Source of the DNA: Deltaproteobacteria bacterium
GTDB lineage: Bacteria; Desulfobacterota; Syntrophia; Syntrophales; UBA2210
DNA length: 44,720 nucleotides
Reading direction: 5' to 3'
Assembly: GCA_019314085.1 (NCBI GenBank)
Contig: JAFCZZ010000004.1
Coordinates: forward strand, 1 to 44,720
The notes beneath the pieces are model-generated. The model was not told the origin of the DNA. It was given only the letters and a program-made list of their open reading frames with translations, and searched no databases. The translations under genes and the position numbers were made by a program. This document shows, piece after piece, positions 1 through 44,720 of the stretch; the first letter of the stretch is position 1; each line of letters begins with the position of its first letter.

Positions 1-114
1 GTCTGCTCTGTATGTGGCTTGCAACGATGCGGACTGCTTCCAAGGGGCTGCAAAAAGCTCAAAAAAAGAAGCCGTAGAGGCCGCCGAAAAGCTTTTAGGC
101 CGTAAATTTGAGAG
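1..114. repeat. Terminal direct repeat, left copy
   Basis: Bases 1-114 are identical to bases 44607-44720, as read directly from both ends. An open reading frame continues through the join without interruption, so the contig is circular or circularly permuted and the unique genome is 44606 bases. The repeat may be an assembler overlap or a true short terminal redundancy; the sequence alone cannot separate these. Confidence 0.95.
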
Positions 115-127
115 AGTGCCAAAATGA
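1..127 (+). CDS. 3' end of junction-spanning RPEDF-family zinc-finger protein
   Basis: This is the last part of the gene that begins at 44290. With the ends joined, codons start at base 2 here and run to TGA at 125-127. The C-terminal part has a second cysteine pair of the form CxxxxC (CNDADC), followed by a Lys/Ala/Glu-rich helix. With the CPVC pair encoded at the other end of the window it probably forms a small zinc-binding knuckle. The stop overlaps the ATG at 124 in an ATGA junction, so it is coupled to the next paralogue. Confidence 0.8.
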   Translation, partial: SALYVACNDADCFQGAAKSSKKEAVEAAEKLLGRKFERVPK

Positions 128-657
128 AATCCCCAAGACGCTGGAAACGCCCTGAAGACTTCACCCTGCAAGAGGGTGTTTTTTACAATCTCTTGCAAAA
201 GGTAGAAGGTGGCCTAGCCCGGGAGCTGCCTCATAATTATAGCTGGTATCCGGGGGATGCCCAATTCCATTCAGGGGAGCAAGCCGTAGAAATGGTGGAA
301 GTTTTGGGCTTTGTTGAAGCTGACGGCACAAGCCCCGCCGAAGACTTCACTTTTTTGCAGGCCCCGGAGCTGAGCCCAAAAACCCGAGAGGAACCCCCGC
401 AGCCCCTGAGCATGTCAACCAAGATATTTTTCACTATGCTGTGCTGCTGCACTTTCTCTTGCGCTTATCTGGGAGTAGCTTTTATACACTCCCAGAGCAT
501 AAAAATTGCACAGACCTCGCAAGAACTCAAAGAAACCACCCGCAGCCTTGACGAGTGCCGCCGAGAGACGACCTTTGGCCGATGGGTTGCCCGAACTATC
601 TGTGAAGATAAAAACCCCGTGGCGGCCTGTACAAGGGCCGGGTACTTGGAGCCGTGA
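124..657 (+). CDS. RPEDF-family protein with a membrane segment
   Basis: A 177-residue protein of unknown function. Residues 9-20 (KRPEDFTLQEGV) match the N-terminal motif of the two paralogues at 43979 and 44290, so this is the third member of a tandem family spread across the junction. Unlike them it lacks the zinc-knuckle cysteines and has a hydrophobic stretch at about residues 102-122 (FFTMLCCCTFSCAYLG), likely a single membrane segment, followed by a charged tail. The start overlaps the upstream stop (ATGA). It lies in the operon that begins at the promoter near 43707. Confidence 0.8.
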   Translation: MKSPRRWKRPEDFTLQEGVFYNLLQKVEGGLARELPHNYSWYPGDAQFHSGEQAVEMVEVLGFVEADGTSPAEDFTFLQAPELSPKTREEPPQPLSMSTKIFFTMLCCCTFSCAYLGVAFIHSQSIKIAQTSQELKETTRSLDECRRETTFGRWVARTICEDKNPVAACTRAGYLEP

Positions 658-869
658 TGCTTACTCAATCCCAAGCCCACAACGCCCTAATGCGGGAGGT
701 GGTAAGAAGCGCAGCCTATACTACAGGAGGTCACCGGGCATGGCTTCGGGCCGTAGCAGGCAACCTGCCACCCCGGGGCGTGCAAAAGCACCTTGAAGTC
801 GTGGCCGAAATGCAGCCCCTGAAATACCGCAAGCATCTTCTACGGCAGATTATTGGAGAGTTGAAATGA
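657..869 (+). CDS. Hypothetical basic small protein
   Basis: A 70-residue basic, helical protein with no recognised motif. I place the start at ATG 657, which shares its A with the TGA of the upstream gene; an in-frame GTG at 654 is an alternative. The stop overlaps the next start at 866. Position in the coupled chain is the main support for it being real. Confidence 0.65.
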   Translation: MLTQSQAHNALMREVVRSAAYTTGGHRAWLRAVAGNLPPRGVQKHLEVVAEMQPLKYRKHLLRQIIGELK

Positions 870-1165
870 TTAATATCTTGCGAATGCCCATAACCGGCAA
901 CTTCCCCCCGAATACCGGATGCATGAAGCCCCGATTCCCGAAAAGGCGCACCCGGCGGGGCCCGGTTTCGGTGCCATATTTGGACCTAGACCCCGGAACA
1001 TACTTGATAACATTCGTCAAAGAGTCGGGGGCCAAACGGACGTACAAGCTAAAAACTTGGATAAGCCCTTTCGGTTGGGCCTATGAGCTTAATGCAGTGA
1101 AACCACAGCCGGACGGAAAACCCACACCACAACTTGTAAATGATTTGCTGCGGGAGCTGAAATGA
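866..1165 (+). CDS. Hypothetical protein
   Basis: A 99-residue protein, basic in its N-terminal third (a KPRFPKRRTRRGP stretch), followed by a segment that looks like beta strands (YLDLDPGTYLITFVKE). The function is unknown. ATGA overlaps at both ends join it to its neighbours. Confidence 0.65.
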   Translation: MINILRMPITGNFPPNTGCMKPRFPKRRTRRGPVSVPYLDLDPGTYLITFVKESGAKRTYKLKTWISPFGWAYELNAVKPQPDGKPTPQLVNDLLRELK

Positions 1166-1341
1166 TTTCAGAAAAGGCGCTAGAGGCCCTAGAAGAGCAC
1201 GGGCTAGAGGTGCAAGGCCCCCGCTATGTTAGTCCCGCAGATAGGGTTTTCATAACACGCCATGGTGAAATGGTGAAGATAACGCACTTTCACAGGGTAG
1301 AGGCTTTTCTACTGAGCCTCCCGCCCAAAGGACAAAATTAA
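1162..1341 (+). CDS. Hypothetical small protein
   Basis: A 59-residue open frame read directly from the sequence. It starts MISEKALEALEEHGLEVQGP and ends LPPKGQN. Its ATG overlaps the upstream TGA at 1163-1165 and its TAA lies one base before the next ATG at 1343. It exactly fills an otherwise empty slot in a compact operon, which supports it as a gene. The function is unknown. Confidence 0.7.
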   Translation: MISEKALEALEEHGLEVQGPRYVSPADRVFITRHGEMVKITHFHRVEAFLLSLPPKGQN

Positions 1342-1342
1342 G

Positions 1343-1795
1343 ATGAGCTTTTTAGAGTATCTCGCCCCCCACATCGGTTTTTTAATCTTGGGCATCCTAA
1401 TAGGCTTTAGATTAGGCTTTGGTGACAGCATCCCACAACCCCCGCCCTGTGGCACCTATGCGCAGCTCTTAGAGGTCTCGAAAATCACGCCCCAAGAGTA
1501 TCTTGATGGCAAGAGGCCTCACGATGTGATTTTGACTCATGCACAATGTGACCTCCTGCACGCCCCAGAGGGCTTTGTACACTCCACAGGAGGCACCTAC
1601 AAAGACGCAAGGGGCAATAGTTGGGCCAAAGTGGATGATAAGTGGGTAACGGTTAGCCCTCCACCTTATGATACTTTCGCGGTCTCCCTTAGCCCCGGGA
1701 CTTTCTTTTCCCGGCGGGTTTCGGGGTACTTGCTAACCTGTAACTTAACTGAAGACTCGCGGGCTATGTATTGCACCTATGGGGCTAAGAAATGA
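1343..1795 (+). CDS. Membrane-anchored hypothetical protein
   Basis: A 150-residue protein with an N-terminal hydrophobic segment at about residues 8-25 (HIGFLILGILIGFRLGFG), likely an uncleaved anchor, then a soluble domain with several cysteines (CGTYAQLL, HAQCDLL, LLTCNL, MYCTYG). The cysteines suggest a domain outside the cytoplasm, but this is inference. No family was recognised. It overlaps the next gene by 4 bases. Confidence 0.7.
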   Translation: MSFLEYLAPHIGFLILGILIGFRLGFGDSIPQPPPCGTYAQLLEVSKITPQEYLDGKRPHDVILTHAQCDLLHAPEGFVHSTGGTYKDARGNSWAKVDDKWVTVSPPPYDTFAVSLSPGTFFSRRVSGYLLTCNLTEDSRAMYCTYGAKK

Positions 1796-2043
1796 GAGTC
1801 TTAATAGAGGGTATTGGCACCTTTGACAGCATGTTTAAAGCCCGAAACTGCCCTCTGGTCTCGGGTTTTGTGTTGGGGCATAATGGCCGGGGTCGTGAAA
1901 TAGTGCTCACTCGTGCTATGGTGCAGTGTAGTGGTCTGAGCCCTAGCTTTATCGTCTATGCAGTCTCGAAGGCCTCCGGGAGCCTGCACAGGGTCGCAGA
2001 AGCCCCGGAGCCGCAGCTAGAATTTAACTTCAAAAAGGATTGA
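1792..2043 (+). CDS. Hypothetical protein
   Basis: An 83-residue protein with no recognised domain. The centre reads as beta strands with two cysteines, and the C-terminus (PEPQLEFNFKKD) has a LEFNF hydrophobic patch. The peptide QLEFNF is loosely like a beta-clamp-binding motif (QLxLF), which would be of interest because this phage encodes a DnaN-like clamp, but that link is speculative. It is coupled to the upstream gene by ATGA. Confidence 0.65.
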   Translation: MRVLIEGIGTFDSMFKARNCPLVSGFVLGHNGRGREIVLTRAMVQCSGLSPSFIVYAVSKASGSLHRVAEAPEPQLEFNFKKD

Positions 2044-2047
2044 GAGA

Positions 2048-2281
2048 ATGAAAACCCGAGATATTCACGGCAATGAAGAGCACACCCAAAACATAACCCC
2101 AGAGGCAATCCAGAAGGCCTTTGCAGACCCCAAGGTTAAAGATATTCAGGTTTATAAGGGGGCGGCGCCCACGACGAAGTTAGGTGTAAAAATTGCAAGA
2201 GAGAGAGCCCGGAAGCTAAACAAGAGCCTGAAACGCAAGGCCCACAGCCGAGCTAAAGCCGCACAGCGCCTGCACAAATAG
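2048..2281 (+). CDS. Small basic protein, last gene of the plus-strand arm
   Basis: A 77-residue protein with an acidic-to-neutral N-terminal half and a strongly basic C-terminal half (ERARKLNKSLKRKAHSRAKA), which suggests nucleic acid binding. A purine-rich TTGAGAG lies just upstream of the ATG. Its last 29 bases overlap the 3' end of the endolysin gene on the opposite strand, and no clear terminator separates the two convergent arms. The function is unknown. Confidence 0.7.
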   Translation: MKTRDIHGNEEHTQNITPEAIQKAFADPKVKDIQVYKGAAPTTKLGVKIARERARKLNKSLKRKAHSRAKAAQRLHK

Positions 2282-2807
2282 CGAGATTTGACAAGACCTT
2301 TAGCTTTACATCAAATAGAGAGACCAAATCCCCGACATTAGAACCAAAGCCCAGCTCTATGAGGGCGGTGGGCTGCCTAAACGCAGATAAAACCGCGTGT
2401 GAATCCCCCCACAGCTCGGGCGTTGCCCATCGGGCCCCGTCATAGCGTTTCAAGGGTGATGGCATAGCCGATGATATACTCTCACAGATTGATTTCATAG
2501 CTCGGTTGCCCGGGTAGGCCAGGCAAAGAGCCCCGTGCCAAGACCGATTGGCACTTGAGTTGACGTGTAGACTAAAAACGTGTGTTGCACCCCCTGAGTC
2601 TGCGATAGCGGCCCGCTCCGCAAAGCTTAGTGTTTTGTCATCAGAGCGGATTAAAAACGTCTCCACGCCGCAGGCTTCGGACATTTCCTGCAACAAGAGC
2701 CCACGCTCTAGCACATAATCTTTTTCCAACACGTCTCCAACGTCGCAGCCGTGGTTCGTGCCACCGTGGCCAAGGTCAAAAGCTAGGACTACTTTGGGGG
2801 TGCTCAT
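2253..2807 (-). CDS. Endolysin, N-acetylmuramoyl-L-alanine amidase (Amidase_3)
   Basis: A 184-residue zinc amidase predicted to cleave the bond between MurNAc and L-Ala in peptidoglycan at lysis. The expected zinc and catalytic residues are all visible: H14 in FDLGHGG, E29 in LEKDYV, H81 in SLHVNS and E151 in ALIELGFGSN. R54 in FLIRSDD fits the family pattern (ltR). I chose the ATG at 2807 (MSTPK) because it overlaps the TGA of the upstream gene; the longer frame lacks a sensible start and would overlap that gene heavily. There is no signal peptide, so release probably needs a holin. No separate cell-wall-binding domain is seen. Confidence 0.9.
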   Translation of the reverse strand: MSTPKVVLAFDLGHGGTNHGCDVGDVLEKDYVLERGLLLQEMSEACGVETFLIRSDDKTLSFAERAAIADSGGATHVFSLHVNSSANRSWHGALCLAYPGNRAMKSICESISSAMPSPLKRYDGARWATPELWGDSHAVLSAFRQPTALIELGFGSNVGDLVSLFDVKLKVLSNLAICAGAVRL

Positions 2808-3343
2808 TTCGCAAGCTCCGCAGATGAGGCCCCACCGATACGCACACCGGCGTAGTTTGCTTTCCGGCGTAAAGTGCGCAAAAGGCCCTTGAAGCCTAGC
2901 CACCGGCGCACAAAAAAGCCCGGGTCTTTGGGTTGGTACATCGGCCAAGACACGGCCAGCACGTCGCTATAGAGGCAATCAAACCACTTGCGGCACCGGT
3001 CATGGTTTTTTAGCACGCGGTCTTGTATGCAATTAGGGACGGGTTGCCCGATGGCCCCCGCCTTGAGCATTTCATAACCCCCATCGTGAAGAGCAGAGGC
3101 TAGCAGGTTCCGCATATCGTCAAAGGTCGGGCCCGACGGGTCAAAGAGCATACCCTTATGTAGGGTCAAGACACCTTCGGGGCTGATAGAGGCTCCCAAG
3201 GTGCCTACGAGGTGAATCGGGCGCAACTCGGTCGGAAACTCGAAGTCTTTTGTAACACGGTACTTGCCCTTGCCTTTTGTGCCGTTAACCTTTTCAAAGT
3301 GCAGGCCATGCACCACAAAAGAGTTTTCTAAATCGTAGTGCAT
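2804..3343 (-). CDS. DUF1353-like protein in the lysis region
   Basis: A 179-residue protein. The segment GMLFDPSGPTFDDMRNLLAS followed by ALHDGGYEML matches the pattern of DUF1353-type phage proteins (a [DF]xxSGP motif and a conserved HD). Family members often sit beside the lysis or tail-end genes; their function is unknown. The C-terminus is basic. I chose ATG 3343 rather than the upstream GTG because GGGAG lies at a proper distance before it. It overlaps the endolysin start (ATGA) and the small gene at 3328-3456. Confidence 0.7.
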   Translation of the reverse strand: MHYDLENSFVVHGLHFEKVNGTKGKGKYRVTKDFEFPTELRPIHLVGTLGASISPEGVLTLHKGMLFDPSGPTFDDMRNLLASALHDGGYEMLKAGAIGQPVPNCIQDRVLKNHDRCRKWFDCLYSDVLAVSWPMYQPKDPGFFVRRWLGFKGLLRTLRRKANYAGVRIGGASSAELAK

Positions 3344-3456
3344 AACCACTCCCAGAGCCTTCTCAAGAGACTTTTGCGGTAGGTCAAACTATAGTTGCTG
3401 CGGTATTTCTTCGGAGCTACCAGCAGAGCCCGGCGCCCGGAGCCCTTGCCATTCAT
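3328..3456 (-). CDS. Small basic GKGS-type phage protein
   Basis: A 42-residue frame beginning MNGKGSGRRALLVAPKKY and ending EWLCTTI. Its ATG overlaps the TGA of the membrane protein upstream (ATGA), and its 3' end overlaps the DUF1353-like gene by 16 bases. Very small phage proteins beginning with G-K-G-S-x-R-R followed by a KKYxxNY-like stretch are recurrent in phage genomes, which supports this one, although their function is not known. Confidence 0.55.
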   Translation of the reverse strand: MNGKGSGRRALLVAPKKYRSNYSLTYRKSLLRRLWEWLCTTI

Positions 3457-3701
3457 TTGGGGATTCTACGCAGAATCTCTTTTATGTCCGAGTTCTGCTC
3501 ATCTAACCGCCCGTGGATATTCTCAAGAGCTTGCCCGAAAAGTTCTTTTTGCGCGTCGATTCGGGCGTGTAAGGCCTTGTGTTCAGCGTCGGCAAGCTCT
3601 TTATTCATGGCCCGCCGGGGGGAGAATACGGCGCCAAGCCCCCCGCCCCCCAAAAGAATAGCCATAGCTCCGGCTATATTCGTTAGAAGGTCTGATTCCA
3701 T
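3453..3701 (-). CDS. Small membrane protein with coiled coil, possible holin or lysis accessory
   Basis: An 82-residue protein. Residues about 7-25 form one membrane segment (NIAGAMAILLGGGGLGAVF). The rest is a charged amphipathic helix (NKELADAEHKALHARIDAQK) ending in a basic tail, likely a coiled coil. I chose the start MESDLL at 3701, 4 bases after the stop of the upstream gene and with a GGAGTAA ribosome site. The place between secreted proteins and the endolysin suggests a lysis role (holin-like or spanin-like), but topology alone does not settle this. Confidence 0.65.
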   Translation of the reverse strand: MESDLLTNIAGAMAILLGGGGLGAVFSPRRAMNKELADAEHKALHARIDAQKELFGQALENIHGRLDEQNSDIKEILRRIPK

Positions 3702-3705
3702 TGGA

Positions 3706-4281
3706 TTACTCCACCTGGTCAAGGGCCTGGATAACGAGCCCGTTTTCAACGTCTTGCAAAAAAGTGGCTGAATCATTCACGACTTTGACCACGACAATAG
3801 AATAATAGGCAGCCCCCTCTTTTCGGATAGCCACGGCCCTTGGGGCCTCCCCGGGGGGTATGCCGTGCACTAGAGTCAGATATTCAATCCAACATTGCCC
3901 GGCCTGCCAGAGCACAGGGCGCCTTTTTAGGGGCTCCGGGTAGGTCTCCGCAGTGGAGACATGCCTATTGCCTGCGAGGTATTGAGCCGCCCGTGCTTCA
4001 GCTGTGGCGGTTTTTTGCTCTGTGCCATCGGCCATAGAGCCCTTTTCGTAACGGATAACCCGATAGGTTAAAATCCCTCCGGGCAAGGTCTCGGGGTGGG
4101 TGTAGCCCACGCATTCAACGGCCTTCGCAACACCTCCTGTGATAGTCCCTAGCTCCACTTCTGGGAGCTTTTTGGTGTAAATCATATCCCCGACGTTGGC
4201 CGCCGAAACCATGAGAGCTATTGAGGGGATAGAGAAACCTGCGAGAATGAGCAGAGCGCCCTTGAGGGTGAGTGTTTTCAT
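3706..4281 (-). CDS. Exported or membrane-anchored hypothetical protein
   Basis: A 191-residue protein with a hydrophobic N-terminus after a Lys pair (MKTLTLKGALLILAGFSIP), followed by SIALMVSAA; it could be a cleaved signal peptide or an anchor. The soluble part is mixed and I recognise no family. It is the third of three consecutive genes whose products begin with export-type signals, just upstream of the lysis genes. It may act in the periplasm at lysis or at the cell surface; this is inference. Confidence 0.6.
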   Translation of the reverse strand: MKTLTLKGALLILAGFSIPSIALMVSAANVGDMIYTKKLPEVELGTITGGVAKAVECVGYTHPETLPGGILTYRVIRYEKGSMADGTEQKTATAEARAAQYLAGNRHVSTAETYPEPLKRRPVLWQAGQCWIEYLTLVHGIPPGEAPRAVAIRKEGAAYYSIVVVKVVNDSATFLQDVENGLVIQALDQVE

Positions 4282-4283
4282 AA

Positions 4284-5303
4284 TTATCTCCCGAGATTCC
4301 AGCCGGTTTCCTGTTGGAGGGTGATATTGTTCGTGGTCGTGCTCTTCACATAGAGCCGGACCTCATCAGTTGTGCTCATAAAAAACTTACAGTGGATACC
4401 GTCCGCCCCCCAATCCGTGCCTGTCATTGTTCTATACGTCTTGCACCCATACCCAGTTTCAAGGTGTCCCCCGTTAGCGTAAGCAACAAACTCAATGATA
4501 TCGTTGTTCTGAGCCTTGAAATGTAGCATTCCTGAGAACAAGTACAGGCCGTAAGCTGCCCCCGCATCGGGCGTGAGGCCGCCGTCGCTTACGGTGTAAT
4601 TGTTAGTGAGAGCCACTATTTCATCTATATTCGCGTCTGTGACTTCCTCCCAGACACCGGGGGTTACGCCACTCATATCAATCACGATATCCGCGCTTGC
4701 GTAGACCCCGCCCCCGGTGGATTTCATATCCCCATCCATCAATGGCCACCAGCCGGTGTTACCGACGCCGCTCTTTTTAGTATAGAATGTCGGAATGCCG
4801 CCGCCGCCATCTAAGCGAATATAGGCAGAGCCAACGGTCGCAGTCTTGGACCCCTCGGGCGTGCCTGTGCCGGAGTAAATGCAGGCTGTTACCGTGCCTA
4901 GCCGCCCATTTGCGTTATCTGTCCAGCAGTATCCGGTATCTTTTCCGCTCCAAAATTCATCACCCGCCCCAACCCAGACGCCATTTGAGTTCGCTCCGCC
5001 GTCTCCGCTGGCGTTGATTGAATTAACGTTTACGTCATACTCCGTTGCTTTCGCCAGATTGTAGAAATGGACGGAACTCCCCGTGAGCCACAAGCAAGAC
5101 CCCTCTGTTCCCACTTCGTTCTGGATGCAGAAAACACCGTCTTCCGGGTTGGTCATCTTGCCCCATGGCGTCCCATCGACAGGGAAAGTAGCAGCGCCCC
5201 CGCCGCCCGAGCTATAGCTGTAATCCAGACCCCCGGGAAAATTGGCCTGCACCGCAAAGGGAGTTAAAAAAAGAAGTACTGCAAATAGAATATAAGGTCT
5301 CAT
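4284..5303 (-). CDS. Secreted beta-rich protein, tail-appendage-like
   Basis: A 339-residue protein. I chose the ATG at 5303 (MRPYILFAVLLFLTPFAVQA) since it overlaps the upstream TGA and opens with a classic Sec signal peptide, with probable cleavage after VQA. The mature part is rich in Gly, Ser, Thr and aromatic residues, as in phage fibres or receptor-binding proteins. Its end (DEVRLYVKSTTTNNITLQQE) resembles the last strands of C1q-like jelly-roll domains. A signal peptide on a virion-type protein is odd, because tail proteins normally assemble in the cytoplasm. Confidence 0.65.
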   Translation of the reverse strand: MRPYILFAVLLFLTPFAVQANFPGGLDYSYSSGGGGAATFPVDGTPWGKMTNPEDGVFCIQNEVGTEGSCLWLTGSSVHFYNLAKATEYDVNVNSINASGDGGANSNGVWVGAGDEFWSGKDTGYCWTDNANGRLGTVTACIYSGTGTPEGSKTATVGSAYIRLDGGGGIPTFYTKKSGVGNTGWWPLMDGDMKSTGGGVYASADIVIDMSGVTPGVWEEVTDANIDEIVALTNNYTVSDGGLTPDAGAAYGLYLFSGMLHFKAQNNDIIEFVAYANGGHLETGYGCKTYRTMTGTDWGADGIHCKFFMSTTDEVRLYVKSTTTNNITLQQETGWNLGR

Positions 5304-5830
5304 AGCCCCGCCTGCACCGTGTAAACGTCGATAATATCCCCGGCAGCCCCACCCGTGCTCCAAAATCGAAACCTCATATCAGGGGCTTCGACCGTGTAAA
5401 TCACTTGCCAGACCTCGACCGTTGCTGATGTGGTGTCCCATTCGGGGGTTAGATTGGTCATCACCATGGCAGGCAGAGAGGCCGTGCCCCCTTGCTGAAT
5501 ACCCCAAGGGCCGGTTGCGGCGTTGGTAGTCGAGCCATCAACTTCCATAAAGACCTTGGTTGCCGTCGATTTCGTAAACTTGATAATCAGAGTGACCTTT
5601 TTAAGGCCCCGGGCGTTAATCGTGAAAGATGCACACCCAGGGTCTGCGAGCAACTCGAAGCCCGCAGAGCAGGCCACGTTAATGGGCTCTGCATCAAGGG
5701 CTTTTTCAGTGCCTGAGTTGTCCTGAGTGCGGGAGATTTGGGCACTATAGAGGGGGCTGGTGCCTTGGGCGTGGCTCAGGGCGGGCAAGAGAAAGAGGAA
5801 AGCAAGGGACAGATAAAAAGATTTAAACAT
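5300..5830 (-). CDS. Secreted beta-sandwich protein
   Basis: A 176-residue protein with a clear Sec signal peptide (MFKSFYLSLAFLFLLPALSHA, cleavage likely before QG). The mature domain of about 155 residues is predicted beta-rich, with the run TVEAPDMRFRFWS and the end DIIDVYTVQAGL, a pattern seen in phage-associated jelly-roll domains. A strong AAGGAGC ribosome site precedes the ATG. It lies directly after the fibre gene and is coupled to the next secreted gene. Function is unknown; it may be a partner of the next protein. Confidence 0.65.
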   Translation of the reverse strand: MFKSFYLSLAFLFLLPALSHAQGTSPLYSAQISRTQDNSGTEKALDAEPINVACSAGFELLADPGCASFTINARGLKKVTLIIKFTKSTATKVFMEVDGSTTNAATGPWGIQQGGTASLPAMVMTNLTPEWDTTSATVEVWQVIYTVEAPDMRFRFWSTGGAAGDIIDVYTVQAGL

Positions 5831-5833
5831 GTT

Positions 5834-6880
5834 TTAGCTCCTTAAAGATGAATGGATTTCGCCGTTATCCCCGACGAATAGAATTACACCGGCCCCAAAG
5901 GATGCGGCGTTTTTGGCGTAATCGTAGGTAATGGAGGTGTCTCTAAAATCCACCCCATCTCGGGAAGTAGTCATAATGGGGTGTGTCATGGGATTTCCGG
6001 GGCAAGCGAAAAAATCCCCCGTCCACAGAATACAATGTATAGAGGGGGCGGCACCCCCCGGGGTGTAGGCAAGGGCCCATGTAGCCCCCGCGTCCTCCGA
6101 TATATAAATACTAGAGGTAATGACGAACAGCCAAACCCCCGCCCCATACTCCACGTCGGTTATAGTTACGGGGCCTAAGCCACTTACACCGGGGGACCAA
6201 GTAACCCCTGTTGGGGACGTGATAACGGTGCCCAAGTCCCCAACGGTAACGAAAGAGGTCAGGTCAGTGGCGCAAGCTGTTAAGTCATCAGAAGTCCCGC
6301 TCGTTCTAGTTGTCCATGCAGCACCATCGGGAGAGGTGATAACGGTACCAGAGCCCCCCACGGCTACCAATAGGGACCCATTGTGGGCTATGTCTTCAAG
6401 GGCATTTCCCGTGCCGCTCGTTTCTGCATTCCAAGTAACGCCAGTGGGGGACGTAAGAACAACGCCGCCCGAGCCCACCACCACGAATTGAGCCCCATCC
6501 CACACCGAGCCTTTTAAGTCTGTGGCAACTCCGCTTGTTCTGGCAGTCCAAACTTTGGTTTGTCGGTCAGAGGTCCAAATAAGCCCCCCAGCACCTACGG
6601 CTACCCAAGTATCCACCCCGTCAAAAACCGAATCGTAGACGATAGCGGTGGATGGCGTGGTTTCTAAATTCAAGTTGCTGGCAATGGCTGCCACCATAAG
6701 GGCTACACCCCCATCTAGGTGAGTAATCCACTCCTGGGTTAGCTTAAAAAGCCAATTCATATAGGCCGAAGAGACGGGTTTTTCCTCATTAGTCCAGCCT
6801 AGAGCTTTCTTTGCTGCATTGGGCTCCGTGTTATTGGCCCCACCTGTATTCCAAAGGGGTAATTTATCAGGTCTGCTCAT
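5834..6880 (-). CDS. Tail fibre with beta-propeller repeats
   Basis: A 348-residue protein. The first 55 residues (PLWNTGG...NWLFKLTQEWITHLD) match the N-terminal attachment region common in myophage fibres. From about residue 75 onward there are at least five repeats of about 43 residues with a core like GTVITSPTGVTW or GVVLTSPTGVTW, the Asp-box/BNR-like signature of a beta-propeller. It probably recognises a host surface glycan. It follows the DUF2612 baseplate gene, the usual place for a receptor-binding fibre. No hydrolase active site can be assigned by eye. Confidence 0.8.
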   Translation of the reverse strand: MSRPDKLPLWNTGGANNTEPNAAKKALGWTNEEKPVSSAYMNWLFKLTQEWITHLDGGVALMVAAIASNLNLETTPSTAIVYDSVFDGVDTWVAVGAGGLIWTSDRQTKVWTARTSGVATDLKGSVWDGAQFVVVGSGGVVLTSPTGVTWNAETSGTGNALEDIAHNGSLLVAVGGSGTVITSPDGAAWTTRTSGTSDDLTACATDLTSFVTVGDLGTVITSPTGVTWSPGVSGLGPVTITDVEYGAGVWLFVITSSIYISEDAGATWALAYTPGGAAPSIHCILWTGDFFACPGNPMTHPIMTTSRDGVDFRDTSITYDYAKNAASFGAGVILFVGDNGEIHSSLRS

Positions 6881-6881
6881 T

Positions 6882-7430
6882 TTAGGCCGTAGTCCCTAGC
6901 CCGCTCGAATCATCAAAGCCGACCGTTGAAGAGTCAAAAGCAAAGGGGGTTGCTGCCGGGGTCCAGGTTACGAGTCCCCGAACTCCGGCAAGCTTCGCCT
7001 TTTTTATGATTTCAGCTATAGAGGCCCCCGCACTCTGGGTGCCCTGCATATAAACATTGAAGGCCGCCGGGAATTCTTCGGAAAGCACAAGAGAGACCCC
7101 TACATCTTTTAGGGTCTCTAGCACCGTTAGAACATCAAGCGCCGTGCCTGAAGACCTGAGCACAGTAATTTGGGCTTGTAGCCACTTGCGGTACTCTGCA
7201 TCTGTGCGGCCTAGTCTCTCCACTTGCAGGATGCGGCCTAGCACGTCTAATTGAGCCCCAACGGCGGCGTCGGGTAGCCTCAAGGTGAGCAAGTCCCAGA
7301 GCATATCCTCAAGGGCTTGTATCTCAACCAAAAAGGCAGAGATTAGGGCCGTAGTCTTGGCCTTACCTTTGAGTTGCTGCAACAAAAAGGCAACGCCGCT
7401 TGCAGCATGGTTGGATACGTAACTAAGCAT
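6882..7430 (-). CDS. DUF2612-like baseplate protein (tail protein I type)
   Basis: A 182-residue protein. The segment ALEDMLWDLLTLRLPDAAVG followed by QLDVLGRILQVERLGRTDAE fits the DUF2612 pattern of phage baseplate proteins, which link the baseplate J wedge to the fibre. The C-terminus (FAFDSSTVGFDDSSGLGTT) is the usual glycine-rich tail end of that group. It follows baseplate J and overlaps its stop by one base. Confidence 0.8.
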   Translation of the reverse strand: MLSYVSNHAASGVAFLLQQLKGKAKTTALISAFLVEIQALEDMLWDLLTLRLPDAAVGAQLDVLGRILQVERLGRTDAEYRKWLQAQITVLRSSGTALDVLTVLETLKDVGVSLVLSEEFPAAFNVYMQGTQSAGASIAEIIKKAKLAGVRGLVTWTPAATPFAFDSSTVGFDDSSGLGTTA

Positions 7431-8590
7431 TATGCAACCACGATATCAGAAGTGTCGAGGGTTGCCAACTCCCGAATGCCGATTGATAAATTCACGGTAC
7501 CCACGGGGGAGATAGTGAAGCCCGCCCGAATGGCGGTAACATCTACAACACCTGAGACACCAAAGGCCGCAGCCGAGACCACAGCTAAAATAAAATCATC
7601 CCCTATCACGAAGGCCTGAACAAGAGCAGCCGCAGCCGTGGCCACCTGTGCATCACCGTCAACAGGATAGTCAGCATCGGTCGTCAAGTCTATTTCCAGA
7701 TATATGCGTTTTTCGGTGGGTCGTGTGTAATTAACGGTATGGTTATCCCCTACCGAATCCTCCGCAGTGCCAGAGCTTGCCCCATAGGTCTGGATGCCTG
7801 CGCCTTTGCTGGCCCATATCTGGTCAACCACGTCCTGAGCAGCTCCCCCCAAAACTAAAGCCTCTATTGAGTGCGGGGGCAAGCCATCCCCATCGGTGGC
7901 GTCGGTGTCGTTTTCAAAGACCCGGGCCGAAGTCACACCCGATACGTTCAAAAGGTCCGCCCGGATGGCGTCTACTGTGCCTGTGCCTGGCTTAGATAAA
8001 TCTGCCTCCCTCCGGAGCCTTAGCGCGGCGTCGGTCTCTTCTGCGGCGCCTATGGTGGCGTCCAGCGGGTTGGTGACGCTAGCCGCGCCCGTGGTAGGGG
8101 TATCAATAACGGTTAGTGTTGCGGCATTGGCTACGGTAGCCCCGGCGGTCACAGCTTCGAAGGCCACATCAGCCACGGTACCAGCTCCCGCCGCCACAAT
8201 GGCCTCTGCATTGACAAAAGCCGCCGCCGGGTTGCCTGTGACGCTAATTTGGAAGGTCCCCTCCGCAATATTAACGGCCTGTGTTACCACTACATCTACC
8301 GCCGCCGTGCTCTCTGTGGCCAAGCGGCGGATTGTACCTGTGAGGGCGGCAAGGCCTGTGAGGGCGTCCCCTGTGGCTTCGTCGGGGTCAAAGGCGGAAT
8401 ACACCCCTGCACCCATTTCCCAAACCTCACTTAATTTGCTCGACATAATGCCGACTATAACCCCTGACCAGCTAGAGGCCGTGGTATTGATTTTGGCCGA
8501 AATATTGGCCTTCCAATCGTCAAAAATATCGGTCTTAATCTGCTCTAGGGTCTTCTCTACAAAGCCCGTGATAGTTACGCCGAAAGACAT
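7430..8590 (-). CDS. Baseplate J-like protein
   Basis: A 386-residue protein of the Baseplate_J family (P2 gpJ / Mu gp47 / T4 gp6-like), which forms the baseplate wedge ring. It shows the N-terminal helix with SSWSGVIVGIMSSKLSEVWE, then ALTGTIRRLATES, and the diagnostic middle segment EETDAALRLRREADLSKPGT followed by the GVTSARVFENDTD strand. Its length is normal for the family. It lies between the wedge protein and DUF2612, the standard order. Confidence 0.9.
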   Translation of the reverse strand: MSFGVTITGFVEKTLEQIKTDIFDDWKANISAKINTTASSWSGVIVGIMSSKLSEVWEMGAGVYSAFDPDEATGDALTGLAALTGTIRRLATESTAAVDVVVTQAVNIAEGTFQISVTGNPAAAFVNAEAIVAAGAGTVADVAFEAVTAGATVANAATLTVIDTPTTGAASVTNPLDATIGAAEETDAALRLRREADLSKPGTGTVDAIRADLLNVSGVTSARVFENDTDATDGDGLPPHSIEALVLGGAAQDVVDQIWASKGAGIQTYGASSGTAEDSVGDNHTVNYTRPTEKRIYLEIDLTTDADYPVDGDAQVATAAAALVQAFVIGDDFILAVVSAAAFGVSGVVDVTAIRAGFTISPVGTVNLSIGIRELATLDTSDIVVA

Positions 8591-8591
8591 T

Positions 8592-8966
8592 CTAAACCCC
8601 TATTTTAAGCTCTGTGTATTCAAAAGTGTACTCTGTGGAGTCGTCCAGAAGACCTTGACAAGTGAGGGACAATACACGAGCCACCCGGTCGGAGTCAAAA
8701 GTGAATTCTTCGATGGTTTTTATGCCCGGAGTGGTGGCCACAACGGCCCGCAAGATGCTTCGGGTCGTGGCAAATTTGGCCTTTTTACCAAAAATCTTTT
8801 GGAAGTATGGAACCCCCACATTCTTATCTAAAAACCACTCCCCGAGGAAAGTTAGCAGGCGCATTTGTAAATGTTGCCCCACGGCTTCGGCGTCGGTTAC
8901 TAGCTCAAAATCCCCAGAATCTGTCAAGGAAATGTCGCCATCCGCATCTAGTAGGAAATCGGTCAT
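8592..8966 (-). CDS. Baseplate wedge protein, gp25/W-like
   Basis: A 124-residue protein that opens with paired DGDI/SGDFELV strands, followed by AVGQHLQMRLLTFLGEWFLD and GVPYFQKIFGKK, the pattern of gpW/gp25-like or Mu gp46-like wedge proteins. In contractile tails these contact the sheath and baseplate J. It overlaps the C1q-like gene upstream by 4 bases. Confidence 0.8.
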   Translation of the reverse strand: MTDFLLDADGDISLTDSGDFELVTDAEAVGQHLQMRLLTFLGEWFLDKNVGVPYFQKIFGKKAKFATTRSILRAVVATTPGIKTIEEFTFDSDRVARVLSLTCQGLLDDSTEYTFEYTELKIGV

Positions 8967-9523
8967 TTTTCGCCGCCCCAGAAAGAGGAATATTCAGACC
9001 CGCTTGAAATATCACAAGCCCCACCCGTGTTATAGACCTCAACAAATACGACAGCGGAAGACGGGAGCTTAATCTCCTCTGTCCCCGTGAGGGTTTCGAT
9101 AGTGTCGCTAACCACGGTTTCGGCGATTCTATATTTTGTACCGTTCACGTCCAACCTCATAATCAAACGGTCCCCGGAAGACACATTGTAAAATCGGACT
9201 CTAGCCCCAAGCGTATTTGTTTTTAGATTTGGGGCCGTGTACTCGTGAGTAGAGGTGTTGAAATCTGAGCCGTCGTCATCCCTCTCTGTGTTGAATTCTA
9301 CTTTCTCCCACGCGGGTGTGGCAGGCATACTTTGCACTGCGTTATTGTAAGCTGAGAAGAAAGATTTTTCGGCAGTAGGGTCCACAGCCGCAAAAATAGC
9401 ATCTGCCAAAACGTCAAGGGCCGAATCTGCCGTTTTAGTAATAGGGGCGTCGGTATCCGGGGGGTAGTCCGAATAATACCCACCCCGCAAAATATCTTTA
9501 ATGTCTTGTAGGCTTGCGCTCAT
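8963..9523 (-). CDS. Baseplate-region protein with C1q-like jelly roll
   Basis: A 186-residue protein. Residues about 70-186 read like a C1q/TNF-type jelly roll: WEKVEFNTERDDDGSDFN, then HEYTAPNL, a strand GARVRFYNVSSGDRLIM and an end YSSFWGG. Such domains occur in phage tail appendages. Its place among the baseplate genes is unusual, since the fibre genes lie further downstream. It could be a baseplate-attached adhesin. It overlaps both neighbours by 4 bases. Confidence 0.6.
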   Translation of the reverse strand: MSASLQDIKDILRGGYYSDYPPDTDAPITKTADSALDVLADAIFAAVDPTAEKSFFSAYNNAVQSMPATPAWEKVEFNTERDDDGSDFNTSTHEYTAPNLKTNTLGARVRFYNVSSGDRLIMRLDVNGTKYRIAETVVSDTIETLTGTEEIKLPSSAVVFVEVYNTGGACDISSGSEYSSFWGGEK

Positions 9524-10224
9524 ATCTCAACCTTGACTTTTGAGGAGCCCACTTCTGCAAGAGGCCCCACGGGGGCAGCTGTGGGCGCCAATATGCCGGG
9601 GGCTGCACTTGCACCTATTGTGGCTGTAGTTATATGTACATGGCCATCGTGGGCCGTTTGTAGGCTATCAAAGCGGGCCTTTACATCATCTGCAAGAGCT
9701 ACGGCCTGATAGGTCTCGCCTTGCTTGCCTACCTCTACGAGCCCAGCTGCATCTATGCGGACCTGTGCCCCTTCGTCGTGGCCTATAATGAGCTTGGCCG
9801 GGTCAGCCTCTTTTAGTGCCTGCTCTTTGGGGTAAAAGTTGGTTGGGATGGCTACCGCAAAACTCAAGTCGTGCATCCTCTGGTCTGCGGGGGTGGTCTC
9901 TTGCCCGTTTTCTAGCCACTGGGAATAATCCCGCTCTACGATTAGAATCAAGACAGAATCCCCCACCGCAAGGGGGAAAGATACGAAAAAGCCGCCGCCC
10001 CTGGGGTGCAGTATGGGCACGTTTACGAGCGGGGGTAGAGTCTCCTCTAAGGCCTCTTGGTCATCGGTGGCCGCAACGTACCGCCCTAGTTGGGGCTGAA
10101 TCTCTGCGGTCTGTGTTACAGCGTCATAGGAGACGATTTTGCCGGGCAGGGAGACGTGCAAATCTACTAGGCGCTTATCTATAGCCCTTTTTATAAGCGT
10201 GGCCCAAGTGGGGGTGGTTGGCAT
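9520..10224 (-). CDS. Baseplate spike protein, Gp138/gpV-like
   Basis: A 234-residue protein. The N-terminal OB-like domain (HVSLPGKIVSYDAVTQTAEI followed by QPQLG) and the strand PILHPRGGGFFVSFPLAVGD match the Gp138/Mu gp45 class of central spike proteins. The C-terminal part has GHDEGAQVRIDAAGLVEVG strands and an HDGHVHIT histidine motif; in spike tips such His clusters can bind iron. It sits next to the hub gene, as expected. Confidence 0.85.
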   Translation of the reverse strand: MPTTPTWATLIKRAIDKRLVDLHVSLPGKIVSYDAVTQTAEIQPQLGRYVAATDDQEALEETLPPLVNVPILHPRGGGFFVSFPLAVGDSVLILIVERDYSQWLENGQETTPADQRMHDLSFAVAIPTNFYPKEQALKEADPAKLIIGHDEGAQVRIDAAGLVEVGKQGETYQAVALADDVKARFDSLQTAHDGHVHITTATIGASAAPGILAPTAAPVGPLAEVGSSKVKVEI

Positions 10225-11045
10225 TATTTAGCCTCAATTGCTACGGTCCAATCATCCCCGGCAGTATCCCCCGAAAATACGGACCTTTCAACCCTAAAGA
10301 GACCTGAAACGCCATGCTCTGAGTCGATTTGCACTTTGCGCCCGGGCATAAGCTCCGGGATTAAAAGAGCCCTCGCCTTTACTATGCCGTCGCTCCCGAT
10401 TTCAGGTACACCCAACAAGCCAGAGCCAGCAGACAAAACCACGGCCTGAGAGTCAAGGGCTTCATCGAGGGGGACTATTTGCAATTCGCCGTCCTGGATG
10501 GAGTATTCAAGACCACAAGATTTTAGGATGTGGTCTAGGTGGGCAAGACCCCCACCGGATAATGTAACCCCGGTTGTGAAATTGCTAACCTTGCCCCCCA
10601 TAAGGGCACTCTTGACGGCTTCGGCGGCGTTGCCTATGCCTACGTCCACAGCCTTTGCAAGGTCTTTTAAAACGGCCTCAACCGTGGCTTGGGCGGAAAA
10701 GGTCTTGTTTATGCGGCCTGTGCCCCCTGCTTTTGCACCGTCGGAGCTTCTGATAGTGGTCACCCACTCCGGGCCGTCTTGCCGTGAAAAGCCCTCAGAT
10801 AGCTCCCCCGTGAAAAGCTGGCCCAGGTTTCCAGCATACCCGGCCTTGAAAATCACAGGGATTTTTTCATCATTTGAGGCCAGCTCTTTGACCTGATTCC
10901 GGTGGGCTGGATTTAAATTGTAAATATCGAATTGGGCTGAGTTGGCTTCGCCTGCGAGGTCTTTTTCGACACTAAAAACCATATCAAGATTACTGAAATC
11001 AGCCCCACCAATATTGATTTGTGCGCGCCTATCAAATAAGCTCAT
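10224..11045 (-). CDS. Baseplate hub protein, gp27-like
   Basis: A 273-residue protein. The opening (QINIGGADFSNLDMVFSVEK followed by AQFDIYNLN) and the internal AGYAGNLGQLFTGELSEGF strand, together with LDHILKSCGLEYSIQDGELQ, match phage hub proteins of the gp27/gpD/XkdQ type, which attach the spike to the tail tube. The order plug, hub, spike agrees with compact Pam3-like myophages. Confidence 0.8.
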   Translation of the reverse strand: MSLFDRRAQINIGGADFSNLDMVFSVEKDLAGEANSAQFDIYNLNPAHRNQVKELASNDEKIPVIFKAGYAGNLGQLFTGELSEGFSRQDGPEWVTTIRSSDGAKAGGTGRINKTFSAQATVEAVLKDLAKAVDVGIGNAAEAVKSALMGGKVSNFTTGVTLSGGGLAHLDHILKSCGLEYSIQDGELQIVPLDEALDSQAVVLSAGSGLLGVPEIGSDGIVKARALLIPELMPGRKVQIDSEHGVSGLFRVERSVFSGDTAGDDWTVAIEAK

Positions 11046-11365
11046 AACTCGGCCTCCGGGGTGTAGACCAGCAAAACACGGCCCCCCAAGTCATCGAGCC
11101 CGGGGTCCAGGTCCCCGCCTTCGGTATCTATGGCCATGAGCAGCCCCGGGGGGCGGGCGGCGTGGGTATTGCCCCTCAGGAGGTCAAAGCCTGTGACGAT
11201 TTTGCGCCCGGCTTGGATGGCAGCCCCGTCAACGGTAGCAATTGAAATTCTGAAAAGACCTTCTCTCCCGTTGTAAACAAGCCGGAAATTGTAAGATACT
11301 CCATCCAATTTTGAAGAGAAAGTAGCAAGAGGTACGCCGGGAGTTATCGGGATTACAACGCTCAT
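11042..11365 (-). CDS. Baseplate plug-like protein
   Basis: A 107-residue protein. The pattern FSSKLDGVSYNFRLVYNGRE, then a central GFDLLRGN segment and the end LGGRVLLVYTPEAEL, resembles the small plug proteins (Pam3 gp18-like, DUF6983) found between Dit-like and hub genes in compact contractile tails. The assignment rests on pattern and gene order. Confidence 0.7.
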   Translation of the reverse strand: MSVVIPITPGVPLATFSSKLDGVSYNFRLVYNGREGLFRISIATVDGAAIQAGRKIVTGFDLLRGNTHAARPPGLLMAIDTEGGDLDPGLDDLGGRVLLVYTPEAEL

Positions 11366-11940
11366 CAGAAGGCCCCCGCAGCTTCACCTAACAGGCGCAA
11401 CGCTGAAACGTCTCTTTCCACCGCCGCCGGGGCGGGGGTTGGTGGTTTTTTACCCTGTGCAGCGCTTGGGGTGCCCCGGGCTTCCACCGGGTCAGGGGCG
11501 GCGGCCTGCACTTCGATACTCGAAGCGGTTACGGTTACGACCTGCTCTGCGCTGCAAGAAAAGTGCAGGGCTTCACCAGTTTCGGCGTCTCTTGCGACGA
11601 CCAGAGAGCCTAAGGCCATGCTTTCGTAAGTTTTCAGCTCGGTTGTAATGGTGAAGATTTCACCCCTGTCTATAAGGCCTGATAAGGCTGCATATGCGTC
11701 CTTAACCCTATCCCCCCCTGCTATAATATCGGTTATGTCCAGGGGGTGGTTTGTAATCACGCCGGATAATTCAAGAGAGTCCGGGAGGGCTCTTATATTG
11801 TCGGATATTTGGGAGCCATCCTCAACCCTGTGTTGGGCTATTTCGGCGGCTTTGCCGTGGGTCTCAGAAATCGTTGCATCTATCTGAATGGTCTCTATCT
11901 CGACAAGGTCTTTTCCGAAAATCAAATCAGCGAGGCTCAT
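11365..11940 (-). CDS. Dit-like tail protein
   Basis: A 191-residue protein. The N-terminal section (IQIDATISETHGKAAEIAQH, then SDNIRALPDSLELSGVITN) matches a distal-tail-like N-terminal domain. From about residue 148 on it is an Ala/Pro-rich linker with a short C-terminal helix. It is directly downstream of the tape measure gene, the usual position of Dit-like adaptors. Confidence 0.75.
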   Translation of the reverse strand: MSLADLIFGKDLVEIETIQIDATISETHGKAAEIAQHRVEDGSQISDNIRALPDSLELSGVITNHPLDITDIIAGGDRVKDAYAALSGLIDRGEIFTITTELKTYESMALGSLVVARDAETGEALHFSCSAEQVVTVTASSIEVQAAAPDPVEARGTPSAAQGKKPPTPAPAAVERDVSALRLLGEAAGAF

Positions 11941-13508
11941 TTGGTAACCCCCAAGCTTTCGGCGGTCTGTCTGCGGGCGGCTTCGTCATCCATACGCCAT
12001 GATTTTTGTACGATACCAGCGGTCTCTCGGGCGTCTGCATTCTTGGCGTTTACTGTCACATTCATCGTGCGTGGGCCATTGCTGACACTGTTTTGAGTCC
12101 CCCGGCCTTGGGGAATGGCAAAAGTCTTGCCCCCCATTTCAGGGGCTGCCATCGCGGCCAGCATACCTGGGGGTAACTTCACGTCTGCAAGGGCCTTGTA
12201 AGCATCCAGAGCAAGGCCAAGGCCTGCGAGTCGTGCAATGTTTTCAAAAGCTGCTAATACCCCATTAACGGCTTGCTCTAGCAGGTTGAAACCTTCCCAC
12301 CACTCCCGAAACATATCCCCGATTGACAAGCCGAGGCCTGTAAAAATTTCGCCTAATGTATCCCCGAGAGAGAGGGCCCATTTGTTCCAGTCCTCCATAA
12401 GAAGAGTAAATCCCGACATATCCCCCTGCAAGCCCATAAACAGAGCCGCCGCAACCTTACCTAAAGAGCCTATAGCCTCGGATACAGTCAAAATTACGGC
12501 TTTTAGGGCAGCCCCGCCTTCCTCAGCATCAAAAAACTTATCTATTACGGCCTCAAGAGCCGAATCCCCCCCACGCAAAAAGGTGGTGAAGTCATCATAG
12601 GCCAAAGCTAAAAGGGCAACCGCCGCCGCTAGCTTAAGGGCAATAATAACGAATGGGAAAAAGGGGGCCATAGCGATTAGCCCCACAACAGCAAGCGCCA
12701 CTAGCAGCCCTTCTAGGATTCGTGTTCGTTTACTCAAGGCTAGAAACTCCCGGGAGAGACCCCTAAAAGCTATCACCATGCCCGTGGCTAGGGGCAAAAG
12801 CTTTTGCCCGGCCAAGGTGGCTAGGTCTTTCAATGCCCCATCAAGGCCGCGTGTGGCGTTCGCGTACCCATCCGCCGTCTTAGCCGCGTCGCCTTGCGCG
12901 GTAACGGTTTTCGACATAATGAAATTGTAACGGAGCTGGGTTTTCTCCGCTATGTTCATTTGTTTTGTTGTTTTTGTTAGGCCTTGCTCCAAGGCGAAAG
13001 CCTGCAAAGCGGCCTCGCTCATAACAACGCCATATTGCATAAGGGGGCGAGACTGCCCTATAAGAGCCGACTTAATAGCCTCTAGGGCCTGTGTATCCGT
13101 TGTGTTGAAAAAGGATGCAAGGTCAACAGCAAGCCCCCCTAGCTCAGTTGACATTTGGGCGGTAGCTTTGGCGTTTTGCAAGGTGGGTTGTAGAATGGCC
13201 CCAAGAGCCCCGGCATAATTACCCAGCTCATCCACAGAGCGCCCCATAACCGTGGCCGTGGCGTCTGCCCATTGCAGCACCGCGCCCGCTTGGTCTTCGA
13301 AAGCTGAATTGATAACGTTTAGCTGCTCTTCTGCGTCGGAGGCCCGGTCAATCAAAAACTTGAAGCCGAAGGCGAGGGCCCCGCCGGTTAGGAGGCTGGA
13401 TAGGGTACCCATTTGCTTGATGGTGCCTGAAATACCCTTGTTGGCTTTTTTCAGGCCTTTGTCATCAAATTTAACCCCGAAGGTGGCTAGAAGCTCCCGA
13501 ACTACCAT
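11937..13508 (-). CDS. Tape measure protein
   Basis: A 523-residue protein with helical repeats (NKGISGTIKQMGTLSSLLTG near the N-terminus, many Ala/Leu-rich helices). A strongly hydrophobic region at about 270-310 (LVALAVVGLIAMAPFFPFVI) is typical of tape measure proteins that insert in the inner membrane on DNA delivery. It follows the tail assembly chaperone frameshift pair, as expected. It is short; at the usual ratio of about 0.15 nm per residue the tail would be near 80 nm long. Confidence 0.9.
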   Translation of the reverse strand: MVVRELLATFGVKFDDKGLKKANKGISGTIKQMGTLSSLLTGGALAFGFKFLIDRASDAEEQLNVINSAFEDQAGAVLQWADATATVMGRSVDELGNYAGALGAILQPTLQNAKATAQMSTELGGLAVDLASFFNTTDTQALEAIKSALIGQSRPLMQYGVVMSEAALQAFALEQGLTKTTKQMNIAEKTQLRYNFIMSKTVTAQGDAAKTADGYANATRGLDGALKDLATLAGQKLLPLATGMVIAFRGLSREFLALSKRTRILEGLLVALAVVGLIAMAPFFPFVIIALKLAAAVALLALAYDDFTTFLRGGDSALEAVIDKFFDAEEGGAALKAVILTVSEAIGSLGKVAAALFMGLQGDMSGFTLLMEDWNKWALSLGDTLGEIFTGLGLSIGDMFREWWEGFNLLEQAVNGVLAAFENIARLAGLGLALDAYKALADVKLPPGMLAAMAAPEMGGKTFAIPQGRGTQNSVSNGPRTMNVTVNAKNADARETAGIVQKSWRMDDEAARRQTAESLGVTK

Positions 13509-14118
13509 TTTTCTTTGCTCCTATTGGCCTTTGCTACGGCCCCTTCAATAAAATCAAGTACCTCGTGGGCTTCTGCTACGTCATCAATAGACCAGTGCTC
13601 TTCCAGCTCCCGCAGGGTTACGCTTATTCGCTCACTTGTGAGGAGTCGCCAGCTTTCCCAGTCGATACCGGCTGGGATTGAGATTGTTTCACCTTTTTGA
13701 GCAGGCGGGCGATATTTTGCCCTCCGCCGAAAAAACTTGCGAAATTAACCTTGATAGCGAACGCCATCCAACCCAGCCACGCGCTGTAATCCTCAGAAAA
13801 ATAATCGTCTATATCCCTGTGTAAGGGCACCCACGCCTGTGGGCCTGTTTCCACCTCGGAATTTTCAGCAAATAAATCCGTAAAATATTTGAGGTCTTCC
13901 TCGGTCATAGACATTAGCAGGGTATTGAAAGCCCCGGCCATATTGCCCACGTCCATATCTTCAAGGTTTACCTCTGAATCAATACCCCCGAAAGCTTCGG
14001 CCAAAGCAGGGCCTGCGATTTTTGCGAGTCGCAACGCCGCACCACGGCCTTCGGTAAAGGGGAGCTGTGTTACGCGGTAGACGTTTTTTCCAATCTTTTT
14101 TTCTTCGTGTTTACGCAT
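13502..14118 (-). CDS. Tail assembly chaperone, -1 frameshift fusion product
   Basis: This is the long product made when ribosomes slip back one base at 13735-13729. The join is 14118..13729 followed by 13729..13502, giving 130 + 75 = 205 residues. The -1 frame stays open for 75 codons and encodes a plausible helical extension that includes PAGIDWESWRLLTSER, then TLRELEEHWSIDDVAEAHEV, ending SKEKW. Its TAG overlaps the tape measure start (ATGGTAG). Two chaperones made by -1 slippage ahead of the tape measure is the conserved G/GT arrangement of tailed phages. Confidence 0.8.
13624..14118 (-). CDS. Tail assembly chaperone, unshifted product
   Basis: A 164-residue helical protein encoded in the zero frame. 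By analogy with lambda gpG and P2 gpE it should coat the tape measure protein before the tail tube forms. Position between the tube gene and the tape measure supports this. After the slippery site the zero frame adds a Gln/Ser-rich tail (KKVKQSQSQPVSTGKAGDSS) of low complexity, typical of the short product. See the separate entry for the fusion. Confidence 0.85.
   Translation of the reverse strand: MRKHEEKKIGKNVYRVTQLPFTEGRGAALRLAKIAGPALAEAFGGIDSEVNLEDMDVGNMAGAFNTLLMSMTEEDLKYFTDLFAENSEVETGPQAWVPLHRDIDDYFSEDYSAWLGWMAFAIKVNFASFFGGGQNIARLLKKVKQSQSQPVSTGKAGDSSQVSE
13729..13735 (-). promoter_or_regulatory. Programmed -1 ribosomal frameshift site (T TTT TTC)
   Basis: On the minus strand the heptamer reads T TTT TTC and lies exactly in the zero frame of the chaperone gene (AGT TTT TTC, codons 128-130). 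It fits the X XXY YYZ rule for -1 slippage. A GC-rich stretch (GGCGGAGGG) follows at once and might slow the ribosome. A second run, C AAA AAG, lies further downstream but has a poorer P-site match. Confidence 0.8.
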
Positions 14119-14155
14119 TTGGAGCCTCTAAAAAGGGTGTAAGGCTTAGGGGGTA

Positions 14156-14587
14156 TCAGCTACCACCATCAAAATCAATCAGGTTTGCAACCCGAAACTT
14201 CCACTCTCGGGCGGTGGGCGTGGGCCCATACTCTGTATCGGGGTTACGAGCAATCCAAGCTTGCTCCCCCGTGTGGATGGCGTTGCCTTGTCGGTCTCGC
14301 ACCATAATTGGGTAGACCCCGGCCCCGTTGGGGCTGGCTTTGTCAAGCGCCCGGATAGTGGCCAATCTGTCATTGGTACGAGAAGACTGCATAAGGCTAA
14401 CCGTAATGGTGGCCCGGTTGTCGAGACTTTTAGAGCGGGTAACCTCGCCCCGAACGCCTGCAACGTCGGTAAAATCATCGGTTTCACGTTCGATAGAAAC
14501 CATCGTATCTTCGGCAAAACCCTGAAAAGAGATACCCGCAAAGTTGATGGAAACCATATCGGGGTCGTAATGTTTTAAGTCAGGCAT
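14156..14587 (-). CDS. Tail tube protein, DUF3277-like
   Basis: A 143-residue protein. Strands INFAGISFQGFAEDTMVSIE, DFTDVAGVRGEVTRSKSLDN and TITVSLMQSSRTNDRLATIR match the DUF3277 group of myophage tube proteins. It lies directly downstream of the sheath gene. The length is normal for a single-domain tube subunit. Confidence 0.85.
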   Translation of the reverse strand: MPDLKHYDPDMVSINFAGISFQGFAEDTMVSIERETDDFTDVAGVRGEVTRSKSLDNRATITVSLMQSSRTNDRLATIRALDKASPNGAGVYPIMVRDRQGNAIHTGEQAWIARNPDTEYGPTPTAREWKFRVANLIDFDGGS

Positions 14588-14604
14588 AGTCTTAAACTCC
14601 TAAA

Positions 14605-15918
14605 TTATAAGCTGAGGGAAACAGACATAACAGTCGCGTGAACCGCGCCCGCAAGGTAAGCCGAAGCCTCCATATCAGGCCATACCCGCAAAGCTTTATT
14701 TGCTGCGGAGACGTCGGCTGCAAGGGGGATGATAATAAGCTGCGGCGTGTCCTCAGTATCAGGCAAAAAGACACCTTTTCGTACCCCTTCATCAAACTGG
14801 GCTTGAATCACACCTCGCCATATATCCCCGGTTTCGTCGTCAAAGGGCAGTTTGCCATTACTTACCAAAACGAAGAAAACCCGCTCTTGTTGGCGTACTC
14901 GATACCAATCAACACCCCGGGTGATGTCAATGAATTCGCCGCTTGAGCTATAGCCCTCGCTTGTGATATTCACCCCAGCCACAGCAAGGTAATAGTTGCA
15001 GTTTTTGCCCGCAAGGGCAGAGGTCTCAGCAGCTGTCAACTCAGAAACTGTAAGTCCTGCGAGGGTCTTGAACTTCCAAGTTGTGGAGCCCGGGTCATAG
15101 GGGAAGCGGTTACCCATCCAACGCGCTGCGGGGTATTGCTGAGAGTACTCGCCGAAGAGCAGGAAGGTGCGGGCGTATGCTGCGGCCTTGAGGTCGCTTG
15201 CCACGTCTGTGGTCGTGCCCACGTCTTTTACGAGAGTATCCATCGTACTGGCACCAAAAAGCACGTTTCGAGCTTCGGCCCATACCGCCGCCGCATTAAT
15301 TTCGGCCTCTGAATTGCTATCAATAAGCAGGCCATAAAAAGAGGGGTCTTCGGCTTCAATCGCTGCAAGGTCGGTCACGATGCCGGGGTCGGGCGTGAGG
15401 TCTTCAAACTTAAAGCCCACAGATACCGCACCAAAGGCCAACAAATCATTGGTGGTGGTGGGGGCTATGGTCAAGTGGGTCACGTCATCTGTGGAAGTGA
15501 CCGTAGCAATGGCATTAACCAAGGCGTGCAAGGCCGTCACAATCGTTGCCACAGAAGCCCCACCCAAGATGGTGTAAGAGATTTCGGTACCATCTACATT
15601 GATTGAGAGCACCTCCCCCTCTGTGGTAATCGTGGGGGTGAGTCGTATGCTCTGCTGGGCAGGTAGCGCCCGGCGGCCTACCTTCCACGTCTTGATGGAC
15701 GGATTTTGGGATTTCATGGCCTGCGCCATCAAATACGCGGGGTCGGTGACTGCGTGGCCCGCTGCTACCATTTCTGGCAAGCTTCCATAAAGCTGCACCC
15801 GCCCGGGGATAATGGAGCTATCCACATACGCAGCTAAAAGCGGAATATCAAAGGCAACCCGGCTAATGCTGCGGGTTGCGGTTGTAATCGTAACACTGGC
15901 AATATCAGAAAGTGACAT
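14605..15918 (-). CDS. Tail sheath protein, DUF3383-like
   Basis: A 437-residue protein of the DUF3383 sheath type. The N-terminus (DIASVTITTATRSISRVAFD) and the C-terminal half (FIDITRGVDWYRVRQQERVF, then GVIQAQFDEGVRKGVFLPD) match contractile sheath subunits. Residues about 105-175 contain an inserted strand-rich segment (INVDGTEISYTILGGASVAT) that resembles a segment of the cement-like protein at 18756. AGGAG precedes the ATG. Confidence 0.88.
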   Translation of the reverse strand: MSLSDIASVTITTATRSISRVAFDIPLLAAYVDSSIIPGRVQLYGSLPEMVAAGHAVTDPAYLMAQAMKSQNPSIKTWKVGRRALPAQQSIRLTPTITTEGEVLSINVDGTEISYTILGGASVATIVTALHALVNAIATVTSTDDVTHLTIAPTTTNDLLAFGAVSVGFKFEDLTPDPGIVTDLAAIEAEDPSFYGLLIDSNSEAEINAAAVWAEARNVLFGASTMDTLVKDVGTTTDVASDLKAAAYARTFLLFGEYSQQYPAARWMGNRFPYDPGSTTWKFKTLAGLTVSELTAAETSALAGKNCNYYLAVAGVNITSEGYSSSGEFIDITRGVDWYRVRQQERVFFVLVSNGKLPFDDETGDIWRGVIQAQFDEGVRKGVFLPDTEDTPQLIIIPLAADVSAANKALRVWPDMEASAYLAGAVHATVMSVSLSL

Positions 15919-15928
15919 TTTCTAGCTC

Positions 15929-16507
15929 CTAGAGGCCGCTACCGTCTATAGTATCGGTGCCTGAGATTGTGCCTACTGGTTTTTCAAGGTCGTAGCTTAT
16001 TTCTAGCGTATCAACATAACCCCGTGCTTCTGAGGTGTCAATATCATTTGCAGCGGCATTAAAAATTGCATCTATAGCAACCCGTGATTCAACACGGTGC
16101 ATGATGGTGGGGTCTAATTCGTTGTAGCCCTCAAAGGACGAGAAACCCAAGCCCGCAGCGTGTAGAGCCGCTTTAATCTTGGGTTTCTTAATCGAGGTGC
16201 GGATTTTTTCAATGTAGTATTGAGCTGAGGTGTTGGGGCGCTGGTCTCGACTCTCAACGACTATCCCTAACGTGAGCAAGCGGGGGCCTGCGATATTCGG
16301 CACTAACTCGGAGCCTGCGGGCTGTGTATCGTCGTAATCTTCCCGGTTTTCGTCAATCCCAAGACCTGCAACAACCGTGAGATTCAGCTTCACCCGGGCC
16401 TTGGCCTGAAAAACTTGGGCTGCGTTTTTAAACTGTGATGGCAGTCCTGTGGCGGATAAAATCCAAGCCTCGAAAGCATCGTGATAGGTCTCTAAATCAA
16501 GGCTCAT
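15929..16507 (-). CDS. Neck/tail terminator protein
   Basis: A 192-residue protein with the pattern LLTLGIVVESRDQRPNTSAQ, YYIEKIRTSIKKP and FNAAANDIDTSEARGYVDTL, characteristic of neck terminator proteins (gp12-like LIC-type) that cap the sheath and tube in small myophages. It lies between the HK97 gp10-like gene and the sheath, and overlaps the upstream stop by 4 bases. Confidence 0.75.
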   Translation of the reverse strand: MSLDLETYHDAFEAWILSATGLPSQFKNAAQVFQAKARVKLNLTVVAGLGIDENREDYDDTQPAGSELVPNIAGPRLLTLGIVVESRDQRPNTSAQYYIEKIRTSIKKPKIKAALHAAGLGFSSFEGYNELDPTIMHRVESRVAIDAIFNAAANDIDTSEARGYVDTLEISYDLEKPVGTISGTDTIDGSGL

Positions 16508-16998
16508 GGTGTCTTGGCCTTGATTTCAAAATCTATGGAGCCCTTAAGCTGGCCGGTATCTATGAGGGGCTTAGAGGAGCCTTTACGGGCTATCGTCTCG
16601 GGGTGGTTTGGTGTGAAGACCCCGCCCTTGTTGATGCGTTGCACAAGAGAGCCTTTGACATAGACCCCGGTTAGCCTTAGAGCCTGGTCAACACTCATTT
16701 GGGCTACGAGTACTTCGCCCGCGCCTTTCTTGAGCACTTTAATTATCTTGCCTTTGGCTTCGTCAACGCCCACACGGATAAAAGAGCGCTCAGGCACACC
16801 TATGCCGTATTCATTAAGATAGCCAATCTCAGCATTAGTCAAAGCCCTTTCGCCTGTCTCGGTCGTGTCAAAGAGCCGGGGGGCGTCTTTTTGGAGTATG
16901 CCTACGGCCACTACTTTGCGCTTAAATTTGGACATTTCACGGGTAATCTTTTTCAGGCCCCTGTCTTTGTCCTTAATTTTTAGAGTGGTTTTGGCCAT
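16504..16998 (-). CDS. Neck protein, HK97 gp10/gpG-like
   Basis: A 164-residue protein. I chose ATG 16998 (MAKTTLKIKDKD), one base after the stop of the upstream gene; the longer frame runs back through that gene. Central EYGIGVPERSFIRVG and C-terminal TIARKGSSKPLIDTGQLKGS are the hallmark pattern of HK97 gp10-like or phage virion morphogenesis proteins that join head and tail. Confidence 0.8.
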   Translation of the reverse strand: MAKTTLKIKDKDRGLKKITREMSKFKRKVVAVGILQKDAPRLFDTTETGERALTNAEIGYLNEYGIGVPERSFIRVGVDEAKGKIIKVLKKGAGEVLVAQMSVDQALRLTGVYVKGSLVQRINKGGVFTPNHPETIARKGSSKPLIDTGQLKGSIDFEIKAKTP

Positions 16999-16999
16999 C

Positions 17000-17290
17000 T
17001 TAGATAGTCCGCACCCCGAGACCCAGAGAGCTTTGGATAGTCTTAAGCTGCGCTGAATACGTTGTAGCGTCGGAGCCACATTTATCCATATCAAGCCGGG
17101 CCATTTCTCCCAAAGGATTAATAGCCAGAAGGTGGGCGGCCTGAAACCGAACGGCCATATCATACTTGACGCCATAGGCACTAGAGCTAATCATAAGCCG
17201 GGCGTCTGTGAGGCTAGCCTCTATTAGCGTGGACCCGGCAGCTTCAAACTCCGGGAAACGCTCCAAAAAGCTAGCCGCCGTGACTGCCAT
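17000..17290 (-). CDS. Head-tail connector, DUF4054-like
   Basis: A 96-residue helical protein. SFLERFPEFEAAGSTLIEAS and YDMAVRFQAAHLLAINPLGE match DUF4054-type head completion adaptors (gp6-like fold) that bind below the portal ring. It overlaps the gene upstream by one base. Confidence 0.8.
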   Translation of the reverse strand: MAVTAASFLERFPEFEAAGSTLIEASLTDARLMISSSAYGVKYDMAVRFQAAHLLAINPLGEMARLDMDKCGSDATTYSAQLKTIQSSLGLGVRTI

Positions 17291-17664
17291 TATTCGAGAC
17301 CTTCAACCCGGACTTCAATCGCGTTTTGCATTTTCGGGCGGGTTTCAGCTTCGTGCCAATCCAGCAGAAACTCCCGATTATCGGTTTTTTCCAAAATCAC
17401 CGTGGCTTTCTTGATGGTCAACGCGCAAAGCTCCTCAATAGTGAGGGCGGGGGCTTCGACATCTACGGGCTTTGCGGGGGCCTTTGCGGGGGCTACTGCC
17501 ACCACAGAGACGAAACCAAGCTTTTGCCAGCTCTTAAATGTAGGGTCTTCTTTGACGATTTCGAAGCTTTCGACGGGGATTTCGTTTCTGCCTGGCATAA
17601 GGCTTTCACCCGTGCAGAGGCCAAGAATGGATGCTTTTTTACTGTTGATTGTGACGGTTTTCAT
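17290..17664 (-). CDS. Hypothetical head-region protein
   Basis: A 124-residue protein. The N-terminus reads as a small beta barrel (TVTINSKKASILGLCTGES, then MPGRNEIPVESFE), the middle is a Pro/Ala/Val linker (APAKAPAKPVDVEAPA), and the C-terminus is a short helix region. Similar small proteins occur between capsid and connector genes, but no specific function can be given. Confidence 0.7.
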   Translation of the reverse strand: MKTVTINSKKASILGLCTGESLMPGRNEIPVESFEIVKEDPTFKSWQKLGFVSVVAVAPAKAPAKPVDVEAPALTIEELCALTIKKATVILEKTDNREFLLDWHEAETRPKMQNAIEVRVEGLE

Positions 17665-17690
17665 TGTGGAGTTTCCGGGGCTAGGGTGGT

Positions 17691-17722
17691 AAAAACCCCA
17701 CGGCCACCCTTTAACCGTGGGG
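17691..17722 (-). terminator. Intrinsic terminator after the major capsid gene
   Basis: On the minus strand an 8-bp perfect stem CCCCACGG/CCGTGGGG (17722-17715 with 17703-17696) with an 11-base loop is followed at once by five T residues (17695-17691). It lies 30 bases past the capsid stop. It may lower transcription of the connector and tail genes relative to the capsid gene. Confidence 0.75.
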
Positions 17723-17751
17723 TCTCACTACTACGGGCTAGGCCTTTCGGC

Positions 17752-18711
17752 TTAGATACCGTCCTGATAGATAACGCCCAAAGGTCGGTAGACCACCGTA
17801 CCACCACAACGGGCATGGCAGGGGGTGACAAACGCAAGGCTCTTGGCTTGTGCAGGGAGCTGCTCAAAATCCTGCGGAATAATCAATTCCAGAATTTCGG
17901 GGCTCTTCTCATAGGCTACGGCCCGGGGGCCTGTGCCTGCGGCGTCGGCTGTGGCCAACTTGTACCAAGACTCAACCGCTGTAACGCTATCGGAGTTTGC
18001 CAAAAAGCTCTTGAGGATGGTTAAAGAGTTGTCCCCTGTAACCTGAGTTTGGGCGATGTGAGCCCGCTGCTTAGTAGGCAAGAGCAGAGTTGAGGGCATA
18101 TGCACGCCCTTGGTCGTCTCAACCATACTAGAGGCCATATTGTGCATATCCTCTAAAATCAGCATACCAATCTTGTTTGCAGTAGCCCCGGAACGAATCC
18201 AAGTCGTAGCCGTTCCATCGTTTTTAGCCGTCAAAATAGTGACGTTGGGGTGGGTCAAGAGGCCCGGAAGCTTGGTAGCTTTGTCCCCCACGGCGGCGAT
18301 ATCATCAATTTTACGCTCCACAAATTTGCGGGCCGCCCGGGCTTTCTTGCCGGGCAAATCCACACCACTCATAGCGGAGCGCCGGAGGTCTTGCAGCGAA
18401 AGCGAATAGCTGACGCCAATACCCTCAATAGTACCTGTGATTTTTTCGCCCTTCACTTCAACATTGGGCAAATCGTCGGCATAATTGGCGATAAGCTTCG
18501 CCATACCTACATCTGAGTACTCCATATAGGCGTGGGATTCGGCCCCTGTGTCGATGCTGGTATCTGTGGGGATAAGCATACGGGCCTTGAGAGTGGGAAA
18601 CAAAAGGTCATAGGTCTTTGACCGGAGGGCCTCAAGCTTATCGCCTAAAATCGACGTATAAGCCGCATCCAGCCGAAGACCGATAGTTGCGAGCATTGCC
18701 ATCAAATTCAT
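17752..18711 (-). CDS. Major capsid protein, DUF2184-like
   Basis: A 319-residue protein with HK97-fold features of the DUF2184 group. The N-terminal arm is followed by ARMLIPTDTSIDTGAESHAY, DLPNVEVKGEKITGTIEGIG and ARAARKFVERKIDDIAAVGD. The C-terminus has RCGGTVVYRPLGVIYQDGI, typical of the last strand. An ACAGGAT ribosome site precedes the ATG, and the same leader (TAAAACAGGAT) occurs before the cement-like gene. A terminator follows. Confidence 0.9.
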   Translation of the reverse strand: MNLMAMLATIGLRLDAAYTSILGDKLEALRSKTYDLLFPTLKARMLIPTDTSIDTGAESHAYMEYSDVGMAKLIANYADDLPNVEVKGEKITGTIEGIGVSYSLSLQDLRRSAMSGVDLPGKKARAARKFVERKIDDIAAVGDKATKLPGLLTHPNVTILTAKNDGTATTWIRSGATANKIGMLILEDMHNMASSMVETTKGVHMPSTLLLPTKQRAHIAQTQVTGDNSLTILKSFLANSDSVTAVESWYKLATADAAGTGPRAVAYEKSPEILELIIPQDFEQLPAQAKSLAFVTPCHARCGGTVVYRPLGVIYQDGI

Positions 18712-18755
18712 AATATTTTCTATCCTGTTTTAAGGTTTTTGGTTAGCCTTCGGGC

Positions 18756-19571
18756 TTATCCAACAAAGTCCATTTCGACTTCTGCGATATTTTCGGCGGC
18801 AATCTTACGGCCTGTGAATTTACAGCCTGGGATTGCAACAGCGTCGGAAGTGTCGGCGTCGGTGCGAATGGCTCCCAGCTCCTCAGTACCTGCGGCCACA
18901 AAACGAGCGAAAACCGAAGCGAAAGCAGCAACACTTCCAACTTGGCCGGATTCAACTTCCACCCACATACGACCCTTACGGGCCACGGGCACCATGTTGC
19001 CGGAGTTATAGCCCGCATAAGGGGCAGTTTCCCGGGTCTGGCGGCTCATATCAGCCCGAACAAAGCCTGCGGGGGCGCCTGTGACTTCGCCTGTAGCGAT
19101 AGGCAGACGCACACCCACTTGACCTGCGGCATCAATATCAACGCCGGTATCATTCACAACGAACTTGCCGAAACCGAGGGCTTCTTCTTGCGCCACCAGG
19201 GCTGTCAGAGTCAGCACGCCATTCGCCGGATTTGTGATACTGATAGTGAAGCCGTTGTCGTGGTCGGTGGATTCGATAGTAAGAGTATCGGTCAAATCGT
19301 CAACAACTTCGACGGTTGCGGAGCCTGCATCAATGAGGGCCTTAAGGCCCGCGCTGATTTCGGCTTTTGTGGCGCTGCCATCTGAGGTGTAGGGGTACGC
19401 CGTGCCATCAATCGTGATTGTGAAGATTTCAGAGTTATACTCCGTGGTAACCACGACTTGCTCTTTTTGGCGCGTAGCAGAGACCCGAGAGATACACTCA
19501 AGGCCTGCATTATCGGAGGCCATGCCAGAGACTGCGATGGGTGCGTTTTCATTTACTGATAATTGGGGCAT
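18756..19571 (-). CDS. Structural cement / head decoration protein
   Basis: A 271-residue protein. I chose ATG 19571 (MPQLSVNENAPIAVSGMASD), which follows a TAAAACAGGAT ribosome leader. The N- and C-terminal parts (RQTRETAPYAGYNSGNMVPV, then VARKGRMWVEVESGQ) match phage cement proteins that sit upstream of DUF2184 capsids. Residues about 42-117 look like an inserted domain (FTITIDGTAYPYTSDGSATK) also seen in the tail sheath. Confidence 0.75.
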   Translation of the reverse strand: MPQLSVNENAPIAVSGMASDNAGLECISRVSATRQKEQVVVTTEYNSEIFTITIDGTAYPYTSDGSATKAEISAGLKALIDAGSATVEVVDDLTDTLTIESTDHDNGFTISITNPANGVLTLTALVAQEEALGFGKFVVNDTGVDIDAAGQVGVRLPIATGEVTGAPAGFVRADMSRQTRETAPYAGYNSGNMVPVARKGRMWVEVESGQVGSVAAFASVFARFVAAGTEELGAIRTDADTSDAVAIPGCKFTGRKIAAENIAEVEMDFVG

Positions 19572-19612
19572 TTTCTTAAAATCCTGTTTTAGAGTTTGAG
19601 GGAGTGGCGGCC

Positions 19613-20149
19613 TTACGCTGCGGGTTTGGTCTCCCACGCTTCAGCGTTGCGCTTAATCATCTTGGCCCGGGCATCCTCACTATCGAGGCGAGTGCCACCG
19701 GCTGCGGCTGCGGCTGCCTGAGAAGCTGCAAGGGAGGCGTCGGTTTTCTGGGTAGCCCCATCACAGATGGCGTCAAAGCGGCCTTGAATGTAGCCCTCCG
19801 ACTTGTCCGCAAGGTCCGCATCTTTCGAATCGTTGCGGATAACCTGAGACATAATTTCAAGGCTGGCCCCCTCGATTTTGGTGTCTTTGGGTAGTGCGGC
19901 CTTGGCAGACTCAACCAGCTTGATACGAGCTGCAACCTTCGAATCGATGCGGGTTTCGTCAGTGGCTTCGGCCAAATCTTTCTTGGCTTTCTCAAGCTGA
20001 GGCGTCATAGCATCAACACGACCTTTCAGGGTGTCCCGCTCCGCTTCAATCACGGAAAGGGCCGAATCCGCCCGGACCTTGTTTTGCTCAATAGCTTCGG
20101 CCACGTTGGCCTCAACGTCGAATGTAATGCCATCAATTTTGATTTTCAT
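19613..20149 (-). CDS. Nested scaffold protein from an internal start (proposed)
   Basis: An in-frame ATG at 20149 (MKIKIDGITFDVEANVAEAI) is preceded on the minus strand by AAGGTGAAAAG, a good ribosome site 5-6 bases away, exactly where the protease part ends and the coiled-coil part begins. It would give a 178-residue scaffold, as lambda Nu3 arises from within gene C. Not proven; it depends on the internal start being used. Confidence 0.5.
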   Translation of the reverse strand: MKIKIDGITFDVEANVAEAIEQNKVRADSALSVIEAERDTLKGRVDAMTPQLEKAKKDLAEATDETRIDSKVAARIKLVESAKAALPKDTKIEGASLEIMSQVIRNDSKDADLADKSEGYIQGRFDAICDGATQKTDASLAASQAAAAAAGGTRLDSEDARAKMIKRNAEAWETKPAA

Positions 20150-20746
20150 CTTTTCACCTTGGCCTTTATCGGCCCGTATTTCGGGTATGACTTCGGACCC
20201 GTTAGAATCTAGTCTAAGTGCGACTTCAGAGCCCGCCCTATTCCAATCCTTGGGGCCTAGTGCAACGTGATTATAAATTATGTCGGTCTGGATTTGGTCA
20301 TAAGGGCCAAAAGTCTCATGTACACCGGGGGTGGCATCTACCCGGCAAGTATAGCCGGGGGAAATCTCGACCAAACTTCCGGCGTCGATTTGGGCTATGG
20401 TGTTGGGGTCTGTTACAGTCACAAAGCCATCCAGCCGGGTTTTGTTGCCCCCGCTTTCGTCTGCGATGAAGCCCACGCCGAACTCTTTAGCATTCGAAGG
20501 GCCCACAAGCACCTTGCGGCCCATCACCGATGGATGGTCTACAGTTAAGAGAGCCCCCCGTAGTGTAGCTATAGAGTCGGTTTTAAAAAGCTCTTTTTTG
20601 GTGCGTAGCTCTCGAATAACGCCACCTTCTGGCGTGGTGTACTTCAAAATGCCCTCAGCCCCAAAAGTCGCAGGGACACGCAAAAAACCCGCGCTGGTCT
20701 TTGTGGCTTTACCCATTCGAGAAAAATCAAACCTGGTAACTCGCAT
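19613..20746 (-). CDS. Head maturation protease / scaffold, DUF2213-like
   Basis: A 377-residue protein. Residues about 18-190 (SAGFLRVPATFGAEGILKYT, LLTVDHPSVMG, VEISPGYTCRVD, NHVALGPKDWNRAG) match DUF2213, regarded as a prohead protease. From about residue 200 it is a charged, coiled-coil rich region ending in an Ala-rich tail, as in a scaffold. An internal in-frame start at 20149 could give the scaffold alone. It lies directly upstream of the cement and capsid genes. Confidence 0.85.
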   Translation of the reverse strand: MRVTRFDFSRMGKATKTSAGFLRVPATFGAEGILKYTTPEGGVIRELRTKKELFKTDSIATLRGALLTVDHPSVMGRKVLVGPSNAKEFGVGFIADESGGNKTRLDGFVTVTDPNTIAQIDAGSLVEISPGYTCRVDATPGVHETFGPYDQIQTDIIYNHVALGPKDWNRAGSEVALRLDSNGSEVIPEIRADKGQGEKMKIKIDGITFDVEANVAEAIEQNKVRADSALSVIEAERDTLKGRVDAMTPQLEKAKKDLAEATDETRIDSKVAARIKLVESAKAALPKDTKIEGASLEIMSQVIRNDSKDADLADKSEGYIQGRFDAICDGATQKTDASLAASQAAAAAAGGTRLDSEDARAKMIKRNAEAWETKPAA

Positions 20747-20784
20747 ATCAAGACCCTAGCAAAGATTTTGTGTAAAGCAAGCCT

Positions 20785-20850
20785 AAAAGTACTTTTTATT
20801 TTAGAAAGGTCTCTTTTCCCTTGCTTATAAATATACGTTGTGTTTATACT
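20785..20850 (+). promoter_or_regulatory. Bipartite promoter unit A (divergent variant)
   Basis: The palindrome AAAAGTACTTTT (20785-20796) is followed after 24 bases by TTGCTT (20821-20826), the shared core TATAAATATAC, and TATACT (20845-20850), with an 18-base spacer. It differs from the other five units, which have TTGTGT and a 16-base spacer. No gene of note starts between it and unit B; there is only a 5-codon frame at about 20889 (MHILK) after AAGGGG. Confidence 0.6.
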
Positions 20851-20872
20851 TGGGTTTATAAGCAAACTTCAA
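20843..20872 (-). promoter_or_regulatory. Candidate minus-strand promoter for the head genes
   Basis: On the minus strand TTGAAG (20872-20867) and TATAAA (20848-20843) are 18 bases apart and point to the DUF2213 start at 20746. It overlaps the plus-strand promoter unit at 20785-20850, so the two could exclude each other. Based on pattern only. Confidence 0.35.
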
Positions 20873-20959
20873 CCTAAGGGGCCTGCTATGCATATTCTTA
20901 AATAATTACACGCTGTAAACCTCGCCTGATACCCACCCCCTAAAAATCAGCTTAAGCCT

Positions 20960-21023
20960 AAAAGTACTTTTATTTTAAAAAGGGGGTTTTAGGGGTTGTG
21001 TATAAATATACAAGGTGTATATT
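20960..21023 (+). promoter_or_regulatory. Bipartite promoter unit B
   Basis: The palindrome AAAAGTACTTTT (20960-20971), 24 bases, then TTGTGT (20996-21001), the inverted repeat GTATA-AA-TATAC, and TATATT (21018-21023), 16-base spacer. It points to the gene at 21066. The whole stretch 20747-21065 is non-coding apart from the regulatory units A and B and the opposing candidate promoter. Confidence 0.75.
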
Positions 21024-21065
21024 AAGAACATAGACAAAGCGGCAACGCACAACAAAGGAAAGACG

Positions 21066-21341
21066 ATGACAACGACAATCAAAATCAGCAAATCAGAACT
21101 ACAGGCAGCGATGAACAGCGCGAGCAAATGCGGATTCATGCAGGCAGAGGGGCATGCGATCTCGTTATCCCATGTGGGGAATATTGCGACTACCGAGCAG
21201 GGCGCAACGGATATGAGTCAATACGCCGTCGAGCTGATGAATCTCGAAAATCGCGCAGAGCCTGAACTATCGGCGATGGATTTTGGGGTTATTTCAGAAA
21301 ATGCAGAGGATTGCGGCTTTGATATTGAGTGGGTAGCGTAA
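21066..21341 (+). CDS. Isolated plus-strand hypothetical protein (moron-like)
   Basis: A 91-residue acidic protein (MTTTIKISKSELQAAMNSAS at the start, AEDCGFDIEWVA at the end) of unknown function. It is the only plus-strand gene within the minus-strand virion block and has its own promoter unit (20960-21023), an AAAGGAAAG ribosome site and a hairpin after its stop. Its codons seem less biased to GCC/CCC than those of its neighbours. I chose ATG 21066 since the longer frame starts within the promoter. It behaves like a moron, a separately expressed accessory gene. Confidence 0.75.
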   Translation: MTTTIKISKSELQAAMNSASKCGFMQAEGHAISLSHVGNIATTEQGATDMSQYAVELMNLENRAEPELSAMDFGVISENAEDCGFDIEWVA

Positions 21342-21355
21342 ATAGCTCAGCCCGA

Positions 21356-21377
21356 GGGCCCGGCTTCGGTCGGGCCC
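21356..21377. terminator. UUCG-type hairpin between convergent genes
   Basis: GGGCCCGGC, loop TTCG, GTCGGGCCC: a 9-bp stem with one G-U pair on the plus strand, closed by a stable cUUCGg loop. It stands between the ends of the plus-strand gene (21341) and the head morphogenesis gene (21377). Only a short TAATT follows, so termination may be partial; the stem could also protect mRNA ends. Confidence 0.6.
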
Positions 21378-22369
21378 TAATTCAGCACGCTGCTAGCAGC
21401 CTCTAGCCATCCTGCGGGCATCACGGGGATGGCATTACACCGACATTGATAATCCCCACCAGGGTGGGCATATCTTACGCCTCCCTTTCCAAACGCTACC
21501 GCCGGGGGGTCGCTCCACTTTTGCGTAGTGCCATCTAGCTCTTGATGCGTGGGTCTAACACGCTCGTCTTTGGATGAATCCCAGATATACTCATCAATCC
21601 CCGCATTTACTTGCCTCAGCTCTGTTAGCTCACCTTGCAGCTTGCCAACTTGGTCCCGTGCTATCAGAGCCGCGCGGCTCTTAGACAGGCCAAAGCTTGC
21701 CCGCAAATTCTTAGCTATGGTCTCGTTTCTGAGGCCACCCCGCAGGCCCTCTAAAATCTGAGCCTCTGCCCTGTCGAGGGCTTGGGCCCGTACTGACTTT
21801 ATGAGAGAGGCATTTTGACGTACAAACGCATCTGAGACGGGCCCTAAATAGGCCTCTTGGGATAGCAGAGGCAGCCCGGCAACGCCTACGCCTTCGGATA
21901 CGCCTGCAAGGCTAGAGCCCTGCACACCTAGCATAGAAGCAAATTGGGCGGAGGTCTGCTTTTTATGGGACGTATTGACACCCTCCCACACCGAAGCCGC
22001 AAGAGTTTCGGCTGTTACAGTGGGGCCGGGGGGTGTTAGCGTGGCACGGGTCGTCGTGGTACTAACAGCCGTGGGGCCTGAGCCTGCCCACTCCGCCGTT
22101 GTACCCTCAAGGTCCTCGAAAGTGGCGTGCAGGAAGTCCAAAGAGCTATCCCGCCTTATCCCACGCTCATCCTGGTAGGCCTCTATGAGAGCAGCCCCGC
22201 CGGTTTTCCACTCAGATAAAACCTGAGCTTGCACCGTGGCTAACATACGCATAAGGGCCCGATGGTATTTGAGCCTTTCAGCGTTGGGCCATAAAATGGC
22301 CTTCGTGGCTTGCCGGGGCTTGCGTCTTGCCCCGGTAAAAGCCCGGCGTATTTGGGCCTCTGAGGGCAT
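21377..22369 (-). CDS. Minor head protein, Mu gpF / SPP1 gp7-like
   Basis: A 330-residue protein. The C-terminal 140 residues contain ARLIARDQ-like and TELRQVNAGIDEYIWDSSKD, then ERVRPTHQELDG and GGDYQCRCNAIPVM, the conserved end of phage head morphogenesis domain proteins (Phage_Mu_F). They bind the portal and enter the head. It follows the portal gene, sharing one base. Confidence 0.88.
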   Translation of the reverse strand: MPSEAQIRRAFTGARRKPRQATKAILWPNAERLKYHRALMRMLATVQAQVLSEWKTGGAALIEAYQDERGIRRDSSLDFLHATFEDLEGTTAEWAGSGPTAVSTTTTRATLTPPGPTVTAETLAASVWEGVNTSHKKQTSAQFASMLGVQGSSLAGVSEGVGVAGLPLLSQEAYLGPVSDAFVRQNASLIKSVRAQALDRAEAQILEGLRGGLRNETIAKNLRASFGLSKSRAALIARDQVGKLQGELTELRQVNAGIDEYIWDSSKDERVRPTHQELDGTTQKWSDPPAVAFGKGGVRYAHPGGDYQCRCNAIPVMPAGWLEAASSVLN

Positions 22370-23730
22370 TAGGTAGCGTCGGGCTCAGGTTCGGGGTCAT
22401 CTGTGAGCTTACTCGCGGCGGCGTCTGCGGCCAAGATTTCGGCCCGGGCCTCAACGTCAATCGAGGTATGCGCCGAAAATTCCCCATTACCATAGCGGCT
22501 TAGTGCTACTTCCTCTGGCAAAAGTACCTGTGCAGTTATATAGGCCACGTCCTTATCTGCTGTGAGTTTTTCGATTTCGGCTTGTTCTTTTTCGCTGGTG
22601 TTACGTATTTTGGGCCAGACTACCGAAAAATCTTCGAGGTCTACCCGGGTGTCTTTGGCAATGCTCACCAGATATGCCATACGTTGCACTATGGGGGTGA
22701 AAACGTCATCTTGGTAGGTTTGGGCCTCGCCATCCCACAAATCCAAATCGCTGGCACCTGTGGCGTTCATGCCCGCAGGGCTTTGGCCCATGAGCTTGGT
22801 AACGGGCATACGAGCTGCGGCGGCTAGCCTAAGCATGAATTTATCCAGCACCCCTGGAACGCCTGAGAAGTTATAAGCCTTCCGCTCAAAATCCTCGTTT
22901 TCGGCGTCTACCATGATGGCCCGGCTCACACTCCGGGTTGAATCCATAATCTCCATACGGGTTTGGAGTAAAGTCGAATCCCCAGAGGCCAGTATTTCAG
23001 CCAAATCCTGAATCTTAAAAACACCCTGCGCGGCGTCCGTCATCAGGTGGGCTGTGGCTTGCCACCCGCTTGCAAACTGCACTAAAACATCATGCACCTT
23101 GTGCAATACGCTATCATCCCACCCGCCATTAGCTTTCTTCTGCACCTTCGTGGTACGGGCGCCACCTAGGACCAGCACGCGGGAGCTGTGGATTTTTAAG
23201 CCTATACCCTCTAGGGCTTGTATCTCGTAGGTCTGGACCTTACCAAAGCCCTCTAGGGCCGGGTCTGTTTGGTAGGTGTAGGGCCGGATTTCTTGCTTTG
23301 TGAGCACCGTAAGGAATTTAATGCTTCTGATTTGGGCTTCGTTCACAGGCTCTGAAACGTCCTGCCCGTCATCTATGCCGATATAGAGCACAGCGCCCCC
23401 CAAAACACGGCCCCAAATCGCGGCCTCAAGAGCAGCCCCCTTTAGCCCCAGAGCCTTTAAGGCCTTTTCAATCTTCTGTGCGGCTTCGGTATCTTCAGAG
23501 TCATCTGGCTGGATTTCGGCCCATTTGCGGCTTGCGGATTCGGGCAAGGCTTCACAGATACGGGCGGCTATATCATCCCCCATGTACATGTATTCGAGGG
23601 CCTGTGGTGTGAGTCGGGCCGTATTCTGGAATTGTGTCTGCATAAGCTTATCACGGGCATATGAGCCCAAGCCCGTGGCAAAATTTACAAATGAATCAAA
23701 CCTTGCACCAACGATTTCTTTTAATCTCAT
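22369..23730 (-). CDS. Portal protein, DUF1073-like
   Basis: A 453-residue protein. The motifs ALEYMYMGDDIAARICEALP, GAVLYIGIDDGQDVSEPVNE, RVLVLGGARTT and PVTKLMGQSPAGMNATGASD, then LDLWDGEAQTYQDDV are the pattern of DUF1073 portal proteins, which form the 12-subunit DNA entry ring. Length and position after the large terminase fit. Confidence 0.9.
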   Translation of the reverse strand: MRLKEIVGARFDSFVNFATGLGSYARDKLMQTQFQNTARLTPQALEYMYMGDDIAARICEALPESASRKWAEIQPDDSEDTEAAQKIEKALKALGLKGAALEAAIWGRVLGGAVLYIGIDDGQDVSEPVNEAQIRSIKFLTVLTKQEIRPYTYQTDPALEGFGKVQTYEIQALEGIGLKIHSSRVLVLGGARTTKVQKKANGGWDDSVLHKVHDVLVQFASGWQATAHLMTDAAQGVFKIQDLAEILASGDSTLLQTRMEIMDSTRSVSRAIMVDAENEDFERKAYNFSGVPGVLDKFMLRLAAAARMPVTKLMGQSPAGMNATGASDLDLWDGEAQTYQDDVFTPIVQRMAYLVSIAKDTRVDLEDFSVVWPKIRNTSEKEQAEIEKLTADKDVAYITAQVLLPEEVALSRYGNGEFSAHTSIDVEARAEILAADAAASKLTDDPEPEPDAT

Positions 23731-25184
23731 AAGCTTCCTCTTGCCTCTTGCATTGCCTTTAATTTAGCTCTATACCCCTTCGTTGTCTTTTTGTAAAGGT
23801 ACGCCAGCGCTTGAGTCATTGCATCAACTCTATCATCGGGGCGGCCTGCAATGCCCGTAAATTTAACCAGCTCCTCTACAAAATCCCCGACCCAAGGTGC
23901 AACCGCCGGGTTAGGGATATGTACATTTCCGGCCTCCCACAAAGGTGCAACCGCTTGCGCTCGTACCCACTTGCCACCCTGCGGATTTACGGCAATGATA
24001 CCGGGTATAGAGCCCTTTAGTAGCTCTATGACGGCGGTGCCGTTGGCTTTATCCTCAATCAATTTTGTTTTGGCTTTTGGCCATTTTGCCGACATTGCGA
24101 CGATAGCCCGCATGGTTGCCGCTATCCCCATTTTGTCAGCCACCGAATCTAAGAGATAATACTCCCCGCCCTTGACCAACCAAACCTGGCCCGCAACCGA
24201 ATCTGAGGTTTTCAAATCTTTGAAAGAGCAATCCCAAGACTGTATAATTTTGGTCTTGCGGGCCGGGTACTCGTTCCAGTGCTGTATCCAAGAGCGTTGG
24301 AATAATTCCCCCCCAGGAGGACTTGGCAATTGGTCATGCTGTGCAGCTGCACCACGCGCCCCAAGCTCTTTACGCTGCACTTTTACCGCTTCCTCCGGGA
24401 AACGCTCCGGCCATAAAAGTTCCCCCTCTACCGTCCTAAAATCGACGTGCCCAAGGGAGGTCTCATAGTGCCTTTCGGGGTCATACTTCATTGGGAGGCA
24501 TAGAAGCTCGTAGCCTTGGTCTATCAAGAGCCCAGCTAAATCTGCCTCGTGGAGCCTCTGCATAACCACCACACGGGCCGAATTGGCCACGCTGGTGAGC
24601 CGGGTAGACATGGTTTCATCCCACCACTCAGACGCCTTCGCAAGGGCGTTGCCATCGGCATTCATGAGCCCCGTAACATCCATCGGCTTTAGTGGGTCGT
24701 CCGCTACCTGAATATCAGCATGGTCCCCCGTAATCGCACCTCCCACCGATGTGGCCATACGCATACCCGCGCTATCGTTTACGAATTTATCGGCCCCCCA
24801 AGGTTCCGCCCGTTCGATAGGCCATCGGGCTTGGAACCAAGCAGACTCGATAAGGCGCCTTGTGCGGGTATTGTCCCGGCGGCTCAAAGTGGCTGAATAC
24901 GAGGCGTAGATAAATTTAGTTTGCGGGCGCTGGCTCCACTCCCATGCAGGCCAAAATACACAGACCAAAAGGCTTTTCATGGCCCCGGGCGGGATGTTAA
25001 TCACGAGCCTTTTTATATCCCGGCGGGATACGGCCTCAAGGTGGGCGCAAATTACGTCTATATGCCAGTTATGGGAGTATGGGCGGGCAGGTTCCACCTG
25101 TGGCCATGCTAGTTTGACAAATTCGGCTAGGCTTCGACTGGCAAGCTCCCGCTCTGCATTAATTAGCCTGTGCGAATCCGCCAC
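23727..25184 (-). CDS. Terminase large subunit
   Basis: A 485-residue DNA packaging motor. Walker A is at 64-71 (IPPGAMKS), the Walker B acidic pair at about 162-163 (VADDP), and the RNase H-like nuclease starts with D318 (IIQSWDCSFKD), with a late GRPDDRVDAMTQA for the last acidic residue. It couples ATP hydrolysis to packaging and cuts concatemers. It overlaps the portal gene by 4 bases. Confidence 0.93.
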   Translation of the reverse strand: MADSHRLINAERELASRSLAEFVKLAWPQVEPARPYSHNWHIDVICAHLEAVSRRDIKRLVINIPPGAMKSLLVCVFWPAWEWSQRPQTKFIYASYSATLSRRDNTRTRRLIESAWFQARWPIERAEPWGADKFVNDSAGMRMATSVGGAITGDHADIQVADDPLKPMDVTGLMNADGNALAKASEWWDETMSTRLTSVANSARVVVMQRLHEADLAGLLIDQGYELLCLPMKYDPERHYETSLGHVDFRTVEGELLWPERFPEEAVKVQRKELGARGAAAQHDQLPSPPGGELFQRSWIQHWNEYPARKTKIIQSWDCSFKDLKTSDSVAGQVWLVKGGEYYLLDSVADKMGIAATMRAIVAMSAKWPKAKTKLIEDKANGTAVIELLKGSIPGIIAVNPQGGKWVRAQAVAPLWEAGNVHIPNPAVAPWVGDFVEELVKFTGIAGRPDDRVDAMTQALAYLYKKTTKGYRAKLKAMQEARGSL

Positions 25185-25187
25185 GGC

Positions 25188-25739
25188 CTAGCCGCGAATC
25201 TTTTTCAGGAGGTCGTGATACAGTAGCAATTCGTCGGCACTAAGAGAGCTTAAGTCTTCATCAAAAGCTTGCGTTATGGAGTCAGGCTCCCCGCGATTAA
25301 GGCGCTCTATTTTGGCCCCGGCTTCCATCAGCTTGACCAGCTGGTCGGGAGTCAACACAGAACGGCGGGTAGCTGCACCTTTCTCTTTTTGGGCCTTTTC
25401 GGCTTCTATCACTCGGTCTGTGAGGGCGTGTAATTCCTTGCCTACGACCTCTTGAAAGCCTACTCCAAGGGCTATTTGCCGGGAGCGCATGGCCACAACG
25501 TCATTTAGAATTGAACGCCGGGAGCGTTTATCCAGCTCCGCTTCCCATTTCTTGACCCGCTCCACCCACTTAAAATCTTTGGAATAAATCCGCATATTGT
25601 CTGGATTCATACCGAACATTTCAGCCGTTTTTCTTACGCTTCTATCCGCCCCCAAATCACGGTAATTGCAGAAGTACAGGTAAGCTTTTGACCCTTCCCC
25701 CTCTAACGGGCCCCAAGGGGCCATAGGCGGGTTTTTCAT
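25188..25739 (-). CDS. Terminase small subunit
   Basis: A 183-residue protein with an N-terminal helix-turn-helix-like part (LGADRSVRKTAEMFGMNPDN) followed by a coiled-coil region (LDKRSRRSILNDVVAMRSRQ) and acidic C-terminus. It should recognise the packaging site. I chose ATG 25739 (MKNPPMAPWGPL) after AAGGGG; the frame could extend to GTG 25862, overlapping the gene upstream. It precedes the large subunit by 3 bases. Confidence 0.8.
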   Translation of the reverse strand: MKNPPMAPWGPLEGEGSKAYLYFCNYRDLGADRSVRKTAEMFGMNPDNMRIYSKDFKWVERVKKWEAELDKRSRRSILNDVVAMRSRQIALGVGFQEVVGKELHALTDRVIEAEKAQKEKGAATRRSVLTPDQLVKLMEAGAKIERLNRGEPDSITQAFDEDLSSLSADELLLYHDLLKKIRG

Positions 25740-25830
25740 GTTTGGGCCCCTTGGGTATGCCCCGAGATTATAAAAGCCGCCACGGGGCAGCAAAGGGGGG
25801 TGCCGAGGGTATTCTGTGCGGGTTTTAGAA

Positions 25831-26016
25831 TCACTTGCTTTCTGGCTCCACTTCGGGGGCACCTACGGAGTCACAGGCAAATTGCAGGGCCTGCTCTAAG
25901 AAATCCCCCATGCTGATTTCTTGCTCCAGAGCTGCAAGCTTTAGGCGCTTGTGGGTGCTTGGCCTCAAGTTGAAGCTAAAAACCTTTTTTCCATTTTTTA
26001 CATTGCGTACAGTCAT
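25831..26016 (-). CDS. Small ribbon-helix-helix-like DNA-binding protein
   Basis: A 61-residue protein. A basic start (RNVKNGKKVF) leads into one strand (FSFNLRPSTHKRLKLAAL) and two helices with EISMGDFLEQALQFA, as in CopG/Arc-type ribbon-helix-helix regulators. It is the first gene of the minus-strand arm, next to the origin, and could regulate the late operon or assist packaging. No sharp Shine-Dalgarno sequence is visible. Confidence 0.6.
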   Translation of the reverse strand: MTVRNVKNGKKVFSFNLRPSTHKRLKLAALEQEISMGDFLEQALQFACDSVGAPEVEPESK

Positions 26017-26027
26017 ACAGCACGATT

Positions 26028-26058
26028 AATATACTTTTGGTAAAAAAGCAAGTGTAAA
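26028..26058 (-). promoter_or_regulatory. Weak candidate promoter for the terminase operon
   Basis: On the minus strand TTTACA (26058-26053) and TATATT (26033-26028) lie 19 bases apart. The start of transcription would fall almost at the ATG of the gene at 26016. The spacing is long, so this is tentative. Confidence 0.3.
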
Positions 26059-26094
26059 AACCCCAAAAAAGAGCAAAAAACAAAAAGCCTACAA

Positions 26095-26373
26095 TTACAG
26101 GCACTTACAAAGATTACAACCTAGTTACAGCAAATCAGGCCAAATTACAGCGAATTACAGCGCCACCCCTAATGATTACAGCACGTTACAGCATTACAGC
26201 AAAAATGACCTGAAACATATTAATAATACTAATATATACTCTATACTATCTATATTAAATAATCCTTATTAAATTAGATGATTTGCTGTAATGCTGTAAA
26301 CCCTACGGAATTGCAGAGCTTTCTTGCTGTAATCTTGCTGTACATCGCTGTAACACCTATAGGTTTGCTGTAA
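26095..26373. other. Candidate replication origin with opposed iterons
   Basis: The left array has TTACAGC at 26125, 26145, 26155, 26176, 26186 and 26194, and degenerate TTACAGG/TTACAAA/TTACAAC at 26095, 26105 and 26114; most spacings are near 10 or 20 bases, so the sites face one side of the helix. The right array has the reverse complement GCTGTAA at 26285, 26293, 26326, 26347 and 26367, with GCTGTAC at 26337. Between them lies a long AT-rich stretch (about 26207-26283), a likely unwinding element. The primase-helicase gene follows. This stretch of about 470 bases (26017-26483) contains no credible gene. Confidence 0.8.
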
Positions 26374-26483
26374 CTACACCTATGGTAAATAAATAAAGTG
26401 GTAAAAACCCACGGTTTCGGCCCTTGGTATTTATTTAATTCTTTTCTCTTGCCTAAAATCTCAAGTTCTGCTAGCTGTAAGAG

Positions 26484-28877
26484 ATGATAATCTCCCACTT
26501 TAGAAATCACAAAGATAATGCCCCCTCACAGGAGGAAACCGACTGGAAAACGCTGGTTTCTGATTTCTCTGTACACCTTATAACGGACAAATTTGCGGCC
26601 CCCGCATTTAGCCCTGTGGAGTGGGCCGAAGGTTTTACCCGTGGGCTTAAAGGGATACAGGCCGTGCATTTTGGGGTTTTGGACCTTGATAAACTCACAG
26701 AAGCCCAGTTTTCGGAAGTCTCAAAAGCGGCCTCAGATTACGATTTTATCCTCTATACGACTTGGAGCCACTCCGAAAGATTCAAAGCAAAAGGCACGTG
26801 GTCTTTTAGGCTCGTGGCCCGCTTCTCCCGCCCGGTTTTAGCCTCGGAGTGGCGTAAGTTTTGGCCCCGCTTCAACGCTATTTTTGCGGGTTATTCCGAC
26901 CAGAAGTGCAAAGATGCTTCAAGGCTCTATTTCATACCCTCAGCCCCAGCTGATGGGGATGGTGAATCCATCCACAACCCCGGGCGGCCCGTTGACGTTG
27001 ACGCCCTTCTAGCCGCACCTGTACCTGAGGCTAAAGCTGAATCTCTGATAAATAAAGCCGACCTTCTAGAGCTGGCCGCCCGATTGAAAAGCAAGCGGAG
27101 CCCAGAAGCCAAGGCCGTTAGCGCCTACATATCAGAAGGGGTTGAGGGGGTGGCCTTTGCCCCACAAGGAGACCGCGACAACACGCTTTTTATCTTGGCC
27201 CGCTACTTGGCCAAAGAATGGCCACACGCAGCACCTGAACACATAGCGTCCTTTTTCAAAGAAGCGGTAGAAAAGCAGGAGGGCACAGACGGCCCCGGGC
27301 TGGAAGTCTTCACCGACAAGATAGGCCGGAAACAAAACGAGCTGGAAGATACAAAAAAAGAGCTTGAAGAGCTGGCCCAAGACAAAAGGATTTTGCGTAT
27401 ATCCGAAGCCTTCAAAGGTACACGAAACACGCCGTATACCCCCGAAGAATTGGCCCGTTATGCTTCTGAGGCAGGAGTAGCGGCCCCGCAGTTTATGGCT
27501 CTATGGATTTTGCAGGCCGGGAAAAGCTATTATTTTTTCAAAGGGGGGGAGTATGGCAAGGCCTATATGGACTCTGAAGCTCTGAGGGTGGCACAGTCTG
27601 AGCTAGCGGCGGCTTCTACGGCTGGGGTGGACCTTACCAAGGTATCTGAAAAAGGGAATATCAGCAAAAAGAAGCTTTCAGAGCTGGTGGATGAGTACGG
27701 CTCAGTGTTGGATTTTATTATAGTGGATTTGCACGCGCAAAAAAGCTCCTATGATTGGAACACAAAAACTTTGACCGAAGCCCCCACGCCTATCAGGGAC
27801 ATTGAGCCCAAAGAAAATCCGCAGGTGGCGAAGTGGCTCGAATTGCTCGGGGGAGAGAATCCAGGAAAGCTCCTGGATTGGGTGGCAGTAGTAACAGACC
27901 TCTCAGAGCCTTGTGCGTCTTTGTATCTGGGAGGGGCCCCGGGCACAGGTAAAACCCTTTTGGCCGACGCCCTAAGCCGTCTATGGAGTGAGGAAGGGCC
28001 TGTAGATATGGCTGATGCAGTGGAGAATTTCAATGATGCCTCTCTTAAGTGCCCCCTCGTTTTGGCGGATGAGGTTTTGCCCGAAGCTTTCAGAAAGCAG
28101 AGTGCTACCACGGGGGATTTGCGCAACTTCATCCAAGCCCGGGGGCGCTCACTCAAGCGCAAATTCCTACCTATGGCCACCCTTAAGGGGGCCACAAGGT
28201 TGATACTAACAGCCAATAATGAGGACCTTCTAAGAACGTCTGAAAGCCTCACAGAGAACGACATAGCCGCGATTTCGGATAGAATCCTTTCTATCGAACC
28301 TTCGGAAAAGGCAGCTGTTTACCTGCTGTCGCTCCCCCCGGAGGTTTTGCAGAGTTGGGGGGCGGGGGATACCGTTGCAGCTCACGCACTATGGCTTAAG
28401 CAGACCCGCACCGTCAAGAGGGGCAAGCGGTTTCTAGTCTCGGGGGATAGCTCGTCTCTGTCAACAAATCTGACCATTCAGACCTACTTTAATTCGATAG
28501 CACTTCGGTGGTTGGTCTCCTACCTGCAAAACCCAAAGAAGGTGGACAACACGGGGGCCGGGCTGATTAAAATTATCGACGGGGGCCTGTATGTCAACAC
28601 CCGGGCCCTTTCGGAATATTGGGAAGTGTATGAAACTGGGGAGAAAGTGCCCGCCCACCACAAAATAAACACGGCTATCAGTAGCCTGAGCCACAAAGAG
28701 CGCCGGGGCTTCAAGGATGGACGGGGCAAGCTGCAAATGTTCCGCAAAGTCAAAACCGAATACCTGGTAGCCTGGGCCGAAAAGAACCTTTTCGACATAG
28801 AAGAAAACATCGTAGCCGCGCTACAAAAAGAAACCCAGCCCAAAACCCGTGGCACCGTCGTGCCCATAAGAGGTTAG
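26484..28877 (+). CDS. Primase-helicase (AEP primase plus SF3/D5-like helicase)
   Basis: A 797-residue replication initiator. The N-terminal primase-polymerase-like domain shows the acidic pair D67/D69 (GVLDLDKL), the TTWSHS motif with H96, and DASRLYFIPSAP. The C-terminal helicase has Walker A near residue 485 (GGAPGTGKTLL), Walker B near 525 (PLVLADEVLPE) and the TANNE sensor motif near 575. Position right next to the iterons suggests that it binds or opens the origin. Residues about 270-310 form a charged coil between the two parts. Confidence 0.88.
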   Translation: MIISHFRNHKDNAPSQEETDWKTLVSDFSVHLITDKFAAPAFSPVEWAEGFTRGLKGIQAVHFGVLDLDKLTEAQFSEVSKAASDYDFILYTTWSHSERFKAKGTWSFRLVARFSRPVLASEWRKFWPRFNAIFAGYSDQKCKDASRLYFIPSAPADGDGESIHNPGRPVDVDALLAAPVPEAKAESLINKADLLELAARLKSKRSPEAKAVSAYISEGVEGVAFAPQGDRDNTLFILARYLAKEWPHAAPEHIASFFKEAVEKQEGTDGPGLEVFTDKIGRKQNELEDTKKELEELAQDKRILRISEAFKGTRNTPYTPEELARYASEAGVAAPQFMALWILQAGKSYYFFKGGEYGKAYMDSEALRVAQSELAAASTAGVDLTKVSEKGNISKKKLSELVDEYGSVLDFIIVDLHAQKSSYDWNTKTLTEAPTPIRDIEPKENPQVAKWLELLGGENPGKLLDWVAVVTDLSEPCASLYLGGAPGTGKTLLADALSRLWSEEGPVDMADAVENFNDASLKCPLVLADEVLPEAFRKQSATTGDLRNFIQARGRSLKRKFLPMATLKGATRLILTANNEDLLRTSESLTENDIAAISDRILSIEPSEKAAVYLLSLPPEVLQSWGAGDTVAAHALWLKQTRTVKRGKRFLVSGDSSSLSTNLTIQTYFNSIALRWLVSYLQNPKKVDNTGAGLIKIIDGGLYVNTRALSEYWEVYETGEKVPAHHKINTAISSLSHKERRGFKDGRGKLQMFRKVKTEYLVAWAEKNLFDIEENIVAALQKETQPKTRGTVVPIRG

Positions 28878-28882
28878 AATAG

Positions 28883-29911
28883 ATGCAACCCTTTAACGTA
28901 CTTAGTCTTTTTGATGGAATATCCGGGGGCCAAATAGCCCTGGAAAAAGCCGGGATTGAGGCCACCAACTATCTGGCGAGTGAGATAGATAGAAGGGCAA
29001 TCGAGGTAACACAGGCGAATTTTCCGGATACAATACAAATCGGGGATGTTAAAGATGTGGATATCCCCCCGGACGTCAATATAGATTTAATAATGGGGGG
29101 TTCCCCCTGCCAGTCTTTCTCTTTTGCCGGCAATCGAAAGGGTATGGCAACCTCCTGCGACATTGAGATAACAAACCTGGACCAATATCTGGAGCTAAAA
29201 GCTGAGGGCTTCGAGTTTCAAGGTCAATCCTATCTATTTTGGGAGTATGTCCGGCTTTGTTACCAAGTGAATCCTAAATATTTCCTACTCGAGAACGTCA
29301 GAATGGCCAAAAAATGGGAGAAAATTATTAGTGATACTTTGGGAGTAGAGCCTATTTATATAGACTCTAACACCAAATCAGGCCAAAACCGTAAGAGGTT
29401 GTATTGGACGAATATCCCTGTAAACAGGGAAGCCTTTAGAGACCCTAGCCCCACCAAAATCCGGGATATATTGGAAGATTCAGATTGTGACTTTGCAGAA
29501 ACCACCCTCCTGGATTTTGACAGCTCAAAAAGGATAATAAAAGAGCACTTCAAAACGGGCCATCTAGATGGCCACCTGGCGGATTGCATATTCACAGAGA
29601 GATTTTTCAAGAAAAAAATAGGCACCCTTGCCTATAAAAAAGCCCTTTCCCAGCTCAAAAGCCTTGAGCACAAGTCGAATTGCCTCACAACTTCCGGCCA
29701 AAATATCGCTAATAGTGGGTCTACAAATATCTTCTACATAAATCTCGAGGGCAAATTGAAAATCAGGCCCTTGAACCCTACAGAATGTGAGAGGCTGCAA
29801 ACCGTCCCGGAGGGGTATACCGACCATTGTTCACGCAACCTAAGGATTTCGATGCTGGGCAACGGTTGGACGATTGATGTCATAGCTGAGATTTTGAGAG
29901 GAATAAAATGA
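28883..29911 (+). CDS. DNA (cytosine-5) methyltransferase, orphan
   Basis: A 342-residue enzyme that should methylate cytosine C5 in a specific site using S-adenosylmethionine. Motif I is SLFDGISGG (8-16), the catalytic PCQ has C76 (GGSPCQSFS), the ENV motif is at 137-139 (LLENV), motif VIII is QNRKRLYW (168-175) and motif X is LGNGWTIDVI. No restriction enzyme gene is nearby, so it probably protects phage DNA or alters expression. The site between PCQ and ENV contains a modest insertion. Confidence 0.92.
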   Translation: MQPFNVLSLFDGISGGQIALEKAGIEATNYLASEIDRRAIEVTQANFPDTIQIGDVKDVDIPPDVNIDLIMGGSPCQSFSFAGNRKGMATSCDIEITNLDQYLELKAEGFEFQGQSYLFWEYVRLCYQVNPKYFLLENVRMAKKWEKIISDTLGVEPIYIDSNTKSGQNRKRLYWTNIPVNREAFRDPSPTKIRDILEDSDCDFAETTLLDFDSSKRIIKEHFKTGHLDGHLADCIFTERFFKKKIGTLAYKKALSQLKSLEHKSNCLTTSGQNIANSGSTNIFYINLEGKLKIRPLNPTECERLQTVPEGYTDHCSRNLRISMLGNGWTIDVIAEILRGIK

Positions 29912-30186
29912 AAATCCAAGCCAAAGACCACCTAAAGCTAGCCCTCGAAGCCCTCACACGCCTAGAGGATAACCTAGAGGCCCACCGCCTGAGATTCAAC
30001 ACCGCAGCAACCACAGGCAAGACCCACCTGATAAACGCCGTGCAGCACCAAATAGAAGCCCTCCCTGAGGCCAAAGACAAAAAAGAGCGTATGATGCGCA
30101 CCATCTATCTCTTAGAGGGCCTATCCAACCCTGAGGCCATCCAAGCGGCTTTTCACGTGGGCGCAGCTTATGGCCTTTTGTCATGA
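29908..30186 (+). CDS. Small helical protein, tandem paralogue 1
   Basis: A 92-residue helical protein. It opens MKIQAKDHLKLALEAL and ends AIQAAFHVGAAYGLLS. The next gene has the same start and end, so they arose by tandem duplication. It overlaps the methyltransferase stop (ATGA). Function is unknown. Confidence 0.75.
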   Translation: MKIQAKDHLKLALEALTRLEDNLEAHRLRFNTAATTGKTHLINAVQHQIEALPEAKDKKERMMRTIYLLEGLSNPEAIQAAFHVGAAYGLLS

Positions 30187-30464
30187 AAAGCCAAGCTAAA
30201 GAGCGCCTAAAGCTGGCGGTAATGACCCTTGACGCCATGAAAGAAGACATAGCAGCCCAAAGGAACCACCTAGGGCTAGACCCCGTTACAGGAGAGACCC
30301 GTATCTTAAGCCGACTTCAAGAAGAAATGAGGGACTTACCTGAAGTCGAAGACAAAGTAGGGGCTACGGTGGCCATTGCATGGAGCCTAGCGGCCTTCTA
30401 CGACTCCCCAAAAGCCATGCAGGCCGTGTATCATATGGGGGTCGTGCACGGCCTTTTAATGTAA
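30183..30464 (+). CDS. Small helical protein, tandem paralogue 2
   Basis: A 93-residue protein that opens MKSQAKERLKLAVMTL and ends AMQAVYHMGVVHGLLM, parallel to the gene before it. Identity is limited to the two ends and spacing, so the duplication is old. Its stop codon overlaps the palindrome of promoter unit C by 2 bases. Confidence 0.75.
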   Translation: MKSQAKERLKLAVMTLDAMKEDIAAQRNHLGLDPVTGETRILSRLQEEMRDLPEVEDKVGATVAIAWSLAAFYDSPKAMQAVYHMGVVHGLLM

Positions 30465-30517
30465 AAGTACTTTTATTTACGATTAGGGGTTGTGTATAAA
30501 TATACAGGGTGTATAAC
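30463..30517 (+). promoter_or_regulatory. Bipartite promoter unit C
   Basis: The palindrome AAAAGTACTTTT (30463-30474), 15 bases, then TTGTGT (30490-30495), the GTATA-AA-TATAC inverted repeat, and TATAAC (30512-30517), spacer 16. A 41-base stretch starting at 30481 is identical to that of unit E at 34181. It drives the gene at 30547. Confidence 0.75.
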
Positions 30518-30546
30518 TAGAACATACCCAAACGGAGCTAAACACC

Positions 30547-30846
30547 ATGAGCCTAGAAATCACAAACACAATCAGAAACCAAATTGGAAGCCGCGCCCTT
30601 TACATGTTAGGTGCGCAAAAATTGGGTGGGCATAAATCAGGTTTTTCTTTTCGCTTTCGTGGTTGCCAGACTCTGAATCATTGCAAAATCACGCTGAACA
30701 GCCTTGATACCTACGATATGGAATTCTGCAAGATTGGCCGCGCTCCCCATTTCAAAATCAGCAACAAGATTGAGAAGCCCGGGCTTTATGCTGACATGCT
30801 GCACAAGGCCATAGAGCAGGCTACAGGCCTTTACACCTCACTCTAA
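30547..30846 (+). CDS. Conserved phage hypothetical protein
   Basis: A 99-residue protein. The pattern LGAQKLGGHKSGFSFRFRG, then HCKITLNSLDTYDMEFCKI and ATGLYTSL, recurs in phage genomes as a short protein of unknown function with an alpha/beta look. It follows promoter unit C with a GGAG ribosome site and is followed by a stable hairpin. Confidence 0.8.
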   Translation: MSLEITNTIRNQIGSRALYMLGAQKLGGHKSGFSFRFRGCQTLNHCKITLNSLDTYDMEFCKIGRAPHFKISNKIEKPGLYADMLHKAIEQATGLYTSL

Positions 30847-30858
30847 CCGAAAAACCCA

Positions 30859-30878
30859 GCCCCGGAGCTATCCGGGGC
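30859..30878 (+). terminator. Hairpin after the unit C gene
   Basis: GCCCCGGA, loop GCTA, TCCGGGGC: a perfect 8-bp stem. No T-run follows, so it may only attenuate transcription or shield the mRNA end. Confidence 0.5.
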
Positions 30879-30901
30879 CCATCCTCCCCCGGAGAAAAAC
30901 C

Positions 30902-31279
30902 ATGATTAAAGAACAATGGCTTCAAGACCTCAAAGCGGGCGATTTGGTAATTATTGCCCGATATGGGTACCGAACCCAAAGCCGTGCAATTCTCAAAATC
31001 ACCCGCACAACGCCCACGCTAATCCTGATAGGGGAGAAACCTAATCAGGACAAGTACACACGCTCCCGAGGTGTGCCGCCCGGAAAATCCGAGGATAGGT
31101 CCCGCAGAAGCCGCTTACAGGAGCCCACCCCGGAGGCGCTAGCTCAAGTCGTGGCCGAAAACCTCAAGAAAAGGCTCTCATGCACCCTCAGCGTTGAGAA
31201 TTGGTCAACCCATAGCCTTAAAACCCTCGAAGCCGTGGCCATCGCCGCCGGGCTCCACAAGGAAGAAAACCATGATTGA
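30902..31279 (+). CDS. GD-motif hypothetical protein 1
   Basis: A 125-residue protein with WLQDLKAGDLVIIARYGYRT at the start, a likely small beta-barrel, then a basic loop and a C-terminal helix (LKTLEAVAIAAGL). The same start occurs in the next gene and a weaker version at 32543. A GGAG ribosome site precedes the ATG. No known function. Confidence 0.75.
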   Translation: MIKEQWLQDLKAGDLVIIARYGYRTQSRAILKITRTTPTLILIGEKPNQDKYTRSRGVPPGKSEDRSRRSRLQEPTPEALAQVVAENLKKRLSCTLSVENWSTHSLKTLEAVAIAAGLHKEENHD

Positions 31280-32174
31280 AAAGACAGCCCATCAACTCGA
31301 AGTAGAAGAAAAAAGAAACGCCTGGCTTCAAGACCTCAAAGCGGGCGATTTGGTAATCGTTGTGGAGCCCTTGCGGGATAGCCACCCCTTTGAAATAAAA
31401 CTCATAGAGGACGGTGGAATCTATCTAGGCTTTGGTCACGGCACCGCCGCATTTTCCCAAAAAACCGGTATGGGTCAAGGGTTCTTTGGCACCAATCCCC
31501 GCCCTTATTTGGAGGAAGCCACACCCAAAGCCCTTGCAGCTATCAAGGCCCCCCCTGTACCTTGGATGAGGCCCCATAACACCCCAGCGACACAAAACCC
31601 CGGACGTGGCCTCGCGGCACTGGCAGCCGCAGCCATACTCAAAAAGGAGAACACCGTGGGAAGCACCCTCCCCGCAATCAATACACTACTTGACCGCGAA
31701 GAATCCAAAACTAAGGCCGAAGCCCTCAAGGCACTTTTACAGGCCGTCGATACTTACCAGGAGGCTTGTGCCCCGAAGCCTGAACCCGAGCCGGAGCCCG
31801 AGCCCTTGAAGTGGACCCCACCCCCGGGGGACTTCACAATCCTAAGTGATTGCACCCTCACAGGGCAGAAATTGACAGCGGGGGACGAATACCGCCTTGC
31901 AGGCTGTGAGCGGTATCAAGAGGATACCACCAAAAGGGACGCCGCAGAGCAGCTACAAGGCCAACTCTTGCGCGCCCGCCGGGCGGAGCTTTGCCCGGAC
32001 TACGTTCCCGACTTTTCAACGTTAGATAAAAAGTGCCATCATATGCAGCTAGGTACGGGGGAGTGGGATATGGATTACAACGTGGAGTGGAAAACCCCCG
32101 GCGTGGTCTATTTCCCAGAGGCCGAAGCCCGGAAAGTACTTTCTGAATTGCAAAGCGGGTTTTTGAGCATTTAG
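31272..32174 (+). CDS. GD-motif hypothetical protein 2, long form
   Basis: A 300-residue protein. I chose ATG 31272, which overlaps the upstream stop by 8 bases; the longer frame runs back through that gene. Residues 19-32 (WLQDLKAGDLVIVV) repeat the paralogue's start. A Pro/Glu tract (PEPEPEPEPL) divides it from a C-terminal domain with a DFTILSDCTLTG strand and PGVVYFPEAEARKVL. Near the 3' end lies the palindrome of promoter unit D. Function is unknown. Confidence 0.7.
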   Translation: MIEKTAHQLEVEEKRNAWLQDLKAGDLVIVVEPLRDSHPFEIKLIEDGGIYLGFGHGTAAFSQKTGMGQGFFGTNPRPYLEEATPKALAAIKAPPVPWMRPHNTPATQNPGRGLAALAAAAILKKENTVGSTLPAINTLLDREESKTKAEALKALLQAVDTYQEACAPKPEPEPEPEPLKWTPPPGDFTILSDCTLTGQKLTAGDEYRLAGCERYQEDTTKRDAAEQLQGQLLRARRAELCPDYVPDFSTLDKKCHHMQLGTGEWDMDYNVEWKTPGVVYFPEAEARKVLSELQSGFLSI

Positions 32175-32205
32175 GGCTTGTGTATAATTATACAGGGTGT
32201 ATATT
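32132..32205 (+). promoter_or_regulatory. Bipartite promoter unit D
   Basis: The perfect palindrome GAAAGTACTTTC (32132-32143) lies inside the preceding gene; 34 bases on, TTGTGT (32178-32183), the core GTATAATTATAC (a full palindrome here) and TATATT (32200-32205), spacer 16. The predicted start of transcription is within about a base of the ATG at 32212. Confidence 0.75.
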
Positions 32206-32211
32206 AGAACA

Positions 32212-32376
32212 ATGGAAAACATCAAAACAAAGACCGACGCGAACAACGAAAGCATAAGCCGTGGTTGGTACCAGAACACAGACAAGACCTTCACCGCCTT
32301 GACTTATGCCGAATCCAAAGACTTTAAGACCCAGAAAGGGGCCGAAAAATGGTTAGCGAAAAGAGGCATAAAATGA
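32212..32376 (+). CDS. Small hypothetical protein, possibly leaderless mRNA
   Basis: A 54-residue frame read directly from sequence (starts MENIKTKTDANNESISRGW, ends AEKWLAKRGIK). The ATG lies 7 bases after the -10 element of unit D, so the message would have almost no leader, and no ribosome site is visible. It overlaps the next gene by 4 bases (ATGA). The WYQNTDKTFTALTYAESKDF stretch could form a small sheet. Function is unknown. Confidence 0.65.
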   Translation: MENIKTKTDANNESISRGWYQNTDKTFTALTYAESKDFKTQKGAEKWLAKRGIK

Positions 32377-32531
32377 ACCAACGCACCCTAAGAAAAGAAC
32401 TCAGGGCCGCAGGCTTCACCATTAAGTGGGGCCCCTTTGCACGGTGGGTCGTATCACAACGGGGCGAAGTCGTCTTTTCTGGTACGCCCTTACAGGTGGC
32501 TTGCTGGTTCAAGCTTGGGCCCGCAGCCTAA
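32373..32531 (+). CDS. Small basic hypothetical protein
   Basis: A 52-residue protein starting MNQRTLRKELRAAGFTIKWG. I chose ATG 32373 because it overlaps the upstream TGA. The motif LRKELRAAGF...WVVSQRGEVVFSG suggests a helix and a beta hairpin; no family assigned. Confidence 0.65.
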   Translation: MNQRTLRKELRAAGFTIKWGPFARWVVSQRGEVVFSGTPLQVACWFKLGPAA

Positions 32532-32542
32532 AGGAAAAAGAA

Positions 32543-32890
32543 ATGGAATTCTTAGAGAAAATCAAGAAAGGTGACAAGGTCGTCTATAACTACAACGGGC
32601 CCTCAATCTGCAAGGTTTTGCGCACTACGAAAACTCTCGTATGCATAGAACTTAAGAATCACATGGGGAGCAAATATGAAAGCCGCTTTCGAAAGAGTGA
32701 CGGGGAGGGGCTGGACTCCCGCCACGCCTACTTAACAGAGGCCACCGACGACCGCAAAAAGGAAATCTCCAGAGCAGGCCAAAGGGGGGAGCTAATCCGG
32801 CGCATACGAAAAGTGCGGCTTGAGGCGATATCCGTTGAAGCCCTTGAAGCCGTGGCCGATATTTTAGAAGCCGCGCCCTTTACATGTTAG
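32543..32890 (+). CDS. GD-motif hypothetical protein 3
   Basis: A 115-residue protein. I chose ATG 32543 after AAAGGAAAAAG. FLEKIKKGDKVVYNYNGPSI is a divergent copy of the start of the genes at 30902 and 31272, and the C-terminal helix VEALEAVADILEAA matches theirs in position. It may be a small beta-barrel adaptor; function unknown. Confidence 0.7.
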   Translation: MEFLEKIKKGDKVVYNYNGPSICKVLRTTKTLVCIELKNHMGSKYESRFRKSDGEGLDSRHAYLTEATDDRKKEISRAGQRGELIRRIRKVRLEAISVEALEAVADILEAAPFTC

Positions 32891-32933
32891 CTTCGGAATT
32901 TATCAGCTCTGATGAGCGTCTAAAGGAAAAATA

Positions 32934-33938
32934 ATGCAAATTCACGTTGAAAACTTAGTGTCAGCCCTTAAATATTTTGAAAGCGTTGGGGCCTATGAGG
33001 CCTTTCTTTCTCCTGATTTAACAGGGGAGGTAGGACTTTTGGCAGAATTCCCTACGGGCAGGGCCCGCGTGGCCGTTGGTTTTGGTGCCTGTGCTGCTCT
33101 TATCTTGCCAGACCTACCCAAGGCCCTGCAAAGCATAGAAGGGGCTGCGTCCATAGTAGAGGCCACTACAGAGGCTGGATTTTTGGAGTTGGACGGGGCC
33201 GGAGTACTCAGCCGACACACCGAAAAAATCCCGCCTTATGATATGCTTCTGGAAGGCCCTCAGTGCCTCTTAAAGGATTTTACAGCCCGTATTGCCCCCG
33301 TAGCCTACACGATGGGTGCAGAGGCAGTAAACAAGCAAGTAAACGGGGTCCTGGTCGAGACTCAAGACCCGTGGTTACAATACGTCGCCACCAACCGCCG
33401 CAGACTGGCCCGGATTAACTACCCAGACCCCCCGCCCGCCGTGCCCTCTTTCATGATTCAGCGGGATTTTGTTGAGGGACTCAAGCTTTTTGACTGTGGG
33501 GCAGCTGCGGCCGTTACCCTGGACAATGGCCGGGTGCGGGTTGAGGCCGGAGACTTTGTAGGCGTGGCGGATGCTCTACCCAAATTCCCCGACTATAGGC
33601 AAGCCATACCGGCGGAAAGCGGGAGCTTCGGCGTCCTGAACAAAGAGCAGACCCTTAAGTTTTTGGATAATATCAAAGAAGTTAACACGGGCTGCACTTT
33701 CGTGGTCACGTCTCTTGAGCTTTTGATTCAGAGCCAAGAGGCCGGGGAGGTGTCTGTACCTATGCATGGGCCGGATAAATCCTTCACCTTCCGCTTGAGC
33801 CCTAAGCAATTTTTCGAAGCTGTGGCCAATGCCCCCGGGGAGCAAGCCTCCCTTTATTTTGATTTTTTGCAGCACGAGCAACCCCTTTTAATCCTATCGG
33901 GAAACTACGAAGCCGTGGTTATGCCCTACCGGAGCTAA
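32934..33938 (+). CDS. DnaN-like sliding clamp
   Basis: A 334-residue protein that resembles the bacterial beta clamp in three places: NGVLVETQDPWLQYVATNRR, then RLARINYP (compare the family pattern GVLxE...VATDGHRLA); FPDYRQAIPAES (compare FPDYRRVIP); and the C-terminus NYEAVVMPYRS (compare MPMR). It is slightly shorter than host DnaN (about 370). It would encircle DNA and hold the phage polymerase or the resolvase. No clamp loader gene is seen, so the host loader would be needed. Confidence 0.78.
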   Translation: MQIHVENLVSALKYFESVGAYEAFLSPDLTGEVGLLAEFPTGRARVAVGFGACAALILPDLPKALQSIEGAASIVEATTEAGFLELDGAGVLSRHTEKIPPYDMLLEGPQCLLKDFTARIAPVAYTMGAEAVNKQVNGVLVETQDPWLQYVATNRRRLARINYPDPPPAVPSFMIQRDFVEGLKLFDCGAAAAVTLDNGRVRVEAGDFVGVADALPKFPDYRQAIPAESGSFGVLNKEQTLKFLDNIKEVNTGCTFVVTSLELLIQSQEAGEVSVPMHGPDKSFTFRLSPKQFFEAVANAPGEQASLYFDFLQHEQPLLILSGNYEAVVMPYRS

Positions 33939-33942
33939 TAAA

Positions 33943-34182
33943 ATGCAACTCGAAACCCTGGCCATACTTAATGACCTCAAAGAAACCAACAAAGCCGCCG
34001 TAAACGTCCAGCGACTTGCTGAGAACATGCGCAAGCAAGGCCTGAAAGCTCGTAGCGTCTACCTCCGGGGTATGCTTATAGGGGCCTCCGCCGGACTTTT
34101 TGGCTTGGCTAATGCTCTTTTTGATGTGGCCGAAAAGCTCAAGGCTGAAATAAAAGAGACCGAAAGTACTTCTAAGGGCTGA
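33943..34182 (+). CDS. Small helical protein
   Basis: A 79-residue protein with a central mildly hydrophobic helix (MLIGASAGLFGLANALFDVA) between charged helices. It may touch the membrane or form a bundle. Unknown function. Its 3' end holds the palindrome of promoter unit E. Confidence 0.7.
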   Translation: MQLETLAILNDLKETNKAAVNVQRLAENMRKQGLKARSVYLRGMLIGASAGLFGLANALFDVAEKLKAEIKETESTSKG

Positions 34183-34217
34183 TTAGGGGTTGTGTATAAA
34201 TATACAGGGTGTATAAC
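34162..34217 (+). promoter_or_regulatory. Bipartite promoter unit E
   Basis: The imperfect palindrome GAAAGTACTTCT (34162-34173), 16 bases, then TTGTGT (34190-34195), GTATA-AA-TATAC and TATAAC (34212-34217), spacer 16. Bases 34181-34221 are identical to 30481-30521 of unit C. It drives the gene at 34247. Confidence 0.75.
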
Positions 34218-34246
34218 TAGAGAATGCCAACCTGGAGACGACAAAC

Positions 34247-34528
34247 ATGACAGACCCAAAAGAGCCCGACACAGAGGCCCTGAAGATTACCTTCGACGCG
34301 GCAGAGGTTACGGAGTGCATCCAGAGCACGAAGGCCCAACGACTACAAGAGGGCCTTTCAGAGCTTAAACCGTCCGAAGCACTTGCGACCTTCAAACATA
34401 TGCTGGATACCTGTGCGCCCGGGGCCCTGCTGATAACCGAAACCGGGCTAGAAATCACCCTCGAAGACCATTCAATCCTTGGGCACTATTTGTGCGGGGC
34501 GAGAATGGGGGAGTATTACGTAAAATGA
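34247..34528 (+). CDS. Small acidic hypothetical protein
   Basis: A 93-residue acidic protein with LKITFDAAEVTECIQ and FKHMLDTCAPGALLITETGL. It is the first gene behind promoter unit E, with a GGAGACG ribosome site. No family recognised. Its acidity and early promoter would suit an inhibitor of a host DNA-binding protein, but this is only a guess. Confidence 0.7.
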   Translation: MTDPKEPDTEALKITFDAAEVTECIQSTKAQRLQEGLSELKPSEALATFKHMLDTCAPGALLITETGLEITLEDHSILGHYLCGARMGEYYVK

Positions 34529-34544
34529 CAACGGACAACGAAAA

Positions 34545-34730
34545 ATGAAGCTTTGCCCCTTTTGTGGTGGAGAGGACACTCTAATGGTACAGCGTTGGGT
34601 GCCTAACAGTCGGGAGATACACAAGGTTGTTTGCTCAGGACAGCTGGAAGGTTGTGGGGCTACCCTAAACTCCAGAGTCCCGACTAGAGCTAAGGCTATT
34701 TCGGATTGGAATAAAAGGGCTGTAAAATGA
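34545..34730 (+). CDS. Lar-like zinc-finger protein
   Basis: A 61-residue protein with CPFC (C4, C7), a second pair at C30 and C37 and a C-terminal AISDWNKRA, the layout of Lar-type restriction alleviation proteins (CPFCG...C...C...AIxxWN). Lar of the Rac prophage modulates type I restriction. The presence next to an orphan methyltransferase would fit an anti-restriction role, but many Lar-like proteins are untested. Confidence 0.75.
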   Translation: MKLCPFCGGEDTLMVQRWVPNSREIHKVVCSGQLEGCGATLNSRVPTRAKAISDWNKRAVK

Positions 34731-34972
34731 AACTCAAAATCGAAAACTTTGAGCCCCGGGAGCCCACGACACTTGAGGCCTTGCGGGAGCGGTGGGGCGG
34801 GCTCAAGGCCTTACACGTCACCCCTTTTGTGACCCATTGTATGGAGCCTACCGAAATGAATATAGAGGCCGAAATAAAGCAGACCCGAAAGGCCGTCAAG
34901 CTGTATAGGTCGGCTGCGGATTGGGCCTGTGGGTTTATGCCTGTGGCTGTGGTCTCTGAGGTGAAATCATGA
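34727..34972 (+). CDS. Hypothetical protein
   Basis: An 81-residue protein, start NFEPREPTTLEALRERWGG after MKLKIE, C-terminus helical (TRKAVKLYRSAADWACGFM). Both ends overlap neighbours by 4 bases. Function is unknown. Confidence 0.65.
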   Translation: MKLKIENFEPREPTTLEALRERWGGLKALHVTPFVTHCMEPTEMNIEAEIKQTRKAVKLYRSAADWACGFMPVAVVSEVKS

Positions 34973-35565
34973 AACCAGAAGAGAAACACCTTGACCCCGC
35001 AACCCTTCGTTGGGTGGCCGATAACGTACCCGGCGAGCCCTCTTGGATTGCCCTTAGGGGTTTTGCAACTGGCCTTAGAGACTTGGCCGCAGAAATTGCC
35101 ACCGCCCGCAAAACGGACTTGGAGACCGCCGAAGATTTACAAAAGGGTTTTCTCCCGTGCCCCCTCACGGTGTTGGGTGTCCTGCCCGATTGCCCCCTAC
35201 CCGAAGGCTTCAAGGTCGTGGGCATTGTGCATGATGAAGGCTTCAAGGTCGTGGGCATTGTGCATGATGAAGTGCTCCTAGAGGGGCTAAAACCTCTAAC
35301 CAAAAAGGCCCGGCGGGAGCTTAAAGAGAACCTTTTCGGCGGCCCGGGGAATATGCTAGCCGCCGCTCCGGAGGGGGCCAACGTGCCATCACCAACAGTA
35401 AAGAGGCCGTTGATTCAGGGGGAAATAAAAGACTATGCACCCCCTGAAGATTTCAAGGTGGGTGGCGGACCAGAGCCTGAGCCCACAGAAACCCCCTGTG
35501 ATGAATGCGGCGAAGCTGTGCCCATCAAGTATTACCTGTGCCGTACCTGTGGACAAGAACAATGA
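34969..35565 (+). CDS. Hypothetical protein with zinc ribbon and a fresh tandem repeat
   Basis: A 198-residue protein. Residues about 79-100 contain the 11-residue unit EGFKVVGIVHD twice in exact tandem, from a perfect 33-base duplication. The C-terminus has CDEC and CRTC pairs, a zinc ribbon. Similar ribbons occur in replication or transcription adaptors. It is coupled to the nuclease gene by ATGA. Confidence 0.7.
   Translation: MKPEEKHLDPATLRWVADNVPGEPSWIALRGFATGLRDLAAEIATARKTDLETAEDLQKGFLPCPLTVLGVLPDCPLPEGFKVVGIVHDEGFKVVGIVHDEVLLEGLKPLTKKARRELKENLFGGPGNMLAAAPEGANVPSPTVKRPLIQGEIKDYAPPEDFKVGGGPEPEPTETPCDECGEAVPIKYYLCRTCGQEQ
35203..35268 (+). repeat. Perfect 33-base tandem duplication
   Basis: The 33-base unit at 35203-35235 (starts GAAGGCTTCAAGG) is repeated exactly at 35236-35268. 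It keeps the frame. Lack of any difference implies a recent event or ongoing slippage. Confidence 0.95.
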
Positions 35566-36947
35566 AAAAGCCCCTTTTGTCCTATTCACAAATCGACACT
35601 TTTTCTATGTGTAAAAGAAAATGGGCCTTTGCCAAAATCGACAGGGTGCCAAAGGTGCAGCACCCCAGCGCCATCCTGGGGGGCGAAGTACACATAATCC
35701 TGGAAGATTATCTAAAACAGGGCAAAGCCCCCGACCGGGAAACGAAACAAGGAAAAATCGCGTTGGCCGGAATTCACCTTCTACCAGCTCCGGGGACTGT
35801 AGAAGTAGAGGGCCGCTTTAAATGGGAGCTGGCAGACCAGCCTTTTGACCTGCAAGGCGTTGTAGATTATTCCCCGGCCCCGATTTTGGTACTTCCCCCG
35901 GATTACCTGAACCCAAAAAGGAGCATTTGGAAACCACACCCCGCCCCGGGGCTTGTCCCGGTGGTGGGGGACCACAAGACCACGGGGGATTGGAAATGGG
36001 CCCCGTCGCCCGAAGAATTATTGACCATGATTCAGCCCACCATCTATGCACAGCGCAAAATGCAGGAGTTGGGCGTCGATAGCTGCTTAGTGGAGTACAT
36101 CTACTATTTAACGAAAGGCACACCCAAATCTAAAGCCGTTAGGGCTCTGTTTACCCTTGCAGACAATAAAAAAATATGGGAAGGTATTTTAGCAAAAGGC
36201 CGCGAAATGGTCTATATATTAGAAACTGAAACGGAAGCAAAAAACATTGAACCAAACCCCCAAACTTGCCCCGCATATGGTGGGTGCCAGCATAGGGGGC
36301 GATGCAAACTCACCAACGGTGAGATAATGAGGTCGTACATGAGCAAGCCCACCCTTCGGGAACAAATGGCAGAAAATGCAAAGGCAGTCGCCGCAGCGGG
36401 GGGCACCCCCGCCGCAGTCGTAGCTGCAATCAACCCCCCCGCCGAAGCCGCACCCCCGGCCAAGCTTTCGGTTATGGATAACATGAAAGCCAAAGCCGCA
36501 GCAAAGGCCGCCACCCCGCCTACGGCTATGAAAATCCCCGATGACCAAGCCCCGGCGCCCGCAGCCCCGGCGCCGGCGCCCGCAGCCCCGAAGATGACCA
36601 CAGCAGCCCTTACCAAGGGAGCGAAACCCAAAAGCGATATGGTGGCCAAGATGGCAGCCCATAAAGCTAAACAGGCAGCCCCGAAGGCTGAGGTTCCACA
36701 AGTCGAAGCAGGGGTAAAAATGCCGGAGCCCCCCGCAACCGGACCCAAGCCGGAGCCCCCACCGCCCCCACCCGCAGTAAAAGCCCCGAAGGACAAGAAA
36801 GCCCCGGCGAAGCCCACCACTGTGGTGAATAATAACCTCGAACCCCCCGCCATCGTGGCCCGGGGTCTCGATGAAACCATGCTCTATCTCGCCAAAGCGG
36901 CCAAAGAGACAGGGCAAAAGATGACATTCACCATCACTTTTGAGTAG
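35562..36947 (+). CDS. Cas4/RecB-like PD-(D/E)XK nuclease with long Ala/Pro tail
   Basis: A 461-residue protein. I chose ATG 35562 (MKKPLLSYSQIDTFSMCKRK), overlapping the upstream stop. The nuclease has H44, D102, D137-x-K139 (VVGDHKTT) and QPTIYA (Q158, Y162), plus four cysteines (C17, C236, C242, C248) placed as in the iron-sulphur Cas4/AddB group. After residue 260 comes an Ala/Pro/Lys-rich linker and a final small domain (LDETMLYLAKAAKETGQKMT). It should process DNA ends in recombination or replication. Confidence 0.82.
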   Translation: MKKPLLSYSQIDTFSMCKRKWAFAKIDRVPKVQHPSAILGGEVHIILEDYLKQGKAPDRETKQGKIALAGIHLLPAPGTVEVEGRFKWELADQPFDLQGVVDYSPAPILVLPPDYLNPKRSIWKPHPAPGLVPVVGDHKTTGDWKWAPSPEELLTMIQPTIYAQRKMQELGVDSCLVEYIYYLTKGTPKSKAVRALFTLADNKKIWEGILAKGREMVYILETETEAKNIEPNPQTCPAYGGCQHRGRCKLTNGEIMRSYMSKPTLREQMAENAKAVAAAGGTPAAVVAAINPPAEAAPPAKLSVMDNMKAKAAAKAATPPTAMKIPDDQAPAPAAPAPAPAAPKMTTAALTKGAKPKSDMVAKMAAHKAKQAAPKAEVPQVEAGVKMPEPPATGPKPEPPPPPPAVKAPKDKKAPAKPTTVVNNNLEPPAIVARGLDETMLYLAKAAKETGQKMTFTITFE

Positions 36948-36958
36948 CTAGACGCAAC

Positions 36959-36997
36959 GAGGCCCCCGGGGCAAAGGAACAAATCCCCGGGGGCCTC
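36959..36997 (+). terminator. Long perfect hairpin after the nuclease gene
   Basis: GAGGCCCCCGGGG (36959-36971) pairs with CCCCGGGGGCCTC (36985-36997) across a 13-base loop, a 13-bp stem without mismatch. TAGCC follows rather than a T-run, so it may be a poor terminator or an RNA end-protecting structure. Confidence 0.6.
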
Positions 36998-37046
36998 TAG
37001 CCTCACCATGAGCTAGCACCCTATAGAAGTACAAAGGAAAAAGCAA

Positions 37047-37256
37047 ATGTTAATAGTTGACCCTAACGGACTCCCCGCCGTATCAGTCAAAGACGAAATC
37101 GAACTAGAAAAGATGATTTCCAATGTCTTTACTATTCTAACTGTGCAAATGAACGCCGCCATGCAGCGCCAAAAGGGCGGGGCTTTGCAGCTTGATACCA
37201 CCCCCATTAAAGACCAGATTAAGCAGATTTATTTTTTAGGGCGCCTGCATCAGTGA
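37047..37256 (+). CDS. Hypothetical protein
   Basis: A 69-residue protein (ends KDQIKQIYFLGRLHQ) after an AAGGAAAAAG ribosome site. Helical, unknown. Overlaps the next small gene by 4 bases (GTGA). Confidence 0.65.
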   Translation: MLIVDPNGLPAVSVKDEIELEKMISNVFTILTVQMNAAMQRQKGGALQLDTTPIKDQIKQIYFLGRLHQ

Positions 37257-37420
37257 AAAATCTCCTTATATTGGCCTCTTTTTCGTGCCTCATCATGGTG
37301 CGGTTCGCCACCTTAGACCCAGTAATAGAGGATGCACTGTGGGCTGGGTATATCTGTGCCACTCTAGGCTTTTTAGCCTATGAGCTTATGCCGGAAGCCG
37401 ATAAAAATGAACCTTCTTGA
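37253..37420 (+). CDS. Small two-segment membrane protein
   Basis: A 55-residue frame read directly: it starts at GTG 37253 (KNLLILASFSCLIMV after the start) and has a second hydrophobic stretch (ALWAGYICATLGFLAYEL). Two membrane helices are likely. It fits between its neighbours with GTGA and 14-base overlaps. It could be a superinfection or holin-like factor; not determined. Confidence 0.55.
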   Translation: MKNLLILASFSCLIMVRFATLDPVIEDALWAGYICATLGFLAYELMPEADKNEPS

Positions 37421-39215
37421 CTCTATGCTAGCCAAAAACGGCCAGACCCGGGCGGACTTTGCCAAAAACTCAAACCTCGGCAAGGTATTCCGCAAGCGGG
37501 GGGTTTCCAGAACTGCCGAAACCGACCGGATAGCCCGCTTGCCCTCCCGCCGGTGGCAAGACGACCAGCAAGCCCTTACGGCGTTGGGGCTAGCTTTACG
37601 GCACACCTTTGGTAAGGCGGGCTGTGATATGACCTTAAGGCCGCCACAGGTCGCAGCACTTGAGGAGCTGCACGACCTCGAAGGCCTGATGGCGCCCATT
37701 AGGGTGGGCGGGGGCAAAACACTTATTTCTTTTTTGGGAGCCTCTATACTGCAATGCAAGCGCCCTCTGCTTTTGGTGCCCGCAAAGCTGCGGGACAAGA
37801 CCCACAGGGAGTATAAAGAGCTTTCCAAGCAATGGCTCTTGCGCCCTGTCAAGGTGCTATCGTATGAAATGCTGGGCCGGGAGCGGGGAGAAGCCATCCT
37901 AAGAGAGTACGCCCCCGATTTAATCATAGCCGACGAAGCCCACCGCTTGAAAAACCGCAAGGCCGCAGTTACCCGAAGGGTCTCCCGCTGGTTCAAAGAG
38001 CACCCTGAGACCCACTTTATGGGCATGTCTGGCTCTTTTATGGTGAGGGGCATTAAAGACTATGCCCACCTTGTAGCATGGGCCATGCCGGAGGGCCTAC
38101 GCCCCATCCCGCAAACATGGGGGGAATTAAACGATTGGGCCGAAGCGATAGACCCAAACATCAAACCTGAGGCGAGGTTGCAGCCGGGGGTATTGCTGCA
38201 ATATGCTTCGGATTCAGAGCTTGAAAAGTTGGCTAAAGGTGAAATTGACTCTTTGACCGTGGCCCGGGGGGCATACCGCCGCCGCTTCACCTCTACCCCC
38301 GGCGTGGTGGCTACTGAGGAAGGTTTTGAGGGGGCCAGCCTGCAAGTCTATAGCATCGACCCCGGAATGGATGAAAAGCCTCTAGCGGTGCTAAAAGGAG
38401 TGCGAGACTTGTGGGAAATGCCCGATGGTTGGGCATTTATGGAAGCTGCGGAAATGTGGAGGCACGCCCGGGAATTGGCCTGTGGTTTCTGGTACAAATG
38501 GGACCCCCGCCCGCCGCCGGATTGGATGCTGGCCCGCAAAGAATGGGCAGCTTTTGCCCGGGATGCACTGTCCAACAACCGCCGGGGCCTAGACTCAGAA
38601 ATGCAGGTAGCTCGGGCCTGTGCCCGGGGGGAGCTTTCCGGGGTTGAATATCAGGCTTGGAAGAGTATAAGAGATAGCTTCAAGCCTAATTCCGTACCCG
38701 TTTGGGAGGCTGAATCCGTTGTAAATGCCGCAGCTGATTGGCTCAATTCCGGGGACTCCCCGGGGATTTGTTGGGTAGAACATACCGCCTTTGGTGTGAA
38801 GCTGGCAGAAAAGACAGGGCTTCCATATTTTAGGCAAGGGGGGCAAGCCAACGGCGTGGCTATAGAGGATGCCACGGGCCCCATTATCGCTAGTATAGCG
38901 AGCAATTCCGAAGGCCGGAACCTGCAAGGGTGGGCCCGTAATCTGTTAACATCCCCGATGGCGGGGGGCTCAGCCTATGAGCAGCTCTTAGGACGTACCC
39001 ACCGTGATGGGCAAGAGGCTGACGCCGTAACCTTCGGGCTTAACCTCGCAGTGATAGAGCAATGGGCCGGGGTACAAAAGGCTCTGCAAGAGTCCGTGGC
39101 GATAGAGCACACTACAGGACAGGCTCAAAAGCTGCTTTATGCGGACCTTGATATTTTGACCAAAGCTGAGGTAGAGGCTTTGATAGATAGAAAAGATGCA
39201 CGCTGGCTAAAATAA
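37407..39215 (+). CDS. SNF2-like DNA helicase/ATPase
   Basis: A 602-residue superfamily 2 enzyme. I chose ATG 37407 (MNLLDSMLAKNG). Motif I is RVGGGKTL (about residue 100), motif II DEAH (LIIADEAHRLKNRK, about 177), motif III GMSGSF, and motif VI QLLGRTHRDGQ near residue 535. It should remodel or translocate on DNA in replication or recombination. Compared with phage SNF2 proteins the middle of the protein, residues 270-440, has an unusual Trp-rich helical insert. Confidence 0.88.
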   Translation: MNLLDSMLAKNGQTRADFAKNSNLGKVFRKRGVSRTAETDRIARLPSRRWQDDQQALTALGLALRHTFGKAGCDMTLRPPQVAALEELHDLEGLMAPIRVGGGKTLISFLGASILQCKRPLLLVPAKLRDKTHREYKELSKQWLLRPVKVLSYEMLGRERGEAILREYAPDLIIADEAHRLKNRKAAVTRRVSRWFKEHPETHFMGMSGSFMVRGIKDYAHLVAWAMPEGLRPIPQTWGELNDWAEAIDPNIKPEARLQPGVLLQYASDSELEKLAKGEIDSLTVARGAYRRRFTSTPGVVATEEGFEGASLQVYSIDPGMDEKPLAVLKGVRDLWEMPDGWAFMEAAEMWRHARELACGFWYKWDPRPPPDWMLARKEWAAFARDALSNNRRGLDSEMQVARACARGELSGVEYQAWKSIRDSFKPNSVPVWEAESVVNAAADWLNSGDSPGICWVEHTAFGVKLAEKTGLPYFRQGGQANGVAIEDATGPIIASIASNSEGRNLQGWARNLLTSPMAGGSAYEQLLGRTHRDGQEADAVTFGLNLAVIEQWAGVQKALQESVAIEHTTGQAQKLLYADLDILTKAEVEALIDRKDARWLK

Positions 39216-39220
39216 GATTC

Positions 39221-39268
39221 CCCCAATTAAGGGGTAAAGAGCCCGAAAGGGCATAAGAGCCGAAAGGC
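39221..39268 (+). promoter_or_regulatory. Three short hairpins in the leader of the ssDNA-binding gene
   Basis: CCCC-AATTAA-GGGG (39221-39234), GCCC-GAAA-GGGC (39241-39252) and GCC-GAAA-GGC (39259-39268) follow each other in the 67-base gap before the ATG at 39283. Two have GNRA loops closed by C-G. They may control translation or mRNA stability. Confidence 0.55.
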
Positions 39269-39282
39269 AAGAGAGAAAGGTA

Positions 39283-39762
39283 ATGAGTTTATTTAATGGT
39301 ATGGGAAGTGCAAGCGCTACAGGTTCAGGCGTCTATTTTAACTCTAATCACAACTACCTTTGCAAGGTGCTGTGCCTCAAAATCATCCAGAGCCGCAGTA
39401 ACGATAATATGTTCGTGGCAGAAATGGAAGTTATCGAGAGTGATGACCCCGAAAGGGGCCCAGGGTCTTGCCCTGCATGGGTTGTAAATTTCAAGCACGA
39501 TAGTGCCTTGGGCAATATCAAGGGCCTTTTGGGGGCTCTGAATGGTGTTAACCCCAACGAAGTTGAGGCCCTCAATGCCCTTTTTTCTGAAGTAAATGAA
39601 AAGGGGGAAACGGTGGATATTTCGGTTGACATTTCAGAGTACGCGGTATCAGAGGCCAATCCCTTGGCAGGTAACACAGTGCGCTTGCGCACCGAAGGCA
39701 TAAAAACCCGGGCCGGTGGGGATTTCACCAAACACCTCTGGCGACCCACCGACGAGGCATAA
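39283..39762 (+). CDS. Putative ssDNA-binding protein (OB-fold-like)
   Basis: A 159-residue protein. The layout (SGVYFNSNHNYLCKVLCLKI, then FVAEMEVIESDDPERGPGSC, LGNIKGLLGALNGV and NPLAGNTVRLRTEG) is like a group of phage proteins found beside polymerase genes and thought to bind ssDNA. The C-terminus is acidic only in DEA. A GAAAGG ribosome site precedes the ATG. Confidence 0.65.
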   Translation: MSLFNGMGSASATGSGVYFNSNHNYLCKVLCLKIIQSRSNDNMFVAEMEVIESDDPERGPGSCPAWVVNFKHDSALGNIKGLLGALNGVNPNEVEALNALFSEVNEKGETVDISVDISEYAVSEANPLAGNTVRLRTEGIKTRAGGDFTKHLWRPTDEA

Positions 39763-39783
39763 GACAGCCCACCCCGTAAGCAG

Positions 39784-39809
39784 AAAAGGGGGCCCACGTG
39801 CCCCCTTTT
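39784..39809 (+). terminator. Intrinsic terminator before the polymerase gene
   Basis: AAAAGGGGGC, loop CCACGT, GCCCCCTTTT: a 10-bp perfect stem whose T side serves as the U tract. It lies 22 bases after the stop at 39762 and just before the polymerase ribosome site, so read-through must feed the polymerase gene. Confidence 0.7.
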
Positions 39810-39825
39810 CTATGGAGCCTACACC

Positions 39826-41718
39826 GTGAAAACCTACGCAATCGATACAGAAACGGACCTAATCCGGCTAGGCTGCAAAGCCCCCCCGCTGGTATGCGTC
39901 CAAATCACCGAAGACACGGCCCCCGACGAAGGGGTTATCTTTTTACACTCAGAGCCCGGACTAAAAGGTTTTATAAAGTCGCTGCTTTTATCGGCCCTGA
40001 AGGGCCAAGCCCGGCTAATCTTTCACAATGCTGCTTTCGATTTGGCCGTGTTCGCAGCTAAATGGCCCGACCTTATGCCGCTAATCTTCGCCGCCTTGGC
40101 CAAGGATGGGGCCATAACTGATACCATGATAAGGCAAAAGCTTTTAGATATAGCCGCCGGGGAGTTTCGCGGCAAATATGGCCACGACGGCACCTTTATA
40201 AAATACGGCTATGGCTTGGGGCATTTATCAGAGCGCCATCTTGGTATGGTACTGGATAAAACCTCGAAATGGCGAACCGGCTATTTCGAACTAGCCGAAA
40301 CCCCGGTTACAGAATGGCCGGCAGAGGCCCGAGAGTACGCCGAAAATGACCCCGTGGCCACCTATGGGGTTTGGGCCCACCAAGAAAACAATCTTGCAGA
40401 CTACCCCTCAGGTGTCCTAGACGACGAGCCCCGGCAAGTGCGCAAGGCTTGGGCCCTGTTTTTGGCCGAAGCTTGGGGTATGAAAACAGACCCCGAAGCG
40501 GTGGACGCACTAGAAGCCGAAGCCGTGGCCGAAATAGTGCGCCTGCAAGCCTACTTGCACGGGCTAGGGCTCTTGACCCTCAAAAAAGATGGCAGCTATA
40601 GCCGCAAGCTCAAGCTAGCCCGAGAGCGCATGATAGCAGCCTGTGAGGCGTCGGGGGTGGAAGTACCCACAACTGATAAAGGCAACGTAAAATTAGACGC
40701 CGAAGCCATGGCCCTAAGCGGGGATGTGGGGCTGATTGCTCTGCAAGAGTACGGGGTAGCACAAAACATCCTCAGCAAAGATGTTACGGCCTTGAGAAGC
40801 CCTATTATACATCCCCGGTTTGATTCGCTTGTGGGTACGGGCCGCACGTCTGCAAGTGGCTACAACACGCAAAACCCACGCAAAAAGGTGGGTGTTCGTG
40901 AGTGCTTCGTGCCCCGAAAAGGTAAGGTCTATCTTAACTGTGATTATGACAAGGCCGAATTACACACCCTTGCCGAGACCTGCTTAGGCCTTGTAGGCTA
41001 TTCCAGGCTTGCTGAGGCCCTGAATGCCGGGCGAGACCCTCACCTAGACTACGGGGCTCTCATAGAGAGCATTGACCTCGAATGGGCCCGGGAAAACCCC
41101 AAACACCCCACGGTTAAGCAGGCCAGGCAACGTGCAAAAGCTGGAAACTTCGGTATCCCCGGAGGTATGGGGGCCAAGGGCTTTCAGGCCTACGCAAAGG
41201 GCTACGGGCTTGAATTAGACATGACAGAAGCCCGGCATATTTTCGACTCCTATTTTGAGGCATGGCCAGAAGTCCGGGAGTTTCACACGTGGATTAAAGC
41301 TCAGTGTACAGGCTACGGTGGAGAGGGCCTCTTTCAAATGCCCTACTCAGGGCGCTACCGCGGCGGTGTGCGTTTCACCCAAGCGGCAAACCTCTTTTTT
41401 CAGGGCCCCGCCGCCGATGGTGCAGGCTTGGCCCTATTCGCCGTGGCCTATGCCCAATACTGTGACACTGAGAGCCCTCTTTTTGGGTCCCGCACGGTCA
41501 ATTTTATTCATGATGAATTAATGCTAGAGGTAGACGAAGGCAAGGCCGCCGCCGCCGCCGCAGCAGAATTAGAGAGAGTAATGGTGGAAGAATTCACCCG
41601 AGTAGTGCCCAACGTGCCGCCCCGGGCCACGGCTTGTCTTTCCCGGCGCTGGTCAAAGGGTGCGGAGCCTGTTTTCAATGCCGAAGGCACCTTGATACCG
41701 TGGGAGCCTGAGTTATGA
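39826..41718 (+). CDS. DNA polymerase, family A
   Basis: A 630-residue replicative polymerase. The 3'-5' exonuclease domain has DTET (motif I, near residue 5), FHNAAFDLA and the YAENDPVATYG motif. The polymerase domain has motif A NCDYDKAELHTLAE, motif B RAKAGNFGIPGGMG and motif C NFIHDELMLEV. There is no 5' nuclease domain. The start is GTG 39826 with GGAG upstream. Next to a clamp, helicase and resolvase it forms the replication set. Confidence 0.93.
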   Translation: MKTYAIDTETDLIRLGCKAPPLVCVQITEDTAPDEGVIFLHSEPGLKGFIKSLLLSALKGQARLIFHNAAFDLAVFAAKWPDLMPLIFAALAKDGAITDTMIRQKLLDIAAGEFRGKYGHDGTFIKYGYGLGHLSERHLGMVLDKTSKWRTGYFELAETPVTEWPAEAREYAENDPVATYGVWAHQENNLADYPSGVLDDEPRQVRKAWALFLAEAWGMKTDPEAVDALEAEAVAEIVRLQAYLHGLGLLTLKKDGSYSRKLKLARERMIAACEASGVEVPTTDKGNVKLDAEAMALSGDVGLIALQEYGVAQNILSKDVTALRSPIIHPRFDSLVGTGRTSASGYNTQNPRKKVGVRECFVPRKGKVYLNCDYDKAELHTLAETCLGLVGYSRLAEALNAGRDPHLDYGALIESIDLEWARENPKHPTVKQARQRAKAGNFGIPGGMGAKGFQAYAKGYGLELDMTEARHIFDSYFEAWPEVREFHTWIKAQCTGYGGEGLFQMPYSGRYRGGVRFTQAANLFFQGPAADGAGLALFAVAYAQYCDTESPLFGSRTVNFIHDELMLEVDEGKAAAAAAAELERVMVEEFTRVVPNVPPRATACLSRRWSKGAEPVFNAEGTLIPWEPEL

Positions 41719-42194
41719 TTCTATCAATAGACCCCGGAGTGCATAAAACGGCTTGGGCCCTGTGGGGCAAAGATGGGCTACAAGAGGCAGGGTACCACGG
41801 AACCGACGCCGTGGGGAGGTTTTTCCCAGAGTATGGAACCCACCTTTTTGTTACTGTGGAAGTCCCCCAAATCTATAAACACTCAAAGGGGGACCCTCAA
41901 GACCTTATAAATCTAGCCTTTGCAGCGGGGCAAGCCTCTGGGAATAGGGCAATCTTTAAGGTGGACCCCAAAAAGTGGAAGGGGCAGGCCCCGAAAACTA
42001 AAAAGCTCGAAGATTATCTTATCCACAAATGGAACCTGAGAGCCCTAGAGGACGCAGAGCAAGGCGTTTATTTACAGGCCCTTTCAGGTATAGCGGCCTC
42101 TTTAAGGCACAATATCGCCGACGCCGTAGGCATAGGCCTTTGGAAACTACAAAGGGGGCATTACGCCCGGGGGCTTCAAAATGCCAAGCCCTGA
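41715..42194 (+). CDS. RuvC-like Holliday junction resolvase
   Basis: A 159-residue RNase H-fold nuclease. Acidic residues expected for RuvC: D6 (ILSIDPGVHKTAWALW), E49 (VTVEVPQIY) and a late HNIADAVGIG with H132 and D136. It should cut branched DNA before packaging. It overlaps the polymerase stop by 4 bases. Confidence 0.85.
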   Translation: MILSIDPGVHKTAWALWGKDGLQEAGYHGTDAVGRFFPEYGTHLFVTVEVPQIYKHSKGDPQDLINLAFAAGQASGNRAIFKVDPKKWKGQAPKTKKLEDYLIHKWNLRALEDAEQGVYLQALSGIAASLRHNIADAVGIGLWKLQRGHYARGLQNAKP

Positions 42195-42375
42195 TAATAG
42201 GATTATGGCAGAGCTTACACAAGTTCTACATTATGGGGCTTGGACGGTTGAGGAGCTGGCAACGCTTTTTCAAATGCCAAAAAGAAGGGTATATTATTAC
42301 CTCGTGGCCGTAAAAAGGACACCTTTAGATTTGGTTCGTACTAATAAAGGGTACGAAATCCGCCGGGCGGGTTGA
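42181..42375 (+). CDS. Small helix-turn-helix-like protein
   Basis: A 64-residue protein. AWTVEELATLFQMPKRRVYY reads as a helix-turn-helix, with a basic recognition helix, followed by a short wing. ATG 42181 overlaps the resolvase gene by 14 bases; ATG 42205 (MAELTQ) after AGGAT is an alternative start. It lies just before the Xre-type gene and may regulate it. Confidence 0.65.
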   Translation: MPSPDNRIMAELTQVLHYGAWTVEELATLFQMPKRRVYYYLVAVKRTPLDLVRTNKGYEIRRAG

Positions 42376-42399
42376 CTTTGAATAAACAAAGCGTATAAG
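42372..42399 (+). promoter_or_regulatory. Sigma70-like promoter of the Xre-type gene
   Basis: TTGACT (42372-42377) and TATAAG (42394-42399), 16 bases apart. A second pair, TTGAAT (42378) and TATAGT (42402), spaced 18, overlaps it. The start of transcription would fall at about 42406, next to the ATG at 42408. This promoter is unlike the six bipartite units and is closer to the usual consensus, so it may be used by host polymerase at once. Confidence 0.6.
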
Positions 42400-42407
42400 G
42401 TTATAGT

Positions 42408-42644
42408 ATGACTATTGGAAAAAGAAAGCTAAACGAAGCTCTAGCCCGTAAGGGCTGGACTTTGGCCCAAGCCGCCGAAGCCCTTGACACGGCCTCAGAG
42501 GGCGGGGCCATTAGGACCCAGAATGTTATGTTTTGGCGAAAAGGCCGCCGTACCCCCACCCTAGCGCAAGCCGTTGCGCTGCAAAACGTTTTTGGCATAA
42601 GCCCCAAGGCGTGGTTCAAAAAGGACGAAGAAAATGAGACTTAA
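42408..42644 (+). CDS. Xre/Cro-type regulator
   Basis: A 78-residue protein with a Cro/CI-like helix-turn-helix: KLNEALARKGWTLAQAAEAL, then IRTQNVMFWRKGRRTPTLAQ and an ALQNVFGISPKAWF end. The mRNA should be nearly leaderless, as for lambda CI from its maintenance promoter. A candidate for the factor that controls the six promoter units, but there is no direct evidence. Confidence 0.8.
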   Translation: MTIGKRKLNEALARKGWTLAQAAEALDTASEGGAIRTQNVMFWRKGRRTPTLAQAVALQNVFGISPKAWFKKDEENET

Positions 42645-43689
42645 AAGACGAAAGCCGGGCGCTACCTATCCTCTGGATGTTTGCGCTGTGTCGAAGTGCC
42701 CCCACCCTACCCTGGTTGTGGTGGGTGAAGGGGTCTCTTTCCCCGCAGAAAAGGGAGAAGTACCTCTCTGCGACTTACACCACGCCGAAGACCAAGGCCA
42801 AACGGCCACGCTAGTAACCCCGGAGGGCTTGCAAGAGACCCCCCCGCCCACCTATGCAGGCCTGAGCCTTAAACCTTTAGCACAGGGTGGACGGTACCTT
42901 GTGGACGTTTGTGCTGTGTCGGAGTGCTATGCCCCCATGGGTATCGTGCTAACTGCTGGGGCTTTCTTTCCGCTTGATAAGGGAGTAATCCCACTTTGTT
43001 GGCCCCATGATTTTGAGGCACAGCACCTTGCTTTGGGCTTACAGGAGACGGCCCCCGCAGCTTTAGAGCTACCGCCCCCGGAGGTTATCCCCACCGAAGA
43101 AATCCCATCCCCGGAGGCTATGGCGCTTGAAAAAGCGGAATTCGCCAAAGAGGAGCTTGTAGGGATTAAGTCTCTTGAGATTGACAGCCAAGAGGATTTG
43201 GATTTCGCAAACGAAATCTTGGCCGAAGTCAAAAAGAAATTCAAGGAAATCGATGCCGAAGAAAAAGGTGTAACCCAGCCCATTAATGCCTCTTTAAAGA
43301 AAATCCGGGATTGGTTCCGGCCCGCAAAAACAGCATACACCGAAGCTGAAAAGATTCTAAAGAGCAAGATTCTCGCAGGTATCGAAGCGATTCAGGCCCG
43401 ACAAGATGCCGCGCTTTTAGCCCTGCAAGAGGCCCACAAAGAGCAGAACGTAGCTGCAACGGCTTCGGCTTTGGCCGTGGTGCAAGAGTCGGCCATAGAG
43501 CAGCCCTCCAATGTCTCAGTGATTAAAAAATGGGCTTATCGGGTTGTGGATTTTGCCCTAGTGCCCCGGGAGTATTGTGCCCCCTCCCCTGAGCTTTTGA
43601 AGGCCGCCGTTAAGGCCTCCGATGGTACGATTAAAATCCCCGGGGTTGAGATTTTCGAAGAAAGTACTTTATCCCAAAGAAAATTATAA
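42634..43689 (+). CDS. Protein with twin zinc knuckles and coiled coil
   Basis: A 351-residue protein. Two N-terminal copies of one motif, VCAVSKC...VPLCDLHH and VCAVSECY...IPLCWPHD, each with C-x4-C and C-x2-H, suggest duplicated zinc sites. Residues about 165-290 are a long coiled coil. The end (VVDFALVPREYCAPSPELLK, then IKIPGVEIFEE) matches a frequent phage protein C-terminus found beside recombination genes. Function is unproven. Confidence 0.72.
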   Translation: MRLKRRKPGATYPLDVCAVSKCPHPTLVVVGEGVSFPAEKGEVPLCDLHHAEDQGQTATLVTPEGLQETPPPTYAGLSLKPLAQGGRYLVDVCAVSECYAPMGIVLTAGAFFPLDKGVIPLCWPHDFEAQHLALGLQETAPAALELPPPEVIPTEEIPSPEAMALEKAEFAKEELVGIKSLEIDSQEDLDFANEILAEVKKKFKEIDAEEKGVTQPINASLKKIRDWFRPAKTAYTEAEKILKSKILAGIEAIQARQDAALLALQEAHKEQNVAATASALAVVQESAIEQPSNVSVIKKWAYRVVDFALVPREYCAPSPELLKAAVKASDGTIKIPGVEIFEESTLSQRKL

Positions 43690-43734
43690 AATAAAGGCTC
43701 TGGGGGTTGTGTATAAATATACAGGGTGTATAAA
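43660..43734 (+). promoter_or_regulatory. Bipartite promoter unit F
   Basis: GAAAGTACTTTA (43660-43671), 35 bases, then TTGTGT (43707-43712), GTATA-AA-TATAC and TATAAA (43729-43734), spacer 16. It opens the operon of small genes that runs over the junction to 2281. Confidence 0.75.
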
Positions 43735-43767
43735 TAAAACATACCAACTAACCCGGAGCCGCACACC

Positions 43768-43998
43768 ATGCCTGAACACAATACAAACCCCCTAACAAAG
43801 AATAACGTCACCGGCATTTTGGGCGCTATAGGTTGCATCCCTGACTTTCAAGAAGTCTCACAGGGCTGGACGCGGGTGTTCATCCACGAACCTCAGGAAA
43901 AAGGGCTGAATGTGACGAGGGCGGGGATGAGAGGCTATCCTGCTTTGCTGCTACTCTCGAAAGCTGCGGGGGTGCGCTATGAAAACCGAATTTTTTAA
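43768..43998 (+). CDS. Small hypothetical protein
   Basis: A 76-residue protein, first gene behind promoter unit F. NNVTGILGAIGCIPDFQEVS and VFIHEPQEKGLNV give no known family. It overlaps the next gene by 20 bases. Confidence 0.7.
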   Translation: MPEHNTNPLTKNNVTGILGAIGCIPDFQEVSQGWTRVFIHEPQEKGLNVTRAGMRGYPALLLLSKAAGVRYENRIF

Positions 43999-44293
43999 AG
44001 GTTGGATGCGGCCCGAAGACTTCCCCCCGCAAGAGGGCATATCATACCAGATAGTGGTGGAGGGTTTGGGGGAGGGGCCAACGTGCAAAATACTGAGGGA
44101 CTTCAAGTACTATATAGGAGAGAATGTTTTTGTGTCCGATATACAAACAGAGAGTGCTAAAAGCATCTTAGGCTATAAAGTGCAGTCACCTTTTGAGTAT
44201 GAGGTGAGTGATTTCGAATTTCTAGAGCCCGATATCGATTGGCGTAAAACGGTGGAGGCTCAAAAGCGCCACGTCTGCGGGGGTGAGCTATGA
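43979..44293 (+). CDS. RPEDF-family hypothetical protein
   Basis: A 104-residue protein that opens MKTEFFKGWMRPEDFPPQEG, the same 20 residues as the next gene. Both share FEFLEP and the spacing of a hydrophobic core. The end (VCGGEL) seems cut off where the paralogue carries its zinc knuckle (CPVCETVL), so this copy has probably lost the knuckle. It is coupled to the next gene by ATGA. Confidence 0.75.
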   Translation: MKTEFFKGWMRPEDFPPQEGISYQIVVEGLGEGPTCKILRDFKYYIGENVFVSDIQTESAKSILGYKVQSPFEYEVSDFEFLEPDIDWRKTVEAQKRHVCGGEL

Positions 44294-44720
44294 AAACCGA
44301 ATTTTTTAAGGGCTGGATGAGGCCCGAAGACTTCCCCCCGCAAGAGGGGTTATTATATCAGCTTATTGCAGAGGTTCCGGGTACGGGCTACGAGTTAGAG
44401 CGGGATTGCAACTACTACAAAGCCCGCAACGTTTTCGAGTCAGAAGTCAGAACCCTAGCCCCATCAAAAGTCCTTGGGTATAAAGCCCAAGAGGGGGCAT
44501 ACCACAAAAAAGAGGCCTTCGAATTCCTAGAGCCCTCTATTGATTGGACAGAAACCGTGAGGGCCCAGAGGTGCCCTGTATGTGAAACCGTTTTGATTCT
44601 GGACGTGTCTGCTCTGTATGTGGCTTGCAACGATGCGGACTGCTTCCAAGGGGCTGCAAAAAGCTCAAAAAAAGAAGCCGTAGAGGCCGCCGAAAAGCTT
44701 TTAGGCCGTAAATTTGAGAG
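44290..44720 (+). CDS. RPEDF-family zinc-finger protein, 5' part across the junction
   Basis: The 5' part of a protein of about 147 residues that finishes at base 127 after circular closure. It opens with the same 20 residues as the gene before it, then has LLYQLIAEVPGTGYELERD and FEFLEPSIDW. A CPVC pair, with the CNDADC pair downstream, makes a likely zinc knuckle. The first residues are almost identical between the two copies at the DNA level also, so the duplication seems recent at that end. Confidence 0.8.
   Translation, partial: MKTEFFKGWMRPEDFPPQEGLLYQLIAEVPGTGYELERDCNYYKARNVFESEVRTLAPSKVLGYKAQEGAYHKKEAFEFLEPSIDWTETVRAQRCPVCETVLILDVSALYVACNDADCFQGAAKSSKKEAVEAAEKLLGRKFE
44607..44720. 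repeat. Terminal direct repeat, right copy
   Basis: Identical to bases 1-114. See the left copy. The gene that starts at 44290 reads through it. Confidence 0.95.

Follow-up and report, generated by a model that had tools for sequence, protein, structure and literature searches.

Five promoter-like units in a tailed-phage genome, and a decayed sixth, combine an inner dyad with an upstream palindrome at roughly turn-wise spacing: candidate two-operator promoters

Which proteins would read a palindrome that precedes six promoter-like units in one phage genome, and why does its distance from the promoter differ between units? The window, the whole stretch of DNA analysed (44,720 bp), is a complete tailed-phage genome with a 114-bp terminal repeat. 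A sequence-only reading had proposed six palindromes with a form that it did not see elsewhere, and all six were located where it had placed them (Table 1). The 8-mer AAGTACTT occurs six times in the 44,720 bp, always at these sites and beside a core; a scatter over many unrelated places, which would have spoken against the proposal, was not observed. The single one-mismatch neighbour of AAAGTACTTT elsewhere in the window is AAAGTTCTTT at 3539, and matches with two mismatches number 26 in the window against a shuffle mean of 19.8, which is chance level. For that reason, a two-mismatch look-alike at 26028, near the start of the ribbon-helix-helix gene, was set aside. The AGTACT hexamer by itself is found 12 times in the window, about the expectation from its length. 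In a comparison of the 65 nt preceding each core, the top common 8-mer was AAAGTACT, present at all six sites, against a maximum of two of six over 30 shuffles. Iterons were also counted in this analysis (n = 12).

Table 1. Coordinates of the palindromes, promoter cores, following genes and candidate regulators in the window.
Feature	Position	Strand	Remarks
S1 upstream palindrome AAAAGTACTTTT	20785..20796	+	precedes degenerate core
S1 degenerate core	20821..20850	+	TTGCTT, 18 bp, TATACT; without left TGTATA dyad arm
S2 upstream palindrome AAAAGTACTTTT	20960..20971	+	
S2 core	20996..21023	+	TTGTGT, 16 bp, TATATT; spacer dyad 20999-21012
91-aa gene after S2	21066..21341	+	plus-strand island among minus-strand head genes
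Arc/HicB-type ribbon-helix-helix 61-aa protein, candidate regulator	25831..26016	-	PHROG Arc-like repressor; Pfam HicB above cut-off
S3 upstream palindrome	30463..30474	+	overlaps stop codon of preceding gene
S3 core	30490..30517	+	TTGTGT, 16 bp, TATAAC; spacer dyad 30493-30506
99-aa gene after S3	30547..30846	+	
S4 upstream palindrome GAAAGTACTTTC	32132..32143	+	within 3' end of preceding gene
S4 core	32178..32205	+	TTGTGT, 16 bp, TATATT; spacer dyad 32181-32194
54-aa gene after S4	32212..32376	+	ATG at predicted S4 transcription start
S5 upstream palindrome GAAAGTACTTCT	34162..34173	+	within 3' end of preceding gene
S5 core	34190..34217	+	TTGTGT, 16 bp, TATAAC; spacer dyad 34193-34206
93-aa gene after S5	34247..34528	+	
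Winged-helix-like 64-aa protein, candidate regulator	42181..42375	+	slot after Holliday-junction resolvase
Putative XRE-gene promoter	42372..42399	+	TTGACT, 16 bp, TATAAG; CTTTG-N6-CAAAG dyad; without AAAGTACTTT
XRE-type HTH 78-aa protein, candidate regulator	42408..42644	+	resolvase slot
S6 upstream palindrome GAAAGTACTTTA	43660..43671	+	within 3' end of preceding exonuclease gene
S6 core	43707..43734	+	TTGTGT, 16 bp, TATAAA; spacer dyad 43710-43723
76-aa gene after S6	43768..43998	+	

Five of the six sites (S2 to S6) share a near-identical core, TTGTGT, 16 bp and TATAAC, TATATT or TATAAA, containing the TGTATAAATATACA dyad, which bears out the idea of a phage-wide set of promoters. The proposal that TTGTGT, dyad and -10 box recur at all six sites stands for these five but fails at S1, which has TTGCTT and lacks the left arm, and the statement that every -10 is TATAAY or TATATT was wrong for S6 (TATAAA). 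The S1 and S2 units form a 69-nt direct repeat (72% identical), so that S1 is probably a decayed duplicate. The hexamers are 16 bp apart at the five sites and 18 bp apart at S1, within the 16-18 bp of sigma-70-type promoters; the five full cores score 3/6 at the -35 and 5/6 at the -10, and a stricter consensus promoter scan of the window had none of the six sites among its predictions. The inner dyad overlaps the end of the -35 and the spacer, and the core includes a third half-site (TGTATA-AA-TATACA-GGG-TGTATA) overlapping the -10. The last three -35 bases also belong to the dyad, so that the -35 may be weak simply because the operator constrains it. Elsewhere, the -35 score (best of three spacers) is at least 4 in 20 of 21 CGTCA-group promoters of relatives, 19 of them with 17-bp spacers, and it is 5 in the window's XRE-gene promoter, which has no AAAGTACTTT. 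As had been proposed, small genes (54 to 99 aa) follow the five full cores; the start codon lies 29-42 nt from the core end at S2, S3, S5 and S6, and 6 nt at S4, whose gene would be leaderless if the predicted start is right. Among 18 relative sequences, the gene after S2 had no match and that after S3 a single one (L073, 32%).

The distances from palindrome centre to -35 given by the sequence-only reading were all exact on recount: 30.5 (S1), 30.5 (S2), 21.5 (S3), 40.5 (S4), 22.5 (S5) and 41.5 (S6). Its whole-turn spacing survives as roughly two, three and four turns, but "whole" is loose, with phases at 10.5 bp per turn, S1 to S6 in order, of 0.90, 0.90, 0.05, 0.86, 0.14 and 0.95. Helical phasing of the upstream palindromes is no more than suggestive (P 0.007-0.02 with six sites and 0.02-0.06 with five, varying with the period and with the sites taken as independent). 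When the duplicate pair S1/S2 is counted once, the phasing is weak, which weighs against a two-operator regulon. If transcription starts 7 nt past the -10, the palindromes of the five full cores are centred at about -55.5, -56.5, -64.5, -74.5 and -75.5, that is, 0.57, 0.48, 0.71, 0.76 and 0.67 turn (10.5 bp) from the CRP class I position -61.5, a quarter to half turn off. In PMC6301791, CRP placed at -61.5, -71.5 or -72.5 activates strongly, and at -81.5 or -82.5 moderately; the effect is weak (about 2- to 6-fold) from -63.5 to -65.5 and absent at -66.5 and -76.5, and positions -55 and -75 lie outside the series assayed there. None of the estimated centres falls on the CRP-like positions (-61.5, -71.5/-72.5, -82.5), and -64.5 is a weak-effect position in those data (PMC6301791). 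This makes a plain CRP-like geometry a poor fit. Two arrangements would agree better: a binder whose seat is over the major groove at its dyad, or contact of the upstream protein with a spacer-bound protein and not with polymerase.

The relatives (26-43% primase identity; some records are fragments, partial or from one record) carry promoter dyads of their own. In six of them, promoters present in several copies have a different dyad, within the boxes or next to them, at positions comparable to that of the window's dyad, which upholds the earlier suggestion of a second operator-like dyad in the spacer. In G007, G010, G014 and G029, CGTCA-N4-TGACG or near variants lie between a TTGACN-like -35 and a TATANT-like -10; G001 has the full GATAGC-N2-GCTATC dyad at three promoter-like places and half-kept at two more; and G020 has GCATACTAAGTATGC or one variant nine times. 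These dyads are unlike one another and unlike that of the window. An automated promoter-family search passed 7 of 65 relative sequences, the window apart, a lower bound since G007 and G014 failed the filter though the family is visible there. One full dyad copy in G001 ends 8 nt ahead of an HTH gene located between the Holliday-junction resolvase and an exonuclease, where the window has two small HTH genes. A resolvase match was found in 34 of the 65 relative sequences, with a small HTH gene adjoining in 15 (10 Cro/YdaS-like, 5 winged-helix-like), as judged by eye and supported in part by further analyses. Given the relatives' own dyads and the HTH gene at the resolvase slot, a phage-encoded regulator most likely uses the inner dyad as its operator.

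As for the upstream palindrome, exact AAAGTACTTT, with no mismatches allowed, is absent from all 64 relative records, some of them fragments, and the shorter AAGTACTT occurs in 4 of 32 relative loci (twice in L065, and in L074, L078 and L079), none with the window's core. In relatives, we searched a 65-nt stretch whose end lies 14 nt ahead of each dyad match, some reverse-strand matches included. The best exact 8-mer reached 2/5 sites in G007, 2/7 in G010, 3/9 in G014, 2/5 in L081, 2/6 in G001 and 2/6 in L072 (shuffle maximum 2 in each); the best 10-mer with one mismatch reached 3/5, 3/7, 5/9, 2/5, 3/6 and 3/6 in the same order (shuffle maxima 2, 2, 3, 2, 3 and 2). On the latter measure G007, G010, G014 and L072 are slightly above shuffles, and the common stretch of G014 lies, by eye, mostly within terminator-like hairpins. 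The G001 promoter-like sites likewise have poor -35 boxes (by eye) yet no upstream element above shuffle level, which counts against the two-operator regulon, and in G020 ATACCGGTAT stands upstream of two of nine promoters at distances 10 bp apart, too few to count. In none of the tested relatives is an upstream element common to all sites, as it is in the window. Further afield, neither the exact core nor the bipartite pattern of palindrome and core was found in viral_contigs, nor a stricter bipartite pattern or helicase relatives in genome_contigs; the S3 unit had no match among phage and plasmid records (short-word blastn), nor the entire window among phages (megablast). These databases may omit the window's near relatives, so that absence elsewhere does not prove uniqueness.

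Three small proteins are candidate regulators. The winged-helix-like protein gave a single-sequence AlphaFold model of the order H-H-H-E-E (pLDDT 79), whose PDB fold matches are mostly winged-helix proteins, none of 1371 at E 0.001; no PHROG family matched it at 0.001, and Pfam PF0610-like_N was far under the cut-off. The XRE-type protein matches PHROG transcriptional regulator/repressor families, with Pfam HTH_3 slightly under the cut-off, and its model is all-helical (best pLDDT 82, the remaining four 48-59). The segment tabulated ahead of its gene is likely its promoter; a consensus scan gives instead an overlapping TTGAAT-18-TATAGT ending one base ahead of the ATG. Homologues of the XRE and ribbon-helix-helix proteins, sought in 5.8 billion proteins, came from the window itself only, in a search that scored just 37 candidates for the former and 1 for the latter; at the sensitivity used, neither matched anything beyond the window. 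No regulator candidate in the window is directly preceded by AAAGTACTTT, and autoregulation thus lends no support.

The reading that we favour, at a probability of roughly 0.4, is a phage regulon whose cis part consists of the six units, each promoter having two operators, an inner one that represses and an outer one that helps polymerase. At TGTATAAATATACA, a DNA-binding protein of the phage would cover the promoter and shut it; the winged-helix and XRE proteins of the 42181-42644 slot are the likeliest to do so. A second, different dimeric regulator would bind AAAGTACTTT, whose centre precedes the -35 by 21.5 to 41.5 bp, and from roughly one helix face aid polymerase at a weak promoter (-35 of 3/6, 16-bp spacer). 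The short palindrome and the quarter-to-half-turn CRP offset make a ribbon-helix-helix protein such as that at 25831 the first candidate, as its body would lie over the major groove at the dyad. What was observed is the set of sites and its restriction to these places in the window, the core, the distances, and the comparable dyads and slot in relatives. Protein binding, the identities of the binders, activation and timing, and with them the polymerase-touching protein and the early genes of the sequence-only reading, are in each case what we infer. In its fullest form the scheme as a whole is unlikely: two phage proteins would read each promoter, one of them closing it at an inner operator whose sequence changes from phage to phage while the resolvase-side slot stays fixed; the outer layer, gained in this lineage, would be a ribbon-helix-helix activator two, three or four turns upstream, with a major-groove seat that shifts its positions off the CRP-type ones.

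Dyads at five cores, together with HTH and ribbon-helix-helix genes in the phage, agree with a generic phage repressor/operator arrangement. Alternatively, both palindromes might repress: a protein on AAAGTACTTT and another on the inner dyad would touch along one face and jointly keep the promoter closed, and their contact, not polymerase, would dictate the spacing. The dyad centres of the five full cores are 31, 32, 40, 50 and 51 bp apart, near 3, 4 and 5 turns, the upstream centres do not keep register with the CRP class I optima (PMC6301791), and the relatives' single-dyad promoters resemble repressor sites. Yet at 10.5 bp per turn the phase drifts (2.95, 3.05, 3.81, 4.76 and 4.86 turns), the unlike palindromes would require two proteins or two specificities, and the weak -35 suggests that help is needed; we consider joint repression possible, and less probable than the two-operator regulon.

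Binding of host factors at one or both sites, through a DnaA-type or LexA-like core that would tie the genes to DNA damage or the cell cycle of the host, and with AAAGTACTTT as a host activator site, seems unlikely. A factor already present in the cell would suit genes that are needed early, and TTATACACA in the core, which we take to be a perfect DnaA-type box, occurs at each of the five full cores and at no other place on either window strand. GTGT-N8-ACAG agrees with the E. coli LexA motif CTGT-N8-ACAG at 7/8 positions in four cores and 6/8 in S2; LexA motifs vary widely among bacterial groups (motif and variation from PMC8565304). Against host factors, the relatives' dyads (CGTCA-N4-TGACG, GATAGC-N2-GCTATC, GCATACTAAGTATGC) match neither box, one of them precedes a phage HTH gene, and, these dyads being unrelated, the LexA-like operator is not kept at the comparable promoters of these relatives. 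Least probable, in our view, is that the upstream element is no regulator site at all but either a stretch rich in A/T, UP-like or bent, or a passenger of a copied promoter cassette. The A/T-rich flanks at three sites and the longer similarity common to S1/S2 and to S3/S5 would suit this; however, the conserved part is GTAC-centred, with AAAGTACTT invariant at all six sites, the spacing varies while the palindrome stays, and the copies at S4, S5 and S6 are embedded in the coding sequences of unrelated genes, in two different frames, so that protein conservation does not explain them.

The two-operator regulon resembles several known systems in part. As in E. coli CRP class I promoters, an upstream dyad at positions about one turn apart would aid a weak -35; unlike there, the positions are a quarter to half turn off the optima in the data of PMC6301791, the site measures 10-12 bp and not 22 bp, the promoter contains an extra dyad, and the activator is only a candidate. 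With Mu middle and late promoters (Mor, C) and P2 Ogr it would share a small phage protein that, at an upstream dyad, activates promoters via host polymerase. The Ogr site lies at about -55. The Mor dyad is centred at -43.5, overlapping the -35 (PMC4287176), whereas the palindromes here range over 20 bp in position and are accompanied by an inner dyad. Mycobacteriophage L5-type stoperators also form many operator-like copies over one phage genome. They are asymmetric, with many copies also away from promoters. PMC3203893 describes them as 13-bp sequences with a role in transcription regulation; the six sites here are symmetric and all at a promoter core, which is not the stoperator pattern. 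The Cluster K SAS/ESAS, likewise, are repeats in two parts that precede non-structural phage genes, and their extended part is an inverted repeat, but the 13-bp SAS typically lies 3-7 bp before start codons, with a proposed role in translation initiation (PMC3203893), whereas the unit here includes a sigma-70-like promoter and its cores stand 29-42 nt off, S4 at 6 nt being a 28-bp promoter. The two-palindrome design appeared in no title or abstract found by a literature search that covered subscription journals thinly. Since phage operators and upstream sites are familiar, the departure in kind is modest; the new part is the two-dyad design with variable, roughly turn-wise spacing, in which six sites in one genome provide a natural spacing series for regulator distance and face. 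Furthermore, this uncultivated phage group appears to swap promoter operators repeatedly while the regulator slot stays fixed, making regulator-operator co-evolution directly testable.

The six plus-strand sites S1 to S6 lie where the sequence-only reading had placed them, AAGTACTT occurring six times in the genome and each time at one of these positions (table), and a de novo search returned AAAGTACT as the best common 8-mer in the 65 nt upstream of the promoter cores (6/6, with a maximum of 2/6 in 30 shuffles). The core (TTGTGT, 16 bp, then TATAAC, TATATT or TATAAA) contains an inner dyad and carries three half-sites, TGTATA-AA-TATACA-GGG-TGTATA. Five cores differ from GTTGTGTATAAATATACAGGGTGTATAA by 0, 0, 0, 2 and 3 mismatches and the sixth (20820) by eight, as does the next-best match, the XRE promoter at 42371. 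S1 looks like a decayed promoter copy. Two tandem promoter copies and a plus-strand gene lie inside the minus-strand head operon (20785–21341), in a moron-cassette-like arrangement. Since the palindromes of S4, S5 and S6 are each embedded in the 3' end of an upstream gene (three genes, two reading frames) and that of S3 overlaps a stop codon, the plain reading of the sequence is that the outer palindrome would be under DNA-level constraint. At S4 (32200–32214), the predicted transcription start is the A of the ATG, implying a leaderless mRNA; promoter-like repeats also directly precede start codons at the relative loci L073 and L070 and at several sites of the relative G020.

The 114-bp direct terminal repeat of the 44,720-bp record (G+C 52.5%) makes it most likely that the window is the complete genome, ~44.6 kb long, of a tailed phage. 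The minus strand encodes terminase, portal, head and tape-measure proteins; the plus strand carries the genes for primase-helicase, C5 cytosine methylase, sliding-clamp-like protein, nuclease, helicase, DNA polymerase, resolvase and exonuclease. Megablast of the whole window against phage records gave no match, and the relatives found through the primase showed 26–43% identity. Among 18 relative sequences, homologues of many structural and replication genes were present; none was found for the methylase, the clamp, the three regulator candidates (winged-helix-like, 42181; XRE-type HTH, 42408; Arc/HicB-type ribbon-helix-helix, 25831) or, one match for 30547 excepted, the genes directly after the promoters. 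These last may be early genes, on the basis of gene order only. The TTACAGC cluster adjoining the primase gene holds 12 of the genome's 20 such 7-mers, six plus-oriented to the left and six minus-oriented to the right of an A/T-rich stretch, and is likely, judging from its sequence, a bidirectional replication origin.

Promoter units, related sites in relative records (G) and loci (L), and other repeats; window positions unless a relative is named
Feature	Position or record	Particulars
S1	20785	degenerate core; palindrome centre to -35, 30.5 bp
S2	20960	full core; 30.5 bp
S3	30463	full core; 21.5 bp
S4	32132	full core; 40.5 bp
S5	34162	full core; 22.5 bp
S6	43660	full core; 41.5 bp
CGTCA-N4-TGACG or near variants in spacer of promoter-like sites	G007, G010, G014, G029	4, 5, 7 and 5 sites, excluding reverse-strand matches of the palindrome
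GATAGC-N2-GCTATC, full	G001: 28128, 37361, 41062	copy at 41062 ends 8 nt upstream of HTH gene
GATAGC-N2-GCTATC, half-kept	G001: 29534, 32967	
TTATGNGTTC direct repeats	L124: 2287–6349	~10–11 bp apart, making up promoter-like repeats
TTGACA...TTATC...ATGA	L073: 4650–7765; L070: 4506–5402	repeated leaderless promoter-like elements, no evident dyad
Cro/YdaS-like gene beside resolvase (n=10)	G001, G003, G007, G014, G026, L124, L126, L138, L147, L153	
Winged-helix-like gene beside resolvase (n=5)	G018, G019, G020, L141, L155	
TTACAGC cluster	26125–26480	
107-nt direct repeat	43964–44381	84% identity; tandem duplication of small gene
33-nt perfect tandem duplication	35203–35268	inside coding sequence
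25-nt perfect inverted repeat	39362–39386, 43007–43031	arms 3.6 kb apart, in two genes

The CGTCA-group sites have TTGACN-like -35 and TATANT-like -10 boxes with a spacer of mostly 17 bp. In G020 (L158–L162), nine GCATACTAAGTATGC sites (one a variant) were seen, eight of them forming four divergent pairs, and a ATACCGGTAT palindrome stands upstream of two, at distances differing by 10 bp. Exact AAAGTACTTT, the outer palindrome, was absent from all 64 relative records, and four relatives showed small excesses over shuffles in an upstream-element test. Given these dyads and the absence of exact AAAGTACTTT, comparison of the sequences indicates that the inner dyad is a recurrent design varying in sequence from phage to phage, the outer palindrome being seen only in the window among the sequences searched, from which close relatives may be missing.

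A resolvase homologue was detected in 34 of 65 relative sequences; beside it, fifteen carry a recognised HTH gene (table; judged by eye, a few sequences being near-duplicates), Cro/YdaS-like in ten and winged-helix-like in five, and in the remaining 19 an HTH gene was not recognised or the stretch was incomplete. A PHROG scan of nine of the fifteen slot genes and the window's returned transcriptional repressor for G001 (1.5e-5) and G003 (1.6e-4) and late transcriptional activator for G020 (3.1e-4), the others giving weaker matches, a function-unknown family or no match. The window's winged-helix protein shares 16–31% identity with the five winged-helix-like slot proteins, and its XRE protein 11% with the G001 slot protein. 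That two slot HTH genes match two palindromes per promoter is suggestive (n=1). Two dyads also mark the likely promoter of the XRE gene (42335–42399): CTTTG-N6-CAAAG lies within the spacer, and TTCGTAC-N9-GTACGAA stands ~26 bp upstream of the -35. This makes a second two-dyad layout, its sequences being other than those of S1–S6.

The best-supported step of the proposed mechanism is a repressor that would sit on the inner dyad, because this dyad covers the -35, spacer and -10 and has analogues in relatives. The dyads of the relatives speak against the main function being host-factor binding to the core, a reading drawn from the TTATACACA box, present at exactly the five full cores, and from GTGT-N8-ACAG, which is similar to the E. 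coli LexA motif CTGT-N8-ACAG; the host's motif may differ. A helper protein at the outer palindrome would assist the promoter, and is favoured because the -35 is weak (3/6, 16-bp spacer); in the CGTCA group, 20 of the 21 promoters have a -35 scoring 4–6 of 6, and that of the window's XRE promoter scores 5/6. This argument is confounded by the overlap of the inner dyad with the -35 and by G001, whose -35 boxes are, by eye, poor without an outer site. Close behind the helper comes cooperative repression through both dyads; for the five full cores, arithmetic gives centre-to-centre distances of 31, 32, 40, 50 and 51 bp.

The distances from palindrome centre to -35 reported in the sequence-only reading were reproduced. 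For the helical phasing it proposed, Rayleigh-type tests on six sites gave P values of 0.012 at 10.5 bp, 0.007 with a period of 10 to 11 and 0.02 with a period of 6 to 15; without S1, counted as a duplicate of S2, the same settings gave 0.035, 0.020 and 0.046–0.061. These values support phasing of the outer palindromes without proving it. Taking +1 as 7 nt after the -10, the palindrome centres lie at -55.5, -56.5, -64.5, -74.5 and -75.5. In the CRP assay of PMC6301791, which is without -55 and -75, sites at -61.5, -71.5 and -72.5 gave strong activation and those at -81.5 and -82.5 moderate activation; the effect was weak from -63.5 to -65.5, and there was none at -66.5 or -76.5. Relative to CRP at -61.5, the phage sites are by arithmetic 0.48 to 0.76 turn off, a quarter to half a turn out of register. 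Ribbon-helix-helix dimers lie over the major groove at the dyad, half a turn away from helix-turn-helix dimers, which face the minor groove there; the Arc/HicB-like protein at 25831 is therefore a fitting but unproven candidate binder of the outer palindrome.
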